Assembly: GCA_020796225.1 (NCBI GenBank)
Contig: CM036775.1
Location: forward strand, 4,475,393 to 4,539,392
Length of the DNA stretch: 64,000 bases
Reading direction: 5' to 3'
Source: Arion vulgaris
Lineage: Eukaryota > Mollusca > Gastropoda > Stylommatophora > Arionidae
Part shown: piece by piece, positions 1 to 64,000 of the stretch
How the letters are laid out: each line of letters starts with the position of its first letter
Position numbering within the stretch: the first letter of the stretch is position 1
Program-made: the position numbers and the translations under genes
Notes under the pieces: generated by a model
What the model saw: only the letters and a program-made list of their open reading frames with translations
Database searches by the model: none
What the model was told of the DNA's origin: nothing

Positions 1-311
1 GAAGCTACTGATACTGTGATCTAAAGACTGACAGAAGTGAATAATACAGTTCACTGAAGCTACTGATACTGTGATCTAAAGACTGACAGAAGTGAATCAT
101 ACAGTACATTGAAGCTACTGGCACTGTGATCTAAAGACTGACAGAAGTGAATAATACAGTTCACTGAAGCTACTGATACTGTGATCTAAAGACTGACAGA
201 AGTGAATCATACAGTTCATTGAAGCTACTGGTACTGTGATCTAAAGACTGACAGAAGTGAATAATACAGTTCACTGAAGCTACTGATACTGTGATCTAAA
301 GACTGACAGAA
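1..311. repeat. 55-bp tandem satellite
   Basis: About 5.7 head-to-tail copies of a 55-bp unit beginning GAAGCTACTGATACTGTGAT. Copies alternate small variants (TACTGATACTG or TACTGGTACTG; AATAATACAG or AATCATACAG). The array runs off the left edge of the window. It is cut by a SINE at about 312, and diverged copies resume at about 595-705, so the SINE probably inserted into the array. Confidence 0.95.
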
Positions 312-585
312 GCACTGTGTGTTGTGGGACTCGCAAGGAGCAAAGAATAGTAACACTGTCACCTACAAGGCATGTCGTAAGATAAGACTGAGGTAGGTGG
401 CCTAGGGAAACTACCTAGTAAATAAAAAGCGTCGCAGAAATCGGATGTGCTGGCCTACTTGTAGGCGCATAACTGGCACAACGTACTACAATCGCTATTA
501 GGCTCAGATCACATACAAATCACAAAGAGTGATTTAACAAGTGGTCGATACGGAGCGTTCAAAGAAAAATAAAAAGAAGACTGAG
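312..585 (+). mobile_element. SINE family B copy
   Basis: A roughly 270-bp dispersed repeat. It begins near TGTGTTGTGGGACTCGCAAG and has a core (AATAGTAACACTG...GGCATGTCGTAAG) and a body containing TCGGATGTGCTGGCCTACTT. It ends GGAGCGTTC followed by an A/GAA-rich tail. Copies of the same repeat lie at about 2170, 16750, 18340(-), 30190, 31270(-) and 53100(-). No ORF is present, as expected for a SINE. Confidence 0.8.
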
Positions 586-594
586 AAAAGAAGT

Positions 595-1180
595 GAATAC
601 AGTTGACTAAAGCTATTTGTTCTGAGATCTGATGACTGACAAAAAAATTGTGATTAAATTAATCATACAGTTCATCGAAGCTACTGGTACTGTGATCTGA
701 TGACATACTGGACCACGCCGGAGACGAAACATGTATCTCACATATGTATTATAAAAATTACTAGACGACAAATGATATTCAACCGAACTTCGTTTCACAA
801 TATTACGTCTGCAAGACACCATATTCTTTGTCCCAACCAGAAGTAGGACAAACATGAATAAAAGTGGGACAAGATTATAAGGTTGTGGACATTGAGATCG
901 GAACTGTACACGTGATCAAAGCACGCGCATTCTTTTAGCTGACACGAAAACATTATTGATTCCAGTTCTTCCAAACTAGGCAAATTATAAATTTAGAGTA
1001 TAACCCATCAGTCCTAATAGTTAGACATTTTTAGTTGAGGTTTTGACAACAAAGCTATTTTGTTTCGTTTTTCGTTTTCTCTAATCCTGTTTTGTTTTAC
1101 AGCGTCAGGAGAAGAAAGTATTTATAGAACGGGTTTTAGTGTGTGCTTCATAAACAGTGTTTTTCACCGATTCTGTTATT
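595..1180. other. Degenerate satellite remnant, then unassigned sequence
   Basis: Positions 595-705 hold diverged copies of the 55-bp satellite seen at the window start. From about 705 to 1180 the sequence is AT-rich, with no convincing ORF, RNA gene or recognisable repeat. Confidence 0.5.
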
Positions 1181-1950
1181 TATGAGGCTCACTTTTTGCA
1201 CGGACGGCCTTTTGCTTTGTATATACTGGTTATTGGTTACTAAACTGACGTCATTGCACTCCGGGCAGACCCATAGGTGCTCAGTCTCCCCCAACAGATA
1301 TTGAAGAGTATGCATACTAATGGTTCCTGTGGCTCGCTGATTAAACACACCTCTCACTCTGCCTCTCAGGCATCCAGTTCGACTTGAACAACGGGTAACT
1401 CTAAACTGTCTAGATCGCTTGATCGATTCAACGTCGATTTTAGTGTCCTCATCCAACAGACAGTCGCGAAGAGACCGAAGAATATCCCCTTATCCATCTT
1501 CAACTCCCCAACAATCGATGCTGTTGATGCAAGCATGTCCGCTCTCTCATTACCGTAAACACCCGCATGCCCAGGACAGTATATCCACGTAAACCGCTGG
1601 AGATTAGAAACTTCTATAGACGATCCACTCATACCGAAACCTGCCCTTCTGGATCTTGTGAAGCATCGACTGAGAGTCAGATACAACAGCTGCCCCAGTA
1701 AATGAAGTCTCAGAAATCCAATGGAGGGCAACAGTAACGGCCTCAACCTCCATCCTCATACTAGAAGTAGTTGTCCTGTATGTTCCACTTTGCTCTGCAA
1801 CAACCCTACCATGCGCATTAGCCAAGAAACCCCAGCCGGATTTCTGACCACGTTGAACCGTTCTCTCATTACCGTAAACACCCGCATGCCCAGGACAGTA
1901 TATCCACGTAATCCTCTGGAAGTTAGAAACTTCTATAGACGACATCTATA
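1180..1950 (-). pseudogene. Broken LINE fragment: RNase H domain and Cys-containing C-terminus
   Basis: Read on the minus strand, this holds pieces of a non-LTR retrotransposon ORF2 C-terminus. RNase H signatures are visible: MEVEAV with a candidate catalytic Glu, VVSDSQSM with Asp, and IYCPGHAGVYGNERAD with the His/Asp pair. Nearer 1200-1450 is a tail ending HLWVCPECNDVS, typical of this family here (compare 20280-20530 and 37095-37390). The GHAGVYGNER segment occurs twice (about 1500-1610 and 1850-1945) and pieces are out of order, so the copy is rearranged and non-functional. RNase H in such elements removes RNA during target-primed reverse transcription. Confidence 0.75.
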
Positions 1951-1974
1951 TACTGTATCGGAGTAGTATTGCTC

Positions 1975-2160
1975 TTTCTTCTTCTTCTTCTTCTTCTTCT
2001 TTGCGTTCGGTTTCGTATTCTCGTTTAAACCATAAGATGGATTGCCTCTATGAAGCCGCATGTCAGTTGGAGTTCCTCGGGAGCTCCTCATAGCTTGTTC
2101 TGTAGGCTTCGTCCATGAGGCCATGTTTCGTTTAGTTGGTGTATGTATGACATTGCTCTT
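1975..2160 (-). pseudogene. LINE 3'-end module after a TTC run
   Basis: A (TTC)n run at 1977-2000 is followed by a segment also found at 7215-7385 (same orientation) and 38590-38790 (opposite orientation). In the 38.5-kb copy it follows a HVLQSCPSY-like motif typical of LINE ORF2 C-termini. The module is therefore read as the 3' end of a LINE, with the simple repeat as its tail. Confidence 0.6.
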
Positions 2161-2164
2161 TGAG

Positions 2165-2430
2165 GGGCACTGTCGCACGTGTGTTACCAGGGCTCACAAG
2201 GGGATACAATAATATAACACTGCAGCCTTCAATGCATGTTGTAAGGGTGACTGAGGAAGGGGCCTATGGAGCTACTCTAGTAAAAGAAAAGCATCCCAGA
2301 AATCGGACGTGCTAGCCTACTTGTAGGTACATAACTGGCATAACGTACAATCGCTTTTAGGCTCAGATCGCATACAAATCACAAAGAGTGGTTTAACAAG
2401 TGGTGGAGCATTTGAAGAACAAGAAGAAGA
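2165..2430 (+). mobile_element. SINE family B copy
   Basis: Shares the GTGTGTTACCAGGG-type 5' end, the GGCATGTCGTAAG-like core, the CTACTTGTAGG body and a (GAA)n tail (AAGAACAAGAAGAAG) with the other family B copies. It is moderately diverged. Confidence 0.8.
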
Positions 2431-2785
2431 CCAATATTTCAGGATGTCGGGATATGCAATGTTTACATTCAATACCGAAATATCAGGATCATGGGTTCTA
2501 AGGGTTAAAATAATTAAATAGCTTCCTATTTAAAATTGTGATATATTTGATTCATAATTTGCTAAAAAAATATAGGTAATTCTTCAACCTTTATCCAATC
2601 AGAATGAAGAACCAATATACCAAGGCAGCTGTTTCTCTCGATTTTTCTCTGGCGTTAGTGGGAATCAATTGGGCAGTGACACAAAGATTTATACAAATTA
2701 CAAGTCGTCAATATGGATCATTTGAAGAAGAAGAAGAAGAGGTGCACTGTCTGTTGGTAATCTGCTAATGTAGCCGAACCATTTA
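2431..2785. other. No gene recognised
   Basis: AT-rich sequence with a short (GAA)n run near 2730. No coding, RNA or repeat assignment could be supported. Confidence 0.4.
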
Positions 2786-2789
2786 TTTT

Positions 2790-3115
2790 GTAGTTTCTTG
2801 ATGGAGTTCAGTACTGATGTTATCATCATCAAATAGTTTTTTCCCGAGCAGAACTTTGCCCCGGAATTTCTTCTCTTTATAGGTCAGATGTCCTGCCTCT
2901 GCAGCCGTCATGTTCAAACCATCAGTTACATACTGAATCCATCTTCTCCGTGGTCTTCCTCTTCTTCTCTTTACCTGTATGCCTCCTTCCATGATGGTCT
3001 TCTCAGCCCTTCATGTCTTTTTATATGTCCAAAATACCTTAATTTTCTCTTTCTTTTTGTAGTATCAGCCAGTTTTCTTTGATTTTGAGTTCTTTCTGGA
3101 TAGATCTATTATGCT
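2790..3115 (-). pseudogene. LINE family 1 C-terminal fragment
   Basis: Minus-strand translation contains KRRRGRPRRRWIQYVTDG and NMTAAEAGHLTY, followed by the 3' end FDDDN encoded by a (GAT)n run. The same protein end is seen at 14505-14815, 15900-16140, 22180-22590 and 57905-58220. This is the ORF2 C-terminus of a non-LTR retrotransposon, with the basic GRPRRRW motif common to such ends. The fragment is 5'-truncated and frame-broken. Confidence 0.8.
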
Positions 3116-3149
3116 GATTTATATTATTGTTGGGGTTTTCTAGGCATTC

Positions 3150-3395
3150 TCTTGGCAGTTAGTCTACCATGCCTTTCCCTTTCCCGGCTGCGACCATACT
3201 GGTCCATGACCGTAACCATTGCTCTCTATTACAGAAGTCTCTGTCTACCTTCCTGGCTAGTGACCTACCCGGGTCCATGACCGTAACCAGTCTAGTTAAG
3301 GAGACCTCTGCCCACCTTCCTGGCATACCTAAATGATGTTGTAACCACTTTGCTCCCTATTATAAAGATTCTTTACTTGTCTGAGGGTTTGAGAC
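3150..3395. repeat. Short imperfect tandem repeat
   Basis: Two to three diverged copies of a segment containing GGTCCATGACCGTAACCA and CACCTTCCTGGC, spaced about 80-90 bp. No coding potential was seen. Confidence 0.5.
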
Positions 3396-3429
3396 CAACC
3401 CCTTCATCTCTGTCGTGCTTCTCTCTCAC

Positions 3430-3771
3430 TCATGCCACAATATATTCATGGATTTCAACGGGGACCTGTCTGTGAGAGGGGTCGTTTGCTCATAAATATA
3501 AAGTAAAGGAAATTTCATACCTCGTTGTGGTATATAGGTCAATACAGTGTTAGGCCTGTATATTTTATTGACCGTCGGCACACGATGGGTGATGTGGTCA
3601 GCATCACGCCGGCCGCCTTTACTTTCCCAGAGCATGTCTGGTACCCAGTTGAGGCTGGGTCGACCTGAGATCAGTCGCGGTCGGGAAAAATTCCACGCGC
3701 ATTGCGGGAGATGAACCCAGACCACCAGCCTTGCGAAGTGAGTTCACTAACAACTACGCTACCGCGACTCT
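3430..3771 (-). mobile_element. tRNA-derived SINE (family C)
   Basis: On the minus strand the head (about 3771 to 3690) resembles a tRNA: an A-box-like TAGCGTAGTTGTTAGTG and a B-box-like GGTTCATCTCC with suitable spacing. The body contains the segments ATGCTCTGGGAAAGTAAAGG and ACACTGTATTGACCTATATA. A second copy lies at 36040-36320 (-). The pol III promoter boxes support a SINE rather than a working tRNA, because no cloverleaf 3' half is intact. Confidence 0.8.
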
Positions 3772-3889
3772 CTCATAAATTCATAGTTCAACAACATTTT
3801 TTATTATCAATATAAGGGAAGACTGCAGTAAAGCTATGTAGCAATGGCGAAACACGTAAAAACAAAATACTGTAGTTTTACAAAATACA

Positions 3890-4020
3890 AAAACAATAAC
3901 AATACACATCAACTTTTCGACCAAAAGGTCTTTATCAAGCAAAGGATACACAAGAAGTGAAGAATAAGAAGTGAAGAAGGGATGAGCTGGAGTCTAAAGA
4001 TTCTGACTTCCTTGCGCCCG
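3890..4020. repeat. Dispersed repeat fragment
   Basis: The segment with GACCAAAAGGTCTTTATCAAGC followed by AGGATACACAAGAAG recurs at 59940-60010 and, inverted, at 60280-60330. The family was not identified. It resembles the 3' part of a retroelement. Confidence 0.5.
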
Positions 4021-4024
4021 GGTT

Positions 4025-4225
4025 TTAGCGCATATGGCTCGGTCCCTCTCCGCAGAAATGGCTTGCCCCCTGCTGCAAGTATTTCACAAAGCATGAATTC
4101 GTAGTCCTGGCAACAGCCCTTCGGAAAAAATGCACTCGCGAACAGAACAGACGACGTGAGTCAGGATTCGAATTCATGACCATCGAAACGCAAGACAAAG
4201 GAGTAACCACTTCGCCACAAAGACC
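4025..4225 (-). mobile_element. tRNA-like SINE head (family D)
   Basis: The minus strand carries an A-box-like TGTGGCGAAGTGGTTACTCC (about 4225-4200) and a B-box-like GAATTCGAATCC (about 4175-4160). This spacing is that of a tRNA-derived pol III promoter. The acceptor stem is not intact, so it is scored as a SINE head and not a tRNA gene. Confidence 0.6.
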
Positions 4226-4244
4226 GCAATTATTATTATTTCTC

Positions 4245-4540
4245 TCGCCCGAGTGGTTACCGGTGCGCCCGAGTGGTTACCGGGCCGCCCGAGTGGTTAC
4301 CGAGGCCCGAATTTGGGATGTAAAGAATAGAACCACTGTTACCTGCCACGCATGTCGTAAGAGGCGACTAAGGAGGTTTGGCTGAAATCGGATACACATG
4401 TCCTAAACATGTAGAAGTCTATGCGTTTAGGGTCTACCAAACCAATGTGCAGCGTATACACGTTCTTGGCAAAGATCAAACATATAACAAAGAGTGATTA
4501 AAATTGGTGGTAAAGAACGAACGAAAAGAAGAAGAAGATT
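4245..4540 (+). mobile_element. SINE family A copy with triplicated 5' head
   Basis: Three successive copies of a roughly 19-bp head containing GCCCGAGTGGTTACC start the element. The core (AGAACCACTGTTACCTGCCA, then GCATGTCGTAAGAGGCGACT) and the body with TCCTAAACATGTAGAAGTCT follow, and it ends in (GAA)n. The head resembles the A box of a Ser/Leu-type tRNA (GCCGAGTGGTTA). Other copies are at 6955(-), 14252, 17966 and 26240. Confidence 0.85.
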
Positions 4541-4930
4541 ATTTGTCTGCTGTGACATATTAGTTCAAAGGTTATGTCAGGGGTAGAACTTTTATGAACC
4601 ACTGTTTCAGTGGGGCTACCCACACATTCGTGTTTCCCACACGCTTCTACACTCCACTTTAAATCGCCGCTCACATATCATACTGAGGGAACATTACCAG
4701 CGTGATCCCATGGGAAAAATTAACTGTCACCTTTCGTATTTACAGCGTCGCATAAACAAAATGTGTCGCCACCGAGAACATGAAATTTACATCCACGGTA
4801 AATGTGGAGAGAATGGCGCAGCGAAGTAGTAAAACGATTTGAGTAATAATATGTCGCGTGAACTCTGGGTTGCAAGGTGATGTATGTGTCGTGTCAGTCA
4901 CGTGCAACATAAACACAAAAAGAGCAATGT
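4541..4930. other. No gene recognised
   Basis: Unassigned sequence between a SINE and the 80-bp satellite. Short ORFs here show no domain or compositional support. Confidence 0.4.
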
Positions 4931-4931
4931 T

Positions 4932-6950
4932 CAACACAATCTTTCTCCCCACATTGTGTTATCAGTGGCAAACCTGGACACTGACATCAAACGATAGAAG
5001 AAAATAAAGTCACTGCACAATCTTTCTTCCCACATTATGTATCAGTGGCAAACCTGGACACTGACATCAAACGATAGAAGAAAACTAGTCACTGCACAAT
5101 CTTTCTCCCACATTATGTTATCAGTGGCATACCTGGACACTGACATCAAACGATAGAAGAAAACTAGTCACTGCACAATCTTTCTTCTCACATTATGTTA
5201 TCAGTGGCATACCTGGACACTGACATCAAACGATAGAAGAAAACTAGTCACTGCACAATCTTTCTTCCCATATTATGTATCAGTGTCAAACCTGGACACT
5301 GACATCAAACGATAGAAGAAAACTAGTCACTGCACAATCTTTCTTCTCACATTATGTTATCAGTGGCATACCTGGACACTGACATCAAACGATAGAAGAA
5401 AACTAGTCACTGCACAATCTTTCTCCCCACATTATGTTATCAGTGGCATACCTGGACGCTGACATCAAACGATAGAAAAAACTAGTCACTGCACAATCTT
5501 TCTCCCACATTATGTTATCAGTGGCATACCGGACTGACATCAAACGATAGAAGAAAACTAGTCACTGCACAACTTTTTTCTCTCCCACATGTTACGAGTG
5601 GCATACCCGGACGCTGGACAGCAAACGATTGAGAAAACTAGTCACTGCACAATCTTCTTCTAATATGCATCAGTGGCAAACCTGGACACTACATCAAACT
5701 GATAGAAGAAAACTTTAGGTCATACATGTCAAATCTTTCTGCCAACATTATATCAGTGATAAAACCTGGTTACAAGACATCAAACGAAAAGAAATAGTCT
5801 GCACATATTTTCCAATTATGTATCAGGGTAGAACTTATGACATCAAACGATTCAGAAGAAAACTAGTCACTGCACAATCTTTTCCCCTACATTATGTTAT
5901 CATGTGCATATCCTACTGGAACATAAGCGATAGAGAAAATTATACTGCACAATCTTTCCACCCATAACTAAATGTTGCACCAGTCAAATACCTCAGGTAA
6001 ATGTGAATGCACGATAGAAGAAAACAGTCACTGCATAATCTTTCCCTACATTGTGCATGTTATAGTGGCTGCCGGACGTGCACATCAAACAAGAAGAAAA
6101 CAGTTCACTGACAATCTTTCTCCCACATTTGTTATCAGTGGCAAACCGGACACTGACATCAAACGATAGAAGAAAACTAGTCACTGCACAATCTTTCTCC
6201 CACATTATGTTATCAGTGGCATACCGGACCTGACATCAAACGATAGAAGAAAACTAGTCACTGCACAATCTTTCTCCCACATTATGTTATCAGTGGCAAC
6301 CTGGACCTGACATCAAACGATAGAAGAAAACTAGTCACTGCACAATCTTTCTTCCCACATTATGTTATCAGTGGCATACCTGGACACTGACATCAAACGA
6401 TAGAAGAAAACTAGTCACTGCACAATCTTTCTTCCACATTATGTTATCAGTGGCATACCCTGGACACTGACATCAAACGATAGAAGAAAACTAGTCACTG
6501 CACAATCTTTCTCTCTCACATTATGTTATCAGTGGCAAACCTGGACACTGACATCAAACGATAGAAGAAAACTAGTCACTGCACAATCTTTCTTCCCACA
6601 TTATGTTATCAGTGGCAAACCTGGACGCTGACATCAAACGATAGAAGAAAACTAGTCACTGCACAATCTTTCTCCCACATTATGTTATCAGTGGCATACC
6701 TGGACACTGACATCAAACGATAGAAGAAAACTAGTCACTGCACAATCTTTCTTCCCACATTATGTTATCAGTGGCAAACCTGGACACTGACATCAAACGA
6801 TAGAAGAAAACTAGTCACTGCAAATCTTTCTTCCACATTATGTTATCAGTGGCAAACCTGGACACTGACATCAAACGATAGAAGAAAACTAGTCACTGCA
6901 AATCTTTCTCCCACATTATGTTATCAGTGGCATACCCGGACGCTGACATT
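4932..6950. repeat. 80-bp tandem satellite
   Basis: About 25 head-to-tail copies of a unit of about 80 bp containing CATCAAACGATAGAAGAAAA and CACATTATGTTATCAGTGGC. Units at both ends are nearly identical. Those at about 5560-6130 carry many small deletions and substitutions. The array ends where a minus-strand family A SINE begins. Confidence 0.97.
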
Positions 6951-6954
6951 GCTT

Positions 6955-7207
6955 TGCTTCTTCTTCTTTGTGTTCGTTCTTTGCAACCAATTTTAATCAT
7001 TCTTTGTGATATGTTTGATCTTTGCCAAGAACGTGTATACGTTGCACATTGGTTTGGTAGGCCCCTAAACGCATAGACTTCTACATGTTTAGGACATGTG
7101 CATCGATTTCAGCCAAACCTCCTTAGTCGCCTCTTACGACATGCGTGGCAGGTAACAGTGGTTCTATTTTTACACCCCAAATTTGGGCCCGGTAACCACT
7201 CGGGCGA
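6955..7207 (-). mobile_element. SINE family A copy
   Basis: A full-length reverse-orientation copy: a TTC-rich start (the tail), the body with AGACTTCTACATGTTTAGGA, the core AGTCGCCTCTTACGACATGC, and the head GGTAACCACTCGGGC at the right end. Confidence 0.85.
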
Positions 7208-7214
7208 CACTTAT

Positions 7215-7560
7215 ATTCTTCTTCTTCTTCTTCTTCTTTGCGTTCGGTTTCGTATGCTCGTCTAAATCATAAGATGGGTTGCCTCTATGAAGCTGCATGT
7301 CAATTGGAGTTCTTCGAGAGTTCCCCATAGCTTAGTCTGTAAGCTTTGTTCATGGGGCCATGTTTCATTTCGTTGGTATATGTATAATAATAATAATAAT
7401 TCCTCTCGTACCGTTATACGTTACATAGGGCCTGCAAGTCATTCCTCCATACCGCTCTATCCTGGGCAACGTGTTCATTCTCCTCCATGGACACTGGGAC
7501 ACTATATTTCCTTGCCTTCTTCTCTCTAGCCAAAGAAGTTCGTTGTCAGGGTTCCTTAGG
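7215..7560 (-). pseudogene. LINE 3'-end fragments, two adjoining
   Basis: After a (TTC)n run, 7236-7380 repeats the module seen at 2000-2160. At 7386-7560 an (AAT)n run is followed by a second module, with CTCGTACCGTTATACGTTAC and TCCATACCGCTCT, which recurs at 30093-30185. Both are read as minus-strand LINE 3' ends with simple-repeat tails. No intact ORF remains. Confidence 0.55.
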
Positions 7561-7589
7561 TCCACCTCTTTCTTGAACCTTTGTCATGC

Positions 7590-7765
7590 CATTTCATCCT
7601 GGTATATGTATGATGGACACTTATATTCAAAAGCACATATATATATATTTTTTCGCTGCCTTGTTAAATGTCCATGCTTCATACCCATACTTTGCCACTG
7701 GGAACATGCATGCTCTTAGTATTCTGATCTTTGTTTTCCTATCAGTTCCATTCCATCATACCTTA
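7590..7765 (-). pseudogene. LINE family 1 RT-downstream fragment
   Basis: Minus-strand sequence with GCATGTTCCCAGTGGCAAAG and an ACMFPVA-like translation matches the region seen at 15640-15790 (+), 22755-22820 (-) and 57600-57740 (-), between the reverse transcriptase and the C-terminus of LINE family 1. It is truncated at both ends. Confidence 0.65.
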
Positions 7766-8090
7766 TCTTAGTTTTCACATATGCTAAATATTACGCTGAT
7801 GACGCCTTTGAAATATTGACTATTCTATATTTTTAGACCTCGTATGGGAAATCCCGTAACGTCTAAATTATTGTTTCAGACTCGACAACTCCCAGATTTT
7901 GTTATACTAACCTCGCTTGTTTATTCTCAACTATTTCTTCTACCTCGTCGTCATAAATTAACGGTTTTCTCACCTTGCTGTGACGTAGGTTACTCATCCT
8001 GGCCTGGTATATGTCATACTGAACTTAAGACGGTCTCAGGTATGGTTCTGTTTATAAATAGGTCGATGATGGTTGATGTAAACAGGGTTT
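7766..8090. other. No gene recognised
   Basis: Low-information AT-rich stretch between a LINE fragment and the hAT MITE. A short + strand ORF (7844-8092) has no recognisable domain and was not called. Confidence 0.4.
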
Positions 8091-8098
8091 GACTAAAC

Positions 8099-8507
8099 CA
8101 TAGATTCCCAAACTTTTTCGGCCCATCGCCCACTTTGTACAACATAAACTTTGTAGCCCCCCTCCACATTATAACAGTTTGTCAACACACCCCCATATTG
8201 ATTTATATTTCTGTAATACGTGGTCAATTTTCAAATGATTATATACATGCATAAGAAAATTGATGAAAAAATGGATCGTCTAAGACGGACATAAGATGAA
8301 TTTAAATGCAGTATTCAAATTTAAAATCATTATTCAATCGCAAAATCACGAAAATAATTTATTTTAAAATATTTATTAGTCATCTCTTCTTTAAGGAGCC
8401 ACCGACCCCTAATCATCTAAACACCCTCCAAATTCTTCTGAACCCACTATCGCCCCCTAGAAAGCTTCAGCGCCCATGGGGCGGTACCTCCACTTTGGGA
8501 AACGCTG
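8099..8507. mobile_element. hAT-type MITE (409 bp) with 8-bp target duplication
   Basis: The terminal sequences CATAGATTCCCAAA and TTTGGGAAACGCTG are imperfect inverted repeats. The element is flanked by identical 8-bp direct repeats GACTAAAC (8091-8098 and 8508-8515). An 8-bp duplication and CAG(N)GxTTCCCAAA-type termini are the hallmarks of hAT transposons. There is no transposase ORF, so it is non-autonomous. Confidence 0.9.
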
Positions 8508-8544
8508 GACTAAACAAATATGAAAATAGACGAAAAGTTGGAAT

Positions 8545-8700
8545 ACGATAGGGTTATCCTCATTACACTTCGGTTAGTAACCATGTGTGCTCTAATCTTT
8601 TTCTTACACAGGAAGATCTCAGTGGCATTGCACGAACTCCGTAGCGCCAATGTGGATATCCGATATCATTATATGAATGGTGAAAATTTTACAGAAATTT
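8545..8700 (+). repeat. Dispersed repeat F
   Basis: Contains ACCATGTGTGCTCTAATC and ACACAGGAAGATCTCAGTGG. The same repeat lies at 9445-9590 (inverted), 13005-13175 and 16446-16620. A small ORF here is part of the repeat and not a gene. Class unknown, possibly a SINE. Confidence 0.7.
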
Positions 8701-8775
8701 GAATGATTTTTGAACGATGGGCAGTTACGTTGACGCATACATTTATCAACCAAGACTAGTATCTACAACAGCTGT

Positions 8776-9207
8776 GTGCTGTCAACATTGCTGTACGGAT
8801 CGGAATGCTGGAGAATGACAGAACAGGATATGTCCAGACTCTCCACCTTTCACACAACTTGTCTGCGAAAAATCTTACACGTGTACTGGCCGACTACTAT
8901 CTCGAACCAAGAATTGCTTGCACGATGCCAACAAGAGAATATGGGCACTATCATCCGAAGACGACGCTGGAGATGGATTGGACATGTGATGCGCATGGAG
9001 ACTGGCTCCGACACGAAAACTGCACTGAGATGGACTCCAGAGGGTAGGCGAAAGCGTGGAAGACCCAAGACGACCTGGAGGAGAACGATAGAGCAAGAAC
9101 TGAAGGAAATGAATCATAGCTGGAACACAATACAGAGGAAGGCCATGAACAGGAAGAATGGTGTGCGTTTGTTGCTGCCCTAAACGCCAAGGGCGTAACA
9201 GGCTAAA
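8776..9207 (+). pseudogene. LINE family 2 ORF2 C-terminal fragment
   Basis: The translation has LLYGSECW, RLSTFHTTCLRKIL, RRRRWRWIGHVMRM and KRGRPKTTWRRTIEQEL. This is the standard post-reverse-transcriptase C-terminal order of many non-LTR retrotransposon ORF2 proteins. It starts mid-protein and the frame breaks near the end. A nearly identical copy of the last 320 bp lies at 54005-54328. Confidence 0.85.
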
Positions 9208-9254
9208 GAGAGGATACATTTATCAATGTTTAACTGCCAAGAGTTTTTACGTGC

Positions 9255-9590
9255 TCAACTTGAACACGGTACCTACGTTTTATCTTCCGTCTCCGATAGG
9301 ACTAGGAACTCGATCTCACCTACACTGAAGTCAGAGATCTCTGGAAAAATATTCAGATAGCTCCATGAGGGAGCGAACAGGGTACCTATGGGACGAAAGT
9401 CGCGCACCTAACCTCTACTACAAATATATTTTCACCATCCTCTACATTACATCGGGTAACTTGGCCGGTGCTACGGAGTTCGTGCCCACCGCTGAGATCT
9501 TCCTGGGTAAGAAAGAGATCGAGAGCATGGTTACTCACTTAAGTGCAATGAAATGGTCTTATCATTCAATCAATCATGTTCGTGATTGAC
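9255..9590. repeat. LINE RNase-H-family end plus inverted repeat F
   Basis: At 9255-9430 sequence containing GATAGGACTAGGAACTCGAT and GGGAGCGAAC recurs at 13790-13960 and 60890-61050. It is the distal end of the LINE family whose C-terminus is read on the minus strand there. At 9445-9590 an inverted copy of dispersed repeat F is present. Confidence 0.6.
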
Positions 9591-9594
9591 ACCC

Positions 9595-10372
9595 ATACAT
9601 TGCCACTGGAAATATGCATGCTCATATAATATTCTGTATGTTAATGTCTAATCCATATTCCTTGCTAGTTCTGTCCAATTGGTCCACTATGGTAAAACTA
9701 TGGTAATCAAAAAGGAAATGGAAAAACCTAAAATGAATATAAAAATACATGGAAATTACTACATCAAGTAAAAGCTACTCCTATCTCGGTCAGATGATAA
9801 CAGATGATGGCAGATGAATAACAGAAATTAAAAAGAGAATAGGAATGGCCAAGGATAATTTCAATAGTATGAGAAAGTTACTGACATCCAAACAAATCAC
9901 AAACAGGCTAAAAATTAGAATGATCAAATGCTATATATATCCTATATTAATTATGGCTCGAAACATGGACAATGAACAAGCAGTTAGAAGACAGAATTGA
10001 TGCATTTGAGATGTGGATATATAGAAGAATAAGCAGAGTTTCATGGACAGAAAAACAGACAAATAAACAAGTTTTAGGAAAACTAGGCATGAAGAAACAA
10101 TTATTAAGAGAAATAAAATTCAGACAAGTAAAGTATTTTGGGCACATAAAAGGCATGACACCATGATAAAACATTTACTAGAGGGGAAAGTTGAGGGAGA
10201 AGAGCAAGAGGAAGACCGAGAGATAAGTGGGAGGAAACTTTAAGAAATGGACAGGTTATAGTCTGGCAGTGTGCAACACCAAGGCGAAAGACAGAGGATG
10301 CTGGAGATTCATTGCAGCCAACCTTCGATGTGGAAACGGCACCTGATGATGATGATGATGATAATATTCTGA
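9595..10372 (+). pseudogene. LINE family 3 fragment with (GAT)n 3' end
   Basis: The translation contains RIGMAKDNFNSMRKLLTS, KQLEDRIDAFEMWIYRRISR and VSWTEKQTNKQVLGKLG, then a (GAT)n tail at 10345-10365. These are the thumb-to-C-terminus motifs of a non-LTR retrotransposon ORF2, with frameshifts. The same family lies inverted at 50965-51645. Confidence 0.75.
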
Positions 10373-10375
10373 TCT

Positions 10376-10740
10376 GAACCACAGCCAACTATAAACTTAT
10401 GGGCCTTCGGACTCGGGTAAGAGTTATGGGAAATCAGATCACAACTACACCACGTGACCTCACATTCCAGTATTGTTGTATATAGTCGAATTCATTTTAA
10501 AATCAAACAAAATGCTAAATCGAAGTTATATTATGCAACAAGTTAAGTTTAACAATAAGGAATATCAATATTATGAATATTTTCACCAATAAATAACCAT
10601 AGACTCACAAAATTGAGTAAAATTGCAAAAAGCTTGCAGTTTCTATCGAACATATATATTTTACGCCCCCTTTTCTGATCTAGGTCAGGGAACCCCCACT
10701 CAGTTGTCTGGCCTAGTTATCTAGAGTTGGCTGTGTCTGA
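10376..10740 (+). mobile_element. LINE 3'-UTR-like module G
   Basis: A 365-bp module starting AGCCAACTATAAACTTATGG and ending near TCTAGAGTTGGCTGTG. The same module directly follows the ORF2 end of the LINE at 46100-47565 (47525-47890) and occurs inverted at 52375-52745. It is best read as that LINE's 3' UTR, with a 5'-truncated insertion here. In all three places a different tandem array lies at its distal end. Confidence 0.75.
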
Positions 10741-10802
10741 ACCCTACCTGAGTAGGAATCTCCGTAGCACTAAGCATAGCACTACGCGCCTGAAGCTGTT
10801 GG
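10741..10802. repeat. Single ancestral copy of the 39.6-kb array unit
   Basis: Contains GGAATCTCCGTAGCACTAAG and then GCCTGAAGCTGTTGGAGGTT. The reverse complement of this matches one unit, plus the terminal GAGATTCCTA, of the large array at 39590-44605. It lies immediately upstream of the 48-bp array. Confidence 0.75.
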
Positions 10803-12480
10803 AGGTTTCTGGGTTTTCAAGAAAGCTCGGGTGCTTCTCTCAATGCATGAAGGTTTCTGGGTTTTCAAGAAAGCTCGGGTGCTTCTCTCATTGCATGAAG
10901 GTTTCTGGGTTTTCCAGAAAGCTCAGGCTTCCTTATTCCATGAAGGTTTCTGGGTTTTAAGAAAGCTCAAGTGGTTCCCTACATTCCATGAAGGTTTCTG
11001 AGTTTTCAAGAAAGCTCAGATGCTTTCCCCCATTGCATGAAGGTTTCTGAGTTTTCAAGAAAGCTCGAGTGCTTCCCCCATTCCATGAAGGTTTCTGAGT
11101 TTTCAAGAAAGCTCGGGTGCTTCTCCTATTGCATGAAGGTTTCTGTGTTTTCAAAAAGCTCAGGTGCTTCTCCCATTGCATGAAGGTTTCTGTGTTTTCA
11201 ACAAAGCTCGGTCGCTTTCCCCATTGCATGAAGGTTTCGGGTTTTCAAGAAAGCTGGGCGCTTTCCCCATTGCATGAAGGTTTCGGGTTTTCAAGAAAGC
11301 TTGGGCGCTTTCCCCATTGCATGAAGGTTTCTGGGTTTTCAAAAAGCTTGGACGCTTTCCCCATTGCATGAAGGTTTCTGGGTTTTCAACAAAGCTCGGG
11401 CGCTTTCCCCATTGCATGAAGGTTTCTGGGTTTTCAAGAAAGCTTGGGCGCTTCCCCATTGCATGAAGGTTTCTGGGTTTTCAAGAAAGCTTGGGCGCTT
11501 CCCCATTGCATGAAGGTTTCTGGGTTTTCAAGAAAGCTTGGCGCTTCCACCATTGCATGAAGGTTTCTGGGTTTTCAAGAAAGCTTGGGCGCTTTCCCCC
11601 ATTGCATTAAGGTTTCTGGGTTTTCAAGAAAGCTTGGGCGCTTTCCACCATTGCATGAAGGTTTCTGGGTTTTCAAGAAAGCTTGGGCGCTTTCCACCAT
11701 TGCATGAAGGTTTCTGGGTTTTCAAGAAAGCTTGGGCGCTTTCCACCATTGCATGAAGGTTTCTGGGTTTTCAAGAAAGCTTGGGCGCTTTCCACCATTG
11801 CATGAAGGTTTCTGGGTTTTCAAGAAAGCTTGGGCGCTTTCCACCATTGCATGAAGGTTTCTGGGTTTTCAAGAAAGCTTGGGCGCTTTCCACCATTGCA
11901 TGAAGGTTTCTGGGTTTTCAAGAAAGCTTGGGCGCTTTCCACCATTGCATGAAGGTTTCTGGGTTTTCAAGAAAGCTTGGGCGCTTTCCCCATTGCATTA
12001 AGGTTTCTGGGTTTTCAAAAAGCTTGGGCGCTTCACCATTGCATGAAGGTTTCTGGGTTTTCAAGAAAGCTGGCCTTCACCATTGCATGAAGGTTTCTGG
12101 GTTTTCAAGAAAGCTTGGGCGCTTTCCACCATTGCATGAAGGTTTCTGGGTTTTCAAGAAAGCTTGGGCGCTTTCCACCATTGCATGAAGGTTTCTGGGT
12201 TTTCAAGAAAGCTTGGGCGCTTTCCACCATTGCATGAAGGTTTCTGGGTTTTCAAGAAAGCTTGGGCGCTTTCCACCATTGCATGAAGGTTTCTGGGTTT
12301 TCAAGAAAGCTTGGGCGCTTTCCACCATTGCATGAAGGTTTCTGGGTTTTCAAGAAAGCTTGGGCGCTTTCCACCATTGCATGAAGGTTTCTGGGTTTTC
12401 AAGAAAGCTTGGGCGCTTTCCACCATTGCATGAAGGTTTCTGGGTTTTCAAGAAAGCTTGCCTCCATTGCATAAGGTTTT
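10803..12480. repeat. 48-bp tandem satellite (array A)
   Basis: About 35 copies of a roughly 48-bp unit containing GGTTTCTGGGTTTTCAAGAA and AGCTTGGGCGCTTTCC. Left-hand units are diverse. From about 11600 on, units are almost identical, which indicates recent expansion from the right side. Short ORFs in all frames arise only from the period. Confidence 0.97.
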
Positions 12481-12579
12481 CAAGAAAGGGCTTTCCCCAT
12501 GAAGTTCTGTTCGAAAGCTTGGCTCTATTGCAATATAGGAAAAAGAGTGAAAAATCATAATTCCTAGGATTCGAAGAAG

Positions 12580-12611
<32 letters not shown>

Positions 12612-12615
12612 TTCT
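12481..12615. repeat. Array A tail and (GAA)n run
   Basis: Degenerate last units pass into GGAAAAAGAGTGAAAAATCA and TAATTCCTAGGATTCGAAG, followed by (GAA)n. The reverse complement of this tail opens the array at 39590 (39505-39590), so it marks the end of a shared ancestral element. Confidence 0.75.
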
Positions 12616-12725
12616 GATCTTTGTTTCCCTATTAGTTCCATTCCATATTGTTTTTAGTTTAGCTTATGTCAGTTTTTCGTTTCGAGCTAATACCCGGAAC
12701 ATTCTTTCCCGTATCTTCCAAACAG

Positions 12726-12962
12726 GTCAGGAGTCTGACGTGGACGCTGATAACTCATCATCAGAAGCTGCTGAGGGTTCCGGTCATGGAAACAGAATGG
12801 ACATTTTAGGATATTATGATGACAATTTAGTCGAGGACGATTCTGACAAATATATCGATGATAATTCTACCTGGGCTGAGAGCACTGAGAACGACAGTTT
12901 TTCAGATCTAGACAGAGCAAAGATGGCAGTAACCATTAGTGAAGATATTTCGACTCCTTTTT
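12726..12962 (+). CDS. Ly6/uPAR-like protein, acidic exon (5'-most found)
   Basis: An internal exon of a Ly6-like surface protein, whose signal-peptide exon was not found upstream. The acceptor is a pyrimidine-rich stretch ending ACAG at 12725 (an in-frame alternative is 12730). The donor is T|GTAAGA at 12963. The exon ends in phase 1, and the next exon at 16280 starts in the matching phase, restoring a Tyr codon. It encodes about 78 residues rich in Asp, Glu and Ser (for example DNSSSEAAEGSG and YYDDNLVEDDSDKYIDD), with N-glycosylation sequons at DNSS and DNST. No cysteine lies before the splice. The segment looks like a disordered extracellular linker. Alternative: a separate acidic protein, but the open frame ends soon after the donor. 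Confidence 0.7.
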
Positions 12963-13004
12963 GTAAGAGCGTCTTTGTATTTGTTCAAGTTTTATTTTAA
13001 TTGA

Positions 13005-13175
13005 ATGATTGATAGGGACATCATCACCTGCACTTTGGTGAGTAACCATGTGTGCTCCGATCTTTTTCTTACACAGGAAGATCTCAGCTACAGTGCACAA
13101 ACTCCGTAGCAACGGCGAGGGTCCCCCATGCAATTTAGAAGATGGTTAAAATATTTAGTAGGAATGTTGTTATTA
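13005..13175 (+). repeat. Dispersed repeat F copy
   Basis: Near-complete copy with GGACATCATCACCTGCACTT and ACACAGGAAGATCTCAGCTA. It lies in the first located intron of the Ly6-like gene. Confidence 0.7.
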
Positions 13176-13294
13176 TTTAATCTTCTAATGTATTTTGTTC
13201 GGGTAGCGATTTTCCAGCCTGCTCTTCTCGATTTTGAACTGCCAATGGTTCTTTTACGTGCTCAACTTCAACACAGGATCTTCTTCTTCTGAGT

Positions 13295-13635
13295 TCTCAC
13301 TAGATTGGGATTTCGGATTCTCTAATAAAGGCATCCGTCTGCCTCAGATTATCAGCCACGCCATATAGTTTGTCTTGGACGTTAGTGTACGTGGGCCACC
13401 TGGGGGTAGTTCAGTAGGATATAATTCCTATGATTTCTGCTTCCCGTTTGTGCCGACCTCTTCCAGCAGTACGTTTTAGCCACCCTCGTGATGGTAGGTC
13501 TGACATTCTTACTGTGTGGCTAAATCTCCGAGGCAGGTTGGCGGACGTAGACTCCGTTATCCCATTCCTCATTGTGAGGGTCGTTGCACCATGTTATGCA
13601 CCTTACTTCCTGATGCATCCGTTTTCTGCAAGCAT
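13295..13635 (-). pseudogene. LINE C-terminal fragment (RNase H family)
   Basis: Matches 21775-22150 (opposite strand) and 60570-60700. On the minus strand it encodes pieces such as DKLYGVADNLRQTD and the segment from which PSRGWLKRTAGRG derives. These belong to the far C-terminus of a LINE ORF2. It is frame-broken and lies inside the intron of the Ly6-like gene. Confidence 0.6.
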
Positions 13636-13960
13636 TTATTTCGGGTTAGCATTCCCTAGCGGACACGTGCATCCGATTTCAGCCAAACCTCCTTCGTCGC
13701 CTCTTACGACATGTGTGGCAGGTAACAGTGGTTCTATTCTTTACATCCCAAATTTGGGCCCTGGTAACCACTCGGGCGACACAGGACCTAAGTTGTATCG
13801 TCTGTCTCCGATAGGATTAGGAACTCGATGTCATCTACATTACTATCAGGGATCTCTGGCAAAATATCCAGATGGCTCTGCGAAGGAGCGAACCTCTGGT
13901 ACCTTTGCCACGAAAGACGAGCATTTAACCTCTACGACACAAAGACACCCTATTAAAATA
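13636..13960 (-). mobile_element. Partial SINE A inserted in LINE end
   Basis: At 13665-13785 the SINE A core and head are present in reverse (AGTCGCC-type TCGCCTCTTACGACATG through GGTAACCACTCGGGCG). The flanks 13600-13660 and 13790-13960 carry LINE-end sequence with GATAGGATTAGGAACTCGAT, as at 9290 and 60905. Confidence 0.65.
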
Positions 13961-14161
13961 GTAACAAACCATAAATGTTAGTTGCTTAAGTTAATTGCAT
14001 ATCCTCTACAGGACTTTGCTAATCAACCCCAGCTTTGTAACGCTGTTTGTGATTTTTCTAGGCATTATTACGTTCAGTAGTTTGACATTGCTTTCTGAAA
14101 GTTAGTTGCTTACAGTAATAATATTGGGGCTTCTATTATATTTTCATTTTTAAAACACGTA

Positions 14162-14250
14162 TTGTATAACATATGTGCTTTTGAATATAAGTGTTACAGA
14201 AGAGTCCTTCGTATATCTTGGACAGAGAAGAGAACAAATAGATCTATACA
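14162..14250 (+). pseudogene. LINE family 1 fragment, left of SINE insertion
   Basis: The translation CAFEYKCYRRVLRISWTEKR is the post-RT motif of LINE family 1. It breaks at about 14250 and resumes at 14505 (compare the uninterrupted 15785-15960), so the SINE between them is a later insertion. Confidence 0.8.
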
Positions 14251-14251
14251 C

Positions 14252-14503
14252 GTCCGTGTGGTTACCGTGGCCCAGATTTGGGATGTAAAGAATAGAACCA
14301 CTGTTACCTGCCACGCATGTCGTAGGAGGCGACTAAGGAGGTTTGGCTGAAATCAGATGCACGTGTCCTAAACGTGTAGAAGTCTATGCGTTTATGGGCC
14401 TACCAAACCAATGTGCAACGTATACACGTTCTTGGCAAAGATCAAACATATCGCAAAGAGTGATTAAAATTGGTCGTAAAGAACGAACGTGAAGAAGAAG
14501 AAG
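14252..14503 (+). mobile_element. SINE family A inside a LINE
   Basis: Complete copy: head CGTGTGGTTACC, core TAGAACCACTGTTACCTGCC, body, and tail GAAGAAGAAGAAG. It is flanked by similar GATCTATA and GATATAT segments of LINE family 1, consistent with a target duplication. Confidence 0.85.
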
Positions 14504-14815
14504 AAGATATATCCAGAAAGAACTTAAAATCAAAGAAAACTGGCTGATGCTACAAATAAGAAAGAGAAAATTTAGATATTTTGGACATATAAAAAGACAT
14601 GAAGGGCTGGAGAAGACCATCATGGAAGGAGGCATACCGGCAAAGAGAAGAAGAGGAAGACCACGGAGAAGATGGATTCAGAATGTAAGTGATGGTTTGA
14701 ACATGACGGCTGCAGAGGCAGGACATCTGACCTATGAGAGAGAAATTCCGGAGGACTGGTGGGGTGGCAAAGTTCTGCTCAGGACAAGCTATTTGATGAT
14801 GATGATTGTATAACA
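14504..14815 (+). pseudogene. LINE family 1 C-terminus, right of SINE insertion
   Basis: Continues with QIRKRKFRYFGHIKRHEG, KRRRGRPRRRWIQNVSDG and NMTAAEAGHLTYEREI, and ends in the (GAT)n tail at 14795-14808. One frame is open for 88 codons but the element is truncated. Confidence 0.85.
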
Positions 14816-15055
14816 TACTTTGAAAAGTTACATACTTGGTCACATCAAGCGTCACGATGGCCTGGAAAGAACAATACTAGAGGCAGGGTCCCAGGACGCA
14901 GAGGCAGACCAAGAAGAAGATGGCTACAAGATATTAAAGAAACCATGAACATGACCATCGACGAAGTGGGTGAACTGACAAGAGACAGAGTGAATTTCAG
15001 ATGTCCTGCAAAGAGAGCAACGTCCTATAAAGGATACGCACTTTGATGATGATGA
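14816..15055 (+). pseudogene. LINE C-terminal fragment of a related family
   Basis: Encodes GRRGRPRRRWLQDIKETM and MTIDEVGELTRDR, and ends in (GAT)n at about 15045-15058. Same architecture as family 1 but a distinct sequence. Confidence 0.75.
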
Positions 15056-15059
15056 TGAT

Positions 15060-15335
15060 TGTATAACACAGAGTAGGTATGAAAGTACTGTTGATCATTT
15101 GTTGTTTAGCTGTCAGTGAAATGTTTGGGTGTCTTAACATTGAGGCTATCGGGTAGGTTACAGTCTTTGTTTTTTGCACTCTAGCCTCTCTCTATCTAGT
15201 CTTCCATCTTCTGTGAATATGCTTCCTATGTATTTGAATTCTTGCACTTGATTGATTGTAGTGCCATTGACATCGATGTTTAGTTTATTATGTTTTCTTC
15301 CTATATTCATAATTTCGGTTTTAGTATTATTGATT
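15060..15335 (-). pseudogene. LINE reverse transcriptase thumb-region fragment
   Basis: On the minus strand the sequence reads K-T-E-I-M-N-I-G-R...EFKYIGSIFTEDGR. This is the KTE and FKYLGS block downstream of the RT catalytic motif in non-LTR retrotransposons. It is inverted relative to its neighbours. Confidence 0.65.
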
Positions 15336-15364
15336 TTCTTGTCGTGATTTATTCGATGTTGAAT

Positions 15365-15560
15365 CGATCAAACGATTTAGGAAGTTTAGAGTTACCCGTT
15401 GTACAAGTCGAACTGGATGCCTGGGAGGCAGATTGAGAGGTGTGTTTAATCAGTGTGCCACGGAACCATCAGTATACATACTCTTGGATATCTGTTGGGA
15501 GACGAGCAACTATGGGTCTGTCCGGAGTGTAATGACGTCAGTTTAGTAACCAATAACCAA
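15365..15560 (+). pseudogene. RNase-H-family LINE C-terminal fragment
   Basis: Contains the sequence for GCLGGRLRGVFNQ and LGDEQLWVCPECNDVSLVTN, a + strand copy of the end seen inverted at 1180-1460. It is fused directly to LINE family 1 at about 15560. Confidence 0.75.
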
Positions 15561-16145
15561 TGTCGTGATTTATACAACTTGCTAATAACAGATGGAAATG
15601 GGATGAAGGAAATTAAAACAAGAGCAAACATGGCTTTACTAAAAAAAATAAAACAATTTAAAACAGTATGGAACGGAGCTGATAGGAAAACAAAGATCAG
15701 AATACTAAGAGCATGCATATTCCCAGTGACAACATATGGGTGTGAAGCATGGACATTTAACAAGGCAGTGGAAAAACATATATGTGCTTTTGAATACACG
15801 TGTTACAGAAGAGTCCTCCGTATATCTTGGACAGAGAAGAGAACAAATAGGTCTATCCAGAAAGAACTCAAAATCAAAGAAAACTGGCTGATGCCACAAA
15901 TAAGAAAGAGAAAATTAAAGGATTTTGGACATATAAAGATACACGAATAAATGGAGAAGACCACCACAGAAGGAGGTATCCCGACAAAGAGAAGAAGAGG
16001 AAGACCAGGGAGAAGATGGATTCTGGATGTAACTGATGGTTTGAGCATGACAGCTGCTGAGGCGGGACCTATGAGAGAGAGAAATTTCGAAGGAATGTTA
16101 AGGTTGCAAAGTTCTATCTACAGGATATTTGATGATGATTTCTAA
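15561..16145 (+). pseudogene. LINE family 1, longest post-RT fragment
   Basis: The translation runs IKTRANMALLKKIKQFK, KIRILRACIFPVTTYGCEAW, YRRVLRISWTEKRTNRSIQK and then FGHIKIHE, followed by an in-frame stop (TAA near 15949). After a frame change come RRRGRPGRRWILDVTDGL and a (GAT)n-like end. It is the best reference in the window for the order of LINE family 1. Non-functional. Confidence 0.85.
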
Positions 16146-16279
16146 AATTTTGGTTCAATTTGTCAATATGTTTTTGTATATCCTATTCATTTTGGTGTAA
16201 CATGCTCTGATCATCTGATATCTTGATATTCGATGCAGTTGTCTCAACTTTAAAAATACGATTTCCTGTTCCGTTTCAG

Positions 16280-16408
16280 ACAGTATTGAAGCGAGGTGTT
16301 TTCGTTGTCATGGTGACGGAGTGAACGGATGTGACGTAACCACAATGATGAGTGACGTTTATAGGTACTCGACCTCGTGTCAAGGAAAGTGTCTAAATGT
16401 GTCGTCAG
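16280..16408 (+). CDS. Ly6/uPAR-like protein, first half of the cysteine domain
   Basis: This exon follows TTCCGTTTCAG and ends TCAG|GTAAAG, both strong splice sites, and is phase 1 at both ends. It encodes 42 full codons with five cysteines: CFRC, then NGC, SC and KC. A CxxC pair at the start followed by these spacings is the N-terminal half of a Ly6/uPAR (three-finger) domain as in quiver/sleepless-type proteins. A sequon, NVS, precedes the splice. Phase-1 symmetric exons are usual for extracellular modules. The exon has no homology to the surrounding repeats, and its codon use and continuity with the flanking exons support a real gene. Confidence 0.8.
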
Positions 16409-16445
16409 GTAAAGCGTATTTCACTTCTTCTTCTCTGGCTATTTT

Positions 16446-16620
16446 TCAAGGAATTGATTGATTGATAGGACAATCATCATTGCATTTCGTTTAGTAATCA
16501 TGTGTGCTCCGATCTCTTTTTTACACAGGAAGATCTCAGCTGTAGTGCACGAATTCTATAGCACCGGCGAAGGTCCCCGATGTAATTATTGAAGATGGTG
16601 AACATATTTTGTAGGAGTTT
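16446..16620 (+). repeat. Dispersed repeat F copy
   Basis: Shares ACACAGGAAGATCTCAGCTG and the flanking body with 13005-13175. It lies in the second located intron of the Ly6-like gene. Confidence 0.7.
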
Positions 16621-16624
16621 TATT

Positions 16625-16742
16625 TATCAAAACAATTGATGCTTGGTGAGTCTGATGGGGCAGACGATCCGTTGGTGAACAGAAACAAACCAACTTAAAG
16701 ACACTCTAAAAGCATTTCTAAAATACATCGATATTGACAATA
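16625..16742 (+). pseudogene. LINE (C2H2-ending family) short fragment
   Basis: Matches the region at 30760-30865 that encodes K-T-L-K-x-x-L-K-x-x-D-I-D-N-T-C just before the terminal zinc finger. Here only that part remains. Confidence 0.6.
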
Positions 16743-16747
16743 CGTGC

Positions 16748-17005
16748 TTGCGCCCGTGTGGTACCGTGGGATCGCAAGGGAAGCAACGAATAGTACCACT
16801 GCCACCTACATGGCATGTCGTAAGCGGCGACTGATGTTGGACCTAGGAAAGCTACCTAGTAAATAAAAGCATAGCAGAAATCGGATGTGCTGGCCTACTT
16901 GTAGGCGCATAAATGGCACAACGTACAATCGCGCTTAGGCTCAGATCATATACAAATCACAAAGAGTGGTTTAATAAGTGGTCGATATGGAGCGTTTGAA
17001 AAATA
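16748..17005 (+). mobile_element. SINE family B copy
   Basis: Begins GCGCCCGTGTGGTACCGTGG, showing that family B shares a GCCCGnGTGGT head with family A. The core GGCATGTCGTAAGCGGCGAC and the family B body with CTACTTGTAGGCGCATAAAT follow. Confidence 0.8.
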
Positions 17006-17685
17006 TATGCATGTACCAGATATTATCACTGTGCATTAATGTGCAATAAAAGGGAGGTAACAAGTAAAATATTCTAAGCATAAAGTTGTTTTCTTTTTGG
17101 CCCTTAGTTAAATAACGCAAATATTAGTTCTACGCTGATGCATTGCGTGCGGGATGAATGTGTCATAGTTCCCCAGATGGCAGCGGAGGAATGGACAGTT
17201 AGCCAGATAGTTAGAGTAGTATAATTAGATTATTTAATAGTTGAGACTATGTGTTGCACTCTCTATGCAGAAGTGCAACACATAACTACAAGACACGACG
17301 TTTTTGTGTAGTAAAATAGTGACGTGTTAGTAACGAATTAGTAAACACAGAGAGACGATATAAACACTTTCGCTGAATGGACGTGTTGTGATACACTCTA
17401 AAAGTTAACATCTAAAATAAAAGTAATATAAATTGAAAACAGTGTTTGTATCATTTAGCGTTGGTGTGGTTTACCATCTAGCTTCCACCACAATCACATC
17501 AGAAAATCAACCACATAAACCTAAGATAAGGAAGATATAGAGAGTGAAACGGAAACCGAATCAACGATATAGGGGAAAATGGTACCACCAGAAATAAATA
17601 AACCTGAACTGCGATACAGTCAATAAACAATGGACCATCAAGAACATCTATAAACAGTCAGTACCACGAAGGAAAGAAACCTTAA
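17006..17685. other. Intronic sequence, nothing recognised
   Basis: No coding, RNA or known repeat signal. It is part of the second located intron of the Ly6-like gene. Confidence 0.4.
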
Positions 17686-17729
17686 CAGTGAAGGCTAAAA
17701 TCAGGGAGGGCCGAAGGGACCCTCCTACA

Positions 17730-17965
17730 ACAAATGCTTTCGCAATCTTTCTTCTTCTTTGTCGTCACACTGCTACCGGGTTGTTGCCCAGTGTCGTCAC
17801 ACTGCTACCGGGTTGTTGCCCAGTGTCGTCACACTGCTACCGGGTTGTTGCCCAGTGTCGTGTTTTTTGTTTTTGTCTTGCGCTGCTCTAATGGTATGGG
17901 TAATTGTTACTTTTGGTTTTTGGTAGGATTCTGCTACGCCATCTAACCATCTTTTTCGAAGTCTA
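17730..17965 (-). pseudogene. LINE family 4 3' end with three tandem 31-bp units
   Basis: The reverse complement of GGCAACAACCCGGTAGCAGT occurs three times in tandem (17763-17858). The same LINE end at 38140-38172 has one unit and the one at 36785-36852 has two. The adjoining sequence runs into a SINE at 17966 and resumes at 18220. Confidence 0.75.
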
Positions 17966-18215
17966 CCACGCCCGAGTGGTTACTGGGGTCCAAATTTGCG
18001 GCGCAAAGAATAGAACCACTGTTACCTGCCACGCATGTCGTAAGAGGCGACTAAGGAGGTTTGGCTGAAATCGGATGCACATGTCCTAAACATGTAGAAG
18101 TCTATGCGTTTAGGGACCTACCAAACCAATGTGTAACGTATACACGTTCTTGGCAAAGATCAAACATATCACAAAGTGTGTTTAAAATTGGTCGTAAAGA
18201 ACTAACGTAAAGAAG
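17966..18215 (+). mobile_element. SINE family A inside LINE family 4
   Basis: Full copy from ACGCCCGAGTGGTTACTGGG through the core to AAAGAAGAAGG. LINE family 4 sequence lies on both sides in the same (minus) orientation. Confidence 0.85.
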
Positions 18216-18217
18216 AA

Positions 18218-18335
18218 GGAGGGTAAGTCTACCTCTCGCCTTCTGTTCTGATGGTCTGTTGTGCATTCTTATTAAGTGGCCAAACCACTTCATTCTTTGT
18301 TTCTTACGTAATTCAAACAAGATTCTGTCCCTTCT
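18218..18335 (-). pseudogene. LINE family 4 fragment, other side of the SINE
   Basis: Minus-strand translation KKQRMKWFGHLIRMHNRPSE matches the family also seen at 36415-36900 and 37790-38190 (+). Confidence 0.75.
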
Positions 18336-18337
18336 TC

Positions 18338-18598
18338 TTCTTCGAACGCTCCATATCGACCACTTGTTAACCACTCTGTGTGATTTGTATGTGATCTGAA
18401 CCTAAGAGCGATTGTACGTTGTGCCAGTTATGCGCCTACAAGTAGGCCAGCATATCCGATTTCTGCAATGTTTTTATTTACTAGGGTAGCTTCCCTAGAT
18501 CCTACATCAGTCGCCTCTTACGACATACCTTGTAGATCGCAGTAGTACTATTCTTTGCTTCCCTTGGACTCCGGCACCACATGGGCGAAGGTTTCTGT
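18338..18598 (-). mobile_element. SINE family B copy
   Basis: Reverse-orientation copy starting CTTCTTCTTCGAACGCTCCA and ending near CCGGCACCACATGGGCG, with core AGTCGCCTCTTACGACAT. Confidence 0.8.
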
Positions 18599-18599
18599 T

Positions 18600-19405
18600 C
18601 CAACTTTCCTTCTTATGCTAATGCTGGTGACTGTCTTTTCTGGTGTTGTTGATATCAGTTATATGAGGACTATCATCATAACACTCCGGACATGTCCATA
18701 GGTGCTCCGATCTCCGCCTCAGTAAATCCAGCAGCGCCCAGCCACCAAACACGCCAGTTCGATGTTGATTAATCAATCTCTTTGCATATTTAAAATGCCG
18801 CTCTTTTCGGGCTGCACCAATATTGACACCCATCTCTCTCAGTCTGGTCAGCGAGTGGGATTCACAGCCCTGAAACTCCTCTGTTCGGAAAGACTTTCTC
18901 AATGTGTGAAGAATGTCATTTCGATCCATGACAGTTTCCTCTGATATTGTAGCCAAGCCAGTCAATCTATCAGCTCGTTCATTACCCTTAACTTCTGCGT
19001 GCCAAGGGACAAAAATGAAGGTTATTTCTTTGATCATTGTCTGTACTAGTACCTCCACCCAGTTGCGTCTCGCCATTCCTGATTCGATTTTACGAATCAT
19101 GCTCATGGAGTCACTGAGTATGAAAACACGAAAGTAGTTGTGAGATGCCAACCATTTCACCGTCTCCGTAACCGCCCGAACCTCCATTGTCAAACTACTT
19201 GTGGTTGTTGTGTAGGCCCCACTAGCCTCTCTTATTATCCCCCCTGAGAGTGCTGAACAAGCCACGCACATCGCTGTTGGCGAATGACTGAACCATCGGT
19301 GTAAATAACCACATCTGTATCATTGATGGTGTCATTCAAGAGGGCCTCAACCTCCACGTTAATCAGTGATAAATTATTTTGTAACTTTTCTTAAGCATTG
19401 GATTT
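18600..19405 (-). pseudogene. LINE RNase H domain, best-preserved copy
   Basis: An open minus-strand frame of 217 codons. RNase H residues are visible: MEVRAV with Glu, LSDSMSM with Asp, and FVPWHAEVKGNERADRL with His and Asp. The C-terminal segment GVFGGWALLDLLRRRSEHLW then TCPECYDDSP ends in a Cys pair. It is the RNase H and tail region of a non-LTR retrotransposon ORF2 lacking all upstream domains. It is antisense in the intron just before the last Ly6-like exon. Confidence 0.85.
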
Positions 19406-19575
19406 CACATGTAATTATTTTTTGCGACTGTGCTTTGCTCATTGTCCATTTGTTGCTCTGTTAACACAAAGTCATGTCTTGCTTGGTTTGTTAATTATCA
19501 TAATTGTGTTGTTTTAAATTGTCAATATTTAATGACACACTTACTCACACCTTCCATCTTGATTACGTCACACAG

Positions 19576-20210
19576 GGTCAACATCTGCGTACGACTGCGC
19601 TCACGACATACTGGCACACTTGGATACGTGTCTTCAAAATGGCGATACACAAATGTGTCTCTGCACGGGGAATTTCTGTAACGGTCCTTCCAATTTTTAC
19701 GATTTCTACACGCAATTCTCCCCTCCAAATCATCTTCTGCCATTCGACGACCCAGACTATATCTATGACACTGATGATTTTAACGACAGCTCGTCTCAAA
19801 TGAATAATACAACAAACTCTTCGACTTCAGAAACTTCGAAAAATAATACTTTCTTAAATGGGTCAAATATCGAACACAAAAAGACAGATAATATTTCTAA
19901 TTCATACGAGTACGAGCTATTTTTAGAAAACTCTACAAGGGAATTCCCAGACGAAATATTGCCCAATTTTGAACACGTTCATAAACATGAAATCGATTTT
20001 CATATTCCAGAAAATAATATGAGTATTTCTAACGATACTACAATGAGGCAGGAGGTTTCCAATGCTGTTGATGTGAATGATATTCGTGTTGGCAATTTGA
20101 AGGATAGAAGCATAGAGGTGGATTGCGGAGACCGTGCTCTAGGTGGAACTGCTTTGAATACTGTTATAGCTGTGATGTCTAGTGTTTTTATATTGCACAG
20201 TATTTTATGA
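19576..20210 (+). CDS. Ly6/uPAR-like protein, C-terminal exon with GPI-type tail
   Basis: The acceptor CACACAG ends at 19575 and the phase matches the preceding exon, giving a Gly codon at the join. The first 35 residues finish the cysteine domain: DC, TC and then CLCTGNFCN, the Cys-Asn ending diagnostic of Ly6/uPAR folds. The domain thus has ten cysteines. About 140 residues of Asn/Ser/Thr/Asp-rich stalk follow, with many sequons (NDS, NNT, NST, NGS, NIS, NMS, NDT). The last 20 residues are hydrophobic (NTVIAVMSSVFILHSIL), after a small-residue stretch (GDRALGG) that could be a GPI omega site. The stop is TGA at 20208. Together with the two exons above this gives at least 332 residues. Likely role: a cell-surface modulator protein; the partner is unknown. 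Alternative: a type I membrane anchor. Confidence 0.85.
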
Positions 20211-20279
20211 CGTAGGTAAGTGTGCAGATGGTGTATGCTTGTGACGTGTTCAACACGTGTGTGATCATCAAAGAGAATT

Positions 20280-20530
20280 GGTAAATGTTAGGGAGCTTGG
20301 TTAGTGAACTGATGTCACAGCACTCAGGGCAGACCCATAAGTGATCAGTCTTCCCCAACAGAGGTCGAAGACTATGCATATTGATGGTTCCTGTAGCTCG
20401 CTGGTTAAACACACTTCTCTCTCTGCACCTCAAGCATGCAGCTCTTCTTGTACAACGTGTAATTCCAATCTCCTTAAATCGCTGGATTGATTCAACGTCA
20501 ATTTTAGCGTACATTGAAGGAAGGGAAGAA
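20280..20530 (-). pseudogene. RNase-H-family LINE C-terminal fragment
   Basis: Minus-strand translation IDVESIQRFKEIGITRCTRR, RATGTINMHSLRPLLGKTDH and LWVCPECCDISS. It lies just 3' of the Ly6-like gene. Confidence 0.8.
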
Positions 20531-20551
20531 GAAGAAATGAAGAAGAAGAAG

Positions 20552-20780
20552 CAGTGGCGGCTCGTCATTAAGGGCCACTGGGGCTCCCTCTCCAATAAAA
20601 AGAAGTGTAACGTGTATTTATTATGTTATAAATTATTTATTCATAATTATTATTTTTAACGTGATGCTGATTAGCTTTGAAAGTTGAATATAACGTTATT
20701 AATGTTATTATTGTTGAATTAACGTTAAATGTCATATACAGTCTGTCCCCACCAACAAAAAGGATCACGAGCCGCCACTG
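20552..20780. mobile_element. hAT-type MITE (229 bp)
   Basis: Perfect 14-bp terminal inverted repeats CAGTGGCGGCTCGT and ACGAGCCGCCACTG. The same termini bound the 164-bp element at 22590-22753, which has an 8-bp target duplication. No clear duplication is visible here. An AATAAA at 20594-20599 could serve as polyadenylation signal for the upstream Ly6-like gene, but that is speculative. Confidence 0.85.
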
Positions 20781-21065
20781 AGTATAATAGTAATTGTTGG
20801 GCGGATCTCATCTTTCTAATGATGTCGGCTAATGGTACCACAGCTCACTAAATTGACAAGGAGACTGTTCAGTGACACATTTCGCTGACATCAGGTGGAT
20901 AAACTATAATTTGTAGCATAGGCGACAACGTTCTTGTAGTGGTATAGATGTGGGGAGGGCAGAGGAAGTGGTGGAGTGGAGTAATTAACAGTTTTTGCTT
21001 TTCTCCACCCCTGTGGATGATGAAGTTTTAAAATAATGACATATTAAAAAAAAGTATTTGAATAC
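20781..21065. other. No gene recognised
   Basis: Unassigned sequence between a MITE and a short tandem array. Confidence 0.4.
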
Positions 21066-21069
21066 TCGT

Positions 21070-21302
21070 GTAGTCAAATGGTTAGAGTGCTGGTGTAGTC
21101 AAGTGGTTAGAGTGATGGTGTAGTCAAGTAGTTAGAGTGATGGTGTAGTCAAGTGGTTAGAGTGCTGCTGTAGTCTAGTGGTTAGAGTGCTGGTGTAGTC
21201 AAGTAGTTAGAGTGATGCTGTAGTCAAGTGATTAGAGTGCTGTTGTAGTATAGTGGTTAGAGTGATGGAGTAGTCTAATAGTTAGAGTACTGGTATAATC
21301 GA
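21070..21302. repeat. 25-bp tandem array with tRNA A-box-like unit
   Basis: Nine or so imperfect copies of a 25-bp unit, TGTAGTCAAGTGGTTAGAGT plus a short spacer. AGTCAAGTGGTTAGAGTG resembles the D-arm/A-box region of a tRNA, as found in SINE heads here. Confidence 0.85.
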
Positions 21303-21395
21303 GAGGCCCTACCTCAGTCGCCTCTTACGACATGCCTTGTAGATTGCAGTGTTACTATTCTTTGCTCCCCTTTCTGGCCCAGGCAACACACTGGT
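21303..21395 (-). mobile_element. SINE family B 5' fragment
   Basis: CAGTCGCCTCTTACGACATG, the core in reverse, through GGCAACACACTGG, the 5' end. It is truncated and abuts the 37-bp array. Confidence 0.7.
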
Positions 21396-21578
21396 ATACG
21401 CTGAAAGAAACTCACTGATCTAATGAACTGGTATACGCTGAAAGAAACTCACTGATCTAATGAACTGGTATACGCTGAAAGAAACTCACTGATCTAATGA
21501 ACTGGTATACGCTGAAAGAAACTCACTGATCTAATGAACTGGTATACGCTGAAAGAAACTCACTGATCTAATGAAACA
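21393..21578. repeat. 37-bp perfect tandem array
   Basis: Five almost identical units of AACTGGTATACGCTGAAAGA plus CTCACTGATCTAATG. The identity suggests very recent expansion. Confidence 0.95.
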
Positions 21579-21644
21579 GCACACGACAGAAAATTACACA
21601 GACTTCTGTGTCAGCTGCAAAAGATAGGGACGTTTATGTAAGAA

Positions 21645-21765
21645 TCACGCCCGAGTGGTTACCGGGGCCCAAATTTGGGGTGTAAATAAGAGAACCACTG
21701 TTACCTGCCACGCATGTCGTAAAAGGCTACTAAAGAGGTTTGATGAAATTGGATGCATGTGTCCG
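21645..21765 (+). mobile_element. SINE family A partial copy
   Basis: Head ACGCCCGAGTGGTTACCGGG and core CACGCATGTCGTAAAAGGCT. It is truncated where LINE sequence begins. Confidence 0.75.
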
Positions 21766-22160
21766 CTAGGAATGCTAACCCGAAACAAATGCTTGCAGAA
21801 ACGGATGCACCAGGCCGTAAGGCGCATAACATGGTGCAACGACCCTCACAATGAGGAATGGAATAACTGATTCTATGGTCGCCAATCTGCCTCTGAGATT
21901 TAGCCATACAGTAAGAATGTCAGCCCTACCATCACGAGGGTGGCCAAACCTTACTGCGGGAAAAGGTCGGCACAAATGGGGAAGCAGAGATCATAGGAAT
22001 TATATCCTACAGAACTGTCCCCAGTATGCAGACTTGAGAAGAAAGAGGTGGCCCACTTACACTAGTGTCCAAGACAAACTCTATGGAGTGACCGATAATC
22101 TGAGGCAGACGGTTGTCATTATTAGAGAATCCGAAATCCCAATCTAGTGAGAACGCAGAA
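21766..22160 (+). pseudogene. LINE C-terminal fragment (RNase H family)
   Basis: Encodes RRITWCNDPHNEEWNN, and further on VQDKLYGVTDNLRQT and RESEIPI, then a GAAGAAGAA run. This is the + strand counterpart of 13295-13635. Confidence 0.65.
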
Positions 22161-22174
22161 GAAGAAGATATAAG

Positions 22175-22581
22175 AATCATCATCGTCAAATAGCTTGACC
22201 TGACCAGAACTTTACCGCCACCCTAACAGTCCATCGAATTTCTCTCTCTCCTAGGCCAGATGTCCCGTCTCTGCAGAGTTCATGCTCAAAACATCAGTCC
22301 CATCCTGAATCCATCTTCTCCATGGTCTTCCTCTTCTTCTCTTTACCGAGATACCTCCTGCCATGATGGTCCTCTCCAGCCCTTCGTGTCTTTTTATTTG
22401 TCCAAAATACCTCAATTTTCTCTTCTTATTTGTAGCATCAACCAGTTTTCTTTGATTTTGAGTTCTTTCTGGATAAATCTATTTGTTCTCTTCTCTGTCC
22501 ATGATATACGAAGGACTCTTCTGTAACACTTATATTCAAAAGCACATATATGTTTTTCCACTGCTTTATTAAATATCCATG
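22175..22581 (-). pseudogene. LINE family 1 fragment, right part
   Basis: Minus-strand translation CAFEYKCYRRVLRISWTEKR and the GRPRRRW-type end with (GAT)n-like start at 22178. It is split from 22762-22820 by a MITE. Confidence 0.8.
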
Positions 22582-22589
22582 CTTCACAC

Positions 22590-22753
22590 CAGTGGCGGTC
22601 GTGATAATTTTTGTTGGTGGGGCCAGACAAACATTTTCGGAAAAATCCTGGTTTTGTGTTAGGTTATATTGAAATTTATTTTAAAAAATACACATTATAC
22701 ATTAATTTTGGTGGGGCCCGGCCCCGTAGGCGCTTAATGACGAGCCGCCACTG
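22590..22753. mobile_element. hAT-type MITE (164 bp) with 8-bp target duplication
   Basis: Termini CAGTGGCGGTCGT and ACGAGCCGCCACTG, flanked by CTTCACAC on both sides (22582-22589 and 22754-22761). Removing it joins LINE family 1 perfectly, which confirms the insertion. Confidence 0.93.
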
Positions 22754-22761
22754 CTTCACAC

Positions 22762-22825
22762 CCAAACATCGCCACTAGGAATATGCATGCTCTTAGTATT
22801 CTGATCTTATCAGTTCCATTAACAT
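22762..22825 (-). pseudogene. LINE family 1 fragment, left part
   Basis: Continuation of the LINE interrupted by the hAT MITE, with CATGCTCTTAGTATTCTGAT as at 7705 and 15700. Confidence 0.75.
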
Positions 22826-22884
22826 AAAAACAGTGAAGTTTATACAAGAGACACCACTGAACATATACATAATAGTTGAAGCCA

Positions 22885-24126
22885 ACGAAAGAAAGGAAGG
22901 AAGTAATGAAGGAAGAAAGAAAGAGAAAAAGGAAGAAATAAAGAAAGGAAGAAGTAAAGAGAGGAAGAAATAAATAAAAAATGAAGAAAGAAAGAAAGGA
23001 AAGAAATAATGAAGGAAGGAAGGAGGAATGAAGGAAGAAATAAAGAAAGGAAGAAAGAAAGAAATGAAGAAAGGAAGAAATAAAGAAAGAAAGAAAGAAA
23101 GAAAGAAAGGAAGAAATAAAGAAAGAAGAAAGAAAGAAAAAAAGAAGTAATAAAGGAAGGAAGAAGGAATGAACGAAGAAAGACATAAAGAAAGGAAGAA
23201 AGAAAGAAAGGAAGAAAGAAACGAAGAAGTAATGAAGGAAGGAAGAAGGAATGAACGAAGAAAGACATAAAGAAAGGAAGAAAGAAAGAAAGAAAGAAGA
23301 AAGAAAGAAAGGAAGAGAGGAAGAAATAAATAAAGAAATGAAGAAAGAAAGAAAGGAAAGAAATAATGAAGGAAGGAAGAAATAAAGAAAGGAAGAAAGA
23401 AGAAAGAAAGAAAGGAAGAAGAAAGAAAGAAGAAATAAAGAAAGGAAGAAAGAAAGAAATGAAAAAAGAAAGAAATGAATGAAGGAAGAAGAAGGAATGA
23501 AAAGAAAGACATAAGAAAGGAAGAAATAAAGAAAAGGAAGAAATAAAGAAAGAAAGAGAAGAATATAAAGAAATGAAGATAAAGAAAGGAAAGAAATATG
23601 AAAGAAGGAAGAAATAAAGAAAGGAAGAAATAAAGAAAGAAAGGAAGAAATAAAGAATAGGAAGAAATAAAGAAAAAGTGAAGAAGAAGAAATGAAAGAA
23701 AGAAAGAAATGAAGAAAGAAAGAAAGAAGAAGAATGAAGAAGAAAGAAAGAAAAAAGGAAGAAAGAAAGGAAGAAGTAAGAAGGAAGAAGAAGGAATAGA
23801 AAGAAGAAATAAAGAAAGAAGAAAGAAAAAAAGAAAGGAAGAAAGTAATGAAGGAAGGAAGAAGGAAGAAGAAGAAAGAATAAGAAAGAAGAAATGAAGA
23901 AAGGAAGAAAAGAAAGAAAGAAAGAGAAGAAAAAATAAAGAAATGAAGAAAGAAAAAAGAAAGGAAAGAAATAATGAAGGAAGGAAGAAGATAAAGAAAG
24001 AAGAAGAAGAAGAAAAGAAAGGAAAGAAAGAAAGAAAGAAGAAAGAAGAGAAAGAAAGAAGAAAGGAAGAAAGAATAAAGAAAGGAAGAAAGAAAGAAAG
24101 AAAGAAGAAAGGAAGAAAGAAAGAAA

Positions 24127-24163
<37 letters not shown>

Positions 24164-25422
24164 GAAGAAAGAAAGAAAGGAAGAAATAAAGAAAGGAAGA
24201 AAGAAAGAAAGAAGAAAGAAGAAAAAAGAAAGAAGAAAGAAAGAAAGGAAGAAAGAAAGAAATGAAGAAAGAGAAGAAATAAAGAAAGGAAGAAAGAAAG
24301 AAAGAAAGAAAGAAATAAATGAAAAGGAAGAAATAAAGAAAGGAAGAAATAAAGAAAGAAAGGAAAAAAGAAAGAAAGGAAGAAATAAGAAAGAAGAAAG
24401 GAAGAAATAAAGGAAGGAAGAAATAAAGAAAGAAAGGAAGAAATAAAGAAAAGAAAGAAGAAAAAAAGAAGAAAGAAAGAAAGAAATGAAGAAAGGAAGA
24501 AAAAAAGAAAGAAAGAAAGGAAGAAAGAAACGAAGAAGTAATGAAGGAAGGAAGAAGGAATGAACGAAGAAAGAAATAAAGAAAGGAAGAAAGAAAGGAA
24601 GAAAGAAACGAAGAAGTAATGAAGGAAGGAAGAAGGAATGAACGAAGAAAGACATAAAGAAAGGAAGAAGAAGAAAGGAAGAAGAAAGAAAGAAAGGAAG
24701 AGAGGAAGAAATAAATAAAGAAATGAAGAAAGAAAGAAAGAAAGGAAAGAAATAATGAAGGAAGGAAGAAATAAAGAAAGGAAGAAAGAAGAAAGAAAGA
24801 AAGGAAGAAAGAAAGAAATGAAGAAAGAAAGAAAGAAATGAAGAAAGGAAGAAAGAAAGAAAGGAAGAAAGAAAGAAAGAAATGAAGAAAGGAAGAAATA
24901 AAGAAAGGAAGAAATAAAGAAAGAAAGAAAGAAATAAAGAAAGGAAGAAATAAAGAAAGAAAGGAAGAAATAAAGAAAGGAAGAAAGAAGAAAGAAAGAA
25001 AGAAAGAAATGAAGAAAGAAAGAAATGAAGAAAGGAAGAAAGAAAGGAAGAAAGGAAGAAAGAAAGAAAGAAAAAAAAAAGTAATGAAGGAAGGAAGAAG
25101 GAATGAACGAAGAAAGAAATAAAGAAAGGAAGAAAGAAAGAAAGGAAGAAAGAAACGAAGAAGTAATGAAGGAAGGAAGAAGGAATGAACGAAGAAAGAA
25201 ATAAAGAAAGGAAGAAAGAAAGAAAGGAAGAAAGAAACGAAGAAGTAATGAAGGAAGGAAGAAGGAATGAACGAAGAAATAAATAGATGAAGAAGTAAAG
25301 AGAGGAGGAAAAAAAGAAAGAAAAAAGGAAGAAAGAAAGAAATGAATGAAGAAAAAAAGAAATGAAAGAAGGAAGAATGGAAGGAAGGAAGGAAGGAAGG
25401 AAGGAAGGAAGGAAGGAATGAT
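22885..25422. repeat. 2.5-kb polypurine (GAAA/GGAA) tract
   Basis: More than 2.5 kb in which the + strand is almost wholly purine (GAAAGAAAGGAAGAAA-like), broken by rare T and C in recurring words such as AGTAATGAAGGAAGGAAG and GAATGAACGAAGAAAG. These words recur at 23000, 23150, 23230, 24540, 24620, 25085, 25170 and 25240, so an older longer unit is overlain by short slippage repeats. Long minus-strand Phe/Ser/Leu ORFs of 902 and 869 codons are a composition artefact. Confidence 0.95.
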
Positions 25423-25559
25423 ATAACAAACTGATTGTACTACGATCATTTAATTGATAAATATACGATGCAGTCTGTACATATATATATGGCTTTGACA
25501 ATATAAATCATATTGAAAGAGAGAATGAGTTACTGATGAATGTATTTATTGTTGTTTTA

Positions 25560-25985
25560 TTCAAATGTTCTCCACATCTTCTTCTTCACCTTTCAGCTCC
25601 CAACGGAGCACAGGTCTTCTACAAACTTCTTCCAGCTCTTCCTCTCCTTGCCATCCTTTCTAATTCTTTCCATGTTTTACCTATCCTTTTAATATCAGCC
25701 TCCAGCTCTCTTCTCCGGGTCTGTCTAGGCCTTCCTCTACTCCTCTTTCCTTGCCATGCGGGTTCCAAAACATTGCCTGTCTTGCAATGCTTCCGGTCGA
25801 TCTCCTCAATGTATGTCCTATCCATCATCAGTGTCTCTTCCTGAGTTCTTTCTCTGAGTTCCTCGTTTGTAATCTTATCATACCATCTCAGTCCCTCTAT
25901 TCTACGTAAACATCCATTTATGAATGTCTGTAGTTTTCTTATAGTTTCCTTTGTTATCCTCCATGTTCTATAAATTTGATGCTGT
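25560..25985 (-). pseudogene. LINE ORF2 C-terminal fragment (family 5)
   Basis: Minus-strand translation [20 protein letters not shown] then [20 protein letters not shown]. The upstream part (about 25860-25960) encodes RGLRWYDKITNEELRER-like sequence. This is a typical post-RT LINE C-terminus with no intact catalytic region. Confidence 0.75.
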
Positions 25986-26235
25986 ATAACTGTTATTGTT
26001 AATGTTGTAGATTTATTTTAAGTTGTTGTTTTTTTTCGATAACAAATATAAACTAAATTTGTGATATTATAAAGCAATCGTTGTTGTTTATTGAATAATG
26101 ATGATGATGTTGTTGGTAGTGGTAGGTGTTGTTTAGTTGTATGAGGGAGTGAGTGAGTGAGTGAATGGGATGTTTATATAGAGAAGGATGAGGAGATACG
26201 GAGTAGTAGAAAGGAATAGATAAACAGAGGGAAAA
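25986..26235. other. No gene recognised
   Basis: AT-rich spacer with (GAT)n and (GAGT)n microsatellite runs at 26098-26160. No gene evidence. Confidence 0.4.
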
Positions 26236-26239
26236 AATA

Positions 26240-26512
26240 TATATGTAAAAGAAGAAGGCAACTGAGTGGTTACTGGGACCCAAATTTGGGGTGTAAAGAA
26301 TAGAACCACTGTTACCTGCCACGCATATCGTAAGAGGCGACTAAGGAGGTTTGGCTGAAATCTGATGCATGTGTCCTAAACGTGTAGAAGTCTATGTGTT
26401 TAGGGGCCTACCAAACCAATGTGCAGCGCATACACGTTCTTGGCAAAGATCAAACATATCACAAAGAGTGATTAAAATTGGTCGTAAAGAACGAACGCAA
26501 AGAAGAAGGGGT
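26240..26512 (+). mobile_element. SINE family A copy
   Basis: Head CAACTGAGTGGTTACTGGGA, core TAGAACCACTGTTACCTGCC, the family A body with TCCTAAACGTGTAGAAGTCT, and tail GCAAAGAAGAAG. Confidence 0.85.
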
Positions 26513-26514
26513 TA

Positions 26515-26790
26515 AAGAATAGAACCACCGTTACCTGCAACGAATGTCGTAAGAGGTGACTAAGGATTTGGGGATAGCTACCCCACTCTGTAAAAATCAC
26601 TAGATAGCTACAGAAACCACAACCATAGCTTGCCACCCGAGGAAGAAGGACCCTGCAAGGAGGGACTCATGGCAAGAAAATGGGGAGATAGTGGAGAGAT
26701 CTGGTAAAGATTGCCTTGTATAGGTGGACTTGGAAGGTCTTGGTTGTGGACCTATGCCTCCCTAGGGGGGACGGGTGAAGACGAAGAAGA
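26515..26790 (+). mobile_element. SINE core with a third tail type, joined to LINE end
   Basis: AATAGAACCACCGTTACCTG and GTCGTAAGAGGTGACTAAGG are the common core, but the tail is different: CTAGATAGCTACAGAAACCA. The tail then runs into LINE sequence GGAGAGATCTGGTAAAGA as at 55165. A second copy of this tail lies at 28330-28400. Confidence 0.65.
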
Positions 26791-26869
26791 AAAGAAGAAG
26801 AGTGTGATGAGATAAATCACCGTTGGTGCTATAATAGTCAGGGATGGCCAAGTGTGGCTTTGGCTTCTA

Positions 26870-27126
26870 CAGGGTGTTCAACTTAAAAGCAGCCCCAGTG
26901 ATAAATAGAAATTTGCCAGGTACGCATTGCATCTCGTCTATTTACTATTTAAACCGGTTCTGACTAGCTCGTCCTACGTCAAATGTGTTCATCACCCCTT
27001 CCCGCACTACAATTACACATCATCACACAACCTTGACCTATACTACGTCATAACTGAACCTTTCATTTCCATACATATATGCCAGATTAGCTCCATTCAC
27101 AGGCTGCTTTTAAGTTGAACACCCTG
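26870..27126. mobile_element. Tc1/mariner-type MITE (257 bp)
   Basis: Terminal inverted repeats CAGGGTGTTCAACTTAAAAG and CTTTTAAGTTGAACACCCTG, flanked by TA on both sides. A related 241-bp copy lies at 45800-46040. The TA duplication fits the Tc1/mariner superfamily. There is no transposase ORF. Confidence 0.9.
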
Positions 27127-27179
27127 TATCATCTTGGGCAGTGTATCACTGATAACCATAACGGGTAAAGTCTAATACA

Positions 27180-27225
27180 ACTGACTGACTGACTGATTGA
27201 CTGACTGACTGATTGACTGATTGAA
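27180..27225. repeat. (CTGA)n microsatellite
   Basis: Ten or so tetranucleotide units of ACTG/ATTG in tandem. Confidence 0.9.
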
Positions 27226-27289
27226 CTGAGACGATAAATGGTTGAGAATAGTACCTTTACTTCTTTTTGACTAACATCCACAACAAGAT

Positions 27290-27425
27290 AAAGAAGAAGT
27301 AGAAGAAGGAGAAGAAGAAGAAGAAGAAGAAGAAAAGAAGGAGAAAAAAAAGATTGAACCCACGAACTTCGAAACGCCATGTAATGACTTAATCACTTAA
27401 ACATAGAGACCCCCATATCGTGTTG
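27290..27425 (-). mobile_element. tRNA-like SINE head with (TTC)n
   Basis: The minus strand has an A-box-like GTTTAAGTGATTAAGTCA, a B-box-like GTGGGTTCAATC and an adjoining (TTC)n run at 27300-27335. No complete cloverleaf. Confidence 0.5.
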
Positions 27426-27477
27426 TTCAATGCTACCTGGCGAAGAGATTAAATGCTCTCTTAATGTTCATGTGAGC

Positions 27478-27715
27478 GTCTCTAGCTCAAGCGGTAGTGA
27501 GCTCGATCACAGACCAAAGCGTACCTGGTTCAAACCCCCACGGTGGGCAAACTTGGAAGCAAATTCGTTTCTGTGGGATTTTTACCAAAGGTAAAAATAG
27601 ACCTCCACCGTTCAGAAAGCAATGGCAAACTACTGAACGTATAAGTGGTGCCTAGAAAAACAACGACTCGTTTACTGTGGTTGATGGCTACGTCCTTTAG
27701 GATATGCCACGATTT
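27478..27715 (+). mobile_element. tRNA-derived SINE (family E)
   Basis: A-box-like CTAGCTCAAGCGGTAGTGAG and B-box-like CTGGTTCAAACCCCCA, spaced as in a tRNA, followed by a body with AAGCAATGGCAAACTACTGA and GTGCCTAGAAAAACAACGA. Only one copy is seen in the window. Confidence 0.75.
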
Positions 27716-28195
27716 TCATTTTTCAATGTTCATGGTGACATGCCCGCATTCCAGTCAGCTACTAATTATTCAAAGTATCTGCGTATTTTGTTATTGACTT
27801 TGTCCCTAGACATTAGTGACTAAAACCTCACCCCTCCTTCCTTTCATCCCCCAAAGAGTCGTTACTAATGACTAAAATATCACACCATTGCGAAATGTGA
27901 TTCTGGGAACACGCGTCTTCCATATAAATATTCATTTAACCACCTTCCGCATTCCCCTATTTTACCAATTTAACCCTCTGGGGGTATCAACAAAATAGTG
28001 AACTTATGTACCACGTGATAAGTTTACGTACAAACATGGATTAGACAATAAATCGAAACACAAAAATAAAATGTATTAGCATTTTACATAACAACTCAGA
28101 TAGAAAACAAGTTCTGCGTCAGTGTTTCTCAAAGTGGGGTATTGGGGTATATGCCACATAGGGGAAGAGACAATTTGAAAAATTTGGGAAATTAG
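27716..28195. other. No gene recognised
   Basis: No supported coding, RNA or repeat signal. Confidence 0.4.
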
Positions 28196-28204
28196 AGAAT
28201 TATA

Positions 28205-28400
28205 ATATCCCCGATCGCCCGAGTGGTTACCAGGACCCACATTAGGGGTATAAAGAACAGAACCATTGTTACCTGCCCTGAATGTCGTAAGATGCAACGA
28301 GGTGGGGCTAGCTACACCACCCAGTTAAAAAAACACACTAGATAGCTACAGAAACCAAAACCAAGGGCTCGCCACTGAAGAAGAAGGGGACCCGCAAGTA
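28205..28400 (+). mobile_element. SINE A head and core with third tail
   Basis: GCCCGAGTGGTTACCAGGAC, core ACCATTGTTACCTGCC, then the CTAGATAGCTACAGAAACCA tail ending GAAGAAGAAG. Same composite as 26515. Confidence 0.65.
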
Positions 28401-28459
28401 AGGACTTATGAATTGACCCCATGGAATCCTGAAGGAAATCTGGCTGCCGTCTCACTTTC

Positions 28460-28910
28460 TTGAAAATGGGGAGATAGTGGAGAGATCTGGAAAAGATATC
28501 CTTGGATAGAAGGGATTGGAAGACCTTGGTTGCAGACACATGCCTCCCTAGGGGTATATCCTTGATAGAAGAGGGTTGGAAGACCTTGGTTGCGGCACAT
28601 GCCTCCTAGGGGTATATCCTTGGGTAGAAGGGATTAGAAGACTTTTGACGGACACATGCTCCCTAGGTATATCCTTGATAGAAGATTAGATTGTTCGGAC
28701 ACATGCCTCCCTAAAGGTATATCCTATGATAGAAGGGATTGAAGACCCTTGTCGGACACATGCCTCTAGGGGTAATCCTTGTAAAGGGTTGGAAACTTGT
28801 TGCTGCTGTCTATATATCCTTGATAGAAGAGAAAATGTGGACATGCTCTAGGAGTATATCCTTGATAGGGATTGGATATTGAAGATCCTCTAGGGTATGT
28901 CGATGAAATT
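28460..28910. repeat. Tandem array made of LINE 3'-terminal sequence
   Basis: Seven or so decaying copies of a unit of about 60 bp containing TATATCCTTGATAGAAG and GACACATGCCTCCCTAGG. The first unit continues smoothly from LINE sequence GTGGAGAGATCTGGAAAAGA. Single-copy homologues are at 26690-26770 and 55165-55250. Confidence 0.85.
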
Positions 28911-29620
28911 AGACACTCCTGGGTGTGAGTAAAGTAAGAAGAAGGTGGAAGCATAACATTATTTGAGTCATTGGTGGGGCATGTTCCAAGGTTGAGACAC
29001 ACTGCTTTAGTAAAATCATTAAAACTGAGACGTTCTGATCAAAGGCAATCCAGCATGTACCTGCGTCATTTCGCCCTATCATTTTATCTCTAAACCTTCC
29101 CTAACAAAACATATATATAATGTGTTCGAAATGAAGACTTGTCTGTTACGTGAGGTAGAAGTAAAGTCTTCTTGTTAACGGTTAATTTTGCTGGTCTGAA
29201 ACATCAAAAAGAATGATGGCTTCAGACACCTTCATTATATTAAGACATACTGCTAGTTGCGATGAATGACACTTGTTCTAATTAAGATATTTTCAGAAGA
29301 AATAAGATACACATCGCTGGATAATTTAGAAAACGTTATAAAGTTAATAACGTGTTCATTTAATAATGGACGATATTTAAGAAGTAATGCAATTAATTTG
29401 TTTAAATGGACATAATTTAATGCTATAATATTTATTGCAAAAAAAATGCTAGTCCCTAACAGTGCTACGTAAATACTACTGCTGATAATAATTATTTATC
29501 CCGTAGATACTTGAATCCACAGAAATTGTATTTGTATTTGCAGCAGATATAATTTATTAACAAATATTTCTTAAACCCAGTTACCGTTTTTCATTTATAA
29601 AAACAGTTCGAAAAGACTTG
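28911..29620. other. Unique sequence upstream of the Rab-like gene
   Basis: AT-rich, no transposon recognised. This is the longest repeat-free stretch in the area and likely holds the promoter and 5' UTR of the gene that starts at 29642. A TATA-like TTTATAAA lies at 29594-29601. Confidence 0.45.
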
Positions 29621-29641
29621 TAATATAGATACATTGAGAAA

Positions 29642-30084
29642 ATGCTTGCAATGCAATATGCAACAGTTGCAACTTACTTGCCCAAAGAAACTAGAACTTC
29701 TATGCATGTGGGTACTGCTCCCATATGCAAGATAGGAGCAGCAAAAACAGAGAAAAGTGCTTTAAAACCAGGTCGAGAAATCACCCAACGGACAGATCTC
29801 TATTGCGATGTATTGCGTAATTCAGATAACAACGAACATAAACTCTGTCAAAACCAAGATAACTCTTCTTCAATGATTACATCCCGTCCGCCTGTATCGT
29901 GTCCGAGAAAGAACAACCTCGACACATTGTCTACGAAGCTTCATCAGAACGACATCAAATTAGACACATCATCGAAGCCTGTTTATGCAAATACAAGTTA
30001 TGAATCGTACGATCAGGCTGCTAAAATTATTTTGCTTGGGGATTACAGCGTCGGGAAGTCCCGATTTCTGAGAACATTGTCAAG
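29642..30084 (+). CDS. Rab-like GTPase exon 1: N-terminal extension and P-loop
   Basis: The ATG at 29642 is the first after an in-frame TAA at 29621. The exon ends CAAG|GTAAGA, phase 2. Residues 1-125 form an N-terminal extension with no recognised domain, rich in Lys, Asn, Thr and Ser and with several Cys (YCDVL, LCQNQ, SCPRK), probably disordered. Residues 127-132 (KIILL-like strand beta1) lead into GDYSVGKS (133-140), a perfect GxxxxGKS phosphate-binding loop, then RFLRTLSR. Typical Rabs place the P-loop near residue 15-25, so the extension of more than 110 residues is unusual (Rab34/36-like proteins also have long N-termini). No membrane segment or signal peptide is visible. Confidence 0.85.
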
Positions 30085-30092
30085 GTAAGAGA

Positions 30093-30185
30093 AAATAATA
30101 ATAATTCTTCTCTCGTACTGTTATAAGTTACATAGCGCCTGCAAGTAATTTCTCCATACCGCTCTGTCCTTCTCAACTCGTTCAA
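30093..30185 (-). pseudogene. LINE 3'-end module in Rab-like intron 1
   Basis: The (AAT)n run followed by CTCGTACTGTTATAAGTTAC and TCCATACCGCTCTG is the same module as 7386-7470. It begins only about 8 bp after the exon 1 donor site. Confidence 0.6.
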
Positions 30186-30189
30186 TCTC

Positions 30190-30445
30190 TCGACGATGTG
30201 GTGCCGGGAACCGCAAGGGAAGCAAAGAATAGTATAGCTGCGACCTACAAGGCATGTCGTAAGAGGCGACTGACGTAGGACCTAGGAAAGCTACCCTAGT
30301 AAATAAATAGCTTCGGATGTGCTGGCCTACTTGTAGGGGCATAACTGGCACAACGTACAATCGCTCTTAGGCTCAGATGACTTGTAAGTCACACAGTGGT
30401 TAACAAATGGTAGATATGGAGCGTTCGATAAGAAGAAGAAGAAAC
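30190..30445 (+). mobile_element. SINE family B copy
   Basis: GATGTGGTGCCGGGAACCGC, core AAGGCATGTCGTAAGAGGCG, body GCTGGCCTACTTGTAGG, and tail GATAAGAAGAAGAAG. Confidence 0.85.
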
Positions 30446-30689
30446 TCAATCTCTTCCATGAAAGTGAACCCGATATTTCTTGTCTCTCTCAGCAAAGTTC
30501 GTTTCAGAGCCTCCTTAACCCTTTGAACCGCCCTCCCCATATTACGGTATTAGCATTAATACACGTATACCCAGGGTGCCTATATATCGGGATGAGAACC
30601 CCTCCTTGTTATTTGTCGGTGTTCAGCAATAACTTGTGTACTAGTGTGACGTCAAACACAGGAAATGCTTCTATTAAAGGTTTATCTAA

Positions 30690-31165
30690 ATGGCGCCCAA
30701 CTGAGATGGGTCGGTCACGTTGCTCGAATGCCTGATAAACGCATCCCAAAACAGTTGATGTATGGCGAGCTTGAAGGGGGCAGACGTTTAGCTGGTGGAC
30801 AGAAAAACGCTTTAAAGACACTCTTAAAGTGTCTCTGAAATGCTTCGATATAGACAATACGTGCTGGGAATCCCTTGCGCAAGATCGCCAAATGTGGCGC
30901 TGTAACAACAAAAGAGGAACCCGAATAGCTGAGAATCATCGTATTGTTGAGTCACAGAGAAAACGAGCAGCGCGAAAAGACAGAGCACACAACACGCACA
31001 TGTCTAACCTTGATCATGTATGCCCCACCTGTGGTCGGGGATTCTGTTCTAGGATTGGACTCTACAGTCACCTCCGCACACACCAGAGAGGTGCAACAGT
31101 ACACGTCTGAGATTGTTGTCATCATCGCTTGCGATGGACGGCTATTATGATCTAAATAGCGTCCT
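30690..31165 (+). pseudogene. LINE ORF2 C-terminus with terminal C2H2 finger
   Basis: The translation, over two frames, includes [20 protein letters not shown], then DIDNTCWESLAQDRQMWR, and ends VCPTCGRGFCSRIGLYSHLR with TH, a complete C2H2 zinc finger. The same layout closes the LINE at 46100-47565. Some non-LTR retrotransposons carry a terminal zinc finger thought to help nucleic-acid binding. There is no RT here. Confidence 0.85.
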
Positions 31166-31261
31166 CTTATTCTTGAACCATTTGTCTCCTATGTCAATGC
31201 CTGCTTTGGTATTCTTTGATCATTTCTTCTCAAGGTATATCAAACATATTTCCATCCTCTC

Positions 31262-31522
31262 CTTCTTCTTCTTCTTCTTCTTCGAACGCTCCACATTGAC
31301 CACTTATTAACAACTCTTTGTGATTTGTATGTTACCTGACCCTAAGAGCGATTGTGCCAGTTATGCGCCTACAAGTAGGCCAGCACATCCGATTTCTGCG
31401 ACGCTTTTTATTTACTAGGGTAGCTTCCCTCCCACTACCACAGTAGCCTCTTACGACATGCCTTGTAGGTCGCATTGTTACTATTCTTTGCTTCCCCCTG
31501 TGGATTTGGCAACACACGAGCG
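31262..31522 (-). mobile_element. SINE family B copy
   Basis: Full reverse copy from (TTC)n GAACGCTCCA through AGCCTCTTACGACATGCCTT to GGCAACACACGAG. Its 5' end directly abuts the 54-bp satellite. Confidence 0.85.
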
Positions 31523-31524
31523 CT

Positions 31525-34500
31525 CTTTCTTACAACAGTTGTTACTAGTGGTTGACCAGATATTTCTCTGATTTCATCACTTCTCTTTCTTATAACAGAT
31601 GTTACTAGTGGTTGACCAGATATTTCTCTGATTTCATCACTTCTCTTTCTTATAACAGATGTTACTACTGGTTGACCAGACATTTCTCTGATTTCATCAC
31701 TTCTCTTTCTTATAACAGATGTTACTAGTGGTTGACCAGACATTTCTCTGATATCATCACTTCTTATAACAGATGTTACTAGTGGTTGACCAGACATTTC
31801 TCTGATTTCATCACTTCTCCTTCTTATAACAGTTGTTACTAGTGGTTGACCAGACATTTCTCTGATTTCATCACTTCTCCTTCTTATAACAGATGTTATA
31901 GTGGTTGACCAGACATTTTCTGATTATCAACTTCTTATAACAGTTGTTACTAGTGGTTGACCAGAATTTTTCGATTTCATCACTTCTCCCTTATAACGAT
32001 GTTACTAGTTGACCAGATATTATCTCTGATTTCTCGTGTTATACAGATGTTACTAGTGTTGACAAGACATTTCTCTGATTTCATCACTTTATAACAGATG
32101 TTACTAGTGGTTGACCAGACATTTCTCTGATTTCATCACTTCTTATAACAGATGTTACTAGTGGTTTGACCTAGCCATTTCTCTGAATTCATCATTATAA
32201 CAGATGTACTGGGTTGACCAGACATTTCCTGATTTCATCATTATAAGGGATGATACTAGTTTGAGTTGACCAGACATTTCCTGATTTACATAGCTCTCTA
32301 TAACAGATGTTAACCTAGTGTTGACCAGACATTTTTCTGATTTCATCACCTCCTTCTTATAACAGATGTTACTAGTGGTTGAGATTGACATTTCTGATTT
32401 CATAACTTCTCCTCTTATAACATTTTGTTCCTATGTCTGACCAGACTGTTCTCTGATTGATCACTTTCTTTAACAGATGTTCAACTAGTTTGACCGACAT
32501 TTCTCTGATTTCATCACTTCCCTTCTTATAACAGTTGTTACTAGTGGTTGACTGCAGACATTTTCTGAGTTTATCTATGCTTCCTCACTAACAGTAGTTA
32601 CATGGTGGTTGCAGACATTTTTCTGATTTCATCACTTCTTATAACAGTTGTTACTAGTGGTTGACCAGAATTTCTCTGATTTCATCACTTCTTATAACAG
32701 ATGTTACTAGTGGTTGACCAGATATTTCTCTGATTTCATCACTTCTTATAACAGATGTTACTAGTGGTTGACCAGACATTTCTCTGATTTCATCCTTCTT
32801 ATAACAGATGTTACTAGTGGTTGACCAGACATTTCTCTGATTTCATCACTTCTTATAACAGATGTTACTAGTGGTTGACCAGACATTTCTCTGATTTCAT
32901 CACTTCTTATAACAGTTGTTACTAGTGGTTGACCAGACATTTCTCTGATTTCATCACTTCCTTATAACAGATGTTACTAGTGGTTGACCAGACATTTTCT
33001 GATTTCATCACTTCTCTCTATAACAGATGTTACTAGTGGTTGACCAAGACATTTTCTGATTTCATCACTTCTTCTTATAACAGATGTTACTAGTGGTTGA
33101 CCAGACATTTCTCTGATTTCATCACTTCTTTTCATAACATTGTTACTAGTGGTTGACCAGACATTTCTCTGATTTCATCACTTCCTTTATAACAGATGTT
33201 ACTAGTGGTTGACCAGACATTTCTCTGATTTCATCACTTCTCTTTTATAACAGATTGTTACTAGTGGTTGACCAGACATTTTCTGATTTCATCACTTCAT
33301 AACAGTTGTTACTAGTGGTTGACCAGACATTTCTCTGATTTCATCACTTCCTTTATAACAGATGTTACTAGTGGTTGACCAGACATTTCTCTGATTTCAT
33401 CACTTCTTATAACAGATGTTACTAGTGGTTGACCAGACATTTATCTGATTTCATCACTTCTCCTTCTTATAACAGTTGTTACTAGTGGTTGACCAGACAT
33501 TTCTCTGATTTCATAACTTCTTATAACAGATGTTACTAGTGGTTGACCAGAGATTTCTCTGATTTCATCACTTCTCCTTCTTATAACAGTTGTTACTAGT
33601 GGTTGACCAGAGACTTCTCTGATTTCATCACTTCTTATAACAGTTGTTACTAGTGGTTGACCAGAGACTTCTCTGATTTCATCACTTCTCTTCTATAACA
33701 GATGTTACTAGTGGTTGACCAGACATTTCTCTGATTTCATCACTTCTTATAACAGTGTTACTAGTGGTTGACCAACATTTTCTGATTTCATCACTTCTTA
33801 TAACAGATGTTACTAGTGGTTGACCAGACATTTTTCTGATTTCATCACTTCTTATAACAGTTGTTACTAGTGGTTGACCAGACATTTCTCTGATTTCATC
33901 ACTTCTTATAACAGATGTTACTAGTGGTTGACCAGACATTTCTCTGATTTCATCACTTCTTATAACAGATGTTACTAGTGGTTGACCAGAAATTTCTCTG
34001 ATTTCATCACTTCTTATAACAGATGTTACTAGTGGTTGACCAGACATTTCTCTGATTTCATCACTTCTTATAACAGATGTTACTAGTGGTTGACCAGACA
34101 TTTCTCTGATTTCATCACTTCTTATAACAGTTGTTACTAGTGGTTGACCAGAGACTTTTCTGATTTCATCACTTCTCCTTCTTATAACAGATGTTACTAG
34201 TGGTTGACCAGAGACTTCTCTGATTTCATCACTTCTTATAACAGATGTTACTAGTGGTTGACCAGAGATTTCTCTGATTTCATCACTTCTTATAACAGAT
34301 GTTACTAGTGGTTGACCAGACATTTCTCTGATTTCATCACTTCTTATAACAGATGTTACTAGTGGTTGACCAGACATTTCTCTGATTTCATCACTTCTTA
34401 TAACAGATGTTACTAGTGGTTGACCAGACATTTCTCTGATTTCATCACTTCTTATAACAGTTGTTACTAGTGGTTGACCAGAGACTTCTCTGATTTCATC

Positions 34501-35768
34501 ACTTCTTATAACAGTTGTTACTAGTGGTTGACCAGAGACTTCTCTGATTTCATCACTTCTTATAACAGTTGTTACTAGTGGTTGACCAGAGACTTCTCTG
34601 ATTTCATCACTTCTTATAACAGATGTTACTAGTGGTTGACCAGATATTTTTCTGATTTCATCACTTCTTATAACAGTTGTTACTAGTGGTTGACCAGACA
34701 TTTCTCTGATTTCATCACTTTTCCTTCTTATAACAGATGTTACTAGTGGTTGACCAGACATTTCTCTGATTTCATCACTTCTTATAACAGTTGTTACTAG
34801 TGGTTGACCAGAGACTTCTCTGATTTCATCACTTCTTATAACAGATGTTACTAGTGGTTGACCAGAGACTTCTCTGATTTCATCACTTCTTATAACAGTT
34901 GTTACTAGTGGTTGACCAGAGACTTCTCTGATTTCATCCCTTCTTATAACAGATGTTACTAGTGGTTGACCAGAGACTTCTCTGATTTCATCACTTTTCC
35001 TTCTTATAACAGATGTTACTAGTGGTTGACCAGAGACTTCTCTGATTTCATCACTTCTTATAACAGTTGTTACTAGTGGTTGACCAGAGACTTCTCTGAT
35101 TTCATCACTTCTTATAACAGTTGTTACTAGTGGTTGACCAGAGACTTCTCTGATTTCATCACTTCTCCTTCTTATAACAGATGTTACTAGTGGTTGACCA
35201 GAGACTTCTCTGATTTCATCACTTCTTATAACAGATGTTACTAGTGGTTGACCAGAGACTTCTCTGATTTCATCACTTCTTATAACAGTTGTTACTAGTG
35301 GTTGACCAGAACTTTCTGATTTCATCACTTCTTATAACAGTTGTTACTAGTGGTTGACCAGAGACTTCTCTGATTTCATCACTTCTTCTTATAACAGATG
35401 TTGCTAGTGGTTGACCAGACATTTCTCTGATTTCATCACTTCTTATAACAGATGTTACTAGTGGTTGAGCAGAGACTTCTCTGATTTCATCACTTCTTAT
35501 AACAGATGTTACTAGTGGTTGACCAGAGACTTCTCTGATTTCATCACTTCTTATAACAGATGTTACTAGTGGTTGACCAGAGACTTCTCTGATTTCATCA
35601 CTTCTTATAACAGATGTTACTAGTGGTTGACCAGAGACTTCTCTGATTTCATCACTTCTTATAACAGATGTTACTAGTGGTTGACCAGAGACTTCTCTGA
35701 TTTCATCACTTCTTATAACAGTTGTTACTAGTGGTTGACCAGAGACTTCTCTGATTTCATCACTTCTC
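31525..35768. repeat. 54-bp tandem satellite in Rab-like intron 1
   Basis: About 78 copies of a 54-bp unit containing TGTTACTAGTGGTTGACCAG and CTCTGATTTCATCACTTC. Units differ by marker changes (CAGATG/CAGTTG; CAGACATTTC/CAGAGACTTC) and an optional 6-bp insert TCCTTC. Because 54 and 6 are multiples of three, a minus-strand frame stays open for 548 codons (33682-35328). Copies at about 31880-32640 are heavily degraded by small indels. Confidence 0.97.
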
Positions 35769-36035
35769 CTGAATTCGTTTGATGAAAACGCAGAATAAGA
35801 AAAGAATTAGTTCCATTTTATTTTCGTTATTTTTCGGAGACATCTCCCAGGAGCAAATAGAAGAAATTAATTCTACCAATTTTAGAACATATTTGGATAC
35901 CATTTGGATTCTCCGAAAGGAGTTGATTCTTATTTTGCATGTTTGTTGGCCCATACGCTCTGTAACAGCCGAAACATAAAGATTTAACATCAATTTTAGT
36001 GACTTCATTCAACAGAAAAACTAACTACATGGGAA
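35769..36035. other. Mostly unassigned intronic sequence
   Basis: A short fragment at 35985-36015 resembles the RNase-H-family LINE C-terminus (the segment encoding TKIDV on the minus strand). The rest is unassigned. Confidence 0.4.
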
Positions 36036-36039
36036 ATGT

Positions 36040-36320
36040 AAGTAAAAGTAAAGGAACCCTTTCATAGATCGTGGTATATAGGTCAATACAGTGTTAGGCC
36101 TGTATTTTTCATTGACCGTCGGCACACGATGGGTGATGGGGTCAGCCTCACTCCGGCCGCCTTTACTTTCCCAGAGCATGTCTGGTACCCACTTGAGGCT
36201 GGGTCAACCTGAGAGCCGTCGCGGTCGGGAAAAATTCCACGCACACTGCAGGAGTTGAACCCAGACCACCAACCCTGAGAAGCGAGTTCACTAACAACTA
36301 CGCTACCGCGGCTCTCATGT
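36040..36320 (-). mobile_element. tRNA-derived SINE (family C)
   Basis: On the minus strand: GAGAGCCGCGGTAGCGTAGT (A-box region), CTGGGTTCAACTCCTG (B box), then the body with ATGCTCTGGGAAAGTAAAGG, as at 3430-3771. The B box is a near-perfect GGTTCAANTCC. Confidence 0.85.
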
Positions 36321-36354
36321 GAAATTGTGCTGCTTGCGAAAAGTTACTAACAAC

Positions 36355-36870
36355 ACCAGAAAAGACAGAGTCACCAACATCGGCATAAGAAAGAAAGTTG
36401 GCACAGAACCTTGCTTGAATTACATTGAGAAACAAAGAATGAAGTGATTTGGCCACTTAATAAGAATGCATCCAAACTCCCCAGTATTCAAGTCTTTACA
36501 ACAAAACATATTCAAGTCTTCTACAACAAAACCATCAGAGTCTTCTACAGCAAACCCGTATTAGAGTCTTCAACAAACCAAGTATAAGTCTACAACAACA
36601 ACACATTCAGTCTTTAACAACAAACCCACAGTATTAGAGTCTTCTACCCTCACAGTATCGAGTCTTCACAACAAACCATGGAAGAAGGGGGAAAACCATT
36701 AACAATGGTTAGATCATAGCAGATCATGCAAAAGCAAAATTACAATAACCAAGCCACTAGAACAGCCAAGACAAAAACAGAAAACCACGACACTGGGCAA
36801 CAACCCGGTAGCAGTGTGACGACACTGGGCAACAACCCGGTAGCAGTGTGACGGCAAAAGAAGAAAAGAA
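36355..36870 (+). pseudogene. LINE family 4 copy with internal tandem expansion
   Basis: Begins TACATTGAGAAACAAAGAAT and proceeds to the segment encoding RMHPNSPVFKSL. At 36478-36670 the region around CAGTATTCAAGTCTTCTACA is repeated about six times. The family 4 end with two tandem 31-bp units (GGCAACAACCCGGTAGCAGT) follows at 36785-36852. Compare the single-copy arrangement at 37975-38172. Confidence 0.8.
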
Positions 36871-37094
36871 AATTCAACAGACAGTCGCTGAGAAATCGAA
36901 TAATACACACCCCACTCTATCGATCTTAAACCAGAAAAGCAAAACATGTAAGAATGCAGCCGGCGTTATGTCGACCACAACACCCATCGTGTGCCAATGT
37001 TTAATGAACAATAGGGGCATAACTACTCTCTAATAAATCTCATTGAGAGATCCTTTCCGAACAACGGTGTTTCAGGGTTGTTATGTTATGTTAT
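36871..37094. other. Unassigned intronic sequence with (TTATG)n
   Basis: Nothing recognised except a short TTATG pentanucleotide run at 37080-37099. Confidence 0.4.
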
Positions 37095-37390
37095 GTTATG
37101 CGATCGACGTCACGGCACATTGGGCATTCCCATGCATGCTCTGTCCTCCGCTGCAGCAGCCATCCTAAAGTCCATTTCTCACCGTACCCATGAGAAGTTG
37201 ATTACTATATCTTCTCTCTCTCTACCACGAAGACGACACTGTCTGGCATGTTCACACTTAACGCCTAATTCTCGAACTCGTTCCAGTGTCTGAGACTTGC
37301 CCATGTCACATAATTGAGCGTACCGCATTGATGATACGCTCTGTCCATCTGGATCGCTGCATATGATATCGGCTCTGTCCATACTTGCTG
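37095..37390 (-). pseudogene. RNase-H-family LINE C-terminal fragment
   Basis: Minus-strand translation TLERVRELGVKCEHARQCRL and, further on, LLQRRTEHAWECPMCRDV, homologous to the tail at 18618-18860 (RRRSEHLWTCPECYD). Confidence 0.75.
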
Positions 37391-37409
37391 CCCTGTTTGA
37401 AGTCGTTCA

Positions 37410-37560
37410 GGGTTGTGAATCCCAGTTGGGGAGCATCTGGTCAAATGGATTAGAGCGCGGCTACCATACGGGAGATACGTGTTCAATTCACGGTAAAGCC
37501 AATGAGTTTTTGTTGTTATGGGCATGAATGAAAAATCCTAACGTGAACAGCTTTGCGGCG
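37410..37560 (+). mobile_element. tRNA-derived SINE (family H)
   Basis: AGCATCTGGTCAAATGGATT (A-box region) and TACGTGTTCAATTCACGGTA (B-box region), followed by a body with TTGTTATGGGCATGAATG. An inverted copy is at 62735-62880. Confidence 0.75.
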
Positions 37561-37654
37561 ACTGCACAAGCAATGCGGTCATTAAATTCCTCAGGCTCTC
37601 GTCCCACCTGTCCTAAGTCGCACTAAAAAATGGTACTACACGCAGTAACGTAGT

Positions 37655-37678
37655 CTCTCTCTCTCTCTCTCTCTCTCT
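37655..37678. repeat. (CT)n microsatellite
   Basis: Uninterrupted run of CT dinucleotides. Confidence 0.95.
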
Positions 37679-37679
37679 G

Positions 37680-37788
37680 AATCCCAGTTACTGATCAGCT
37701 TGAGAGAGTTGGGTGTCGATATTGGTACAGCCGAAAAATAACAACATATCAAACACGCAAAAATGTGAATCATCAACAGTGTACTGGT
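37680..37788 (+). pseudogene. RNase-H-family LINE fragment, left of nested LINE
   Basis: Encodes the region homologous to LTRLREMGVNIGAARKE of the 18.6-kb copy, with a frameshift. It resumes at about 38195 after a LINE family 4 insertion. Confidence 0.65.
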
Positions 37789-38192
37789 ATAAGAAAGAAA
37801 GTTGACACAAAACCGTGCTTGAATTACAAAAAAGGATTTTCAAGATACTGTATTGGTATCAAAGTCATCAAAAGCGTGTCAAAGTGGTTTATGCACAGTT
37901 TTTGAAAACAACTTTTGACTATGAATTACTAGATAAACAAGAATGAGTGGTTTGGCCATAATAAGAATGCACCCAAACTCCACAGTATACAGAGTCTTCT
38001 ACAACAGAACATCGGGAAAGAAGGCAAGAGGAAGACCACGGAAAAGATGGTTAGATGGCGTAGCAGAATCCCGTGAAAGAGCAAAGATAACAATCACACA
38101 AGCCACTAGAACAGCGCAAGACAAAAACAGAAAACCACGACACTGGGCAACAACCCGGTAGCAGTGTGACGACAAAAGAAGAAGAAGAAGAA
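37789..38192 (+). pseudogene. LINE family 4 C-terminal fragment
   Basis: Encodes SGLAIIRMHPNSTVYRVFYN then KKARGRPRKRWLDGVAES and RKPRHWATTR. It ends with one 31-bp GGCAACAACCCGGTAGCAGT unit and a (GAA)n tail. It is inserted within RNase-H-family LINE sequence. Confidence 0.8.
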
Positions 38193-38194
38193 GT

Positions 38195-38365
38195 GAGCTG
38201 GTGTGTTGAACGGCTGGACGTTGTTTGATTTGTTGAGACAGAGATCGGAACCACTAAGGGCATGTCCGAAGTGCTATGATGGTAGTCCGGAACTGATGCC
38301 TCATCTAAGGGCATGTCCGAAGTGCTTTGATGGTAGTCCGGAACTGATGCCTAATGGTATAAAAA
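38195..38365 (+). pseudogene. RNase-H-family LINE tail with 51-bp duplication
   Basis: Encodes GWTLFDLLRQRSEPLRACPK. The following segment with AAGGGCATGTCCGAAGTGCT is present twice in tandem (51 bp each), preserving frame. Confidence 0.75.
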
Positions 38366-38461
38366 GGGTTCCTTTCCTTTTGTTAGGATTGTTGCTGGCG
38401 CTACGGCTTTCGTGCTTTGTGCAATACTCTAGGCAGGTGGCGTGCAATTTCTGCGGAGAGT

Positions 38462-38782
38462 GATCTAGTCATATTGGGAAACCGGTTGCAATGAAGTCAA
38501 TATGCAGGCTCAACCATCACATGCACAGAATAAAGCCTGCTCAGACTGCACAGTGTGCATGTCAGACTGAAACACAGATTCCAGAGCACGTCCTGCAGTC
38601 ATGTCCATCATACATACACCAACGAAACGAAACATGACCTCGTGAACGAAGCTTACAGAGCAAGGTATGGGGAACTCACGAAGAACAACTGACATGCCGC
38701 TTCATAGAGGCAATTCATCTTATGGTTTAGACAAGCATACGAAAGCAATCGCAAAGAAGAAACGAAGTAAGAAAAAGAAAGA

Positions 38783-38795
<13 letters not shown>
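38462..38795 (+). pseudogene. LINE C-terminal fragment just upstream of Rab-like exon 2
   Basis: Encodes HRIKPAQTAQCACQTETQIP then EHVLQSCPSYI, a LINE ORF2 terminal signature. The module shared with 2000-2160 and 7236-7380 follows, ending GAAGAAACGAAG. Confidence 0.7.

Positions 38796-38810
<15 letters not shown>
38786..38810. repeat. (CA)n microsatellite
   Basis: About 12 CA units, ending some 35 bp before exon 2 of the Rab-like gene. Confidence 0.95.
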
Positions 38811-38813
<3 letters not shown>

Positions 38814-38844
38814 TGTAAACATACTGTAATGTCCATCTGAACAG

Positions 38845-38960
38845 AGTCAAGGACGAAGATAGTAATGGCCGCTGTACAGAGTTCAGAGATGGAGAAACAG
38901 CCTACGTTGTGTTCAGAATGGATAACAAGAGATCCCTGGTCAAGGTTATGGACACAGGAG
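38845..38960 (+). CDS. Rab-like GTPase exon 2: switch I region to DTGG
   Basis: The acceptor CTGAACAG ends at 38844 and the donor GGAG|GTAGGT is at 38961. It enters in phase 2 (restoring Arg148) and leaves in phase 1 (giving Gly187). Thirty-eight codons end AYVVFRMDNKRSLVKVMDTG, which aligns without gaps to the Rab beta2-beta3 strands and the WDTAG motif: the spacing from the basic KR to DT is the same as in Rab39-type proteins. The switch I segment (TEFRDGET) has no TIGxxF signature, so the Mg-coordinating Thr is not evident. DTGG replaces DTAG, as in Arf/G-alpha proteins. The exon is too short for ORF scans and was found by phase matching. Confidence 0.85.
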
Positions 38961-39064
38961 GTAGGTCAGGTCAACCATATGATATAAGGTCAATGACCTA
39001 CTCAACAAGAACAATTGGTTGTGACAAATGTTCAATATTTTCTGTTTGTTCTTCAATTGTTCAC

Positions 39065-39418
39065 ATCTTTTTTTAATTCTCTAAATCTATTCTCTAAATC
39101 TATTCTCTAAATCTATTCTCTATATTTATTCTTTAAATCTATCCTCTCTATCTATTCTCTTAATCTATTCTCTAAATCTATTCTCTATATATATTCTCTA
39201 TATCTATTTATGTCTATTCTCTATATCTATTCTCTATATTATATCTATATCTATATCTATATCTATTCTCTATATCTATTCTCTATATCTATTCTCTATA
39301 TCTATTCTCTATATCTATATCTATTCTCTATATCTATATCTATTCTCTATATCTATATTTCTATTCTTCTATATCTATTCTCTATATCTATTCTCTATAT
39401 CTATTCTCTATATCTATG
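39065..39418. repeat. (TCTATTCTCTATA)n microsatellite-like tract
   Basis: Pyrimidine-rich tract built of CTCTATATCTATT and ATCTAT words. It begins about 105 bp after the exon 2 donor. Confidence 0.95.
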
Positions 39419-39504
39419 AGTGGACATTTTTTGGCTCTGTCGTATGTGTACTTGGTCGCGACGAGGTCTGAGGATGTAGGGGGATAAAGGGAAGCTATCA
39501 ATGT
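39419..39504. other. Unassigned spacer
   Basis: Short unique-looking stretch between the microsatellite and the array E boundary. Confidence 0.4.
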
Positions 39505-39590
39505 CGTTTTACCTCTTCTTCTTCTTTGAACCCCAGGAATTATGATTTGTCACCCTTTTTCCTATGTTTAAGTGGGAGGGAAGTACCCGG
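39505..39590 (-). repeat. Boundary of array E: tail and one array-A-type unit, inverted
   Basis: The reverse complement reads ...TTTTTGGGTCTGAAAGAAAG, then GGGAGGAAGT-type sequence, then AGGAAAAAGGGTGACAAATC and ATAATTCCTGGGGTTC. This equals one array A unit plus the array A tail (12481-12575), in inverse orientation. Confidence 0.75.
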
Positions 39591-42500
39591 CTTTCTTTCA
39601 GACCCAAAAACCTCCAACAACTCGAGGCGTGTAGTGACATACTTAGTGCTGCAGAAACCTCAACAACTCTAGGCGTGTAGTGCCAGCAACCTCCAACAAC
39701 TCTAGACGTGTAGTGACATGCTTAGTGCTGCACAAACCTCCAACAACTCTAGGCGTGTAGTGACAGCAGTGCCAGAAACTTCAGCAACTCTGGCTGTGTG
39801 ACAGCAACCTCCAACAGCTCTAGACGTGTGACATGTGTCTGCACAACCTCCAACAACTCTAGGCGTGTAGTGACATGCTTAGTGCTGCAAAAACCTCCAA
39901 CAACTCTAGGCGTGTAGTGCCAGCAACCTCCAACAACTCTAGACGTGTAGTGACATGCTTAGTGCTGCACAAACCTCCAACAACTCTAGCGTGTAGTGCA
40001 GCAACCTCCAACACTCTAGGACGTGTAGTGACATGCTTAGAACTCACAACTGCGTGTGCACAGCAACCTCCAACAACTCTAGGCGTGTAGTGACATCTTA
40101 GTGCTGCAAAACCTCCAACAACTCTAGGCGTGTAGTGCCAGCAACCTCCAACAACTCTAGGCGTGTAGTGACATGCTTAGTGCTGCAAAACCTCCAACAA
40201 CTCTAGGCGTTAGTGCTGAGTGCGCAGAACCTCCAACAACTCTAGGCGTGTAGTGACATGCTTAGTGCTGCAGAAACCTCCAACAACTCTAGGCGTGTAG
40301 TGACAGCAACCTCCAACAACTCTAGACGTGTAGTGACATGCTTAGTGCTGCACAAACCTCCAACAACTCTAAGCGTGTAGTGACATGCTTAGTGCTGCAG
40401 AAACCTCCAACAACTCTAGGCGTGTAGTGACATGCTTAGTGCTGCAAAAACCTCCAACAACTCTAGGCGTGTAGTGCCAGCAACCTCCAACAACTCTAGA
40501 CGTGTAGTGACATGCTTAGTGCTGCACAAACCTCAACAACTCTAGGCGTGTAGTGCCAGCAGGCCTGCAGAACTCCAAGACTCTAGGACTGTAGTGCTGC
40601 AAACCTCCAACAGCTCTAGACGTGTAGTGCAACGCAAACCTCCAACAACTCTAGGCGTGTAGTGACATGCTTAGTGCTGCAAAACCTCAACAACTCTGAG
40701 CGTGTAGTGCAGCAACCTCCAACAACTCTAGACGTGTAGTGACATGCTTAGTGCTGCAAAAACCTCCAACAACTCTAGGCGTGTAGTGACATGCTTAGTG
40801 CTGCAAAAACCTCCAACAACTCTAGGCGTGTAGTGCCAGCAACCTCCAACAACTCTAGGCGTGTAGTGACATGCTTAGTGCTCTGCAGTCAAACCTCCAA
40901 CAACTCTAGAGCGTGTAGTGACATGCTTAGTGCTGCAAAACCTCCAACAACTCTAGGCGTGTAGTGACATGCCTTAGTGCTGCAGTAGCAAACCTCCAAC
41001 AACTCTAGGCGTGTAGTGACATGCTTAGTGCTGCAGAAACCTCCAACAGCTCTAGACGTGTAGTGACATGCTTAGTGCTGCAGAAACCTCCAACAACTCT
41101 AGGCGTGTAGTGACAGCAACCTCCAACAGCTCTAGACGTGTAGTGACATGCTTAGTGCTGCAAAAACCTCAACAACTCTAGACGTGTAGTGACAGCAACC
41201 TCCAACAAGCTCTAGCGTGTAGTGACATGCTTAGTGCTGCAAAACCTCCAACAACTCTAGACGTGTAGTGACATGCTTAGTGCTGCAGAAACCTCCAACA
41301 GCTCTAGACGTGTAGTGACAGCAACCTCCAACAACTCTAGACGTGTAGTGACATGCTTAGTGCTGCAAAACCTCCAACAACTCTAGACGTGTAGTGACAT
41401 GCTTAGTGCTGCAGAAACCTCCAACAACTCTAGGCGTGTAGTGACATGCTTAGTGCTGCAGAAACCTCCAACACTCTAGACGTGTGACAGGTGCACCTCA
41501 ACAGCTCTAGACGTGTGTGCAGCAAACCTCCAACAGCTCTAGACGTGTAGTGACATGCTTAGTGCTGCAGAAACCTCCAACAATCTCTAGACATGTTAGT
41601 GCAGCAACCTCCAACAGCTCTAGACGTGTAGTGACATGCTTAGTGCTGCAGAAACCTCCAACAACTCTAGACGTGTAGTGACATGCTTAGTGCTGCAGAA
41701 ACCTCCAACAGCTCTAGACGTGTAGTGACATGCTTAGTGCTGCAAAAACCTCCAACAGCTCTAGACGTGTAGTGACATGCTTAGTGCTGCAGAAACCTCC
41801 AACAGCTCTGACGTGTAGTGACATGCTAGTGCTGCAGAAACCTCCAACAGCTCTAGACGTGTGTGACATGTAGTGCTGCGAAACCTCCAACTCGGCGTGT
41901 AGTGCTGCAGGGTAAAACCTCCAACAGCTCTAGACGTGTAGTGACATGCTTAGTGCTGCAGAAACCTCAACAACTCTAGCGTGTGTACCTAGCACCAAAC
42001 TCTGAGTGAGACATTGCAGAGAAATCAACAGCTCAGAGAGGATGTAGGCGAACTCAACAACTCTGACGTGTAGTGACATGCTTAGTGCAGCAAACCTCCA
42101 ACAGCTCTAGACGTAGTACATGCTTAGTGCTGCAAACTCAACAACTCTAGACGTGTAGTGACATGCTAGTGCTGCAGAAACCTCCAACAGCTCTAGCGTG
42201 TGACAGTGCGAAGAAAGTCGCAACTCTAGACGTGTAGTGACATGCTGTGCAGAATATCCTCCAACACTCTAGACGTATGACCTATGAATCATCCAACAGC
42301 TCTAGACGTGTAGTGACATGCTTTTCCTAGTAAACTGTCACAACTCTGACGTGTATCATGTGTTTATCTGCAGACCTCAACAGTTTATGGACGTGTAGTG
42401 ACATGCTTAGTGCTGACTGTGTAACCTCCAACAACTCTAACGTGTAGTGACATGTTACGTGCTTACGAGATACTTACATCTCTGTATACGTGTAGTGACA

Positions 42501-44605
42501 TGCTTAGTGCTCAGAAACCTCCAAAATCTAATGTATTGCTCTTTGCAGGACAGAAAATTCCAGCCTCCTAGGTCGTTATGACAATGCCTTATGATGTTCA
42601 GAAACCCCAACAATCTAGACTGTATGTTAGTGAACATCAGTTCGTTCAAAATCTAACATCTTTACGACGATATACATCACTTGCGAAAGAAACTTCAAAG
42701 CTCTGGACGTGTAGTGACATGCTTAGTGCTGCTAAAACCTTTTATAGTAAATATAGCGTGTAGTGACATGCTAGTTTAAGACGTAGAAGCCTCAAATAGC
42801 TTTGCTTAACAATGTCGGAGTAAATTAGGAATTAGTGGATAAATCCATCAATTAGAACGATGTCAGTGACATGTATATCACAACTCTTCAGCTCTAGACG
42901 TGAGTACATGTTAGTCTCAATTCCCAAAAACTCTAGACGTGTCAGTAATGCAGCCTGCAAAATCTAACAGTTCTACGTGTAGTGACATGCTTGTCTTTCA
43001 GAACCTCAACTAGCTCTGCTGTAGTACATGCTTAGCACAAAACTCGCTACTACAACTACGTATAAAGAACCTCCAACAATCTAACTGTAGTGACATGCTT
43101 AGGGCTGCAGAACACCTCAACATACCCTTTGGACAGTGTTAGTTGACAGCAACCTCCAACAGCTCTAGACGTGTAGTGACATGCTTAGTGCTGCAAAAAC
43201 CTCCAACAGCTCTAGACGTGTAGTGACATGCTTAGTGCTGCAGAAACCTTCAACAACTCTAGACGTGTAGTGACATGCTTAGTGCAGCAGAAACCTCCAA
43301 CAGCTCTAGACGTGTAGTGACATGCTTAGTGCTGCAGAAACCTCCAACAACTCTAGACGTGTAGTGACATGCTTAGTGCAGCAGAAACCTCCAACAGCTC
43401 TAGACGTGTAGTGACAGCAACCTCCAACAGCTCTAGACGTGTAGTGACATGCTTAGTGCTGCAGAAACCTCCAACAACTCTAGACGTGTAGTGACAGCAA
43501 CCTCCAACAGCTCTAGACGTGTAGTGACATGCTTAGTGCTGCAAAACCTCCAACAACTCTAGACGTGTAGTGACATGCTTAGTGCTGCAGAAACCTCCAA
43601 CAGCTCTAGACGTGTAGTGACATGCTTAGTGCTGCAGAAACCTCCAACAACTCTAGACGTGTAGTGACATGCTTAGTGCTGCAGAAACCTCCAACATCTC
43701 TAGGCGTGTAGTGACATGCTTAGTGCTGCAGAAACCTCCAACAACTCTAGACGTGTAGTGACATGCTTAGTGCAGCAGAAACCTCCAACAGCTCTAGACG
43801 TGTAGGACATGTTAGTGCTGCAAAACCTCAACAGCTCTAGACGTGTAGTGACATGCTTAGTGCTGCACAAACCTCCAACAGCTCTAGACGTGTAGTGACA
43901 TGCTTAGTGTAGCAGAAACTCCAACAGCTCTAGCTGTAGTGACAGTTAGTGCTGAAACCTCCAACAACTCTAGACGTGTAGTGACATGCTTAGTGCAGCA
44001 AAAACCTCCAACAGCTCTAGACGTGTAGTGACATGCTTAGTGCTGCAAAAACCTCCAACAGCTCTAGACGTGTAGTGACATGCTTAGTGCTGCACAAACC
44101 TCCAACAGCTCTAGACGTGTAGTGACATGCTTAGTGCAGCAGAAACCTCCAACAGCTCTATGCGTGTAGTGACATGCTTAGTGCTGCAGAAACCTCCAAC
44201 AACTCTAGACGTGTAGTGACATGCTTAGTGCAGCAGAAACCTCCAACAGCTCTAGACGTGTAGTGACATGCTTAGTGCTGCAGAAACCTCCAACAACTCT
44301 AGACGTGTAGTGACATGCTTAGTGCTGCAGAAACCTCCAACAGCTCTAGACGTGTAGTGACATGCTTAGTGCAGCAGAAACCTCCAACAGCTCTAGACGT
44401 GTAGTGACATGCTTAGTGCTGCACAAACCTCCAACAACTCTAGACGTGTAGTGACATGCTTAGTGCTGCAGAAACCTCCAACAACTCTAGGCGTGTAGTG
44501 ACAGCAACCTCCAACAGCTCTAGACGTGTAGTGACATGCTTAGTGCTGCAGAAACCTCCAACAGCTCTAGACGGAGTGACATGCTTAGTGCTGCAGAGAT
44601 TCCTA
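39591..44605. repeat. About 47-bp tandem satellite (array E), 5 kb
   Basis: Roughly 100 copies of a unit containing AACCTCCAACAACTCTAGGC (or AGCTCTAGAC) and GTGTAGTGACATGCTTAGTG, joined by CTGCAGAA, CTGCACAA or CAGCAGAA. A shorter variant, lacking the CATGCTTAGTG part, is interspersed. Left-hand units are mostly AACTCTAGGC and right-hand ones mostly AGCTCTAGAC. The centre (about 41460-43150) is strongly degraded. It ends GCTGCAGAGATTCCTAATCC, matching the start of the ancestral unit at 10755. Confidence 0.97.
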
Positions 44606-44764
44606 ATCCGGTCTACTTTTACTTATAAAGTCAGGGAATGAAGGTCCGCAGATGGCGGGGAACACCGATTAGAAAGAGAAAGCAGGCTTCACGCAAAATC
44701 AGTCAGAAGAATCCAGACGTCCTGACTACGCCTTGAATTCATAGCGGCAAACGTAGAAAAGAGT
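44606..44764. repeat. Dispersed repeat shared with 54.5 kb
   Basis: Sequence containing CACGCAAAATCAGTCAGAAG and GAATTCATAGCGGCAA is similar to 54525-54610 (CACAAAAATCAGCAAGAAAC and TATTCATAGCGTGATGCAAG). Class unknown. Confidence 0.5.
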
Positions 44765-44767
44765 GCC

Positions 44768-45205
44768 TTGTTATCTGTGTTTTTATCTGTGTTTTTATCT
44801 GTGTTTTTATCTGTGTTTTTATCTGTTTTTACCTGCGTTTTTACCTATGTTTTTATCTGTGTTTTTATCTGTGTTTTTATCTGTGTTTTTATCTGTGTTT
44901 ATCTGTGTTTTTACTTGCGTTTTTATCTGTGTTTTTATCTGTGTTTTTATCTGTGTTTTTATCTGTGTTTTTATCTATGTGTTTTTATCTATGTGTTTTT
45001 ATCTGTGTTTTTATCTGTGTTTTTATCTATGTGTTGTTATCTGTGTTATTATCTGTGTTATTATCTGTGTTTTTATCTGTGTTTTTATCTGTGTTATTAT
45101 CTGTGCTTTTATCTGTGTTATTATCTGTGTTATTATCTGTGCTTTTATCTGTGTTATTATCTGTGCTTTTATCTGTGTTATTATCTGTGGTTTTCTCTAT
45201 GTTTT
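44768..45205. repeat. 12-bp tandem array (TTATCTGTGTTT)n
   Basis: About 36 copies with variants (TTATTATCTGTG, TTTTATCTATGTG). The period of 12 opens long Phe/Leu/Cys/Val reading frames in all three + frames, which are artefacts. It ends about 47 bp before exon 3 of the Rab-like gene. Confidence 0.97.
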
Positions 45206-45251
45206 TATTTCTAAAATTATAAATATAATGATGTTTGCTTCTCCCTTGCAG

Positions 45252-45360
45252 GACAAGAAAGATATCGCAGCCTGACCTGGTCGTACTATAGAGGGGCAAA
45301 TGGTTGCCTACTTTTATTTGATGTTACAAGAGAGGACACATTTAGCAATATTATGAACTG
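45252..45360 (+). CDS. Rab-like GTPase exon 3: switch II
   Basis: The acceptor CTCCCTTGCAG ends at 45251 and the donor AACTG|GTACTT is at 45361. Entry is phase 1 and exit phase 2. It encodes QERYRSLTWSYYRGANGC and then LLLFDVTREDTFSNIMN. Q188 of DTGGQ is the catalytic-Gln position and is conserved. SYYRGA and FDVT are the most strongly Rab-like blocks (Rab family motifs around switch II and beta4). A 12-bp tandem array ends only about 50 bp before this exon. Confidence 0.9.
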
Positions 45361-45362
45361 GT

Positions 45363-45798
45363 ACTTGATTTCCATAACTATTCAAGTTCGTTTCAAAATT
45401 CTTGAACATCTTTACCGACCGATATAAAATCATCCACTTGACAGAAATTATTGATTTTTACGTTTTTTATATAACTAACAGTGGCGACCTTCGTAAAGTA
45501 TTTTTGCCCATCAAACCTTTAGCGCTATAAACTTTTACTTATTTGTTATTAGTAAAATAATAGCGATATTGATTTGGTATACATGTAGAAGTTTAACAGT
45601 ACGATAGTCAAGTTTTCCTAAAATTACGCATTTGCGTGCTCCACACCCAATTCAGCGAAAGTAAAATTTAGGAATCTAGTGGAATAAATCATTTCACAAT
45701 GTATCCGAAGGATTGTCATTGACGTATGTATATACCATCTCTTTTCATTGATAGAAGTGGAAGGTATAATTTGTTCACTATGTCACATTACTTTTTAT
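45363..45798. other. Intron 3 sequence, nothing recognised
   Basis: AT-rich intronic sequence without identifiable features. Confidence 0.4.
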
Positions 45799-45799
45799 A

Positions 45800-46040
45800 T
45801 AGGGTGTTCAAGATAAAAGCAGCCCCATTGACAAATCAAAAGTTGCTACGTATGTATTGCATTTTGTCTATTTACTAGTTAGACCGGCTCTGACTAGCTC
45901 GTCCTTTCATCACATTGCCCCTTCCAGCACCAAAAAGACTCGCTTACTTGACCTATACTACGTCATAAATGAACCTCATTTTCATAAACATATGCTAAAT
46001 TGGCTCCCTTGATGGGGCTGCTTTTATCTTGAACACTCTG
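45800..46040. mobile_element. Tc1/mariner-type MITE (241 bp)
   Basis: Termini TAGGGTGTTCAAGATAAAAG and CTTTTATCTTGAACACTCTG form a 28-bp inverted repeat with TA flanks. The interior is homologous to 26870-27126 (GGCTCTGACTAGCTCGTCCT). Confidence 0.9.
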
Positions 46041-46099
46041 TAATATATAGCCTAATAGGGATACACATTTGCAATAGTTTCAGATTCTAGTTTACATTT

Positions 46100-47565
46100 C
46101 ATCGTGACCTGTTCATCGACTTGACCAAGGCGTTTGATACGGTCAGTAGAGAAGGTCTCTGGAAGATCATGGCTAAATATGACTGTACTGAAAAATTCAT
46201 CAAGATTGTGCAGCAATTGCATAAGGGGATGAACGCCAGAATGCAGGACCAAGGCGAGCTATCAGAGCCTTTTCTCGTCCTGAATGTAGCCAAACAAGGC
46301 TGTGTGATTGCACCAACTCTGTTTAGCATTATGTTTTCTGCCATGCTGACCGATGCATTCAGAGATGGTCACATAGGTGTCGACATCAAGTATCGTACAG
46401 ATGGAAAACTTTTAAACCCAAGGAGACGTCATCCAAAAACAAAGGTAAAGTCTGATACCATCAGAGATCTCCTATTTGCTGACGACTGTCCTCTCATTGC
46501 CAACACTGAGCAGATCTCCAGACTAGCATGGACAGATTCTCACAAGCCTGCTCCAACTTTGGTCTTACCATCAATACCGAGAAATCTGAAGTCATGTACC
46601 AACCAGCTCCTGGAAATGTATATGCCGAACCAAATATTACAACAAGCGGCAAGAAACTGAAAGTAGTGGACAGATTTACTTATCTTGGAAGCACACTGTC
46701 CCAAAATGTCACCATAGACGATGAAATAAATACCAGAATCTCTAAAGCTAGCAGCACCTTTGGTAGACTACATAGAAATGTCTGGCACAGATGTGGTATT
46801 GGCCAAGCCACAAAACTGAAGGTATATCAAGCTGTCGTGCTCTCAGTCCTTCTTCACGCATGCGAAACTTGGACTGTATATCAGCGACACGCAAGGAAGC
46901 TAAACCACTTTCACACAGTCTGCCTTAGAAAAATAATGAACATCAAATGGCAGGATATTATCCCCGATACAGAGGTCCTGAAAAGAGATGCTCTCCCCAG
47001 CATCTACACAATCTTGATGCAGTCCCAGGCACGATGGACAGGACATGTGGCTCGAATGCCAGATTGCAGAATACCCAAACGACTCTTTCATGGTGAGCTG
47101 TATAGTGGTAAACGCTAACAGGGTGGTCAGAAAAAGCAATTCAAAGACACACTCAAGAACTCGATGAAATCCTTTGGCATAGATGTCGACAACTGGGAGA
47201 ATGTTGCTCAAGACAGATCAGCCTGGCGCACACGTCTTCGACACGGTTCTTCGGCCTGCAGGCAGATAGAACTGTACGGATGGAACAAAAACGTCAAAAT
47301 AGAAAAGCAGTAAAACTCCCCACAAGTGCAAATATACTCTGCCCACACTGTACAAGAACATTTCAAGCCCGCATGGGGCTCACTAGTCATCTACGCACAC
47401 ACAGACAAACATAACGCAACTACATTTCCTTGGATGAGAATTGTGTGGTCATCATCACCCATGATGGACGAGCATCAGTATACATTTAGTGACACGGAGA
47501 TGCAAATTGCTCCTGGACCAAAACCAGAGCCAACTATAAACGTATGGGCCTTCGGACTCAGGTAA
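46100..47565 (+). pseudogene. LINE ORF2: reverse transcriptase to terminal C2H2 finger, frame-broken
   Basis: The most complete retrotransposon coding segment in the window. RT motifs appear in order: FIDLTKAFDTV (motif with first catalytic Asp), KQGCVIAPTLFS, LLFADDC (catalytic Asp pair), INTEKSEVMY and TYLGSTLSQN. Then come [45 protein letters not shown], and a C2H2 finger CPHCTRTFQARMGLTSHLRT with H. At least three frameshifts (near 46510, 47110-47120 and 47300) and a stop near 47116 disable it. The endonuclease and palm start are missing (5' truncation at about 46100). It lies in intron 3 of the Rab-like gene. Confidence 0.9.
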
Positions 47566-47890
47566 GAATTATGGGAGATCAGACCCCAACTAAACCATGT
47601 GACCTCGCATTCCAGTATTGGTGTATATAGACGAATTCATTTTAAAATCAACACAAAATGCTAAATCGAAGTTATATCATGCAACAAGTTAAGTTTAACA
47701 ATAATGAATATCAATATTATAAATATTTTTCACCAATAAATAACCATTGACTCACAGAATTGAGTAAAATTGTAAAAAAGCTTGCAGTGCTCTATCAAAC
47801 ACCTATATTTTCCGGTCTCCTTTTCTGATCTAGGTCAGGTAACCCCTTGTCAGTTGTCTGGCCTAGTTATCTAAAGTTGGCTGTGCCAAA
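47525..47890 (+). mobile_element. LINE 3'-UTR module G
   Basis: Continues from the LINE ORF2 end (last codons ...INVWAFGLR then TAA) as AGCCAACTATAAACGTATGG through TATCTAAAGTTGGCTGTG. It is homologous to 10376-10740 and, inverted, 52375-52745, which identifies those as 5'-truncated copies of this LINE. Confidence 0.75.
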
Positions 47891-48090
47891 ACTCAATGAG
47901 AGGATAAACTAAAAATAGATTGATTCGACACGTGCCGAGCTCATAGGCTCTCACTGCTCAAATCCGAGTGGATGTTGTAAAGGAAGACAGTGGTAGTTTT
48001 TCCGTGACTACAAGCAGTCTCACTATGGGCATCATGACAGTAACTAAAGCGATGATCTGGCTGGAGTCATAGACTCTTATCCGTGCACGT
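47891..48090. other. Spacer between LINE end and 30-bp array
   Basis: Unassigned. An early AACTCAATGAGAGG at 47889-47902 resembles the array unit. Confidence 0.4.
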
Positions 48091-48094
48091 TTTC

Positions 48095-49945
48095 TCATTG
48101 GCTCAATGAGTATGCCCAGGAAACTGTGACTCAATGAGTATGCCCAGGAAGCTGTGACTCAATGAGTGTGTACAGGAAGCTCAGTGACTCAATGAGTATG
48201 ACCAGGAAGCTCACTGACTCAATGAGTATGCACAGGAAGCTCACTGACAAATGAGAATGCCCAGGAAGCTCAGTGACTCAATGGTATGCTGGGAGCTCTG
48301 ACTCAATGAGTATGCCAGGAAGCTCAGTGACTCAATGAGTATGCCCAGGAAGCTCAGTGACTTATAAAATTTAGGCTAATTCAGTGACTCATGAGTATGC
48401 CCAGGAAGCTCACTGACTCAATGGTATGCCGAAGCCAGTGACTCAATGAATATGCCAGAAGCTCACTGACTCAATAGTATGCCGGAAGCTCACTGACTCA
48501 ATGAGCATGCCCAAGCCGCTCAGTGACTCAATAGTCATCGCCAGAAGCTCAGTGACTTATAAATTTTATGAGAATTCAGTGACTCAATGAGTACCCAGAG
48601 CTACTGAGCTCAATATAGTGCCGGAAGCAGTGACTCAATGAATATGCTCAGAGCCACTGATCAAAGTATGCCCGGAGCTCACTGGCTCAATGTATGCCCA
48701 GGAGCTCAGACTCAATAGTATCCATGTGAAGCTCAGTGACATTCCATTATGAGCTAATTCAGGATCATGTTACAGAAGCCATGACCAAAGATGCTAAACT
48801 CACTACATAGTATGCCAGAGCTCAGTACTCAAAAGTATGCAATACTCATGACTTATAAATATTTATACAATTCAGTAACTCAATAGTATCCCAGGAAGCT
48901 CACTGATCAATGTACAGAAGCTCAGTGACTCAATAATATTTCCAGAGCCACTGATCAATGAGTAGTCAGGAAGCTCACTACTCTGCAGTATGCCTGGCTC
49001 AGTGACTCATGAGATTGGCTAGGAAGCTCAGTGACTGATAAACTAATATGAGCTAATTCGAGTGACTCATGAGTATGCTCGGTCACTGCTCAATGAGTGC
49101 GAGCTCATGTCAAGGAGATGCCAGGAGCTAGTATCATGGTGACTCAAGCCAGTGACTATAATATTATGGAGCATCATGACAATAGTATCTAGAAGCACTG
49201 ATCAATGAGCTGCGAGCTCATGACTCAATAATATCCAGGAGCTCATGACTCAATGAGTATGCCCAGGAAACTACTGACTCAATGAGTATGCCCAGGAAGC
49301 TGTGACTCAATGAGTATGCCAGGAAGCTCAGTGACTATAAATATTGAGCTATTCAGTGACTCAGGATCGGAAGCTCACTGACTCAATGAGTATGCCAGGA
49401 AGCTCAGTGACTCAATGAAATGCCCAGGAAGCTCAGTGACTCAATGAGTATGCCCAGGAAGCTCACTGACTCAATGAGTATGCCCAGGAAGCTCAGTGAC
49501 TCAGTGAGTATGCCCAGGAAGCTCAGTGACTTATAAATATTTATGAGCTAATTCAGTGACTCAATGAGTATGCCCAGGAAGCTCACTGACTCAATGAGTA
49601 TGCCCAGGAAGCTCAGTGACTCAATGAATATGCCCAGGAAGCTCAGTGACTCAATGAGTATGCCCAGGAAGCTCACTGACTCAATGAGTATGCCCAGGAA
49701 GCTCAGTGACTCAATGAGTATGCCCAGGAAGCTCAGTGACTTATAAATGTTTATGAGCTAATTCAGTGACTCAATGAGTATGCACAGGAAGCTCAGTGAC
49801 CCAATGAGTATGCCCAGGAAGCTCACTGACTCAATGAGTATGCCCAGGAAGCTCAGTGACTCAATGAGTATGCCCAGGAAGCTCAGTGACTCAATGAATA
49901 TGCCCAGGAAGCTCATGACTAATGAATATGCCCAGGAAGAATGAA
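48095..49945. repeat. 30-bp satellite with seven-unit higher-order repeat
   Basis: Unit TGACTCAATGAGTATGCCCA plus GGAAGCTCAG. In the well-preserved right part every seventh unit is replaced by a divergent 30-mer (TTATAAATATTTATGAGCTA plus ATTCAGTGAC) at 49531 and 49741, giving a 210-bp higher-order period. Traces of the divergent unit recur at about 48360, 48552, 48853, 49035 and 49336. The stretch 48360-49300 is degraded. Confidence 0.95.
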
Positions 49946-50049
49946 ACATACTGTGCTCAGAGACTATGGTTAAAGTCGCTGATGAGGTATAGATTGACAA
50001 AAATAAATTTTATTTAATGTGGCCAAAATAGTTCATCTTCCGCGACACG

Positions 50050-50245
50050 ATGTTATTTATGAGCTAATTCTTCTTGATATGCAGGCATTGTTTTGTCTCT
50101 TCTCTGACGTTCCAATAACTTTTCTGTATCACTGTACTTAGCAAAAGTTTCCAATTTGTATGCTGTTTCAATAGTTTTGTCAATGTCTTAGTGCGAAAGC
50201 AACGGCTAGACTTCTGACTTCTTTCGTACAATCTCCATTGTTGTT
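50050..50245 (-). pseudogene. Possible LTR-retrotransposon gag fragment
   Basis: Read on the minus strand in two frames: DCTKEVRSLAVAFALR, and after a shift DKTIETAYKLETFAKYSDTE ending AYQEELAHK and a stop. The amphipathic, charged text with A-x-K-L-E-x-F resembles gag-like proteins of Ty3/gypsy elements, but this is a weak assignment. Its 3' end contains GAGCTAATTC in inverse, the same words found in the divergent 30-mer of the adjoining array. Confidence 0.4.
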
Positions 50246-50304
50246 AATTATAGAGCCATAATTCTAACACACTCAATTCAAATATCCATTTTTTTTCCGT
50301 ACAG

Positions 50305-50620
50305 GTATCAAGATCTGAGCAACTTCTCCAGCCATCAGTTTGTTGGCGCCATTTTGGTTGGCATTACATCAAATTTACAAACGAGAACTGTAACTCTTGA
50401 ACGATGTCTCAAGATGGCTGAAAGTCTGGGTATGCCTTATATGGAGTGTTTCCTTGACAACGAAGAAACGACATCGGCAATAGTTCAAAGGTTGATTGAG
50501 ACAATTTCAAAAGTTGGATTACGTCGGACTTCTTTTACGATTCAAATTAAACCGCGGCTAAAAGGGAGAACTAAATCACGAGATATCTTAGAAACACACC
50601 AAATGTGTACATGCACGTAA
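50305..50620 (+). CDS. Rab-like GTPase exon 4: degenerate G4/G5 and C-terminus
   Basis: The acceptor TTTCCGTACAG ends at 50304, restoring Trp223. Residues 224-327 run YQDLSNFSSHQF and then AILVGITSN. In Rabs the last part is LVGNKxD; here I243-T-S-N246 takes its place, so guanine specificity through Asn-Lys-x-Asp is lost. The SAK (G5) position reads ECFLD (270-274). Helix alpha5 (SAIVQRLIETISK) is retained. A basic segment (KPRLKGRTKSR) and a Cys-Thr-Cys-Thr end (C324, C326) could be a variant of the Rab double-cysteine prenylation site, although canonical ends are CC, CxC or CCxx. Stop is TAA. Confidence 0.88.
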
Positions 50621-50782
50621 TAATATCGCCCATTGAACTTTTTAATTAATCACTTTTAGTAGTACTAGGGTTGATAAATAAGTCCCAGGACTGCTTTCCT
50701 CGTTAGCTATTTTGTAGATTTTGGCTTTTGGCTGGTTTTATCTCTTTCAAAGTAGTACTCTTGTAAACCAATAACAGCATAC

Positions 50783-50788
50783 AATAAA
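50783..50788 (+). promoter_or_regulatory. Possible polyadenylation signal of the Rab-like gene
   Basis: AATAAA 163 bp after the stop codon; the first canonical hexamer downstream. Confidence 0.4.
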
Positions 50789-50794
50789 AATAGA

Positions 50795-50965
50795 TAGGAT
50801 ACTAGAGGTAGGAAAGACCAATAAAAGATGGACAGACAATATCAAGACCACACTACATAAACACGGATATAACACAAGGGCAACTCATCTGGCAAATTAA
50901 AGCTCCCATCCCTACTTACCGCAAGAGTGGACAGCCAACTCCATGTTCCATCTGGGAATAGAGAA
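50795..50965. other. Probable LINE remnant
   Basis: Sequence with GATAGGATACTAGAGGTAGG and GGACAGACAATATCAAGACC resembles a basic LINE C-terminus but is too short to assign. Confidence 0.35.
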
Positions 50966-50967
50966 TC

Positions 50968-51645
50968 ATCATCATCATGGTGCCGTCTCCACATCGAAGG
51001 TTGGCTGCAATGAATCTCCAGCACTCTCTGTCTTTCGCCTTGGTGTTGCACACTCTCAGACTGTAACCTGTCCATTTCTTAAAGTTTCCCTCCCACTTAT
51101 CTCTTGGTCTTCCTCTTGCTCTTCTCCCCTCAACTTTCCCTCTAGTAAATGTTTTATCATGGTGTCATGCCTTTTATGTGCCCAAAATACTTTACTTGTC
51201 TGAATTTTATTTCTCTTAATAATTGTTTCTTCATGCCTAGTTTTCCTAAAACTTGTTTTGTCTGTTTTTCTGTCCATGAAACTCTGCTTATTCTTCTATA
51301 TATCCACATCTCAAATGCATCAATTCTGTCTTCTAACTGCTTGTTCATTGTCCATGTTTCGAGCCATACATTAATATAGGATATATATAGCATTTGATCA
51401 TTCTCATTTTTAGCCTGTTTGTGATTTGTTTGGATGTCAGTAACTTTCTCATACTATTGAAATTATCCTTGGCCATTCCTATTCTCTTTTTAATTTCAGT
51501 TATACATCTGCCATCATCTGTTAGAATAGAGAATAGACTCTTATAATTGTATACACTTATTCCAACGTTATAAAAGGCAGGAGAGACAAGTGCAAACTTA
51601 GAAGTTGTCAAAGTAAAATACTTGCCAATTGATTGTCTGTAACAC
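50968..51645 (-). pseudogene. LINE family 3 fragment
   Basis: Inverse copy of 9780-10372. The minus-strand translation gives RIGMAKDNFNSMRKLLTS, LEDRIDAFEMWIYRRISRVS and VKYFGHIKGM, with the (GAT)n tail at 50968-50980. It extends further upstream in the protein (to about 51640) than the 9.6-kb copy. Confidence 0.8.
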
Positions 51646-51647
51646 AA

Positions 51648-52350
51648 ACACTAAGACTAAGACTAAGACTATAAGACTAAACTGTATAAGACTAAGACTA
51701 AGACTGTGATAAGACTAAGACTGTACTAAGACTAAGACTAAGACTGTTACATAAGACTAAGACTGTGATAAGACTAAGACTAAGACTGTACAAGACTAAG
51801 ACTAGACTGTGATAAGACTAAGACTAAGACTCAATAAGACTAGACTAAGACAAGACTTTTCATAAGACTAGACTCATAGACTAACACTAGACTAGACGTT
51901 ACATAGACTAAGCACAGGATAAGACAGACTAACACTAAGATGTCATAGACTAAGACTGTGATAAGACTAAGACACACAAGACTAAGACGTTACAAAGACT
52001 AGACTGTGATAAGACAAAGACTAGATAACACTAAGACTGTTACATAAGACTAAGACTGTGATAAGACTAAGACTAACACTAAGACTGTTACATAGACTAA
52101 GACTGTGATAGACTAAGACTTATCTAAGACTGTTACATAAGACTAAGACTGTGATAAGACTAAGACTAAGACTAACACTAAGACTGTTACACAAGACTAA
52201 GACTGTGATAAGACTAAGACTAAGACTAACACTAAGACTGTTACATAAGACTAAGACTGTGACAAGACTAAGACTAACACTAAGACTGTTACATAAGACT
52301 AAGACAAGACTAAGACTAAGACTAACACTAAGACTGTTACATAAGACTAA
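51648..52350. repeat. 48-bp tandem array of AAGACT words
   Basis: Unit of about 48 bp containing TAAGACTAAGACTGTGATAA and CTAACACTAAGACTGTTACA. Copies at 51660-52090 are degraded and those at 52100-52350 are regular. Confidence 0.95.
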
Positions 52351-52354
52351 GAAT

Positions 52355-52745
52355 AAGTCAAACAGCTCTCTGCCAGTGTCAACAGGCGGAACAGACCACA
52401 GCCAGGCTCTAGCACAGGCCAGACAACTGGGCGGGTATTCCCTGACCTAGATAAGAAAAGGGATCTGGAAATTACAGATGTTTGATAGAACACTGTACAC
52501 TTTTTACAATTTTACTCAATTCTGTGAGTCTATGGTTATTTATTGCTGAAAAATATTTATAATATTGATATTCCTTATTGTTAAACTTAACTTGTTACAT
52601 AATATGACATTGAGTTAGCATTTTGTGTTGATTTTAAATTGAATTCGTCTATATACACCAATACTGGAATGCAAGGTCATGTGGTGTAGTTGGGGTCTGA
52701 TTTCCCACAATTCTTACCTGAGTCCGAAGGCCCATACGTTTATAA
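52355..52745 (-). mobile_element. LINE 3'-UTR module G, inverted
   Basis: Reverse complement of the module at 10376-10740 and 47525-47890, including TCTAGGTCAGGGAAT and CAGTTGTCTGGCCT. It abuts the AAGACT array at its distal end, as the other two copies abut other arrays. Confidence 0.8.
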
Positions 52746-53010
52746 TTGACTCTGAACAGACACTGCAGATGTCCTGCAGGACTGTCCTCTCCTGTGTGAG
52801 CTGACAAGCAACATGTGGCCACACCAAGTTGACCTAAAAACTAAGCTTTGGGGAAACCAAACAGACCTGAAGCTGACTGCCCATTTGTCGTACAGGTAAA
52901 CTAAGCGCATGATCAGAGATCGCTGAAGGAGACATGAAGGTAGAAAAAAATCCCACACAAATATATTTATAAGCCAAAATACTTATCTGATTTGAATCAA
53001 TATTTCACCC
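52746..53010. other. No gene recognised
   Basis: Possible unrecognised retroelement remnant. No supported ORF. Confidence 0.35.
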
Positions 53011-53014
53011 TGTG

Positions 53015-53500
53015 CTGCGGGCTTGCAAGGGAGCAAAGAATAGTAACACTGTGACCTACAAGGCATGTTGTAAGAGGCGACAGGTAGGGGCCTATGGAAC
53101 TACCTAGTAAATCTTCTTGAACGCTCCATATCTACCACTTGTTAACCACTGTGTGATTTGTATGTGATCTGAGCCTAAGAGAGATTGTATGTTGTGCCAG
53201 TTATGCACCTACAAGTAGACCACAGCACATCCGATTTCTGCATAAGCTTTTTATTTAATAGGGCAGCTTCTCTAGGTGCCTACCATAGTCGCCTCTTACA
53301 TGCCTTGTAGGTTGCAGTGTTACTATTCTTTTCTCCCTTTGCGTTTCCGGCAACACAGGACAACCCTAGAAAATAAAAAGCGTAACAGAAATCGGATGTG
53401 CTGGCGCATAACTGACACAATGTACAAACACTCTTAGGCTCAGATCCCATACAAATCACAACGATTGATGAATATGGAGCGTTCGAAGAAGTAAAATCAA
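53015..53500. mobile_element. Cluster of three SINE family B pieces in alternating orientation
   Basis: A + strand copy truncated after AACTACCTAGTAAAT (53015-53113), a nearly full minus copy (53114-53365, from CTTCTTGAACGCTCC to GGCAACACAGG), and a + strand 3' part (53370-53495, ending GGAGCGTTCGAAGAAG). Confidence 0.8.
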
Positions 53501-54003
53501 CATTTTTGGTCTCATCCTGGCCAAGTCCACAACCAAACAAACCAACCAATGAGAAAGTTTAGTTGAATTTATGAATATTTTAATACAAATTGTATTTATT
53601 CAAACATTCAAAATGGAAAAGACATTAGATTACACTCTCTCTCTTATTTCGCTACGAGGAGAGTGCTTCTTGCTTATAAACCCATTAAAAAAACAAATCT
53701 ATGTCTCATTGTGTTTGCTTTGTCTCTTCAAGTATCATCAACTTGTGTCTTCCAATAAATAAAAACCCTATATTTTATTATTGTTCATTCTCTCATTCCA
53801 TTTTTAATCTGATTCTTCCAGCAATAGAACAAATTTAGATGTCTATTCTCCTTCTTAATTCATTTGCAATGTTTATTTCTGCAATAGCCAAAAAAGTCTC
53901 CTAACAAAAAAAGTTGTCCAATTCTCCTTAATAAAAAAACAAAACAAATTGTCCAACTCTCCCTTAATAGCAATAAAAGTTGTCTAATTCCCACTTTTAC
54001 GCG
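53501..54003. other. No gene recognised
   Basis: AT-rich. A 63-codon + ORF at 53571 has no domain signal. Around 53870-53990 there are imperfect repeats of AAAAGTTGTCCAATTCTCC/AACAAATTGTCCAACTCTCC. Confidence 0.4.
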
Positions 54004-54330
54004 TGTACTGGCGACTACTATCTCGAACCAAGAATTGCTTGCACGATGCCAACAAGAGAATATGGGCACTATCATCCGAAGACGACGCTGGAGATGGATT
54101 GGACATGTGATGCGCATGGAGACTGGCTTCGACACGAAAACTGCACTGAGATGGACTCCAGAGGGTAGGCGAAAGCGTGGAAGACTCAAGACGACCTGGA
54201 GGAGAACGATAGAGCAAGAACTGAAAGAAATGAATCATAGCTGGAACACAATACAGAGGAAGGCCATGAACAGGGAAGAATGGTGTATGTTTGTTGCTGC
54301 CCTAAACGCCAAGGGCGTAACAGGCTAAAG
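54004..54330 (+). pseudogene. LINE family 2 C-terminal fragment
   Basis: Nearly identical to 8886-9207: RRRRWRWIGHVMRMETG and TWRRTIEQELKEMNHSWNTI. It ends GCCAAGGGCGTAACAGGCTA, the likely element 3' end because both copies stop there. Confidence 0.85.
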
Positions 54331-54940
54331 AGAGAATTCCACTTTACTGGAAAAAAAATATGAAAAAAATATGTAGCTACATCACAGCCCTCTGTATCAA
54401 AAGTCCTACTAGCTCAGTCACGAAATCAGAGATTCCTGTTGGAGTGGCCTAACTTTTACATATATTTGATAGAACACTGTACCTCTGAATTGGAGGTTCA
54501 CCTGAATGGTGAGGGACAATGATGATAGGGAAAGCAAACCACCACACAAAAATCAGCAAGAAACGCCATACTGGACGCCTGTATTCATAGCGTGATGCAA
54601 GATAGAAAGAAGACGTCTGAAAATGTCCACTTCAGCTAGTCGACCGTTATGCTACAAGGATCAGCAGCTACATCAAGGCATGCACACAGGATACGTTCAA
54701 CACAACTGATCTCCAAATATATTTCAGAAAAATTCAATTGACTCATTTCCTATTTTGTCCCCAATTTAAACTCAGATTAAAAATGGAAGTGGAAAACCAA
54801 CATAAATTTGATATAACCCCATACTAAGTTAGCTGCTTGCTTGCACAAATTATTCATGTCATTGCAAAATGTGAACATACAAACAAAATGGAATATTAAA
54901 AAGTTGTAGACATTCATCAATAGATGCCTGTGCAGGATAC
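54331..54940. other. Unassigned, with a repeat shared with 44.6 kb
   Basis: Positions 54525-54610 resemble 44680-44760. The remainder is unassigned. Confidence 0.4.
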
Positions 54941-54944
54941 TTCA

Positions 54945-55260
54945 TCTGCGATGGTATGACATGACTACAAACAGGGAACTGTGGGATAGAGCGGGAAAAC
55001 GGCAGGTGGATCAAGAAATAAGAGATAGAAGGTGGCGATGGATAGGACACACACTGAGGAAACCCCTAACAGCATCACAAGACAGGCTCTTCGATAGAAC
55101 CCCCAGGGCAATAGAGCCAAGGAAAGACCCAGGAACACATGGAGACGGAATGCAAGAAAATGGGGAGAGAGTGGAGAGATCTGGAAAAGATGACATTGGA
55201 TAGGTGGGCTTGGAAGGCCTTGGTTGCTTCGAACCTATGCCACCTTAAGGGTGAAGAAGA
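54945..55260 (+). pseudogene. LINE ORF2 C-terminal fragment (family 6)
   Basis: The translation contains RDRRWRWIGHTLRKP and, in other frames, ENGERVERSGKDD and LDRWAWKALVASNLCHL, then a GAAGAAGAA run. It is the single-copy homologue of the units that form the array at 28460-28910. Confidence 0.8.
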
Positions 55261-55429
55261 ACAAACAACAATCCCTGTCACAATACTGAAAAAATCTGAC
55301 AATAAACATGCACACAACAAGGAAGGAAATATAAGAAGACAAGATAGAGATATTTTGATAAAAGTTATAGATGATAAAGAAACAGAGAGGGGGTGGATGA
55401 CAGGCACTGATACAAATCAATGAAGAATG

Positions 55430-55960
55430 GTGTGGTACAGTCAAGCTAGACAAGATATTTACAAGAGTGGTACTGGCATGGTGCCTGGAGTACAAGGCAG
55501 TGGATGACCAAGACAAAGGTGGCAGCAGGACATCAAAGAAACTTTGAACATGATGCGCCAGAACAACCATCGGCTGGTACTATAAAGACAAATGGTCAAA
55601 AGACCATCCACAGTACAACAACAGCGACGGGTACTATGGTCTATCTTGTACTGATCAAGTTGCTATATTCCGCCTCCGTACCGGCCACAACAAGCTTCGC
55701 GCCCACATGCTTAACAAATTTAAAATTGGCACAACTAGCCTGTGCCCTGCAAAAAGGCGGACATGGCGGCAGAGCACATGCTGCAAGACTGCCAGCTGAT
55801 AGCAGGCTTAAGAAAAGAAACCTGGCCCATAAACACAGAGCTTGCGAGAAGTGTACGGAGAACGGAGCCCCTTAAAACCACGGTAGCATTCATGATAAAA
55901 TCTGGTTCATCAGTCTAGGCAGGGTTCGAGAGAGAGAACACGGCGCTAGAAGATGCGGAA
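55430..55960 (+). pseudogene. LINE C-terminal fragments
   Basis: Contains sequence encoding DQVAIFRLRTGHNKLRAHML and NKFKIGTTSLCPA (about 55655-55765, frame-broken). This R-L-R-T-G-H-N segment is a common LINE ORF2 tail, related to 60640-60860 on the minus strand. Confidence 0.7.
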
Positions 55961-56325
55961 GAACTTGCTAGAGAACAGCATTTTCAGGTGGGATGTGATG
56001 AAAGCTACTCTCTGCAAGGGATATGCTACTACTCGACTTGAAGGTACAGACATTGTAGAGAAGACATTCTAAACAAGACACTGCTAAATGATAACAGACA
56101 TTATAACAACAAACGCATATTCTCATTGAGTACAAGAATGCTAGATAAGACATTTCATACACAATCATACAATCATACTTGATGAAACATTTCATACAAT
56201 CAATAGGAACATCATAAACAAGAAATCATACACACAATCAATGATCTTACAGACATCATCAGAAAGGCATCATATACAAGACATTCTGTATGATCTTATA
56301 GATATATCATAAACAAGACATCACT
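55961..56325. repeat. Degenerate start of the 78-bp array
   Basis: Scattered copies of AACAAGACAT and CATTCTG(T/C)A words from about 56065 onward, increasingly regular to the right. Confidence 0.6.
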
Positions 56326-57172
56326 CAAGACATCGTATAACAAGACATCCTATAACAAGACATCCTATAACAAGACATCATATAACAAGACATCGTAAAC
56401 AAGACATTATATATATCTTTTAGACATCATAAACTGTTGTTACTTCCTGTAATACCACTTTTTGTGGGCAGTGTAGAGACTTATACAAGACATTCTGCAT
56501 GATCTTATAGATATATAATAAACAAGACATCACAAACAAGACATCATAAACAAGACATCATAAACAAGACATCACATACAAGACTTATCCAAGACATTCT
56601 GCACAATCTTATATATATAATAAACAAGACACATCATAAACAAGACATCATAAACAAGACATCATATACAATACATCATATACAATACATCATATACAAA
56701 ACTTATACAAGACATTCTGCACAATCTTATAGATATATAATAAACAAGACACATCATAAACAAGACATCATATACAAAACTTACACAAGACATTCTGCAC
56801 AATCTTATAGATATATAATAAACAAGACACATCATAAACAAGACATCATTTACAAAACTTACACAAGACATTCTGCACAATCTTATAGATATATAATAAA
56901 CAAGACACATCATAAACAAGACATCATATACAAAACTTACACAAGACATTCTGCACAATCTTATAGATATATAATAAACAAGACACATCATAAACAAGAC
57001 ATCATATACAAAACTTACACAAGACTTTCTGCACAATCTTATAGATATATAATAAACAAGACACATCATAAACAAGACATCATATACAAAACTTACACAA
57101 GACTTTCTGCACAATCTTATAGATATATAATAAACAAGACACATCATAAACAAGACATCATATACAAGAACT
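56326..57172. repeat. 78-bp tandem satellite
   Basis: About nine regular units of 78 bp containing ACATTCTGCACAATCTTATA and TATAATAAACAAGACACATC, preceded by shorter permutations. The period is a multiple of three, so a minus-strand frame stays open for 163 codons; this is not a gene. Confidence 0.95.
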
Positions 57173-57570
57173 GCAATATATTATTTACAAAACTACCCAA
57201 CATACCCCTCTCTCTCTCACAGTTTCACATCTAATACCTGAGCATACACACACCAAATAACACAATATAGTGTAGTGATCTCATTTGAAATGTTCAGACA
57301 TCATCAGCATTTTCTCTTTCTCTCTCTCTCAATGTATCCCAGCACTCACCCAGATTTTACCTATGAATATAGATTATGGCTGAGAGGTCACAAATCTAAC
57401 TGCTCTCATTGGTTAGTGTTGACCCATTACCTTTCTAGAGGTCGTGGCCAGGTCAGAGTGAAGTGGTCCAGTTTGAGCAGCATTATCTCACTATGCTCTT
57501 CTTCAATAGCCAAACTCTCTTCAATATCAAGCTGCTGCAGAACAGAAGCATTTGTTCTTTCTCTGTCCAT
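57173..57570. other. No gene recognised
   Basis: Contains a (CT)n run near 57315. No supported coding sequence. Confidence 0.4.
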
Positions 57571-57760
57571 GATATTCTAAGTACTCTTCTGTAGCATTTG
57601 TATTCAAAAGGGACTAATGATCTTCTCCGCCGATTTGTCAATGGTCCATGTCTCACAACGATATGTTGCCAAGGGAAAAACGCAGGCTCTTAAACACTTG
57701 ATCTTTGTTCTTATGTCAGTTCCCTTCCATAGGTTAGTTAGTTCTTTTAGTTTTTGCAAA
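57571..57760 (-). pseudogene. LINE family 1-like post-RT fragment
   Basis: The minus strand encodes a LRACVFPLATYRCETWT-like stretch and FEYKCYR. Separate from the better copy at 57905. Confidence 0.65.
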
Positions 57761-57904
57761 GCCTTACCAATACAGCCAGTAAAATTAAACTAACAAAATT
57801 AACAAATGGCAACAGACAAATTTGGTCAAACAACATTTCGTTGGACAATCCCGCCCTGGCCTTCAATGGATAACTTCAAGAGAGTTAACCAAGTAGTTAG
57901 TTCA

Positions 57905-58222
57905 TCATCATCATCAAATAGATTGTTCTGAACAGAGCTTTGTCATCTCTACAGTCCTTTGGAATTTCTCTCTCTCATAGGACAGATATCTCACCTCTGC
58001 AGCCATTGTATTCAAACCATCAGTTACATTCTGAATCCATCTTCTCCATTGTCTTCCTCTTCTTCTCTTTGCCGGTATGCCTCCTTCCATGATGGTCTTC
58101 TCCAGCCCTTCATGTCTTTTTATATCCAAAATACCTCAACTTTCTTTTCTTTTTTGTAACATCAGCCAGTTTTTCTTTGATTTTGTGTTCTTTTTTGATA
58201 GATCGATTTGTTCTCTTCTCTT
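57905..58222 (-). pseudogene. LINE family 1 C-terminus, split by a nested LINE
   Basis: Minus-strand RHEGLEKTIMEGGIPAKRRR and RRWIQNVTDGLN, with the (GAT)n end at 57903-57915. The matching upstream part reappears at 58908-58950, so 58223-58907 was inserted. Confidence 0.8.
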
Positions 58223-58907
58223 CCACCATTTACTTCTTTATAGAAGTGTTGGGGTGAAACGTAGTGATCTTGTGTGTGCTTGTTTTAAGGCACTTTGTAG
58301 CTGATATTCATTCATAAGGCTGTTCTTGATGTTGCGCTTCATCTTTGTGTGGTTTTCCTCTTGCTTTGTACTCATTATACTTTTCTGTGTGGCTCTCTGT
58401 GGTAGGTGATACCAGGGCATTCTTGCCAGGTGTCCAAACCATTTAATCTGTTTTCTTTTATGAATTGCATGACTGGTTTCACATCCAGTCTTCTTCTGAT
58501 TTCTTCATTTCTAATTTTGTCTCTTATTGTCACACCTGCAGCTCTTCTAAGATACATCTCTGTCGTTATGATTTTCCGTTCATTAGCTGCTGTTATTGGC
58601 CATGTTTGACACTGGTAACATAGTGTTGGCCAGAAAATCGTTCTTATGAGATTTGCTTTAGTTGTTAGCGGTATCTCTTTATGTGACAACAGTGGTGTTA
58701 ACTGTCCCAGTACTTGGTTAGCTTTTGTGAACGATTGCTGATTTCGCTATCTATACTTCCATCTGCTGTGAAAATTGCTCCTAAGTATTTGGCCTCAATT
58801 GTTTGTTTTATGTCTACGTTCTGGAGTTTTATTTTAAGGTTTTCTGGTTGTCTACTTATTGCTATTGTCTCTGTCTTTATTATATTTATTTTTATATGTT
58901 GCCCTAT
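58223..58907 (-). pseudogene. LINE family 7 RT-thumb to C-terminus, nested in LINE family 1
   Basis: Minus-strand text: INIIKTETIAISRQ, EAKYLGAIFTADGSIDSEIS, then TIFWPTLCYQCQTWPITAAN, EMYLRRAAGVTIRDKIRNEE and QFIKENRLNGLDTW. This is the typical K-T-E, Y-L-G, C-x-x-W, L-R-R order of LINE ORF2, broken between frames. Confidence 0.85.
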
Positions 58908-58952
58908 GATATAAGAAGGACTCTTCTGTAACACTTATATTCAAAAGCACAG
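58908..58952 (-). pseudogene. LINE family 1 remnant on the far side of the nested LINE
   Basis: GGACTCTTCTGTAACACTTA, as at 22513-22535, completes the interrupted LINE family 1 copy. Confidence 0.75.
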
Positions 58953-59165
58953 TTAGTTAACGTCATCATTTGTGACCACTCACATAGTACATTTAAGACT
59001 ACATTTGAAACATGCATACAAATCTGATATTTACTGCAATCACCTGTCACCATTGGAATCAGATTTCACGCAATCTCTCTCTCATGTACAAGAAAAAAAT
59101 GTGGATACAATCAATCATTCATTCAAATTGTCAAGTCTCCAGTCTATAACACTGCCGGTTTACTA
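58953..59165. other. No gene recognised
   Basis: Unassigned sequence. Confidence 0.4.
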
Positions 59166-59700
59166 GTGTGTCTGTTTATCTGCCGGTGTGCCATAAGCCA
59201 GTGATGTCACCAGTCAATCAGTGTCATCTGTCAGTGACATGACCAGGGTGCCGTCAATCACTGATCTGTCAGTGTGTCATCTGTCAGTGACATGACCAGT
59301 GTGCCGTCAATCACTGATCTGTCAGTGTGTCATTTGTCAGTGAGTGACCAGTTCATCAGTTATGTCCCCAATTTATAAGCAATGTTGGCAGCTTGTCTGA
59401 CCCAAGTCAGTCAGTCAGCGGGGTTACCAGCAGATGTCTGTCCCAAGTGAGGCAGTCAGCAATGTTGTCAGTCAGTCACCAAATTTGTCTGTCCCCAGTT
59501 CAGTCAGTCAGTGAGAGATATCACCAGTTTGTTACCAGTTTGTCAGTGGTACCCAATCATCCCCAGTCAGAAATGTCCCCAGTCCGCCAGCAATGTCCCC
59601 AGTCCATCAGCAATGTCATCAGTCCGTCAGCAATGTCCCTCAGCAATGTCACCAGTATGTCAACAATGTCATCAGTCCGTCAAATGACATATTTGTTCAT
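59166..59700. repeat. Degenerate CAGTC-rich tandem repeats
   Basis: At 59215-59345 two to three copies of a roughly 55-bp unit (CAGTGACATGACCAG, GTGCCGTCAATCACTGATCT). From 59395 to 59690 short irregular repeats of CAGTCAGTC and CAGCAATGTCCCCAGTCC. Confidence 0.85.
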
Positions 59701-59934
59701 AATAACATGCCATCAATTCCCCATATCAAAACTATCAAGATGTTTGATTTAACTTCCTCATTACAACTTTTACAAAGTACTTTTTTGCTGGCTTATGTGA
59801 CACTATACATAGGTGTCTACGTCCTTAAATGCCAAATTACTTAATATCACCGTAGCCTACCCACGGTTGTCTCCAGATCTGGTCTGATCACCTCAGATTT
59901 GTAGATTTCCGTACATCGCACATAAACAACAAAT

Positions 59935-60450
59935 AATACGTTTTGACCAAAGGCCTTTATCAGGCAAAGGATACACAAGAAGCGAAGAAATTCAGGTTTT
60001 CTATACGACTGCCCTTTCCTGGAACCCACAGGGATAGTGAACGCAAGGAAGGAGTAGAAATATGTGAAGACGAGATTTGGAGGAAGAGATCAACGATATA
60101 AAGAAGAGCTGGAGGAAGCTGCAGGAAATAGCTAGACTTGGCATGAGTTGGTTGAGGGCATATGCCCCAATCAGGGTTACACAGGCATGTGAGAGAGACA
60201 TAACATATAGTCGGACAATAAACCCCCAATGGTCTCGTCTGATTGTACATGTTATGTCTGTCGTATAGAAAGTCAGAATTTCTTCACTTCTGGTGCATCC
60301 TTTGCTTGATAAAGACCTTTTGGTCGAAACGTCGCTGTATATTGTTTTCGTACTTTGTAAAACTACAGTACTTTGTTTTACATGTCAGCTATCGCTACAT
60401 AGTTGTACTGCAGTCTTCCCTTATATCGATCAATATGTTGTTGGAATATT
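59935..60450. repeat. Retroelement-like dispersed repeat, two arms
   Basis: The motif GACCAAAGGCCTTTATCAGG (59946) and its inverse CTTGATAAAGACCTTTTGGT (60305) flank a central segment (60030-60230) with a short + frame EEEINDIKKSWRKLQEIARL. The same motif is at 3915. Probably remnants of a retroelement; class not determined. Confidence 0.45.
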
Positions 60451-60564
60451 ATTTTTAAAATTTGCAATTTATTATTTTCGACTGGTTAGCAGATTTCTAT
60501 CCAGCTTATATCGATTTTCAACATCCATGAGTTCTTTCACATGCTCAATTTCCCTACGGGACCT

Positions 60565-61055
60565 TCTTTTTCTTCTGTGTTCTCACTAAATTAGAATTTT
60601 GGATTCTCTAATAAAGGCCGCTGTCTGCCTAAGATTGGCAGCCACACCATACAGTTTGTCTTTGGGCTGCCTCTTTCTTCTCAGTTCTGCATATTGGGGG
60701 CAGTTTTGTAGGATATGCTCTGTTGTCATACTCACCAAGCCACAGGGGGTTGGTGCCTATCTTGAATTTAGTGTACAGATGATGTCTCATTCTGTTATAA
60801 CCAGTCCGGAGGCAAAGTATGACAGTCTGGTTCCTACTGAACAGTTGGTAATATCCATCATCCCTTTTTACCATGGGACATACTTTTTTTATTGTCCATC
60901 TTTGATAAGACTAGGACCTTGATCTCACATACAGTGAGATCAGGAATCAATGGAAAAATATCCTGATTGCTCTACACAGGAAGCGAACTAAGTACTTATA
61001 GAGAGTGATGAGAGCACTACATCTCTACACCACAGAGGGTCCTGACTATTAAATA
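60565..61055 (-). pseudogene. LINE C-terminal fragment (LRTG-type)
   Basis: Minus-strand LFSRNQTVILCLRTGYNRMR then HHLYTKFKIGTNPL. The flanking parts match 13300-13420 and 9290-9430. It belongs to the same ORF2 tail family as 55655-55765. Confidence 0.75.
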
Positions 61056-61545
61056 TAGTAAGGGTGTCAGTTATTCTATCATTGAATAACAAATCAAATC
61101 TAAATTACGAAAGTGAACAAATAAAATGAGGAAATTGTTTTGTAAATAGAAATGAAAGAGAGAGGACTGGCGTTGGTAGAAAGGCAGCGGACCGACAGCA
61201 ATGTAGATCATTTGTGAATGCCTCATAGGTCAACTATGAAATGAAGAGGATATAGATAGATATTCATCATCATCATGTGTCAACATGAAGAAGACATAGA
61301 TAGGATATGTTTGATCAGAGTAAAGATATTGCAATGTGGTTCCAAATGTGCGAGAATCTTGTCGATAATTAATTCTAGCCACATTCTGTCTCAGAGACGA
61401 TATCTAGAAATATCCATACATAGTCGATCTACAAGTGATGGGACATAAGTCCAACAGTGAGAGATTCGACATCTGTAGCAGTACACTAGTAAGGGAGATT
61501 ACAATGCAGCTCTTGACATAACTGACTGTGCACTTTTTCTATTGA
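61056..61545. other. No gene recognised
   Basis: Unassigned sequence with a short (CAT)n run at 61264-61274. Confidence 0.4.
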
Positions 61546-61549
61546 GAAT

Positions 61550-61858
61550 AATGGTGTGATCTTGAAGAATATGATGAAAATTGCTGGAACAATGATGAAT
61601 ATTGATAGCATGATGAAATATTGATGGAATAATGATGAAATAGTGATGGAATAATGATGCCAGTGGTGAAACAATGGTAAAAAATTGATGGAGTAATGAT
61701 GAAAAATTGATGGAGTAATGGTAAAATAGTGATGGAATAATAATGATATGATAAAATAGCGATGAAATACAGATGCCAGTGATGAAACAATGGTGAAATA
61801 TTGATGGAATAATGATGAAACATTGATGGAGTAATGATGAAATAGTGATGTTATAATG
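61550..61858. repeat. Imperfect 20-24-bp tandem repeat
   Basis: Irregular repeats of GATGGAATAATGATGAAATA and close variants. Confidence 0.9.
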
Positions 61859-63040
61859 ATCTGAGGCCCTGTAAGGTTGGAAAGTGAGAATTAGAAATAT
61901 TCATTTATATAAATTAAATATACCAACTATATTTATGACTGTCAAGCTATCCTCTTAGGCCCTGCAAGGTTAGTAAGATAGGACTAGAAATATTCTTTCA
62001 CAAACTTGAAGTATATTCATTATCTTTGTGACTTTCAAGCTATCCTTAACAGAACCTCTGAGACTTTATAAGGTTAGAAAGGGAGAGCTAGATACATCCA
62101 TTCATAAATTCTAAATATAGTTTTCTTAATTTCAGTAACTTTTAAGCTCTCCTAAATAGAACCCCTGAGGCCCTGTTAAGTGAAAGCTAGATATATTCTG
62201 TCATAAACTCTTCTTGTTCTTCAATAATCCAGTGGTACTTGAGCTCCTGCCCTTCACCCCAATACTATGTAGTGGCATCTGCATGTGTTTGTAAGTTCTT
62301 CTTTTTTCCGTATAATGTGCTCCATTTATCTGGTCTTGGAGGAAGGAGGATCTTCCTGACGTCATCTAGTGCTTGGTACCTGAAGAGATGGTGGTAAACG
62401 GTTTCATGATGATGTGCACACAGCTGGCACTCTGGAGTGTGTTGTGGTTGAATTCTGTTCCAAGTGATTATTAAGTGGTATGTGTTGGGTTCGAAGTCTA
62501 AAAATGGTGCTTTGGTCTCTTCTTATAAGATGGTTGATGTCATTGAGTTCATAAACTAAATATATTTACTATTTACGTAATTTTCAACCTCTCCTAAACA
62601 GAACCTCTGAGGCCCCGTTAAGTGAAATCTAGATATATTCTTTCATAAACTAAACTGTTGTTACTGCCTGTAGTACCGCTGTTTAGGGAGGTGTAGGACA
62701 GGTAGCCAGAGGAATTTAATGGTTGCATGGTTAGTGCAGTCGCCGTGCAGCTGTTCTGGTTAGGATTTTTCATTTATGCCACAAAAGAAAAAATCCTTCG
62801 CCTTACTGTGAATTAAACACAGGTCTCCGGCATGAGAGCTGCACTCTAACCATTTGGTCAGACGCTCCTCATTAACTAAATATATTTATTATTTCTGTAA
62901 TTTTCAATCTCTCCTAAACAGAACCTCTGAGGCCCTGTTAAGTGAAAGCTAGAAATATTCTTTCATAAACTAAATATTTTGATTATGTAATTTTCTACCT
63001 CTCCTAATCAGAACCCTGAGGCCCTGTATGGTTAGAAAAT
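61859..63040. repeat. Old tandem array of about 100-bp units with insertions
   Basis: Diverged units each containing CTCTGAGGCCCTGTTAAGTG, AAAGCTAGATATATTC and TTTCATAAACTAAATAT, at about 61860, 61945, 62055, 62165, 62600, 62925 and 63010. They are interrupted at about 62213-62555 by unassigned sequence and at about 62655-62885 by a tRNA-derived SINE. Confidence 0.8.
62735..62882 (-). mobile_element. tRNA-derived SINE (family H), inverted
   Basis: The minus strand reads GCGTCTGACCAAATGGTTAG (A-box region) and GTGTTTAATTCACAGTAAGG (B-box region). Same family as 37410-37560. Confidence 0.75.
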
Positions 63041-64000
63041 ATTTTTCTACTGCTTGAAACATAGGAGACTGCAAAATATGGTAAAAAATGAACAAAAACT
63101 TGTGAATATTTGCAATGGATTTTGTGATAACAAAAACATGCAATGAAATCTGCAGGAAATATCAGAAAAAACAACAGCAAGCATAAAGAGAATAATAAGA
63201 ATGGCATCATTGTTGCAAAGTGAAAACTTGTGGCAAACATTGGTCAAATAATGATATGAGAAATGCACAAAAAATATGGACAGTTTAGAAGATATTTACA
63301 AAACAAGGCAGAAAAAAATAAACAAAAGAAATTAATTGATATATATATATATTTTCTTCTTCCCGATTGCCCTTAGACTGATGTACCAGATTAGCCCATA
63401 AATCTCATTCATGTGGAAATCTCATTCATGCAGCCTTAGCATGGGTGTGTTTCGTCACATCTTCAGCGCCATTTGGAGCTCTGGTGCTTATTCTTCGGTG
63501 ATGTGTCCGGTAATATATATATATATATTAATACACACATCTACATGGCTAAATAAAACTGGAGAAATTAACTGTAGGCTTTCAAATCTCATTCACACAA
63601 AAATACATTAGAAGCTTTTAATTAAACAAAACAAAAAAAATTATTATATATTCTGATGTTGCATACATATAACACATAAGTAGACTCTGAAAAATAATTA
63701 TTAAAAAAAAATTAAAAAAAAGAAGCACACTTTAAACAATATATTATTAACATTCTTTGAAAAAGGAACACAAAAATAGTCAAAGTTCTGTTTCTTCGAG
63801 ATAAAGATTTAAAAAAAAATAATACATGAAACAATGTTGGTATTTTATTTGAAAGCAAGAAAATTATTTAAAATAAAAATTTTTAAATAATATCAGTTGT
63901 TGATTTTAAGCTTCGCTAATTATATTGAGAAAAAAAAATTCTAAGAAAACAAAGGGAATATTAACAAGATTAGGGACAGCATTATCAATTCAATTATGTT
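63041..64000. other. AT-rich sequence, nothing recognised
   Basis: Contains (AT)n runs at 63338-63352 and 63513-63530, long A runs, and a unique-looking segment at 63355-63510. No coding exon could be supported. Confidence 0.4.

Follow-up and report, generated by a model that had tools for sequence, protein, structure and literature searches.

NKxD is a hallmark motif of guanine-nucleotide proteins. The Rab-like IFT22/RABL5, a ciliary IFT-B subunit, was reportedly found by Wachter in 2019 to lack this motif (G4) and to bind ATP as well as GTP, and to our knowledge it has no CxC tail. Its function in trypanosomes was reported to be independent of nucleotide state, according to the section of a review that treats it (PMC12089063). 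PseudoGTPases such as the pG1 and pG2 domains of p190RhoGAP, CENP-M, Rnd and RGK have been divided into classes i, ii and iii (PMC5593906), which are assigned from measured nucleotide binding and hydrolysis. κB-Ras, as described in the corresponding part of PMC12314375, has low nucleotide affinity and acts as a nucleotide-independent scaffold and constitutive subunit. EhRabX10 and EhRabX3 of Entamoeba have been called pseudoRab GTPases with non-canonical G motifs (PMC8514894). Among the open-access papers listed for pseudo-Rabs without NKxD, the only one was on EhRabX10, and those listed for mollusc or lophotrochozoan Rabs described no family such as the one presented below.

The predicted gene studied here lies on the forward strand of a 64,000-nucleotide stretch of the Arion vulgaris genome, which we refer to as the window. 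Unlike p190RhoGAP pG1/pG2, CENP-M, Rnd and RGK, as far as PMC5593906 describes them, the window protein is stand-alone and Rab-derived, with an intact P-loop and Gln61 and a predicted lipid anchor, and its losses are centred on the base end and switch I. It resembles κB-Ras in having lost the base-stacking aromatic residue of switch I, but κB-Ras has retained the switch I Thr and has neither the catalytic Gln nor a membrane tail, whereas the reverse applies to the window protein (features of κB-Ras from the same part of PMC12314375). IFT22/RABL5 is likewise Rab-like but differs in being a ciliary IFT-B subunit. Unlike EhRabX10, in which G3 is also lost, the window protein retains G3, and no family-wide pattern like that of the mollusc family is described for the Entamoeba proteins in the relevant part of PMC8514894.

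The gene model has four exons of 443, 116, 109 and 316 bases, which join to 327 codons followed by TAA, with no internal stops in the translation of the joined exons; an in-frame stop starts at 29621, 21 bases before the ATG. Exon 1 (29642..30084) contains the start codon, a 121-residue N-terminal extension that is predicted to be disordered, β1 and the P-loop (G1), GDYSVGKS (30038..30061). Exon 2 (38845..38960) covers the switch I region, without TIG or IGVDF, as far as DTG. The codon split by intron 2 (phase 1; 38960..45253) lies inside DTGG|QERY. Exon 3 (45252..45360) encodes switch II and the SYYRGANG and FDVT blocks, which are RabF3–F5 type motifs, and exon 4 (50305..50620) runs from β5 through α5 to the tail and the stop codon. 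In exon 4, ITSN takes the place of NKxD (50363..50374) and FLD that of SAK in G5 (50450..50458); the tail contains IQIKP, an aliphatic-x-aliphatic-basic-Pro motif (50540..50554), and ends in CTCT (50606..50617) in the register of the family CxC, a predicted prenylation site. The introns, of 8.8, 6.3 and 4.9 kb, start with gtaaga (the exon 1 donor), gtaggt and gtactt, and all three end in cag, as GT–AG introns do. Each contains tandem arrays, to which no strand is assigned: 77 copies of a 54-bp unit in intron 1 (31527..35767), 47/94-bp arrays in intron 2 (39679..44597) and a 30-bp array in intron 3 (48094..49939). Scanning the window for Rfam families and tRNAs yielded no matches. The exact splice phase and 327-residue open frame of the initial annotation were thus reproduced by translation and by the GT–AG borders.

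We considered the possibility that exons of two genes had been falsely joined over 21 kb, given the size of the introns and the arrays in each of them. The orthologues from Candidula, Aplysia and Physella, however, are continuous through all three junctions (30084/38845, 38960/45252 and 45360/50305), although these proteins may be automatic gene models. The Candidula unifasciata protein (P0001) is 47% identical to the window protein over 97% of its length (E = 9.9e-75), and its N-terminus, MIGAQYA, matches up with MLAMQYA in the window. Identical residues number 24 of 39 in exon 2, 31 of 37 in exon 3 and 35 of 68 in the exon 4 core, and both proteins carry SRVKDED (junction 1), DTGGQERY (junction 2) and MNWYQDL (junction 3), aligned without gaps. 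In a paralogue from the same genome (L009), DTGG|QERY and the position following the W are likewise exon boundaries; its protein is present in UniRef (P0020), in an entry that we presume to be transcript-derived. No Arion row for the window gene was among the protein matches listed. The three junctions are supported by the orthologous proteins, and a joining artefact is highly improbable. We give the same very small chance to a dead or decaying copy found in the slug genome alone, for which the missing switch I, G4 and G5 motifs and the large arrays in all three introns would speak. Against this, the frame is open, the splice sites are good and the orthologues have the same losses. In 200 columns, 78 of them invariant, the window row has 8 private departures, compared to 9, 10 and 20 in the other three orthologue rows; thus, the window copy is not decaying faster than its orthologues. 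Orthologues with an intact NKxD, which would have indicated decay of this copy alone, were sought and none was found among the 73 family rows. The lone decaying copy was therefore dropped, and it is very unlikely that the gene is a pseudogene, in agreement with the initial annotation.

The window protein scores 101.5 bits against Pfam Ras (cut-off 21.6), which identifies a small G-protein domain, and exon 3 was matched by PF00071 in a scan of the slug's own genome. GDYSVGKS, DTGGQERY, SYYRGANG and LLFDVT are all present. The RabF-type motifs RYRSLT, YYRGA and LLFDVT could be recognized, while igvdf and the W of klqiw are missing, as judged by eye and with simple patterns rather than with the MAST models described in the part of PMC3192815 used here. 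That source places the line for calling a Rab subfamily at 40% identity; among the best six of 17 references, a set that covers only some subfamilies, identity to the window protein was at most 35%, and none of these six reached the line for a human subfamily. The best sequence and structure matches are the canonical secretory Rabs Rab3, Rab8 and Rab1/Sec4, with which the protein has in common the fold, switch II, the RabF3–F5 type motifs and the C-terminal cysteines, but unlike them it lacks NKxD, SAK, the switch I Thr and RabF1. The first three of these define a canonical guanine-nucleotide switch. Structure models of P0001 and of P0138, an early-branching member, adopt the Rab fold, and in the N-terminal extension of P0001 the first 150 residues have block mean pLDDT values below 60. 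The evidence for the fold thus comes from the model of an orthologue, and that for the window protein itself from motifs and the Pfam domain.

A first list of 73 family rows was picked by eye among the matches. A set free of this choice was assembled from the 216 matches listed, the window and 12 references (229 rows), of which 225 were aligned after P0046, P0050, P0053 and P0060 had been left out as too short. The tree of all 225 rows contained a 73-row clade (support 97), made up of 71 rows of the by-eye list plus P0137 and P0146; all clade rows with a species name are molluscan. In a second tree, made without the motif columns and omitting 21 of the 73 family rows as partial, concatenated, near-duplicate or cassette-isoform, all 52 remaining family rows grouped apart from 23 canonical rows (support 100/99). 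This tree placed the clade among the Rabs, with HRAS as the sole non-Rab outgroup and no Rho, Ran or Arf rows. The earlier suggestion of a divergent, lineage-specific Rab is supported. The view of a single eroded protein was right about the losses but too narrow, since the family in gastropods, bivalves and a chiton has them. Because they are common to the family across these groups, the losses look old, and the eroded state looks to have been retained.

NKxD is found in none of the 73 clade rows, compared to 150 of 152 rows outside the clade and 23/23 canonical rows. SAK is likewise absent from the family (0/73, versus 19/23 canonical rows), and SA occurs in 16/73 (versus 23/23). An aromatic residue at Ras position 28, where the alignment is uncertain, is found in 5 of the 62 clade rows having the column and in 150/150 outside; the RabF1 pattern is found in 0/73 and 136/152, respectively. 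The switch I Thr35 column has T in 4/68 rows, never as TIG. The window protein has D28 and F35 and, in line with the initial reading, ITSN, FLD and no TIG in switch I (T[IVLM]G is lacking from G1 to G3). Its base contacts (the aromatic at 28, Asn116/Asp119 and Ser-Ala-Lys 145–147) and Thr35 have gone together, as has IGVDF, and most or all of the family is alike. Asp119 is retained in 10–11 of the 73 rows (NNCD in scallops, VNLD-like in sea slugs, IKRD in P0151), and since 11 clade rows keep it, some relatives may still see guanine. Its commonest replacement is His (30–31/73). By contrast, Lys16 is present in 69/69 clade rows having the column, Ser/Thr17 in 67/70, Asp57 in 71/73 and Gln61 in 73/73, and the switch II/α2/β4 stretch and the CxC tail are also kept. 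CxC lies within the last four residues in 69/73 family rows. In the IQIKP-type tail motif, which presumably resembles the CIM motif, the part of a Rab tail bound by REP, the Pro is invariant in 13/13 rows and the Ile is found in at least 90%.

On balance, we lean towards a mollusc family of Rab origin that has kept the phosphate and Mg grip and lost the guanine grip, and that acts as a lipid-anchored, one-state adaptor rather than a GTP-exchange switch. The pseudoGTPase classes (PMC5593906) and the nucleotide-independent κB-Ras (PMC12314375) are precedents. The two tail cysteines would be geranylgeranylated, placing the protein on a membrane. Lacking base contacts, it may bind nucleotide weakly and without preference for guanine (any NTP, or only the di/triphosphate), or not at all, and would then not answer to GEFs. 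Switch I, without Thr35, could not report the γ phosphate; the conserved switch II face would serve as a constant docking surface, and the fast-changing switch I segment could determine which partners are bound. Not every known GTPase loses binding when only the Asp or only Thr35 is missing. The invariance of Gln61 and Lys16 would be odd for an adaptor that never handles a nucleoside triphosphate. Prenylated Rabs carry a C-terminal CC, CxC or similar motif, but the details of prenylation are doubtful here: the window tail is CTCT rather than a terminal CxC, and P0048 and P0142 end in CVIS. REP and GDI use aromatic residues, the RabF1 Phe and the Trp at Ras 56, which are mostly gone from the family (Trp in 17/73 clade rows).

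The same retained residues (K16 in 69/69, D57 in 71/73 and Q61 in 73/73 rows) also suit a base-unspecific active NTPase that binds ATP or any NTP, hydrolyses it with the help of the retained P-loop and of the residues Asp57 and Gln61, and uses this for switching. The change of Asp119 to His in 30/73 rows may be selected rather than drift, but in the window row this residue is Asn instead of His. Sensing of the γ phosphate would need another route, as the aligned switch I offers nothing equivalent to Thr35, and one bivalve cassette class lacks the P-loop Gly15 (GVSKTS) and Gly60 (DTCSQ). We regard such an NTPase as unlikely, though deserving of serious weight. A protein that still cycles normally as a guanine-nucleotide switch, recognizing the base through other residues as divergent GTPases do, would be consistent with the good Rab fold in the models of two relatives and with the retention of Gln61. 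This is a distinctly less probable reading, considering that the window row has lost every base contact as well as the switch I Thr.

Beyond the adaptor itself, gene models with isoform numbers in five bivalves differ in their P-loop/switch I half, which is exchanged at the position of the window's intron 2 junction, and in each species the swapping models seemingly belong to one gene. Tentatively, then, the base-blind membrane adaptor may have a swappable N-terminal cassette: at DTxG|QE, the bivalve locus would combine one common constant half, from switch II to the lipid tail, with any one out of several ancient P-loop/switch I halves, not all of which have a working P-loop, the slug gene would keep this boundary with a single half, and switch I, once a GTP sensor, would have become an exon-encoded recognition surface. 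A tblastn search of the window with the 73 family proteins (E ≤ 0.01) found no alternative N-half exons; since only the four known exons were matched, no swap is seen in the window gene at this threshold. Eight regions of the slug genome were checked for an intron at DTxG|QE in canonical Rab genes: the two clear Rabs, the Rab7-like L016 and L017, are uninterrupted there, L010–L012 did not match the pattern, and the remaining regions appeared by eye to be Rho-type or unrelated. No exon-swapped Rabs were found among the open-access papers listed, and we know of no other Rab that is diversified through alternative exons meeting at the switch boundary.

A mollusc-wide Rab clade without NKxD constitutes a natural experiment on the abilities that a Rab has once guanine is irrelevant. 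With Lys16 and Gln61 invariant in the examined rows, it also allows one to ask whether catalysis or contact with other proteins preserves Gln61 and switch II. A real bivalve swap would amount to the diversification of a small G protein through the choice of exons at the switch boundary.

The four-exon join with an open frame proposed in the initial annotation was borne out: exons 29642–30084, 38845–38960, 45252–45360 and 50305–50620 on the forward strand are separated by GT–AG introns and comprise 327 codons, with a stop codon a little upstream of the start codon. The Rab-type G domain occupies residues 128–291 of the predicted protein (Pfam Ras, 101.5 bits), and the solved structures that match it best are Sec4, Rab1, Rab3, Rab11 and Rab8. 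The motif losses read from the sequence also hold, in that NKxD (G4) is replaced by ITSN and SAK (G5) by FLD, while TIG is absent from the switch I region. Every intron contains long tandem arrays (31527–35767, 39679–44597, 44771–45208 and 48094–49939). The window also holds likely non-LTR retrotransposon remnants at 46091–47118 (+; Pfam reverse transcriptase at 46091–46660) and 18618–19319 (−; Pfam RNase H over the same span), and others were picked out by eye at 8734–9183, 25619–26017 and 53888–54328. A putative 3′-terminal exon for a GPI-anchored Ly6-type protein, likewise recognized by eye, lies at 19563–20210 (+); it is open for 215 codons, with an acceptor-like cag, a Cys-rich start (CLCTGNFCN) and a hydrophobic end, and no Pfam match was found for this open stretch.

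The protein searches listed 216 different proteins (numbered with the prefix P), two of the searches giving the best 120 of 831 and the best 120 of 7981 matches. With the window protein and 12 typed references these made 229 rows, 225 of them alignable, and the motif columns were excluded from tree building. In the tree of 225 rows, 73 rows formed one clade with a support of 97; in a smaller, careful tree of 75 rows, 52 family rows again fell in one clade (100/99). All clade rows that carry a species name are molluscs by genus, namely gastropods, bivalves and one chiton (Liolophura P0149); there were no cephalopods among the matches listed. Haliotis P0138, Gigantopelta P0041 and the chiton diverge first, although the deep forks are only moderately supported. 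If the tree is right, the position of these three suggests that the motif losses date back to the origin of the family, and that the family arose no later than the split of chitons from the other molluscs sampled. A Rab-derived clade without the guanine-recognition motif, spread through molluscs, is real, and it probably belongs with the pseudoGTPases, a kind already known. The earlier suggestion of a divergent, lineage-specific Rab is supported, but the initial view of a single eroded protein was too narrow, since most or all of the mollusc clade shows these losses.

We considered the possibility that the Arion gene is a decaying copy. NKxD was intact in 0/73 family rows in our first count and in 0/73 clade rows in the second, and a lone decaying copy is very unlikely. 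The alignment with Candidula P0001 covers 97% of the window protein (E = 9.9e-75), and the two proteins fall in the same small clade as Aplysia P0002 and Physella P0003 (support 99/97). All three relatives are unbroken across the three exon junctions of the window gene. Among the four proteins, 78 of 200 ungapped columns are invariant, and the window row has eight private departures, compared to 9, 10 and 20 in the other three. A decaying copy would be expected to show the most, not the fewest; the initial view that this is unlikely to be a decayed pseudogene is supported. A paralogue of the gene lies 16 Mb away on the same contig (locus L009, C23:20400001–20409000). Its coding stretches, at about 3093–3413 and 4967–5077 within the locus, encode Arion vulgaris P0020, with 98% over the first 107 residues and a match in the next exon also. 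Both genes have exon boundaries at DTGG|QERY and after the W, whereas the N-terminal half is one exon in the paralogue and two in the window gene.

Outside the family, NKxD was present in 23/23 canonical rows in the first count and in 150/152 rows in the second. The two rows without it, P0047 and P0199, both have the Asp. Pomacea canaliculata P0047, which is not in the clade, contains two Rab-like stretches, in which GTKVD and ASRLD occupy the GNKxD position. In the family, Asp119 (Ras numbering) is still present in 10 or 11 of 73 rows by the two counts, and His is its commonest substitute (30 or 31 of 73). SAK is found in 0/73 family rows versus 19/23 canonical rows. The switch I counts are softer because the alignment is poor there: T[IVLM]G between G1 and G3 occurs in 1/70 family rows (a TMG in P0018, by eye in the β2–β3 hairpin) versus 22/23 canonical rows, HRAS being the exception, and an aromatic residue at Ras position 28 in 5/62 clade rows versus 150/150 outside. 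In clade rows, Lys16 is retained in 69/69, Ser/Thr17 in 67/70, Asp57 in 71/73 and Gln61 in 73/73. CxC stands among the last four residues of 69/73 family rows; two of the other four are partial sequences (P0018 and P0030), and two terminate in CVIS (P0048 and P0142). Loss is thus concentrated at the base end and in switch I, whereas most residues of the phosphate end, of switch II and of the tail are retained. There is a gradient inside the family: many bivalve rows, the chiton, P0138 and P0041 retain EVS at G5 and TK or TR ahead of the lost Asp, while G5 is gone in the window protein's own branch and most remaining gastropod rows. In P0006–P0009, P0016 and P0019 (including Nucella and Babylonia), the switch I segment carries Ser-rich, partly Gln/His-rich inserts of varying length, as if the loop were free of constraint.

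Structure predictions for two relatives of the window protein gave a full Rab fold, P0138 with a mean pLDDT of 86.6 (nearest Rab8, Rab1 and Rab4) and P0001 with 66.6 (nearest Rab8, Rab3 and Rab11); in the latter, most core blocks reach 85–98, the loops are weaker and the N-terminal extension is below 60. The sequences themselves establish the clade, the conserved tail, and which residues have been lost or retained. We infer that the tail would be prenylated, attaching the protein to membranes, that nucleotide binding may be weak, base-blind or absent, and that switch II would serve as a constant docking face. Such states occur in other systems, as described for κB-Ras (PMC12314375) and the pseudoGTPases (PMC5593906). 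Alternatively, the family proteins may still hydrolyze some NTP, the strongest argument for this being that Gln61 never varies among them.

The bivalve isoform sequences are proteins alone, from automatic gene models, each species' set lying on contigs of a single length. Fourteen isoform-numbered proteins in five bivalves have an identical C-terminal half within each species and differing N-terminal parts: Mercenaria P0127, P0131 and P0132; Ruditapes P0129, P0133, P0134 and P0135; Dreissena P0143 and P0144; Pecten P0040, P0042 and P0053; and Mizuhopecten P0126 and P0137. Names and identities suggest that each species' set comes from a single gene. The constant half starts at DTxG|QE or within the four residues preceding it, and this junction coincides with the position of intron 2 in the window gene; a tblastn search with 73 family proteins at E ≤ 0.01 found no second N-terminal half within the window. 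Among the best 40 of 109 pairs, several N-terminal halves are closer to those of another species than to those of their own: Mercenaria X2 and Ruditapes X4 match at 86%, Mercenaria X3 and Ruditapes X5 at 58%, and Pecten X2 and Mizuhopecten X2 at 88%, compared to 32% between the Mizuhopecten halves. Ruditapes X3 is ambiguous in the same set (53% to Mercenaria X2, 50% to Ruditapes X4). The N-terminal part of Pecten P0053 has no P-loop, and one cassette class, with GVSKTS and DTCSQ, has altered glycines in the phosphate loop and switch II.
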